DNA from: Lachnospiraceae bacterium
GTDB taxonomy: Bacteria > Bacillota > Clostridia > Lachnospirales > Lachnospiraceae
Length of the DNA stretch: 17,405 nt
Direction of reading: 5' to 3'
Assembly: GCA_020860745.1 (NCBI GenBank)
Contig: JAJBTR010000231.1
Span: forward strand, 1-17,405
In this document: piece by piece, positions 1 to 17,405 of the stretch
Layout of the letters: each line of letters starts with the position of its first letter
Position numbering within the stretch: the first letter of the stretch is position 1
The notes under the pieces: model-generated
Told to the model about the DNA's origin: nothing
Databases searched by the model: none
Seen by the model: the letters and a program-made list of their open reading frames with translations, nothing else
Position numbers and translations under genes: made by a program

Positions 1-128
1 AGCTCACACACATGAAAGATGGTATGTACAAGCTTAGTAACACGTTCCTCCTCATAAAGATTTTCCAAAGATTCATAAGCAGTCGGATCGAGATACCCGG
101 AAGCATTTCGTTTAAATTCATTCTCCAT
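1..128 (-). CDS. conserved phage-type hypothetical protein, N-terminal part only
   Basis: An ORF starts with ATG at 128 and runs off the left edge, so only about 42 residues are visible. The start overlaps the end of the upstream gene (the stop lies in GGAGAATGA), which indicates translational coupling. The visible part begins MENEFKRNASGYLDPTAYE and is hydrophilic with an acidic stretch (ENLYEEER). I recall N-termini of the type 'NASGYxDPTAYEA' from Firmicutes phage hypotheticals, but I know no function. The frame is open to the edge and the context is operonic, so I believe it is a real gene. Its full length and role cannot be judged here. Confidence 0.75.
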   Translation of the reverse strand, partial: MENEFKRNASGYLDPTAYESLENLYEEERVTKLVHTIFHVCE

Positions 129-333
129 CTTTTGCTTTCCCTTTCGACATATTCATCAAGTCATTCACAAATCCCTTAATCTCTTTCTCTGTTGATTCAG
201 CATTCTTCCCGCTACATGCCGCAAAAGCCTTACAGATTGCCACATATTGAATGCATTTGCAAATCCGGTCAAGAAATATGTAAGCCCCAATAAAGCAGGC
301 AACACCAATCAACACAATCGTAATAAGATCCAT
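118..333 (-). CDS. small single-pass membrane protein, unknown function
   Basis: 71 residues. I chose the ATG at 333 (MDLITIVLIG) because AAAGGACG lies about 8 bases upstream; a longer in-frame reading (MKGRNS...) would place this ribosome site inside the gene. Residues 2-21 form a hydrophobic N-terminal anchor followed by a cysteine-containing segment (RICKCIQY, AICKAFAACSG) and a charged C-terminal tail. The start lies immediately after the TAG of the upstream gene and the end overlaps the next start, so it is mid-operon. The family is not recognised. The topology suggests an N-terminal anchor with the tail in the cytoplasm, but that is inference. Confidence 0.75.
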   Translation of the reverse strand: MDLITIVLIGVACFIGAYIFLDRICKCIQYVAICKAFAACSGKNAESTEKEIKGFVNDLMNMSKGKAKDGE

Positions 334-334
334 A

Positions 335-649
335 CTATTCCGTCCTTTCATTTCTTAAAATATAATCAATCAGATAGTCGCCTTGAGAGTTTATACACGT
401 TCTCACATGCACTCCGGGAAAATTCGTGTTGAACGGTAGTAAATAAAAATGGTCAATCCAGCTTTTATCACTCCATTTACCATCGCCCAAATAGACGGAT
501 TTGATCCAGTACTTCCAGGTTGCTATGCTCGAATCAAACCCACAGTAAACAACCTCGCCATAGCCAAGAGTAAATCTTAGCTCATTCATAAATACCTCAG
601 CTTGAGCCATAGTCATCCAGTCGGGTATTACTATATATAGCTCTTTCAT
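335..649 (-). CDS. hypothetical protein, 104 residues
   Basis: The start is ATG at 649 (MKELYIVIPDWM), preceded by GGAGGGATGGC, and it overlaps the stop of the 22-residue gene upstream as TTATGA. The longer upstream reading is rejected because it duplicates the DNA of that small gene. The product is soluble, mixed alpha/beta, rich in aromatic residues (WKYWIKSVYLGDGKW, WIDHFYLLP), with no known motif. One copy of the dispersed heptamer falls near the 3' end, where it reads as D-Y-I-L. I do not recognise the family. The operon context makes it a real phage gene. Confidence 0.8.
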   Translation of the reverse strand: MKELYIVIPDWMTMAQAEVFMNELRFTLGYGEVVYCGFDSSIATWKYWIKSVYLGDGKWSDKSWIDHFYLLPFNTNFPGVHVRTCINSQGDYLIDYILRNERTE

Positions 650-714
650 AATGCCATCCCTCCAAAAAATATGCCAATCAACAAGCCGATAATAATACAA
701 ATTAAATAGCTCAT
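646..714 (-). CDS. 22-residue membrane microprotein
   Basis: A very short ORF (MSYLICIIIGLLIGIFFGGM then A-L-stop). A strong ribosome site, GGGAGGAGAAAGAGTA, precedes the ATG at 714. The gene overlaps the zinc-ribbon gene upstream (TAATG) and the 104-residue gene downstream (TTATGA), so its frame is fixed by coupling on both sides. Almost the whole peptide is one hydrophobic helix with a glycine-rich end, which predicts a minimal single-pass membrane peptide. The function is unknown; such peptides may modulate membrane complexes. It is too short for similarity searches, so support comes from the ribosome site and the exact nesting between neighbours. Confidence 0.6.
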   Translation of the reverse strand: MSYLICIIIGLLIGIFFGGMAL

Positions 715-869
715 TACTCTTTCTCCTCCCACTTCACAGGCTTATGTGAATTCACGTTTACACACTCCTCCAGACAAGCATCGCAAGGTTTCTCATTTTC
801 AGCCTGCTTAGCATATTTACAAGTCGGGCAATACGTGTGAAAATCTACTTCTTTATACTGCTGTTCCAT
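714..869 (-). CDS. small zinc-ribbon-like phage protein
   Basis: 51 residues starting at ATG 869 (MEQQYKEVDFHTYCPTCKYA), with AGAGGAATTAG upstream, and overlapping the 3' end of the 78-residue gene. Two cysteine pairs are visible: CPTC around residues 14-17, and C-D-A-C followed by L-E-E-C around residues 29-36. This is consistent with a four-cysteine zinc-binding fold plus an extra cysteine. The C-terminus N-S-H-K-P-V-K-W-E-E matches a small zinc-ribbon protein I remember as widespread in Firmicutes phages. Its function is not known to me. Roles in protein or nucleic-acid binding are guesses from the fold. Confidence 0.8.
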   Translation of the reverse strand: MEQQYKEVDFHTYCPTCKYAKQAENEKPCDACLEECVNVNSHKPVKWEEKE

Positions 870-1089
870 CTAATTCCTCCTCTAACACTTCCAATACTCG
901 AAAATAAAATTCGCCTTGACCAAAGGCATAAGAATCTACGTAATCAATTGGAAGAGCGCGTTTTACACATTTAGTGGACGCTAAATCATTGCCAATCCGT
1001 CTTAATTCGAAAACGAAATCCAGACCGAACCTGTAAAAATGAACATCGTATCCTTTCTTCATCAGTTTTTCAATTTTCTCCGCTAACAT
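853..1089 (-). CDS. hypothetical protein, 78 residues
   Basis: ATG at 1089 with AAGGAGG eight bases upstream. The product (MLAEKIEKLMKKGYDVHFYR...) is soluble, with a charged N-terminal helix, a central mixed segment and an acidic end (LEVLEEELDGTAV). It is the first minus-strand gene left of the plus-strand insertion at 1201-1506, and its last codons overlap the zinc-ribbon gene. No motif is recognised. I see no convincing minus-strand promoter upstream, so it may depend on read-through from further right or on a promoter I cannot identify. Confidence 0.75.
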   Translation of the reverse strand: MLAEKIEKLMKKGYDVHFYRFGLDFVFELRRIGNDLASTKCVKRALPIDYVDSYAFGQGEFYFRVLEVLEEELDGTAV

Positions 1090-1125
1090 CCAGAACCTCC
1101 TTAATCAGCATAATAAATTTCTATA
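1090..1125 (-). pseudogene. possible remnant: gene 3' end without a start codon
   Basis: Reading leftwards, an open frame ends with D-D-P-T-I-E-I-Y-Y-A-D and a stop just before the ribosome site of the 78-residue gene. Upstream it remains open as K-R-R-D-G-K-E-K but meets a TGA without any ATG, GTG or TTG. The C-terminal wording resembles phage protein ends I have seen, and the position is where a minus-strand gene would end. It may be what is left of a gene interrupted when the plus-strand gene at 1201 arrived. This is weak evidence. Confidence 0.2.
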
Positions 1126-1143
1126 GTAGGATCGTCTTTCTCC

Positions 1144-1193
1144 TTTCCATCTCTCCGCTTTCATGATATAATTTACAGAAAATACACGGAGGG
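1144..1193 (+). promoter_or_regulatory. SigA-like promoter and ribosome site of the plus-strand gene at 1201
   Basis: A TATAAT at 1167-1172 matches the -10 consensus. A weak -35-like TTTCCA lies 17 bases upstream at 1144-1149. The ribosome site GGAGGG (1188-1193) is seven bases before the ATG at 1201. The arrangement is standard for a Firmicutes vegetative promoter with a leader of about 20 bases. Confidence 0.5.
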
Positions 1194-1200
1194 TTTTGCT

Positions 1201-1506
1201 ATGAGCCTTACAAAAGAACAGCATGATATCTTTGTCAATTGGGTTGAAAAATATATTGTCCGTAGAAAATCTATCAGCCATAATATTGACACATCCGATA
1301 TCAGAGAGGCATTTATGAGCACATATAAACACGGCTTTTATCTCAATAATAATGATGTAAATGATATAATGTTCGAACTTGGATTCCGCGCTGCTAACTT
1401 TGCAAATGACCCATATTTGCATTTTAACATTTCGTCTCAATCCCGAGCTGTTCAAGAACTTCGTCGTATGTATATTGAACAGGCACGGTATCAGAAGTAT
1501 GAATAA
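1201..1506 (+). CDS. plus-strand 'moron-like' hypothetical protein
   Basis: 101 residues, read against the direction of the surrounding genes. ATG at 1201 follows GGAGGG by seven bases, and a TATAAT lies 29 bases upstream of the start. The product (MSLTKEQHDIFVNWVEKYIV...) looks soluble and mainly helical, with a basic stretch (IVRRKS) and a C-terminal arginine/tyrosine-rich helix (ELRRMYIEQARYQKYE). No family is recognised. Its last 83 bases overlap, tail to tail, the 3' end of the minus-strand P-loop gene, so both strands code there. A solo gene with its own promoter inside an opposite-strand operon is typical of phage morons. No intrinsic terminator is visible after it. Confidence 0.65.
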   Translation: MSLTKEQHDIFVNWVEKYIVRRKSISHNIDTSDIREAFMSTYKHGFYLNNNDVNDIMFELGFRAANFANDPYLHFNISSQSRAVQELRRMYIEQARYQKYE

Positions 1507-1741
1507 TCCATGCGTCTTCACCATCCTCAACCACAAAGGGATAACCGAGAGCTTTTAATATAACTTTTATAGTGGTTTTGCCGGAAGTCATTGGACCGGT
1601 CAAAACAATTATTCGCCTTTCCCGCATGTTAGTTATGAGGCGCCGGGTTTCCTCTTTTCCAATTAAACCCTCTATAAAGGTTTTGACTTCTTTCGGGATT
1701 TTCTTGTAGGTGGACTTTACGTATTTTTCATATGGGTTCAT
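1424..1741 (-). CDS. small P-loop NTPase-like protein
   Basis: 105 residues from ATG 1741 (MNPYEKYVKSTYKKIPKEV), with AAAGGAAA upstream. The longer frame further upstream is rejected because it runs through the plus-strand gene region and lacks a ribosome site. Around residues 49-56 is G-P-M-T-S-G-K-T-T, a Walker A motif, preceded by a beta strand (RRIIVLTGP) as in P-loop folds. A possible acidic second motif is VVEDGEDAW near residue 75. The protein is far shorter than a normal ATPase or kinase, so it may be a minimal nucleotide-binding protein or a reduced helicase/transport relative. One dispersed heptamer copy lies within it. The 3' end overlaps the plus-strand gene. Confidence 0.7.
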   Translation of the reverse strand: MNPYEKYVKSTYKKIPKEVKTFIEGLIGKEETRRLITNMRERRIIVLTGPMTSGKTTIKVILKALGYPFVVEDGEDAWIIHTSDTVPVQYTYDEVLEQLGIETKC

Positions 1742-1757
1742 ACAAATTTCCTTTCTC

Positions 1758-1786
1758 TCGACACCTCCCCACAAATATGATAAAAT
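1758..1786 (+). promoter_or_regulatory. SigA-like promoter of the plus-strand gene at 1821
   Basis: A -35-like TCGACA at 1758-1763 and a -10-like TAAAAT at 1781-1786 are separated by exactly 17 bases, each with one mismatch to consensus. The ribosome site GGGAGAAGGTG (1803-1813) and ATG at 1821 follow at suitable distances. Confidence 0.6.
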
Positions 1787-1820
1787 CGCTGTACCAAATA
1801 ATAGGGAGAAGGTGAAGATT

Positions 1821-2042
1821 ATGGGTAGTAAACTCGATTTCTCGTATACCAACCATCGTGGTAAACGAGTAACCGGAGCCGCCGCTTTCACGCATCATGT
1901 GTATACGGAAGCAGGCGGCATCCAAAACTACAACGATGAAGTCGGAGAAGCATACGTCAAAGCCTTTATTCGTGAACACTCCGATATCATCAATGCTGGA
2001 CTAGCCAAGAAAGCGCGTCGGAAACGCTTCAAGGCTGTCTAA
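1821..2042 (+). CDS. plus-strand small basic hypothetical protein
   Basis: 73 residues beginning MGSKLDFSYTNHRGKRVTG. The ATG at 1821 is chosen because GGGAGAAGGTGAAG is placed just upstream and a good promoter lies before it; the longer in-frame reading from 1710 would contain the promoter. The C-terminus is strongly basic (GLAKKARRKRFK), suggesting nucleic-acid or membrane-surface contact. A hairpin terminator follows directly. With its own promoter and terminator it is a self-contained plus-strand unit inside the minus-strand gene array, typical of a phage moron. The family is not recognised. Confidence 0.75.
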   Translation: MGSKLDFSYTNHRGKRVTGAAAFTHHVYTEAGGIQNYNDEVGEAYVKAFIREHSDIINAGLAKKARRKRFKAV

Positions 2043-2051
2043 CCTATTTAT

Positions 2052-2097
2052 AAAAACACCTGAGAAGATGCCGCAACTCATCCTCTTGGGTGTTTTT
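2052..2097. terminator. bidirectional terminator between convergent genes
   Basis: AAAAACACC at 2052-2060 pairs with GGTGTTTTT at 2089-2097, and the inner arms (AGAAGATG and CATCCTCT) extend the stem with a few mismatches around a short loop (CCGCAACT). The T-run on one side and the A-run on the other make it work in both directions. It serves the plus-strand gene ending at 2042 and the minus-strand gene ending at 2099. Confidence 0.85.
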
Positions 2098-2098
2098 A

Positions 2099-2656
2099 TC
2101 ATTGAGAAATATTGTACCGCTTATGAAGCTCTCCTAAAGGATCTTCAAGAGCAACTTTCTTAGCTGGGGTTCGAGTACCGTCTTTATTTCGTTTGGCCTT
2201 TTCCACAATTTCATACTCCGGCACATACTGGGACTGCAAGATAACACGAATATTTTGCAGTTCTTTTCTTATTTCCGTCAGCTCAGCCAGTTTTTTGCTT
2301 TCAATGTCTACAGGATGATTAACGGGTTTTACGTCCGCCCTAGGCTCTGTGACCTCTGTATAAGTTAGCAAACGCTTTCCAACAACATAACCCTGATACT
2401 CAGAACGATTCGATAGTAACCATGTTGAAATACCCCTCAGATGATTTCCAATCGAAAATCCATCAGCAATTTCATCTGGTACATCAAGAGATAAAACCAC
2501 TTTATTGTTGCATATCATCAGGTTGCGGAGTATAACATTGTGTCTCACTTCGAGATTCAGACGAGCCGATTGTACCCCCTTCCAAATATCATCAAATTTA
2601 TCAATAGTAGCTACAAGCGGACTTGTGAAATTAATCTGTACGTATTTTCTCACCAT
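2099..2656 (-). CDS. hypothetical protein, 185 residues, last gene of the replication operon
   Basis: Starts at ATG 2656, inside the end of the helicase gene (AAATGGTGA), so it is translationally coupled. The N-terminal ~100 residues look beta-rich (VRKYVQINFTSPLVATIDKF). A helical, possibly coiled-coil segment follows (SKKLAELTEIRKELQNIRV, about 120-140), and then a basic linker (KAKRNKDGTRTPAKK) and the end ...HKRYNISQ. No known motif is visible. Position directly after an SF2 helicase and before the terminator suggests an accessory role in DNA metabolism, which is inference only. Confidence 0.8.
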   Translation of the reverse strand: MVRKYVQINFTSPLVATIDKFDDIWKGVQSARLNLEVRHNVILRNLMICNNKVVLSLDVPDEIADGFSIGNHLRGISTWLLSNRSEYQGYVVGKRLLTYTEVTEPRADVKPVNHPVDIESKKLAELTEIRKELQNIRVILQSQYVPEYEIVEKAKRNKDGTRTPAKKVALEDPLGELHKRYNISQ

Positions 2657-3864
2657 TTCACATACTTCCCTTCATTAAAGTTTTTCTTTTCTTTCAGTGC
2701 ACGACTTATCGCCAGGTCAATACCGGACTTAGACTTCAAATGATAATAATACAAGTCTTTGAATGGGGTATTCAGCCTGTCAATACGTCCCGCGGCCTGC
2801 TGCATAATCTTGTACGAATAATTCTGAGAGTAGAATATAATCGTGTCAGTCAGTATGCAGTTCCATCCCTCAGCTCCGGCAGTATACTGTACAAGGTAAA
2901 TCCACTTTCTGTGCTCAGGAATCGGCTGATGCTTGTGACCGTTCCACTCAGCAATCTCCACACCTTCACCATAAGCCATATTCTTCAATATCTCAAGCTC
3001 ATAGTCAAAGTTGTAGAATATAATTGCCCTTGGATGCTTCTCCACCAGCTCAAGCAAAGCAATCTGTCTGCTTTCTGAGCTGTTCACAATCTTCCGCCAA
3101 ATGTAACAAAGTTCAGCAGCGTTAATAACCGGCTCGTCCGTATAAGGATTCCAGCGAGTCTTTGTGACTTGCTTATAAGCCTCTATATCGTACTTTACAA
3201 TGATATCCTCATGATGACTTGTCGTCTGCCTGTCGAAGTCCATATTGACTAAGACGTTTGCCCGCAAACGGATTAATCGGCCAGTATTTATATACCTATC
3301 AACTTTCGGATACTTAGCAAAGCGACTGTACACCACATGTTCACGATTGAACTCGGTACGGTTTTTATAGAAGCCATTTGCAATGAACACAGGAACATAA
3401 TCCATCCAGGTATCCCCAGGGGTAGCAGACAATAATATCCAGGAATTGCTTTTAGTAATCCTGAGGAACGACTTTACCCAAGCGCCGGATCCGACAACCC
3501 TCTGCTCATCAAAAATAAAGAATGCTCCGGTCACATCAGCATACTTCTTGATATTGTTCCATGAGTCCACCACAACCTTATTGGAATATAAGTTCTCCTC
3601 TTTGTGTGTAGAAAGAAGGAAGGGCGAAAGCTCACCCTCCCATTCTAACGTGTCTCGTTTCCGAGCAGTCGTGATGATGTACAAGTCTTTTGGCGGGTCT
3701 GACATCGGATAATACTCTTCCGTCTCCAGTCGCCCGCCCTCATGCAGATAGTAATACGCCAGAGCTGTTCTCGACTTACCAGACCCAACACCGCCACAAA
3801 GAATACAACCGTTCTTCATCTTTCGAATAGCGTCAAGTTGGTAACCATATAAATTAAGACTCAT
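2650..3864 (-). CDS. SF2 (SNF2/DEAD-like) phage helicase
   Basis: 404 residues from ATG 3864 (MSLNLYGYQLDAIRKMKNG), chosen because TGAGGAG sits just upstream. The alternative TTG start would lie within that site. Visible SF2 motifs are a Q-like N-terminus (YGYQLDAI), Walker A C-G-G-V-G-S-G-K-S near residues 24-32, motif II as F-D-E-Q (not DEAH), motif III L-S-A-T-P, and C-terminal motif VI Q-Q-A-A-G-R-I-D-R. Such proteins are DNA-dependent ATPases that translocate or remodel DNA, and are common in Firmicutes phage replication modules next to the polymerase. Three heptamer copies lie in this gene. Confidence in helicase superfamily is high; the exact task is unknown. Confidence 0.92.
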   Translation of the reverse strand: MSLNLYGYQLDAIRKMKNGCILCGGVGSGKSRTALAYYYLHEGGRLETEEYYPMSDPPKDLYIITTARKRDTLEWEGELSPFLLSTHKEENLYSNKVVVDSWNNIKKYADVTGAFFIFDEQRVVGSGAWVKSFLRITKSNSWILLSATPGDTWMDYVPVFIANGFYKNRTEFNREHVVYSRFAKYPKVDRYINTGRLIRLRANVLVNMDFDRQTTSHHEDIIVKYDIEAYKQVTKTRWNPYTDEPVINAAELCYIWRKIVNSSESRQIALLELVEKHPRAIIFYNFDYELEILKNMAYGEGVEIAEWNGHKHQPIPEHRKWIYLVQYTAGAEGWNCILTDTIIFYSQNYSYKIMQQAAGRIDRLNTPFKDLYYYHLKSKSGIDLAISRALKEKKNFNEGKYVKW

Positions 3865-3872
3865 GTTTCTCC

Positions 3873-4289
3873 TCAATATTCACTCGGAAACAGAATCGTA
3901 GTAACGCTGCTGTCCCATTCCGTAATAATCCAGATTTTCTCTCCGTCGGGATTTTTCTCTGGGGTTTTCTTGAATGCGAAAGGTTCTTCGCTCTTTGGCG
4001 GCATTCCCATTTTTCCGTCGCGCAATGGAAATAAGAATGTGGTGTATTCTGTCAAATAGTTCTTTATGTCTTCCTCATCGTAAATATAAACTGCCAAAAT
4101 ACGCTCCTTATGTGTTAAAGCATAGTCGTTATGCCTAGCATCTTCTTCGCATGTATCGCCCCAGTCACCATGTCGATAACGCGCAAATGAAGTCTCTACA
4201 AACGTGGCGAAGTCGTTATCGCTCTCCATACGTTCAGCTATCCTAGGAGTTACCACGATTTTACCTTTCTCAACGAATTTTACGCTCAT
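3873..4289 (-). CDS. conserved mobile-element hypothetical protein (GDWGD type)
   Basis: 138 residues from ATG 4289, coupled to the upstream gene (AAATGAGCG overlap). It contains the string RYRHGDWGDTCEEDARHND (about 38-56) and, near the end, K-I-W-I-I-T-E-W-D-S-S-V-T-T-I-L-F-P-S-E-Y. I remember this pattern (GDWG...ED...ND...IWIITE.D.S.TT.L.P.EY) from short proteins on Firmicutes plasmids and integrative elements, where they are usually unnamed. An acidic middle (YDEEDIKN) is present. The function is unknown to me. One heptamer copy falls in the gene. Confidence 0.8.
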   Translation of the reverse strand: MSVKFVEKGKIVVTPRIAERMESDNDFATFVETSFARYRHGDWGDTCEEDARHNDYALTHKERILAVYIYDEEDIKNYLTEYTTFLFPLRDGKMGMPPKSEEPFAFKKTPEKNPDGEKIWIITEWDSSVTTILFPSEY

Positions 4290-4615
4290 TTAGTTACCTC
4301 CTTTTCCGGCCAGGTATAAACAAAACCATCCTCAATCACAGCGAAATATAATGGCCCATCAGCTTTGGCTTTAAGGTCTGCTTTCGGTCCGTAGTTAACA
4401 AATACTGCACCAATCTCATCTACTGACCAATGACATACTTCATCAGCATAATCGAAAAGTCGGCATATCACTTCTGTTGTCACTCGAATTTTTCGGCAAT
4501 CATACTTAGTGCTCGGCTGTACTGTGTAACCAGCTTCCTTCGCGACTTTTTCATAAAAATCAGGAATACTGCAATAGCAGCTCTCCCAAGTTAACTCAAT
4601 ATAGTTTTTCAGCAT
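4286..4615 (-). CDS. hypothetical protein, 109 residues
   Basis: Starts at ATG 4615 (MLKNYIELTWESCYCSIPD) with AAAGGAG upstream and ends in an ATGA-type overlap with the next gene. Soluble, with four cysteines scattered through the N-terminal half but no clear zinc motif, and an aromatic C-terminal half (GPLYFAVIEDGFVYTWPEK). No family is recognised. It lies between the SSB-side genes and the helicase in a continuous co-oriented run, so it probably belongs to the same transcript. One heptamer copy lies inside it at 4345. Confidence 0.78.
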   Translation of the reverse strand: MLKNYIELTWESCYCSIPDFYEKVAKEAGYTVQPSTKYDCRKIRVTTEVICRLFDYADEVCHWSVDEIGAVFVNYGPKADLKAKADGPLYFAVIEDGFVYTWPEKEVTK

Positions 4616-4650
4616 AGTATCTCCTTTCGGCTTTGGGTTTTGAAATATAA

Positions 4651-4968
4651 TTACCAGTCCCGTTCCATATTGTACGGGGTTCCTACTGTTCCGACTGAAC
4701 CAGAGCTATCTGTAGACTTAAAGAACTCTCCAGGCAAAGGATACATATAGCGAAACATCAGGTAATTCGCAGCATCCATCAAATGCTCTGTATTATGGTC
4801 TTTCTTGAACGCTTCGATGCACAGCTCAGCAGTTTTAAGTGCATCTACTCTGCCCTCACCAAAGTTCTTCTTTGCCGGTCCGTACTTATAATACGAAGTA
4901 ATTACACGGTTTCTTCTCCCGGCGTCAAAATCCTTTGAATACTCTTTATCCATATCATTTAATTCCAT
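4651..4968 (-). CDS. conserved phage hypothetical protein, 105 residues
   Basis: ATG at 4968 overlaps the last codons of the SSB gene (the end CCATGGAATTAA), with GGAGGAAATGCC serving as ribosome site. The pattern [12 protein letters not shown] near residue 30, then helical ..[16 protein letters not shown] (about 63-78) and the end [21 protein letters not shown], matches a small protein I remember from many Firmicutes phage replication modules. The function is not known to me. A heptamer copy lies directly after the stop codon (4644-4650). Confidence 0.82.
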
Positions 4969-5444
4969 GGCATTTCCTCCGGTCCTTCCATCTCGGCATA
5001 CTTCTCAGCGAACTGGTCTTCCTCGATCGTAACGTACATAGACTTCAAATAAGCCTTAACGCCGGTCTTACCATTTACTTCCCAGTTGTACGGTCTGATG
5101 ATAAGGTCAACGTTCCTGATTTCTGCATAGTCCAGAGCAGAAATAGTTTCTTCATCCAACTGAGTCTTATTCTTTCTGGTAATCATGAATACTTTCGGCG
5201 GAATATAATCAAAAGAGACGGCCACCTGTAAATAGTGACGCGCCTCCTCTTCTTCATCACGTGGAGCCAAAACGCGAATGTTCCAGCCATCTTCCGACAG
5301 GGCGTTTGCCTGTTCCGGATCATCGATAATCACGCAGAAGTTCCGCTTTCCTTCGCGATTGTACTGACCCTCCTTTCCCGCAAAATTTCTGAATATAATT
5401 CTCGCATTTTCAATAACAATGTTGTCTGTTGCTTTGTATGACAT
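4959..5444 (-). CDS. phage ssDNA-binding protein with acidic PWN tail
   Basis: 161 residues from ATG 5444, with AAGGAGGAC upstream. The core ([19 protein letters not shown] ... [20 protein letters not shown]) matches phage single-stranded DNA-binding proteins of a type I remember, probably an OB fold. The C-terminus is flexible and acidic and ends E-G-P-E-E-M-P-W-N. Bacterial SSB and T7 gp2.5 use an acidic tip ending in an aromatic residue to recruit partners, and this tail looks like an analogue. The polymerase encoded just upstream ends E-E-E-L-P-W-N. Two heptamer copies fall in the gene. Likely role: coating ssDNA and organising the fork. Confidence 0.8.
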
Positions 5445-5460
5445 TAGTTGTCCTCCTTTT

Positions 5461-5658
5461 TTATGCTGTTATTTCCTCATTTTTGTAAAGAAATGCTATC
5501 AATGTGTCTCCGTTAATTACCTGAATCGCCCTTACATCGTCCCAGGAATTTAATCCCCAGCCGTTTTCCAAGCATTCATTTACCTGGACATCAAATAACT
5601 CATGAAACTGTAACGGCTGAATAATGGTCTTTGTTTTTACTCTAGTTATCGTCTCCAT
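5461..5658 (-). CDS. small hypothetical protein, 65 residues, between polymerase and SSB
   Basis: ATG at 5658 ([19 protein letters not shown]) follows AAGGAG by six bases; a longer frame reading into the polymerase gene is a shadow. It is a small soluble alpha/beta protein with a hydrophobic-aromatic core ([19 protein letters not shown]) and a C-terminal beta strand. Position between the replicative polymerase and the SSB suggests a small replication accessory factor, but no family is recognised. A heptamer copy lies 16 bases upstream of its start, just after the polymerase stop codon. Confidence 0.78.
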
Positions 5659-5680
5659 ACACATCTCCTTAAAAATATAA

Positions 5681-8600
5681 TTAATTCCACGGCAGCTCTT
5701 CCTCATAACAAGGCTTGTCCATGTGCTCACCTTTCTCAAAACTCGGTCCGATATAAGGGTCATTCGAAACAAACCATGTAAAGTCGCCGTATGTAACAAT
5801 AGCTTTGCGCGCCTCGTCGACCAGATTCTCGTAATAAGACAGGTCAATATCCTCTTCCTTGCCAAGCTCTTTCACCATCTCAGACTCAAGCCAGCGATAA
5901 CCTTTTGTACCGGTGACAGCGTTGTACTTGCCTTCTTTCTCCCAGACAAGTAGACCACCACCTTTACCCGGCTTAATTGGACAAAATAATCCAACCTTTC
6001 CCACAAAGTGGTAATCGTGACCTTTAGCGATTCGCTCGTCAAAATCGTCCGTAGCCTTCTCGAAATCCGTATCAGACAGTAGACCTTTCCTGTATTTTGT
6101 CTCCAGCTTGTCCATCTCTTTCTCATATCCGGAAACATCAGGCAGCGACTCGTTCATGTCCAAATATAATGAAGTCTTCGTGGCTTTCGTTTCGCAGAGA
6201 TCCTCAAAACCAATCTCTTCATTGCTGAAAAGTTTCTTGTAAATATAAGGAACCGCAAACTGCTTGCCAGTCGCGGTCCATTCTCCGGCGTGTTTGCCGT
6301 CCTTATACTTCGCAATATAAACTGCATCATTCACAAGACACATTCGGTCGTACGTAGCCTCATGTTCAAAGTTGTAGCCATACATCTTGCCGTAGTCAAT
6401 TATAAACTGAATAATCTCTGGCGTGGCGTCTGGCACCTTCACACTATCAGTTTTACAATGTGCAACAATGAATCCACGTTTTTGTATTTCGTGTTTAAGA
6501 TTGACCATAAACAGAGCGCCACGTTTAGCTACAATATTATCAACGTTTCTCTGATCTCTGAATGGGTTATCGAACTTAGCCGACGTCAACCCATATACAG
6601 AATTCACTGCGATCTTCAAAGCCTGAGCCAAATCTGCCGCAGCGCTTTCATCCGTTAAATATTTAGCCAATTTTCCGCCCAGCATTTTTCTGGCATGATC
6701 GAAGTCTTTGTGCTTGATAGCAATACGAGCCTGAAGAATTTCATTAAACCGAGCCGTGTATTCATTGCCAAAGAGATTTTCAGCAATTATAGATGACGGG
6801 TGCATTGATGCAATATCCAGCAAAGCAACATTTCCATACATACCGGGCTCTGCGTAAACATAACCACCTTCACCGACTTCTTCTCCACGATAAATAGACT
6901 TCCCAGCTTCAAATTCATATCCAGGAAAATGTGGTCTGCCATCGGAATCAAACAAACTATATTCATCGTACTTAGGGTCCCAATACAAATATCCATCCTC
7001 AACCCGCGTACCGAGAAATCTGTAATTGAATCGATCCTGTGGATGCTTGTTCTTTCCAAATATAATCTTAGTGGTGAGGCTGTTCGTGGTGTCATTAACA
7101 GTAGCACCCGCAACATCAGCCAAAACTTTCCTCGCTGTAAAATCCGCCTGTCTCGCATTAAATACCGCTTCCGTTGCAAGAACATCGTTATCACAATACC
7201 CCGCAACTTTCTCCCACATTTCTTCTGGCACAGGCTGATCCCAAGGCAAACCAAGCTCCTGATGATGAATGCCGAGTTCAATCTCCCATTTTTTGAGAGA
7301 CTGCTTCTTGCTACAGAAATCATACACATCTGTATAAGACAGGTTGTAAGCCTCGCCAAAGAAGCAGTCCCGGCTCTCTCCCTTGATTATTTTCTGCGAG
7401 AGGTTGTAAACCTGCTCATTCGTATACCCCATCAGCCTGGCATACAAAATATGATTGTCATACCGTCTACAGTTAAACCCGACCAGACGATGCTTTATCA
7501 ATTCCTCGATTTCTGCGGATGAAGGATTTATCATGCGAACCACGGCCTTTCCCTCGCCCTCCACCTTCCAATTTACGAGGAAAAGATTCGGAAAAACCTC
7601 TATATCATAAAATATAAGTCGCTCGTCCTCAGCACTTGTCTCAGAATGTTCCTCAGAGCTGAATTTCATCTTGTCGATCAGTTTAAGACAATAGTCCGCC
7701 TTATTACTGCTATTGGCCGCAAAATATATCAGAGATGGGCGCATGTCACTTACGTCATACTTAAGTTCACTGTTATAGGCGTCGTCCAATATTTTGCAAA
7801 TAAAATCCATACTGGGTTTTGTCGCAGGATGTATCTCCTTATTGAGATTTCGCTCAATTAAATTTCTAAGCGATTTCTCACTCTTAATAGACCCAATGTT
7901 GACCATTTTCTTTTTATCTCCTTTCAGTGGTAAACCTGAGCTAATTGTGGCAATGTCTAATGCGTTACATTTGGTTAACATTCGACGTAACGAAGCATTG
8001 CCCTTAAACACTTTAACCTCTATATGCTTGCCGTACACCGATTTCAGCCGGTCAACATCACCCGAATAAATATAATGCAGATGAATACCGGCACCGCTCT
8101 TACTGAGTTCCGCATACGTAGCAGGCCATTTACACGCTTCTTCGAAATTCCTTGCAAAGTCTTTCTCACCATCCTCTCCAGGAATATCAAAATCAATGAT
8201 TATGTGGTTTTCTGGGATTTTTACATAGTGAAGTTTAGAAGTGTCAAGTTCGGATAGAGTGGTTTTTACATTCACCCACCGCTTCATAGGCGTTCCTTCG
8301 TTGCTCGCATACTGGGCAGGGCAATCGCCACACAAGGTATCAAAGGCAGAGGGTACTTCTTCAAACTTGAGCCAGTGTTCAGAAACATTTTCGGAATTTT
8401 CCACCACGGGATTTTTTTCAAATTTATCCGTGAGAAAATGAATATAATAGTTCCTTACCCTGGTTCCGTCCTCTAATGTATGGCGCGGCAAGCATTCCTC
8501 GAAGTAGTTCTTCAGCTCTTCTTTAAACACACGCTGTGGAAATGGATACGCAACTCTTGCTTCTTCACAGTAAGTCTTGTACATCTCCCATGCAGCTTTC

Positions 8601-9712
8601 TGACTGACTCCATCGTCTTTCTTGAAGATATAATAGGAATCCTCGACAAAATTATAGAAGTCATTCGACGCACCCAGCATAGCAATCGGAATATAATTAG
8701 CGTATGCGTCTACATGCTCGTTGTACACATCAAGACAATGCTGTGCGATAGCGCCTAACTCAAAATCAATCTGCTTTACCGTCCGTCTGTACTCTCTTTC
8801 ACTCAACTTATTGCCGGATGGAGAAACGTCAATCAGACGTCTTAGCAAGCCCGACTTACCATCCGTAATCTTTACCGGCTTGTTTGTACCAATGAAGAGA
8901 AAAGACTTGAACTTAGTAGAATACGCAGACTTGAACTTCTCATTTACAGTCATTGTCTCATGGGATACAAGGCTGTTTAGACGAGTGTTGTCCTCGATGC
9001 GAGACAGATCGCCGTCATGCTGAATCGCTACAAGTGGATTCGTCCTGAATGCCTCCAGCGCAAAGGCATTTGAAGCAGATCCAAGATCCTTGGCATTGAA
9101 TACTTCGCAATACCCTTCAAAGAGCTTCTGAATAATGTTGAGAACTGTCGATTTGCCAGCCCCAACTGCACCATACAAGACAAGAAACTTTTGAATATGC
9201 TTCGAGTCCCCGCTGACAACAGCACCTATAGCCCACTCTATTTTCATCCGCTCTTCTTCAGAATATAATGCGGACATCAGCTTGTCATAAGCAGGAAACG
9301 GGCCAGCTGCAAGTGGATATGGTAACTTTTTACTGACATAATCCTCTTTCTTCGTTTCCATATTCGAAAATATAAGTTTCTCATCCAGCATCACAAACGA
9401 ATCTCTCATATGTTTCTGACAATACTTATGCCAGCGGTCTATCATGCCATTTTCAGAATCCCACATATGCAGGACTCTGATGTCGAAGTTGTTGGATGGA
9501 TGACTCTCCTTTGCGTAAGCATCCAGTTCGCGATCTATAATCTCTAACGCATCCTGTTCATTTGTGGACCATAGACCACGCTCTTCAACCCAAATAGCAT
9601 AGAAGTCCCCGCCTCGAATCATCAGATCAGAGCTTTTCTTTATCACAAACTTAGGGTAGATTTCTATAACACCACGCTTTCCTGTACGTGTTGAAATCAT
9701 TAAAAAATCCAT
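5681..9712 (-). CDS. fused SF3 helicase - AEP-type primase - family B DNA polymerase
   Basis: 1343 residues, start ATG 9712 behind AAAGGAG. Residues ~1-430 resemble a D5/P4-type SF3 helicase: Walker A G-A-V-G-A-G-K-S-T at 181-189, an acidic Walker B region QHDGDL at 231-236, sensor FIGTN at 273-277 and arginines at 291-292. Residues ~440-690 carry primase-like signatures: IIIDFD (D507, D509), SGAGIHLHY (H544) and E565. Residues ~695-860 are a 3'-5' exonuclease: D703/E705, N747...D752 and Y839...D843. The family B polymerase follows: motif A LLDIASMHPS (D966), motif B KIAVNSVYG (1033-1041) and motif C K-T-D-S (1087-1090), with lysine in place of the first aspartate. The end is EEELPWN. Helicase before primase is the reverse of the common order. 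Ten heptamers occur, in all three frames. It probably primes, unwinds and copies element DNA. Confidence 0.93.
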   Translation of the reverse strand: MDFLMISTRTGKRGVIEIYPKFVIKKSSDLMIRGGDFYAIWVEERGLWSTNEQDALEIIDRELDAYAKESHPSNNFDIRVLHMWDSENGMIDRWHKYCQKHMRDSFVMLDEKLIFSNMETKKEDYVSKKLPYPLAAGPFPAYDKLMSALYSEEERMKIEWAIGAVVSGDSKHIQKFLVLYGAVGAGKSTVLNIIQKLFEGYCEVFNAKDLGSASNAFALEAFRTNPLVAIQHDGDLSRIEDNTRLNSLVSHETMTVNEKFKSAYSTKFKSFLFIGTNKPVKITDGKSGLLRRLIDVSPSGNKLSEREYRRTVKQIDFELGAIAQHCLDVYNEHVDAYANYIPIAMLGASNDFYNFVEDSYYIFKKDDGVSQKAAWEMYKTYCEEARVAYPFPQRVFKEELKNYFEECLPRHTLEDGTRVRNYYIHFLTDKFEKNPVVENSENVSEHWLKFEEVPSAFDTLCGDCPAQYASNEGTPMKRWVNVKTTLSELDTSKLHYVKIPENHIIIDFDIPGEDGEKDFARNFEEACKWPATYAELSKSGAGIHLHYIYSGDVDRLKSVYGKHIEVKVFKGNASLRRMLTKCNALDIATISSGLPLKGDKKKMVNIGSIKSEKSLRNLIERNLNKEIHPATKPSMDFICKILDDAYNSELKYDVSDMRPSLIYFAANSSNKADYCLKLIDKMKFSSEEHSETSAEDERLIFYDIEVFPNLFLVNWKVEGEGKAVVRMINPSSAEIEELIKHRLVGFNCRRYDNHILYARLMGYTNEQVYNLSQKIIKGESRDCFFGEAYNLSYTDVYDFCSKKQSLKKWEIELGIHHQELGLPWDQPVPEEMWEKVAGYCDNDVLATEAVFNARQADFTARKVLADVAGATVNDTTNSLTTKIIFGKNKHPQDRFNYRFLGTRVEDGYLYWDPKYDEYSLFDSDGRPHFPGYEFEAGKSIYRGEEVGEGGYVYAEPGMYGNVALLDIASMHPSSIIAENLFGNEYTARFNEILQARIAIKHKDFDHARKMLGGKLAKYLTDESAAADLAQALKIAVNSVYGLTSAKFDNPFRDQRNVDNIVAKRGALFMVNLKHEIQKRGFIVAHCKTDSVKVPDATPEIIQFIIDYGKMYGYNFEHEATYDRMCLVNDAVYIAKYKDGKHAGEWTATGKQFAVPYIYKKLFSNEEIGFEDLCETKATKTSLYLDMNESLPDVSGYEKEMDKLETKYRKGLLSDTDFEKATDDFDERIAKGHDYHFVGKVGLFCPIKPGKGGGLLVWEKEGKYNAVTGTKGYRWLESEMVKELGKEEDIDLSYYENLVDEARKAIVTYGDFTWFVSNDPYIGPSFEKGEHMDKPCYEEELPWN

Positions 9713-9729
9713 TACATCGCTCGTCTCCT

Positions 9730-9939
9730 TTAATTCTCTTCATTGCTCGAATCCCGCAATTTCTGCCGTACCTTCTTAAGTTCCCGATCTGTCGTCATCG
9801 TATGAACGCTCAGCAAGAACATCAGAATAATCAGATTCCGGTTGATCTTCTTCTGGCGCCTAAGAACTTTTACTACGCTATTAAGCGCCTCTTCTGTATT
9901 TCCAAGATTCTTTAAAATATAACCTATTGTCTTATCCAT
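9730..9939 (-). CDS. small single-pass membrane protein
   Basis: 69 residues from ATG 9939 (MDKTIGYILKNLGNTEEAL), with AAAGGAG five to six bases upstream; the longer frame upstream is a shadow of the preceding gene. A basic segment (KVLRRQKKINR) is followed by one hydrophobic helix (NLIILMFLLSVHTM, about 35-48) and a charged C-terminal helix (DRELKKVRQKLRDSSNEEN) with coiled-coil character. It is predicted to be a tail-out or tail-in membrane protein. It sits immediately upstream of the replisome gene, so it could tether replication to the membrane, but that is speculation. A heptamer copy reads as G-Y-I-L near its start. Confidence 0.75.
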   Translation of the reverse strand: MDKTIGYILKNLGNTEEALNSVVKVLRRQKKINRNLIILMFLLSVHTMTTDRELKKVRQKLRDSSNEEN

Positions 9940-9950
9940 AGTTTCTCCTT

Positions 9951-10505
9951 TCACAATACCGTATTGAGGTACCAACACATTTGACACCAAATTTCCACTT
10001 GCCTCAGATCATCCTTGCAGTCTTCGATGGTGAATAACCCGCCCTTGCCATCACGGTCATACTCGCGATCTAAGAATCTTGTAAGAATATAATTCGCCAC
10101 ATCCTCATCAAAATTCTCGTCGTTCATATAATCGAGACCCAGGCTGAGAATCATGTTCCAAAACCAGAACGCCGTACGATCCCCAATATCCGGGTCGTGC
10201 GTAATGTGCGTTTCACACCGATCAGCAAGGGCAATCATCATCTCTAACACGCTACAAGGATGGTCATCCAAACAAACATTAATCTCATCTGCGTTATAAC
10301 TGTTTTCATATCCAAAACGATATCGGAGCTCCACTCCGTCCATAGCACGATTTTCGTCCATATCAGTCGCTATCAGATAATAAAAGTCCGTATCGTAAAG
10401 AAACTCCAATAGCGCATGATAAGATGATTCTTCAAAATGCTCTCTGTCTATGATAAAGTCACAGAGCCATTTGAAATATTTCTTTTTACTAACCACCTTG
10501 CTCAT
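9951..10505 (-). CDS. conserved gut-phage hypothetical protein, 184 residues
   Basis: ATG at 10505 with CGGAGG upstream. Signature segments are D-M-D-E-N-R-A-M-D-G-V-E-L-R-Y-R-F near residue 50, CSVLEMMIALADRCE near 84-98, DPDIGDRTAFWFWNMILSLG near 103-122, and a C-terminal R-F-L-D-R-E-Y-D...GGLFTIEDC..D-L-R-Q-V-E-I-W. I recall close patterns in many human-gut phage genomes, always unnamed. It is helical and acidic with tryptophan-rich contacts. No catalytic motif is evident. One heptamer copy (N-Y-I-L) lies inside it. I am confident that this is a real, conserved phage gene; the function is unknown. Confidence 0.88.
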   Translation of the reverse strand: MSKVVSKKKYFKWLCDFIIDREHFEESSYHALLEFLYDTDFYYLIATDMDENRAMDGVELRYRFGYENSYNADEINVCLDDHPCSVLEMMIALADRCETHITHDPDIGDRTAFWFWNMILSLGLDYMNDENFDEDVANYILTRFLDREYDRDGKGGLFTIEDCKDDLRQVEIWCQMCWYLNTVL

Positions 10506-10517
10506 TCATACCTCCGT

Positions 10518-11075
10518 TTAATGCGGTCTCTTCTTCATCATGTCTGCATACGTCCCGAAATCTTTCAGAATTTCGTAATCGCAGCTCTTGGCGTCATTCC
10601 GAACAAAGACAGAATCGTCCTCATACTCTCCGAAATGAGTCAATGATTCGAAACCGACAATTTCTTCAATATCATCCACAACCTCATCGCATTCGTCGGC
10701 CAGAACTCCATCAGAGTAATATGTAAGGCTGATTGTCTCGTAGTTCTCAAATTCACCGAATTCTTCTGGCCGAATTACATAAGGTTTATCCACGTTTTTA
10801 TTTTTCTCCTTTATATATCCTTTTGCATAACCGCTGTTGGCGATAACATCTTTATAGCTATTCATTTCTTCTTTGGCGGGTTTGACCGGCGTCTCCGATT
10901 CTTCGTCGTTCTCCAGGCGCTCTTTGTATTTTTCATTATACTGAGCCACAGTATCGTCAAGTTCATCGACCAACTCCCGAATCGTCTGCTCGTACTTTTT
11001 CTTCGCCACAAAATACCCAGCTAAAGTGCCCACTGCTGCACCAAGAATTATTGAAATATAATTAGATTTACTCAT
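10518..11075 (-). CDS. membrane-anchored acidic phage protein
   Basis: 185 residues from ATG 11075 (MSKSNYISIILGAAVGTLAG), overlapping the previous stop (GATGAGTAA). The alternative GTG start four codons upstream has no ribosome site at a usable distance. Residues 6-22 form a glycine/alanine membrane anchor. A coiled-coil-like segment follows (YEQTIRELVDELDDTV), then a linker, then a conserved domain starting P-Y-V-I-R-P-E-E-F-G-E-F with SLTYYSDGVLADE and HFGEYEDDSVFVRND. I remember that last domain from many Firmicutes phage hypotheticals. The function is unknown. The membrane anchor and acidic domain suggest a surface or membrane scaffold role. Confidence 0.85.
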   Translation of the reverse strand: MSKSNYISIILGAAVGTLAGYFVAKKKYEQTIRELVDELDDTVAQYNEKYKERLENDEESETPVKPAKEEMNSYKDVIANSGYAKGYIKEKNKNVDKPYVIRPEEFGEFENYETISLTYYSDGVLADECDEVVDDIEEIVGFESLTHFGEYEDDSVFVRNDAKSCDYEILKDFGTYADMMKKRPH

Positions 11076-11268
11076 CTCTTCTTGCACCTTTCAAATTTAT
11101 TACGGTATTATCATTATCTCCGGTAATCGTTATGACCGTTAATGCCAATCCTCCAAAAAGTAAAGAGGCACTTAACAAGATTCCTCCTGCGATATGCCTC
11201 TTTCTCTTTGAATCCAGAATATAATCTAAGCTGGCAATGACATTTTCAATAGCTTCAAAGCCTTCCAT
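11068..11268 (-). CDS. small membrane protein, 66 residues
   Basis: I chose ATG 11268 (MEGFEAIENVIASLDYIL), with GAGGTGATGGT upstream. A longer frame would overlap the 30-residue gene and lacks a ribosome site. A helical N-terminus is followed by a basic patch (DSKRKRH) and a hydrophobic helix (GILLSASLLFGGLALTVITI, about 32-51), then a short polar tail. One heptamer copy (D-Y-I-L) lies near residue 16. It is coupled to the downstream gene. The family is not recognised. Confidence 0.72.
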   Translation of the reverse strand: MEGFEAIENVIASLDYILDSKRKRHIAGGILLSASLLFGGLALTVITITGDNDNTVINLKGARRDE

Positions 11269-11272
11269 ACCA

Positions 11273-11365
11273 TCACCTCTTTCCGCCGGATAAAATAGCA
11301 AGACCTCCTACCAGACATACACCAGATAATGCGGCAAATCCATATGCTAAAATATTACCTAACAT
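11273..11365 (-). CDS. 30-residue membrane microprotein
   Basis: ATG at 11365 is preceded by GAAAGGAGGGATAAA, a near-perfect ribosome site. The peptide MLGNILAYGFAALSGVCLVG continues G-L-A-I-L-S-G-G-K-R and is one hydrophobic, small-residue-rich helix with a basic end. Its last codons supply the ribosome site (AAGAGGTGATGG) of the next gene. It is short and unrecognised, but the ribosome site and the neat fit in the operon make translation likely. Confidence 0.65.
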   Translation of the reverse strand: MLGNILAYGFAALSGVCLVGGLAILSGGKR

Positions 11366-11379
11366 TTTTATCCCTCCTT

Positions 11380-11880
11380 TCAGGCATAACTTGAAAAATA
11401 ATGATTCCCAATACGAAACATAGGCTCTCCATACTTGCCATAGTTACCGGCTGTGAAGAATATAACATCTTTATCGGTCCGGTTCTCAGCCTCCTCCCTT
11501 ACCAGGAAACGGATATGATCTGTGACTTCACAACGGTCAATCCGCCCATTCCACATTGACGAGAACTGGTTTTTCTGGTATATCACCTCGTGTACCGTAT
11601 TGGGAAAATGCTCTGAGTCGACTCGGTTAAGAATCGTATCAATAACATACCTCTTCCCAAGATCAGACTCACCCTCTGCTTCCGCCATCGTAACCAGGGC
11701 AATCAGATCAACTTCTTCATTAGTCAATCCACCCTGTGGTAGCTCCACCTTTCCCTGGATCACATCCGTCGGCTTATCTTCAGCCTTTGCGTCAACAGTA
11801 CTTGCTCCGACTACAGCAAAAGCAAAAATCGCTACAATAGCTATCAGAGCAGACATTCCAACTTTAAAATCGTTATCCAT
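11380..11880 (-). CDS. membrane-anchored SleB-type cell-wall hydrolase
   Basis: 166 residues from ATG 11880, with TAGGAGGATCTT upstream. Residues 8-31 are an uncleaved-looking signal/anchor (GMSALIAIVAIFAFAVVGAS). From about residue 55 the sequence matches the SleB / Hydrolase_2 (PF07486) family: E-E-V-D-L-I-A-L-V-T-M-A-E-A-E-G-E, then G-K-R-Y-V-I-D-T-I-L-N-R-V and QKNQFSSMWNG, with a glutamate in MAEAEGE as likely catalytic residue. These enzymes cleave the glycan backbone of peptidoglycan. In a phage it may act in lysis, in entry or in building an envelope-spanning complex. No holin can be assigned, although many small membrane proteins surround it. Confidence 0.88.
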   Translation of the reverse strand: MDNDFKVGMSALIAIVAIFAFAVVGASTVDAKAEDKPTDVIQGKVELPQGGLTNEEVDLIALVTMAEAEGESDLGKRYVIDTILNRVDSEHFPNTVHEVIYQKNQFSSMWNGRIDRCEVTDHIRFLVREEAENRTDKDVIFFTAGNYGKYGEPMFRIGNHYFSSYA

Positions 11881-11984
11881 AAGATCCTCCTAAGAATATA
11901 ATAGACTACCCCTGACGTGATACAGCCAAGGATAGTCATATTGGTTTTGATATGAGTTTCCTGTCCCGATACTGTCGAGACCAT
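11844..11984 (-). CDS. possible small membrane protein overlapping the hydrolase start
   Basis: In the 108 bases between two genes an ORF opens at ATG 11984 (M-V-S-T-V-S-G-Q-E-T-H-I-K-T-N) and continues into a hydrophobic helix (MTILGCITSGVVYYILRRIL) before ending 37 bases inside the hydrolase gene. The upstream GTGAAGGG is close to this ATG, and a second ATG at 11939 is possible. A heptamer copy reads as Y-Y-I-L. Support is the hydrophobic profile and otherwise unused space; opposing evidence is the poor ribosome-site spacing. Confidence 0.35.
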   Translation of the reverse strand: MVSTVSGQETHIKTNMTILGCITSGVVYYILRRILWITILKLECLL

Positions 11985-11988
11985 CCCT

Positions 11989-12933
11989 TCACATCAGTTC
12001 CCAGATATTTCCGTCCACATTGAAATCCAGGAGGATTGTATGCTCTTTTCCCTTCTCATAATCCATGTAATAGATGTCGTTATTGCGATATAGGCCAAAG
12101 TCAATGTAATTGTCACCAACCGGATTCTTCTCATCGTATACCCAACCAACTATCTGTCCTTCTTTTGTTTCGGAGAATCCGAGGCATTTATATACCTCAT
12201 TCAGGAACACTCTGCCTTTTGCCACAAGTAAATCATTTACATACCGCTCCTGCGCTTTGATGAACATGAGGTTGTATTCCGGAGTCGTCTCCCAATTTGG
12301 ATTAATTTCTCCGGCGTCATTATACTGTTCAAAGAGTCGAGCATAACCGCTGACATCCTTGCTGGAAATCGTGTGAATATCTTTCTTGACTTTCTTTTTC
12401 TTACCGGTCTCTTCGTCAATCTCCTGCTCCTCAATCTTCTCCGCTTTGAGATTGTAACGCAGCTCACGATCTACGGTGTCTCCAAATCTCTCAACCACTC
12501 TTCCTCGATATTCTTTGAAAGCAGTGTCGATGGTAGTATAAGCCGCAGCCAGCGCAAGATTTCTCTTTCTGAGAATATGATTGGATGTCAACAGGCTCGT
12601 TACCCCCAGCACACAGAGGGCTACTGACGGAGCATACAGCTTCACAAATTTAACGCCGGTCTGAACATAAGTGGTTGTGAGGTCTTTCTTCGCATCTTCC
12701 TGAGAATATACCTCTGTTGTTTTTTCTTCTTCACATTTATGAATTTTCTCGACGGTATCCTTGTGCTCATCCAGAATTGTGTCAACTTTCAGAGTTGCTT
12801 TACAAGCCATAATTGTTCCAGCCGCCGTACAAACAACACCAGCCACAGTAAGAATCTCCGGGCTGTGTTTTTTCATCTTAAAGCTCGTCTTACCGAGAGC
12901 TTTTGTTATTGCGCTTAACATTTTCGTTTTCAT
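11989..12933 (-). CDS. DUF6353-like two-helix membrane protein, copy 1 (largest)
   Basis: 314 residues from ATG 12933 (MKTKMLSAITKALGKTSF), with AAGGAGG upstream and a heptamer copy (12937-12943) between that site and the start. It has the layout I associate with DUF6353: a basic N-terminus with K-K-H-S-P-E-I-L-T, a first helix (about 27-46) ending in A-C-K-A-T-L-K, a charged loop, a second helix (about 100-118), then R-N-L-A-L-A-A-A-Y-T...FKEYR and a large C-terminal domain ending Y-Y-M-D-Y-E...ILLDF. Two related proteins lie upstream in this window. The role is unknown; paired helices and small soluble domains suggest a membrane complex. This copy has an extra lysine-rich insert near residues 170-190. 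Confidence 0.85.
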   Translation of the reverse strand: MKTKMLSAITKALGKTSFKMKKHSPEILTVAGVVCTAAGTIMACKATLKVDTILDEHKDTVEKIHKCEEEKTTEVYSQEDAKKDLTTTYVQTGVKFVKLYAPSVALCVLGVTSLLTSNHILRKRNLALAAAYTTIDTAFKEYRGRVVERFGDTVDRELRYNLKAEKIEEQEIDEETGKKKKVKKDIHTISSKDVSGYARLFEQYNDAGEINPNWETTPEYNLMFIKAQERYVNDLLVAKGRVFLNEVYKCLGFSETKEGQIVGWVYDEKNPVGDNYIDFGLYRNNDIYYMDYEKGKEHTILLDFNVDGNIWELM

Positions 12934-12949
12934 TGAAATATAATCCTCC

Positions 12950-13543
12950 TTAATCGATAGGTTTCGCCTTAGGCATTTTAATCATGTACTCGTTGTTTCT
13001 GAGACGGACGATGCTCGCGCTGCGAATATCATCCCATCCATATTTATTGTCCGTATAGTTGTGCTCCAGACCAGCCAGGTCGTATAAATCAGCAACACTC
13101 ACCACACCATATACGTCAATAGCCTCGTCCAAACCATCCAGCACCTCCACTGCATCTGCACGAGTCTCTAATATAACGTCATCATAGTCATAGCCAACTC
13201 TGCGTCTGCTTGAACGCTCTTCTCGTCTGTCCCGGCCATCGTAATACTTCTGATAAGAGACTCTTGAAGCGCCGGTCCTTTTCCTGGATGAGCCACTGTC
13301 CCCAACCCCAAGTAAAGCCTTAACTGTATCCAGCAAAATATCTTTTACCGCCGGTACAAATACATCCTCAAAAATATAAGACTTTACGCTCTCTGTATCC
13401 TCTGGCACGAAGACCTCTGCCAGCTTTCTCATCTCGCCTTTTTTCTTGGTCTTTGCCTTACCAGATATAGCCTTATTTATCTTTTTCTCCGGTAGTTTCT
13501 TTTCTTCTTTTGATTTATGTGAATTTGGTGCATAATTATCCAT
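12950..13543 (-). CDS. conserved phage hypothetical protein, 197 residues
   Basis: ATG at 13543 (MDNYAPNSHKSKEEKKLPEK) with TAGGAGGTAAGC upstream. A lysine-rich N-terminus is followed by SVKSYIFEDVFVPAVKDILL (about 53-72), an arginine/serine-rich low-complexity linker (DRREERSSRRR), and a conserved C-terminal domain with D-D-V-I-L-E-T-R-A-D-A-E-V-like helix, YGVVSVADLYDLAGL and NYTDNKYGWDDIR, ending ...M-P-K-A-K-P-I-D. I remember the N- and C-terminal patterns from many Firmicutes gut phages, without function. It directly follows a terminator and has no conserved upstream box, so it may depend on read-through. Two heptamer copies are present. Confidence 0.88.
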   Translation of the reverse strand: MDNYAPNSHKSKEEKKLPEKKINKAISGKAKTKKKGEMRKLAEVFVPEDTESVKSYIFEDVFVPAVKDILLDTVKALLGVGDSGSSRKRTGASRVSYQKYYDGRDRREERSSRRRVGYDYDDVILETRADAVEVLDGLDEAIDVYGVVSVADLYDLAGLEHNYTDNKYGWDDIRSASIVRLRNNEYMIKMPKAKPID

Positions 13544-13561
13544 GCTTACCTCCTAGAAAAT

Positions 13562-13600
13562 GGAAAAGAGAAAGCACCTTGTTACAGGTACTCTCTCTTT
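13562..13600 (-). terminator. intrinsic terminator after the 92-residue membrane gene
   Basis: On the minus strand GAGAGAGTACCT pairs, with two G-U pairs, to AGGTGCTTTCTC around the loop GTAACA. TTTTCC and then CATTTTC follow. The stem spans 13568-13597. It lies between the gene ending at 13611 and the ribosome site of the gene starting at 13543, so read-through must occur if no other promoter serves the latter. Confidence 0.7.
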
Positions 13601-13610
13601 CCGGTAATAA

Positions 13611-13889
13611 CTACTCGCCTTCTTCCTCTTCGACTTCCTCATAGTCAGCGTCTTCATAGAACTCCTCATCGTAGTCGTCCTCGGTGTAGCTGGCCTTGAA
13701 ATTCTTCCAAGCTGCTCTCCGCCGTTTCACTTTCTTGATCTTCGGCGCAATGATATACTTGGCTGCCAAAATGCCGCCAGTAATAACTGCTCCGCCAATC
13801 GCCACGTTTCTCAGCGTATTGCCTCCAGAAGTCTCCTCAACCTCTTCTACCTCGTTAACATCGTTGATTTCCATGATTTCGTTTTCCAT
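13611..13889 (-). CDS. single-pass membrane protein with acidic ends
   Basis: 92 residues, ATG 13889, with AAAGGAGAAAAATC upstream. An acidic N-terminus (MENEIMEINDVNEVEEVEE) is followed by a glycine/alanine-rich helix (NVAIGGAVITGGILAAKYII, about 28-47), a basic patch (KIKKVKRRRAAWKNFK) and a strongly acidic tail of glutamates and aspartates. By the positive-inside rule the basic patch and tail should be cytoplasmic. It has its own conserved upstream box (13929-13957) and is followed by a terminator, so it is a cassette gene. The family is not recognised. Confidence 0.8.
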   Translation of the reverse strand: MENEIMEINDVNEVEEVEETSGGNTLRNVAIGGAVITGGILAAKYIIAPKIKKVKRRRAAWKNFKASYTEDDYDEEFYEDADYEEVEEEEGE

Positions 13890-13928
13890 GATTTTTCTCC
13901 TTTCAAGATATAATTAAAGTTGTATTAC

Positions 13929-13957
13929 TTTCATTAAAGCACTTGTAAATTTCGCGA
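13929..13957 (-). promoter_or_regulatory. conserved upstream box 1
   Basis: Minus strand: TCGCGAAATTTACA, five bases, then TTTAATGAAAG. It belongs to a family of six full boxes (plus one cut by the window edge) that share CGCRAAATTTACA, a constant five-base gap and TATAATGAAAG. Here a leader of about 35 bases, containing the near-heptamer TTATATC, separates the box from the ribosome site. Likely a promoter with a -10-like element but no SigA -35. Confidence 0.6.
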
Positions 13958-13959
13958 CC

Positions 13960-14730
13960 TCAGTAGAGATTTCGGAAGTCGTATCGCGGTTCACAGGTGA
14001 AATCTAATACAAGACTCGGTGTCCCATCCTCGGTAAGCTGACTGCTAAAGTCAATCTCGATCAAACCTGTATCAATATTCCATCCAAGGTCTTCTCCGGT
14101 CTTAACCGATGGCACCCCAAGCTCGTAGTAGAACTCATTGACTGAAATATAATTCTCAACAAGCAACCGTCGATTCAGCTCGTTGACGGACTTCTTAATC
14201 TTGTCAATATCAGACTTAAAATATCGTCCGAACACGGCGTCATAGCACAAAGTATCGCCTTTATTAGTCAGGATAACCGTATTATTCGATACAGGATTCT
14301 TCTCAATTTTATCCTTGGCGATAGCATCCTTGACTGCTTTTTCTTTCTTTTCACCAATCGTCTCAACTGCTTTTTCCTTGTACTCTCTCAAAGCCGATTC
14401 GGATAAAGTGTAAGCCGTAGCGAGTGCCGCATTTCTTCTGTGGTGTACTTTACTGGCTCCAATAATGCATACGGCTCCGCCGACACCTGTTATTGCTGCC
14501 GGAATATAAGGTTTCCAGGCTACTTTGACAGTCTCGGCTACACCAAGCTTGTCCTCCGGCTCGTCCTTAGCTTCTTCAATAAGCTGTAAAGCCTTTGGAG
14601 TGGCTTTAACGGACAATATAACAGCCCAGGTCATCCCACCAATTCCTATAGCTGTGAGAATCTCCGGACTATGCTTTCTTGCACCAGACTTGATTGATTT
14701 CACAAAGCCCGGCAGAGTGAATTTACTCAT
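13960..14730 (-). CDS. DUF6353-like two-helix membrane protein, copy 2
   Basis: 256 residues from ATG 14730. I prefer it to the ATG six bases upstream because AAAGGAGG abuts the earlier one. Shared marks are A-R-K-H-S-P-E-I-L-T at the start, a first helix (AIGIGGMTWAVILSV) followed by K-A-T-P-K-A, a second helix (IPAAITGVGGAVCIIGA), then H-R-R-N-A-A-L-A-T-A-Y-T...YKEK. Its C-terminal domain contains VNEFYYELGVPSV and ends with two strands, IEIDF and LVLDF. It lies immediately after a terminator without a conserved box of its own. Four heptamer copies lie in or just upstream of it. Confidence 0.85.
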   Translation of the reverse strand: MSKFTLPGFVKSIKSGARKHSPEILTAIGIGGMTWAVILSVKATPKALQLIEEAKDEPEDKLGVAETVKVAWKPYIPAAITGVGGAVCIIGASKVHHRRNAALATAYTLSESALREYKEKAVETIGEKKEKAVKDAIAKDKIEKNPVSNNTVILTNKGDTLCYDAVFGRYFKSDIDKIKKSVNELNRRLLVENYISVNEFYYELGVPSVKTGEDLGWNIDTGLIEIDFSSQLTEDGTPSLVLDFTCEPRYDFRNLY

Positions 14731-14749
14731 TTTCATCCTCCTTTCAAAA

Positions 14750-14780
14750 ATATAAAGAGAAAGAGCCCTTGTTAGGACTC
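14750..14780 (-). terminator. intrinsic terminator, repeat family GAGTCC/GGGCTC
   Basis: Minus strand: GAGTCC, TAACAA loop, GGGCTC, then TTTCTCTTTATATTTTT. The stop codon TAA of the small upstream gene forms part of the loop. Near-identical copies end the genes at 16078, 16333 and the one upstream of 17050. Confidence 0.8.
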
Positions 14781-14933
14781 CTCCTCATCTCGCTCAGCAA
14801 GCTGCCTTGAAACTTCCTCTTCCACTGCTGCTTCCATCTGCTTACTCTCCACTAAGTTTTGTGCTAACATAAGCCCTCCACTCAGTAGCATCAAGCCGAT
14901 TCCCGACAGTGTAAATATGTTTTTTCATTTCAT
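14772..14933 (-). pseudogene. small membrane protein, apparently frame-disrupted near its start
   Basis: A good ribosome site (AAAGGAGGTAGCTT) precedes ATG 14933, but that frame reads M-K-stop. A second ATG at 14928 reads M-K-K-H-I-Y and stops after 28 residues. The frame open down to the terminator reads I-F-T-L-S-G-I-G-L-M-L-L-S-G-G, a good anchor helix, then a glutamate-rich tail ending ...E-R-D-E-E-E-S. Removing one base from the run AAAAAAC would join ATG 14928 to it as M-K-N/K-I-F-T-L-S-G, a natural signal-anchor start. It has its own upstream box and terminator. Choices: a one-base mutation, a sequencing error, slippage on the A-run, or initiation at ATG 14891. Confidence 0.55.
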
Positions 14934-14941
14934 AAGCTACC

Positions 14942-14973
14942 TCCTTTCACAATAGCAGTTGTATTTTTTGCGT
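14942..14973 (-). promoter_or_regulatory. conserved upstream box 2
   Basis: Minus strand: ACGCAAAAAATACA, five bases, TATTGTGAAAGGAGG. The spacing is identical to the other boxes and the -10-like part is the weakest. The ribosome site AAAGGAGG is directly attached, leaving almost no room for a leader if transcription starts at the usual distance from the -10. Confidence 0.55.
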
Positions 14974-14981
14974 AATCATTC

Positions 14982-15698
14982 CTATTCCCATTCTCTTAAA
15001 TAATCGTCATCCGGAGCGAAGACAAAATCAATCACATAAATATCTCTACCACCATCGTCCTGTGTAATTTTGCGATGCTCAAAGTCAATCCAACTATATC
15101 CATATGTCATAGACCAGCCAACTTCTACACCATAGTCAGTAGGCGGTAACCCTATGAACTGATAAAACTCATTCAATGGAGAATACCCTCGCATAACAAA
15201 ATTTCTGTTCAGATGATACTCAGCATCCATAATCTCCCGCTCATAGGCTTCAAATGTTTCTCCGGAATATTCGTCATACCAAAGAAGTTTCTGATCTGGT
15301 GTGTCTACTCCTATTTGGTGATAATCGCAACACCCTCGGACTGCCATAGCTTCGATAACTTCCTGATCGGCCTCCTCACCATGTAAGTCAACCAGAGTCT
15401 TGCGGTATTGTCTGAACGTCTTATCCAGCATAGCGTAAGCGCTTATCAGAGAGGCCTGCTGTCTCTTATTGAGAGCGTTTGCGCCGAGGATACAGGCGAT
15501 CGTAGCGACTCCAAATGATATCGGCAAAATATAACACGGAGCTGCGGTCAGGATTTTCTCTTTCTCGCTCATATCATCGTCAATTAATTCCAAAGCTTTG
15601 ACTGTAGCTCTGGCTGACGTTACCACTGTCACAACTACCCCTGCTACCGCTATGACAGAGAGTATGGTTGGTGAGTGACGTTTTAAAAATGGTTTCAT
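14982..15698 (-). CDS. DUF6353-like two-helix membrane protein, copy 3 (smallest)
   Basis: 238 residues, ATG 15698 (MKPFLKRHSPTILSVIAVAG), with GAAAGGAGAACGCG upstream. The paralog signature is K-R-H-S-P-T-I-L-S, first helix, A-R-A-T-V-K-A-L, second helix (ILPISFGVATIACILGANAL), then K-R-Q-Q-A-S-L-I-S-A-Y-A...FRQYRK. C-terminally it has H-L-N-R-N-F-V-M-R-G-Y-S-P-L-N-E-F-Y and two closing strands, WIDF and YVIDF. It is divergent from the plus-strand gene at 15781, whose perfect promoter begins 17 bases beyond this start. Its own promoter is not evident. One heptamer copy is inside. Confidence 0.85.
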   Translation of the reverse strand: MKPFLKRHSPTILSVIAVAGVVVTVVTSARATVKALELIDDDMSEKEKILTAAPCYILPISFGVATIACILGANALNKRQQASLISAYAMLDKTFRQYRKTLVDLHGEEADQEVIEAMAVRGCCDYHQIGVDTPDQKLLWYDEYSGETFEAYEREIMDAEYHLNRNFVMRGYSPLNEFYQFIGLPPTDYGVEVGWSMTYGYSWIDFEHRKITQDDGGRDIYVIDFVFAPDDDYLREWE

Positions 15699-15714
15699 CG
15701 CGTTCTCCTTTCTC

Positions 15715-15743
15715 TTGACATGGTTAATGTTGGTAAATATAAT
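15715..15743 (+). promoter_or_regulatory. perfect-consensus SigA promoter, plus strand
   Basis: TTGACA at 15715-15720, a 17-base spacer, and TATAAT at 15738-15743. A ribosome site (GGAAAGGGGTG, 15765-15775) and ATG 15781 follow. It is the only full-consensus vegetative promoter in the window. Its -10 overlaps a heptamer copy (15736-15742), which may be coincidence here. Confidence 0.85.
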
Positions 15744-15780
15744 AATATTGCTCTAAATCGGGGCGGAAAGGGGTGAATAT

Positions 15781-15991
15781 ATGAGTCGTAAACTTGATTC
15801 TGAGATTGCCGGAGTCTTAATAGCTGTCTCTATTTTTATCGGAAAAGAAATACTCGCAGAATTAAAAAAACGGCAAAATCAATGTTTTTATTGCTGATAG
15901 TAAATTAACTGTCAAGCGTATTGATCCGAAATTACCGATAGAATTCTCGTTTAATTTTGGATCACTTTGTGCACTGCCTAATGAGGCATAG
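15781..15991 (+). pseudogene. plus-strand small gene, apparently frameshifted at an A7 run
   Basis: The ATG at 15781 follows an ideal promoter and ribosome site. Frame 0 encodes 38 residues (MSRKLDSEIAGVLIAVSIFI... ending N-Q-C-F-Y-C at 15897), with a membrane helix at about 9-25. The A7 run lies at 15864-15870. From there the +1 frame is open as N-G-K-I-N-V-F-I-A-D-S-K-L-T-V-K-R-I-D-P to a stop at 15991, and is followed by a terminator. Deleting one A gives a coherent 69-residue protein: membrane anchor plus small beta-like domain. So the sequence is mutated, misassembled, or expressed by slippage/+1 frameshifting. With its own promoter and terminator, opposite to the neighbours, it is a moron-like unit. 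The family is not recognised. Confidence 0.6.
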
Positions 15992-16007
15992 CGGCACAAA
16001 CCCCTAC

Positions 16008-16044
16008 AAAAATAGCCTGTCATCCCCCCGATGGGCTATTTTTT
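16008..16044 (+). terminator. terminator of the plus-strand unit
   Basis: AAAAATAGCC pairs with GGCTATTTTT around an inner CATC/GATG stem and a C-rich loop, followed by a T-run. It lies just after the end of the +1 frame (15991), which supports that frame being the true 3' end of the gene. It may also work on the minus strand. Confidence 0.8.
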
Positions 16045-16056
16045 CATTTCCGCCCC

Positions 16057-16087
16057 ATAAAAAGAAAAGAGCCCTTGTTATAGGCTC
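16057..16087 (-). terminator. intrinsic terminator, repeat family
   Basis: Minus strand: GAGCC, TATAACAAG loop, GGCTC, then TTTTCTTTTTAT. The TAA stop of the gene ending at 16078 is in the loop. It is close to the copies at 14763-14780, 16324-16341 and 17033-17049. Confidence 0.75.
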
Positions 16088-16266
16088 TTCTCCTTTCTTT
16101 TAAATTTGTCAGTGACAGTGTCTTTAAAGTACTTACACTTTGTTACAATTGTATATATGTCCACCGGAGTCGATACCACTACCGCACCTGCCACAATCGC
16201 AGGAACAATAACCTGTCCAATCCAAAGCCTCACTTCTCTACTTGCTTCAATTTGTTTGTATGTCAT
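16078..16266 (-). CDS. small single-pass membrane protein (cassette gene)
   Basis: 62 residues from ATG 16266 (MTYKQIEASREVRLWIGQVI), ten bases after AAAGGAGA. A GTG three codons earlier abuts that site and is less likely. A soluble amphipathic N-terminus is followed by a hydrophobic helix (VIVPAIVAGAVVVSTPVDIY, about 19-38) and a basic tail (CKYFKDTVTDKFKRKEKSL), predicted cytoplasmic. It is a complete cassette: conserved box 3, ribosome site, gene and stop-in-loop terminator. The family is not recognised. Confidence 0.75.
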   Translation of the reverse strand: MTYKQIEASREVRLWIGQVIVPAIVAGAVVVSTPVDIYTIVTKCKYFKDTVTDKFKRKEKSL

Positions 16267-16275
16267 TTTGTTCAC

Positions 16276-16309
16276 TCTCCTTTCATTATAGAGGCTGTAA
16301 ATTTTGCGA
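16276..16309 (-). promoter_or_regulatory. conserved upstream box 3
   Basis: Minus strand: TTCGCAAAATTTACA, five bases, TATAATGAAAGGAGA, close to the family consensus. It begins directly after the T-run of the preceding gene's terminator, so terminator and box form one compact junction. Confidence 0.65.
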
Positions 16310-16341
16310 AGAAAAAAAGAAAAGAGCCCTTGTTAGGACTC
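16309..16341 (-). terminator. intrinsic terminator, repeat family
   Basis: Minus strand: GAGTCC, TAACAA, GGGCTC, TTTTCTTTTTTT. The last codons (E-E-S-stop) of the gene ending at 16333 form the left arm and the loop. Confidence 0.85.
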
Positions 16342-16581
16342 CTCCTTCTTGCTCATTGCAATTGTGAACAACCGATCCATCTTATTGTTCAGCTCTGTCA
16401 ACGTGTTTGCTTCTGCCGTCATAACTACTTTAAGGTTGTCAATCGCTCTCAAGACATAAATATATCCGTCAATGTCTTCGGACGTTAAATCGTCGTTCGT
16501 CAACATTTCCTTGATTGCCAATGCCTTAAGCGGCTTGATCTCCTCAAATAAATCATTAATAGCTTTCTCCATAGTTAACAT
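16333..16581 (-). CDS. small soluble helical protein (cassette gene)
   Basis: 82 residues from ATG 16581 (MLTMEKAINDLFEEIKPLKA), seven bases after GAAAGGAG. It is entirely helical and acidic, with heptad-like hydrophobics (LKALAIKEMLTNDDL, LTELNNKMDRLFTIAM) and no membrane segment, unlike the neighbouring cassette genes. It may form a small coiled-coil or helical bundle. The conserved box 4 lies further upstream with a leader of about 35 bases. The stop is inside the terminator loop. The family is not recognised. Confidence 0.78.
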   Translation of the reverse strand: MLTMEKAINDLFEEIKPLKALAIKEMLTNDDLTSEDIDGYIYVLRAIDNLKVVMTAEANTLTELNNKMDRLFTIAMSKKEES

Positions 16582-16613
16582 AGTTTTTCTCCTTTCGCTT
16601 TATGGGTTTTATT

Positions 16614-16643
16614 GTTCATATAAGGGCTTGTATATTTCGCGGA
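16614..16643 (-). promoter_or_regulatory. conserved upstream box 4
   Basis: Minus strand: CCGCGAAATATACA, five bases, TTATATGAACA. Core spacing is kept, but the ribosome site is about 20 bases downstream and not fused to the box. This separates the box (DNA-level) from the Shine-Dalgarno signal and argues that the conserved block is not merely a translation signal. Confidence 0.6.
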
Positions 16644-16670
16644 GAAAAAAGAAAGACCCATTGCTGGGTC
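16643..16670 (-). terminator. intrinsic terminator of the 20-residue gene
   Basis: Minus strand: GACCCA, loop GCAA, TGGGTC, then TTTCTTTTTTCTCC: a perfect six-base stem with a tetraloop. The TGA of the microprotein overlaps the first stem bases. Confidence 0.9.
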
Positions 16671-16731
16671 AGTCTATAAGAATTTTCAGGACTACAATAA
16701 CGCACAATATATAAAAAATCATTTTTAGCAC
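16669..16731 (-). CDS. 20-residue membrane microprotein (cassette gene)
   Basis: A GTG at 16731, ten bases after AAAGGAGG, opens V(M)-L-K-M-I-F-Y-I-L-C-V-I-V-V-L-K-I-L-I-D-stop, a single hydrophobic helix. An internal ATG at codon 4 is an alternative start. The unit has conserved box 5 upstream and a perfect terminator whose stem begins at the stop codon. No other ORF fits between the box and the terminator, which is the main argument that this tiny ORF is the gene. The function is unknown. Confidence 0.55.
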   Translation of the reverse strand: MLKMIFYILCVIVVLKILID

Positions 16732-16742
16732 ATTCCTTGTAC

Positions 16743-16776
16743 CTCCTTTCATTATAGGAGATGCAAATTTTGCGCG
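16743..16776 (-). promoter_or_regulatory. conserved upstream box 5
   Basis: Minus strand: CGCAAAATTTGCA, five bases, TATAATGAAAGGAGG: a perfect -10-like hexamer fused to a perfect ribosome site. No TTGACA-like hexamer lies 16-18 bases upstream of the TATAAT; the position is taken by the T-run/CGC junction. Confidence 0.65.
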
Positions 16777-16802
16777 AAAAAAGGAAAAGCCCATGTGGGC
16801 TT
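16777..16802 (-). terminator. intrinsic terminator of the 58-residue membrane gene
   Basis: Minus strand: AAGCCCA, CA, TGGGCTT, followed by TTCCTTTTTTCG. The hairpin is palindromic and begins within the TAA stop of the gene. Confidence 0.85.
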
Positions 16803-16977
16803 ATTTCCTCTTCTTTCTCTTTTTCATGATGTGCCTAATAACACATACGATTATTACAATACACACAATCACATCCCCAAATATCAATATAAATACTGCT
16901 CCTCCCAGCGCTACTGCAAGAAACACAATCCCTATCAATATAGCGATAATTGTGAATAATATAGCTAATATAAACAT
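16801..16977 (-). CDS. 58-residue, highly hydrophobic membrane protein (cassette gene)
   Basis: ATG 16977 follows AAAGGAGGTG by about nine bases. The product begins MFILAILFTIIAILIGIVFL, continues with a glycine-rich stretch (A-V-A-L-G-G-A) and a second hydrophobic segment (V-I-V-C-I-V-I-I-V-C-V-I), and ends in a basic tail (R-H-I-M-K-K-R-K-K-R-K). Two closely spaced helices are likely, with the tail cytoplasmic. Two heptamer matches occur here, but they may follow from AT-rich isoleucine codons. A box 6 and a palindromic terminator frame it. A holin-like role fits the size and tail but is only a guess. Confidence 0.7.
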   Translation of the reverse strand: MFILAILFTIIAILIGIVFLAVALGGAVFILIFGDVIVCIVIIVCVIRHIMKKRKKRK

Positions 16978-16988
16978 GCTATATGCAC

Positions 16989-17020
16989 CTCCTTTCGTTA
17001 TAGGAGATGTAAATTTCGCG
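16989..17020 (-). promoter_or_regulatory. conserved upstream box 6
   Basis: Minus strand: CCGCGAAATTTACA, five bases, TATAACGAAAGGAGG. Same spacing and fused ribosome site as boxes 2, 3 and 5. It starts directly after the T-run of the terminator upstream. Confidence 0.65.
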
Positions 17021-17021
17021 G

Positions 17022-17049
17022 AGAAAAAGAAAGAGCCCTTGTAGGACTC
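17022..17049 (-). terminator. intrinsic terminator, repeat family
   Basis: Minus strand: GAGTCC, loop TACAA, GGGCTC, TTTCTTTTTCTCC. It lies about 30 bases after the extended (frame-shifted) end at 17078 of the upstream gene. Confidence 0.8.
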
Positions 17050-17077
17050 AATCCTTTTGAATACATTTTTGTTGCTA

Positions 17078-17361
17078 CTACTTTTCCCAGGTATTTACCA
17101 GTTCGTAACCATTATCAACCAAGCCTTTTAAATCCTAGCCATATTATAGTAATGATTACCTGCTTCGTCAACTGATTCATACTCATACCATTCGCCATCA
17201 TCACTGATTTCTACATCAGACGTTAATGTCGAATCCATATAGTTTTCACAGTACGTACGAACAAGATATTCATCACTGTTATACTCATAAGTTTTCATTC
17301 CCGCAAAAAAGCTTGCCGCAATAATCGCCACTGTCACAATAACCATAATCATTTTCTTCAT
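17078..17361 (-). pseudogene. signal-anchor protein, apparently frameshifted near its 3' end
   Basis: ATG 17361 after AAAGGAGAAAAT opens MKKMIMVIVTVAIIAASFFA, a classic signal/anchor, followed by a tyrosine- and aspartate-rich extracytoplasmic domain. Frame 0 stops at 17128 after 77 residues (...H-Y-Y-N-M-A-R-I). A -1 shift at this point opens further: L-K-G-L-V-D-N-G-Y-E-L-V-N-T-W-E-K, ending at 17078. One extra T in the ATTTAA string would join them as N-M-A-R-I-L-K-G-L-V-D-N-G-Y-E-L. 'DNGYELVNTWEK' looks like real coding sequence, so the true protein is probably about 94 residues. The 77-residue form may still be functional. Confidence 0.6.
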
Positions 17362-17392
17362 AGTATTTTCTCCTTTATAAAAATGTTTATTC

Positions 17393-17405
17393 TTTTCATT
17401 ATAGG
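17393..17405 (-). promoter_or_regulatory. conserved upstream box 7, cut by the window edge
   Basis: The minus-strand end CCTATAATGAAAAG matches the right half of the box family. A leader of about 25 bases separates it from the ribosome site AAAGGAG of the gene starting at 17361. Confidence 0.5.

Follow-up and report, generated by a model that had tools for sequence, protein, structure and literature searches.

The heptamer TTATATT, read on the coding strand, occurs 38 times in one orientation and never in the other within the window, the whole 17,405-nt stretch of DNA analysed here, and its polarity, in the general form [CGT]ATATT[CT] (BATATTY), extends to most members of a phage family. Recurring every few hundred bases in the early genes of this widespread, little-studied family, the word looks like a signal, one that the phage's own gene-copying machinery would probably read. 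Our leading but tentative interpretation is that BATATTY is a short polar signal in the double-stranded DNA of the early/middle unit, and that the phage's two-barrel RNA polymerase (RNAP) is its most likely reader, the sites serving as a loading array. No report of the polar word appeared among the publications listed by literature searches.

The polar word in the window

Direct counting gave AATATAA 38 times on the plus strand and TTATATT zero times (Table 1). This bears out the asymmetry of about 38:0 estimated in the sequence-only reading, and the observation is larger than first stated. Two of the 38 copies (at 16886 and 16967) lie beyond the range then described. That description is also correct as to the ten polymerase copies and the copies placed in gaps (4644, 5674, 12937 and 14749). 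Six copies are not wholly within a CDS; the other 32 are split 16, 12 and 4 among the codon frames, all three being used as claimed. The longer consensus RAATATAAT is present in 21 of the 38 copies and absent from the remainder, so the extension is only partial. The general form BATATTY, as found in relatives, stands at 53:11 in the window.

Bias in base composition, codons or amino acids might produce such an excess as an artefact, given an AT-rich word in strand-biased genes. Markov models of order 0, 2 and 3 predict 2.5, 5.9 and 6.5 copies on the coding strand, and orders 4 and 5, which include hexamers of TTATATT itself, predict 18.6 and 32.2, order 5 absorbing most of the excess. Synonymous shuffles contradict this explanation: within the 30 CDSs called in the window, 1000 rounds gave 8.1 ± 2.5 copies (maximum 17) against the 32 observed and failed to reproduce the 38:0 asymmetry. 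The reverse word was found in CDSs 0 times against 2.5 after shuffling, which taken alone is weak evidence. The motif is enriched 5.6-fold between genes, the enrichment persists in phages of 52-61% GC, and sites are conserved among close relatives. On the shuffles and the intergenic enrichment we reject the artefact, which we regard as highly improbable; the shuffles, in the window and in relatives, support the earlier contention that selection acts on nucleic acid and not on codons.

Table 1. Genes and TTATATT copies in the window
Feature	Coordinates	Strand	Basis
DNA polymerase, PolB behind DUF5906/SF3-type helicase region (10 copies)	5681..9712	(-)	phrog_4210, PF19263
Phage ssDNA-binding/annealing protein gene	4959..5444	(-)	phrog_4787, PF24083
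DNA helicase gene (our choice of start codon)	2650..3861	(-)	phrog_62
Three DUF6353 genes (11989-12933, 13960-14736, 14982-15698)	11989..15698	(-)	PF19880
Copy 1	359..365	(-)	direct count
Copy 2	1557..1563	(-)	direct count
Copy 3, helicase gene	2834..2840	(-)	direct count
Copy 4, helicase gene	3017..3023	(-)	direct count
Copy 5, helicase gene	3585..3591	(-)	direct count
Copy 6	4083..4089	(-)	direct count
Copy 7	4345..4351	(-)	direct count
Copy 8, gap after stop	4644..4650	(-)	count + CDS map
Copy 9, annealing protein gene	5202..5208	(-)	direct count
Copy 10, annealing protein gene	5392..5398	(-)	direct count
Copy 11, gap after polymerase stop	5674..5680	(-)	count + CDS map
Copy 12, polymerase	6163..6169	(-)	direct count
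Copy 13, polymerase	6242..6248	(-)	direct count
Copy 14, polymerase	6314..6320	(-)	direct count
Copy 15, polymerase	7059..7065	(-)	direct count
Copy 16, polymerase	7611..7617	(-)	direct count
Copy 17, polymerase	8069..8075	(-)	direct count
Copy 18, polymerase	8441..8447	(-)	direct count
Copy 19, polymerase	8690..8696	(-)	direct count
Copy 20, polymerase	9262..9268	(-)	direct count
Copy 21, polymerase	9369..9375	(-)	direct count
Copy 22	9916..9922	(-)	direct count
Copy 23	10086..10092	(-)	direct count
Copy 24	11055..11061	(-)	direct count
Copy 25	11218..11224	(-)	direct count
Copy 26, cell wall hydrolase gene	11459..11465	(-)	direct count
Copy 27, gap before ribosome site	11895..11901	(-)	count + CDS map
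Copy 28, between ribosome site and ATG	12937..12943	(-)	count + CDS map
Copy 29	13170..13176	(-)	direct count
Copy 30	13373..13379	(-)	direct count
Copy 31, DUF6353 gene	14146..14152	(-)	direct count
Copy 32, DUF6353 gene	14503..14509	(-)	direct count
Copy 33, DUF6353 gene	14615..14621	(-)	direct count
Copy 34, before ribosome site	14749..14755	(-)	count + CDS map
Copy 35, DUF6353 gene	15528..15534	(-)	direct count
Copy 36, outside CDS	15736..15742	(-)	count + CDS map
Copy 37	16886..16892	(-)	direct count
Copy 38	16967..16973	(-)	direct count

The phage family

Judged from its predicted proteins, the window is a fragment of an FP_oengus/1706/ReqiPoco6-type phage. Its polymerase matches phrog_4210 with 1989.5 bits over residues 1-1321 and is 58.8% identical to that of FP_oengus across 99% of its length; this PolB-helicase polymerase defines the family as the term is used here. 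The ssDNA-binding/annealing protein and helicase genes also lie within the early half of FP_oengus, which has three DUF6353 genes too. No match to the RNAP phrog_4291 was found in the window or its assembly, the contig stopping about 5.7 kb past the polymerase gene.

Polarity is common to most of the family. TTATATT outnumbers its reverse by 1968:165 summed over 80 related viral loci and by 1598:122 over 63 loci in bacterial genomes, and the word is polar in 71 and 56 of these, respectively. It is polar, too, in phages that infect Gordonia, Rhodococcus, Microbacterium and Streptomyces, and in the Gordonia phage OhMyWard the core BATATTY stands at 119:1 on the early-gene strand. The motif logo is self-contained (7-9 bp), and one locus (L079) carries CCAAAAT in place of BATATTY. 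When 6-mers were tested for polarity, the strongest other than the ribosome site reached z = 16-22 in OhMyWard, ReqiPoco6 and Camille, compared with 5.8 or less in stretches of the outsiders SPbeta, lambda and P23-45, and 7.1 or less in 1706, Mudcat and Ingrid; the window itself gives only 6.9.

Backward copies, conservation and spacing

A synonymous shuffle over 59 loci, of which 47 motif-bearing and 9 motif-poor ones entered the backward-copy test, revealed fewer backward copies than expected (459 against 791). The excluded loci were L016, of the CAAAAT type, and L047 and L053, in both of which backward copies were also below expectation. Free drift of the sites, which the sequence-only reading had named as a refuting outcome, was not seen in Gordonia phages, where they are kept in place; this conservation does not extend between genera, site positions turning over to background between OhMyWard and ReqiPoco6.

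Pairs of sites closer than about 80 bp are rare in the Gordonia and Rhodococcus phages, and none of 374 gaps was shorter than 50 bp in six such stretches, which are related and not independent. The deficit of the shortest gaps is partly present in controls as well. With an estimated chance background of 0.34/kb, no more than about 4 close pairs are to be expected in two of the six stretches, so redundancy suffices for the missing pairs and explains them as well as a protein footprint does; hard steric exclusion between sites was rejected.

Location and orientation of the sites

The sites are dense in the early/middle module and sparser in the RNAP gene and some late regions. The late genes of D_HF4_2 have 1:0 across 15.8 kb and those of FP_oengus 15:8 across 26.7 kb, and in OhMyWard almost no sites lie at the genome ends or in the RNAP gene. 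Within the OhMyWard RNAP cluster the HNH and Cas4 genes still carry sites, the RNAP gene alone being free. A drop at the RNAP cluster was not seen in D_HF4_2, and scaled by synonymous expectation the RNAP gene is still 2.4-fold enriched, two results that count against the RNAP reading.

Most sites lie inside genes (229 of 278 in stretches of four annotated phages). A candidate peak lies 15-30 bases ahead of start codons, but a letter-reversed control gives a peak of similar fold, which marks it as AT-rich spacer, and promoter placement was rejected. No -35 partner or second element at a fixed distance stood out in five logos. Four of the eight best plus-strand sigma-like matches in OhMyWard fall at 26.2-26.9 kb of its locus (L163), beside the RNAP cluster; host promoters there were rejected, equally good minus-strand matches occurring elsewhere, the HNH and Cas4 genes of the cluster retaining sites, and other phages being less clear.

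Orientation did not flip with gene direction, a behaviour raised by the sequence-only reading: four Pfam-confirmed leftward recombinase genes have 26:3 in the genome direction. Over 13 leftward recombinase genes there are 62 such copies against 43.7 by synonymous shuffle, which explains most of them, and 13 integrase genes that run leftward have no excess on their sense strand (8 against 8.3 expected). Leftward ORFs at large (n = 25) give 54:12 in the genome direction; among 15 that were checked, the majority are covered by plus-strand ORFs over most of their length, and for this reason only recombinase genes were used. The crowding in the early/middle module, the thinning elsewhere and the lack of a sense excess in integrase genes argue for a double-stranded DNA signal of one transcription unit.

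These data bear on two further meanings proposed from the sequence. A phage protein might bind or cleave UUAUAUU-like words in early mRNA, whether to protect that mRNA, to degrade it or to process it. The sense orientation in early/middle genes, the scarcity in some late regions, a length of 7-8 nt suited to an RNA-binding protein and the even coverage of the transcript would all agree. RNA-only readings are nevertheless weakened, because backward copies are avoided although absent from mRNA and integrase genes lack sense enrichment; we retain an RNA-level site as an unlikely rival. The sites might instead serve lagging-strand priming, or act as Chi-like sites for the phage's Cas4/RecB-like exonuclease and helicase. 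The same phages encode nuclease, helicase and polymerase, the sites are evenly spaced, and the orientation is unflipped in the four recombinase genes, though shuffles explain most of the excess over 13. However, the near-empty late genes of D_HF4_2 and FP_oengus must also be replicated, as must the RNAP gene and genome ends of OhMyWard. Restriction to a module thus weakens a genome-wide replication or segregation (Chi/KOPS-like) signal, and we keep this rival as an improbable one.

The phage RNA polymerase as candidate reader

Under our preferred reading, BATATTY would belong to the early/middle transcription unit of 1706/oengus/ReqiPoco6-type phages and be read by the phage transcription system, most likely by the conserved single-chain two-barrel RNAP, which has an additional helix-turn-helix domain. 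The sites would form a dense array of short points for initiation or for loading (relay sites), giving the polymerase access at any position of the early region; backward copies would be purged because they would set off antisense transcription, and the RNAP gene and late genes would form a separate transcription class. A more specific version, possible but doubtful, is a coverage code: a one-way 7-mer every 100-300 bp within one transcription class for repeated loading of a phage-encoded polymerase or polymerase-bound factor. This polymerase would perhaps be delivered by the virion, its loading perhaps also drawing DNA into the cell, and the dialect (TTATATT, TGATATTT, CATATT, CCAAAATG) would vary between phages.

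The phrog_4291 RNAP has a DxDxD-type catalytic loop and the two-barrel fold (QDE-1/YonO-like class). Its gene is found in 42 of 50 records and in 250 annotated phages, and in many of 60 records, among the matches listed, it is annotated as a hypothetical or HTH protein. Against a promoter-like reader stands the position of most copies inside genes. Nor is the motif, or a variant of it, found in every phage with the RNAP: it is missing from Mudcat and Ingrid (Arthrobacter phages) and from the Lactococcus phage 1706, all of which encode the enzyme, and four viral records with the RNAP (G014, G029, G032 and G039; loci L039, L063, L070 and L079) show little or no BATATTY polarity. The RNAP model is also predicted to resemble structurally the gp64-type RNAP of P23-45, and the promoters assigned to that enzyme, as described in the literature, are GC-rich, which counts against the RNAP as reader.

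Trees did not identify the reader, dialects clustering alike on the RNAP and polymerase trees (12 against 11 changes). No gene cluster was present in all 12 motif-bearing sets and absent from all 4 motif-less sets, in a comparison of automatically called genes with several partial genomes on both sides. PolB accompanies the RNAP in 25 of 36 RNAP records; the remaining 11, all fragments of 10-36 kb, include both motif-bearing and motif-less ones, so nothing follows on RNAP versus PolB.

Comparison with known systems

The labels of stoperator, Chi site and plain promoter do not fit the BATATTY array. Chi sites and KOPS are also short, polar and scattered within genes in a single orientation; they are host-specific and are read by host RecBCD/AddAB or FtsK. 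BATATTY, in contrast, goes with a family of phages whose hosts belong to different phyla and is concentrated in one gene module, with no genome-wide skew and late regions near-empty in FP_oengus and D_HF4_2. DNA uptake sequences of Neisseria and Haemophilus are likewise dispersed, evenly spaced and inside genes, but they occur in both orientations and are not of phage origin.

Stoperators of Cluster A phages (L5, TipsytheTRex; Gordonia phage KatherineG) are described as short, asymmetric, transcription-oriented sites of 13 bp, about 20-30 per genome, lying in promoters and short intergenic gaps, bound by the immunity repressor and non-functional in the wrong orientation (PMC9283540, PMC5559632). 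BATATTY is similarly asymmetric and oriented with transcription, and a phage protein on it could halt or slow RNA polymerase, shutting off early/middle genes in lysogeny or at the late switch. Concentration in those genes, thinning in the RNAP gene and avoidance of backward copies would suit such one-way sites. The stoperator-like meaning suggested earlier may hold as to action, but the anatomy differs: sites of 7-8 bp, mainly within genes (32 of 38 in the window), at several times the density. OhMyWard has no annotated integrase or repressor, which makes lysogenic silencing unlikely as a general role, and no candidate repressor segregates with the motif. We consider stop or pause sites rather unlikely.

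The RNAPs carried in jumbo phage virions and P23-45 gp96, of the two-barrel fold class, are reported to use short AT-rich early promoter motifs (PMC7598289, PMC10770324); these sit 5′ of transcription starts, whereas BATATTY saturates coding sequence. YonO of SPbeta, a single-chain two-barrel RNAP serving one class of phage genes, had no known promoter as described in 2017 (PMC5467207); it serves late genes, unlike the early/middle BATATTY module, and the parts of SPbeta examined contain no such polar word. The polar word offers a way, through sequence, into a family of phage RNA polymerases that is uncharacterised. It also indicates that phage early genes can hold a second code, specific to one strand, at their synonymous positions. 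Template choice by single-chain two-barrel RNAPs can now be tested directly in laboratory phages such as OhMyWard.

The phage family of the window

The 1343-residue polymerase encoded in the window matches phrog_4210, the family-defining PolB-helicase DNA polymerase, with 1989.5 bits. Its nearest relative in a named phage is that of Faecalibacterium phage FP_oengus (58.8% identity), followed by those of phages of Gordonia, Arthrobacter, Microbacterium and Streptomyces and of Lactococcus phage 1706; the polymerase is also found in Rhodococcus phage ReqiPoco6. Further relatives occur at 63 bacterial-genome loci, mostly of Clostridia, Lachnospiraceae being the commonest name. These matches and relatives identify the window, which spans positions 1-17405 of contig C207 in its assembly, as part of a phage or prophage genome belonging to the FP_oengus/1706/ReqiPoco6 family. 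The early half of FP_oengus carries counterparts of the window's helicase, ssDNA-annealing protein and three DUF6353 genes.

Positions of features in the window and in related phages (x:y, forward:backward copies)
Stretch	Span	Feature
Window	11989-15698	three DUF6353 paralogues within 3.7 kb; three in FP_oengus too
Window	13922-17058	imperfect repeats of 75, 35 and 26 bases among small genes, including AAAGAGCCCTTGTTAGGACTC
FP_oengus (L089)	39-50 kb	second polar word HCAAAATG, late genes
D_HF4_2 (L168)	0-15 kb	HCAAAATG, late genes
Loci L125-L127, L151-L153		second polar word, in one of its forms
Viral record G006 (L155)	20-40 kb	another polar word, TTATGGA, 23:0 in 20 kb, densest at 25-35 kb
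OhMyWard right half (L163)	26074-26405	AT-rich gap ahead of RNA polymerase cluster, with repeated words TGTCAAATC, GTTACCAAATC and TACGTATTA; possibly an origin or operator region

A one-way heptamer

The sequence-only reading had claimed a heptamer that runs in one direction, and the count bears this out: the plus strand of the window contains AATATAA 38 times and TTATATT not once. TTATATT is the coding-strand form, because all 30 accepted CDSs are leftward (an automatic gene pass proposed two short plus-strand ORFs as well). Low-order Markov models predict 2.3 to 6.5 copies against the 38 seen. Within CDSs, which make up 88.5% of the window, there are 32 copies against 8.1 ± 2.5 in 1000 synonymous shuffles (maximum 17), and these occupy all three codon frames (16, 12 and 4), as had been stated; six more are not wholly within CDSs. 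The lack of backward words in the window, taken alone, is only mildly unusual, 2.5 being expected.

The relatives share this polarity. TTATATT and its complement stand at 1968:165 over 80 viral loci, each read in the direction set by its polymerase gene, with an excess of at least twofold in 75, and at 1598:122 over 63 genome loci, with such an excess in 62. Preferred variants are TGATATTT in four loci (L071, L073, L075 and L076), TGATATT in the first 50 kb of FP_oengus (39:2) and ACATATT/CATATTT in loci L032 and L040; the shared core is BATATTY ([CGT]ATATT[CT]). Locus L079 prefers CCAAAAT (43:1). No consistent excess is seen for a preceding A, and the right half of OhMyWard has 0:0. The motif logo is self-contained, with a single weakly preferred base ahead of the core and no second element at a fixed distance from it.

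BATATTY is most conspicuous among phages with higher GC: OhMyWard (about 52% GC) has 119:1 in its whole genome (94:1 in the right half, 25:0 in the left), ReqiPoco6 71:0 in 20 kb, Camille 65:1 in 43 kb and Scap1 (61% GC) 24:0. In a synonymous-shuffle test 49 of 59 loci passed the cut; copies totalled 3044 where 1050 were expected. A twofold excess of BATATTY is lacking in nine of the 80 viral loci, seven of these at or below 35% GC, and in seven of the 63 genome loci (31-42% GC); the core is absent from Arthrobacter phages Mudcat and Ingrid and from 1706. The polar word is real, general and under selection. No description of it appeared among the titles and abstract openings listed, from a library with few subscription papers.

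Backward copies

With the codons of forward sites held fixed in the shuffles, backward copies within genes number 459 against 791 expected, and 46 of 47 loci have fewer than expected. For four other AT-rich classes used as controls the ratio of observed to expected is 0.78 to 1.17, and nine loci poor in the motif have 352 against 315. Outside genes, 50 loci have 529 forward copies (94.9 expected) and 82 backward (104.4 expected), while ten motif-poor loci have 52 (29.5) and 64 (47.8). Backward copies would be neutral for a site read only in RNA; since they are avoided, we consider an RNA-level site improbable, and recognition in double-stranded DNA is, by inference, favoured.

Conservation and spacing

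That sites would be conserved in relatives held among Gordonia phages and mostly failed against ReqiPoco6, where most positions have turned over. Exact identity of site 7-mers, against AT-rich control 7-mers, is 0.80 vs 0.46 in Fazel, 0.64 vs 0.34 in Untouchable, 0.54 vs 0.31 in Tanis and 0.45 vs 0.29 in Secretariat, and falls to 0.22 vs 0.16 in ReqiPoco6. There A/T positions are kept no better inside sites than outside them (0.68 vs 0.70), and of 24 sites only 6 coincide, despite its own count of 71:0. Sites are thus fixed in position at short range and turned over at long range; number and polarity persist.

Six Gordonia/Rhodococcus stretches have none of 374 gaps below 50 bp (about 58 expected) and seven below 80 bp (about 88 expected), 80-300 bp being typical; OhMyWard and ReqiPoco6 together have two gaps of 12-80 bp against 30.5 expected. 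For 47 other 5-mers the median ratio is 1.02; the two lowest come from the motif itself, and the third lowest stands at 0.57. Redundancy, with one site sufficing for about 100 bp, explains the shortage of close pairs, and a footprint is unnecessary. Taken overall, gaps vary no less than at random in some loci, including L049, L073, Camille and ReqiPoco6.

Distribution along the genomes

BATATTY occurs at 2.16 per kb in FP_oengus as far as the RNA polymerase cluster and at 15:8 across 26.7 kb of late genes; the late genes of D_HF4_2 (15.8 kb) have 1:0. Between 33 and 57 kb OhMyWard carries about 10 sites in every 3 kb; its structural genes have fewer, and almost none lie at 0-6 and 58-61 kb. 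The structural genes of Camille and Scap1 bear sites too. Eight phages have 530 sites in 205.7 kb of early/middle DNA (including Camille's structural genes) against 25 in 31.8 kb of the VRR-Nuc/Cas4/RNA polymerase cluster, where those listed for OhMyWard and Tanis fall within the VRR-Nuc and Cas4 genes; D_HF4_2 is the exception to this drop (1.77 vs 2.10 per kb). Counts over 29 viral records are 381:60 for the polymerase gene and 91:57 for the RNA polymerase gene; site density is higher in the former in 33 of 37 phages, and over these 37 the two genes are enriched 3.6-fold and 2.4-fold above synonymous expectation.

Thirteen leftward integrase genes show no excess in sense orientation (8 vs 8.3 expected) and 62 sites against 43.7 in genome orientation. 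From these genes and the regional counts, the word neither flips with the gene nor tags every transcript. It is a feature of the main rightward unit, chiefly its early/middle part. Stop or pause sites resembling stoperators are an unlikely reading of the word, a replication or recombination signal is very unlikely, and the remaining probability goes to something else.

Other words were seen in the relatives. In viral record G003, CAAAATG occurs genome-wide (56:1 in 5 kb bins) and TTATATT is almost limited to a single 10 kb block; in G039, the source of L079, the second polar word takes the form CCAAAAT. The palindrome GGATCC is over-represented in OhMyWard's right half (42 vs 10.6 expected from trinucleotides), and palindromic TCGCGAA/TTCGCGA, possibly operator sites, has 14 and 12-13 copies in L054 (whole locus) and L149. 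TATAATG is polar in OhMyWard's right half (10:0), early D_HF4_2 (7:0) and Ingrid (10:1), perhaps as host-type -10 boxes.

A candidate reader

A second family protein of 900 residues, the two-barrel RNA polymerase phrog_4291 (RNAP), is present in 42 of 50 polymerase records. In seven of the other eight no more than 7 kb of contig follows the polymerase gene; the eighth (G040) continues 12 kb past it. The protein occurs in 250 phage records, and ADFDGD is invariant in its alignments. Among these 250, the 60 records listed label it hypothetical, HTH DNA-binding protein, transcription factor D5 or RNA-dependent RNA polymerase; in saliva contig89 (L167) its label is tail fiber protein. The structure model (mean pLDDT 79.9, pTM 0.66) matches the polymerases QDE-1 and RDR2 as well as two phage RNA polymerases, P74 gp62 and P32 gp64. 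The C-terminus has an HTH resembling sigma region 4; the resemblance of the N-terminus to lambda CI is not significant (E 0.036). The ReqiPoco6 record labels the 1706 homologue a structural protein, so the RNAP may be carried in the virion.

Because of its prevalence, its fold and HTH, its possible carriage in the virion and the AT-rich promoters of virion RNAPs, the RNAP is our first candidate for the reader of the word, and a candidate only. The strongest objection is the existence of motif-less phages with the same RNAP. We tentatively surmise, at somewhat short of an even chance, that the word forms an array of sites at which the RNAP loads or initiates. The early motif of phiKZ includes TATATT. 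Early promoters of jumbo-phage virion RNAPs are AT-rich and roughly 10 bases long (PMC7598289), and the virion RNAP of P23-45 uses an AT-rich motif, whereas gp64 uses a GC-rich one (PMC10770324).
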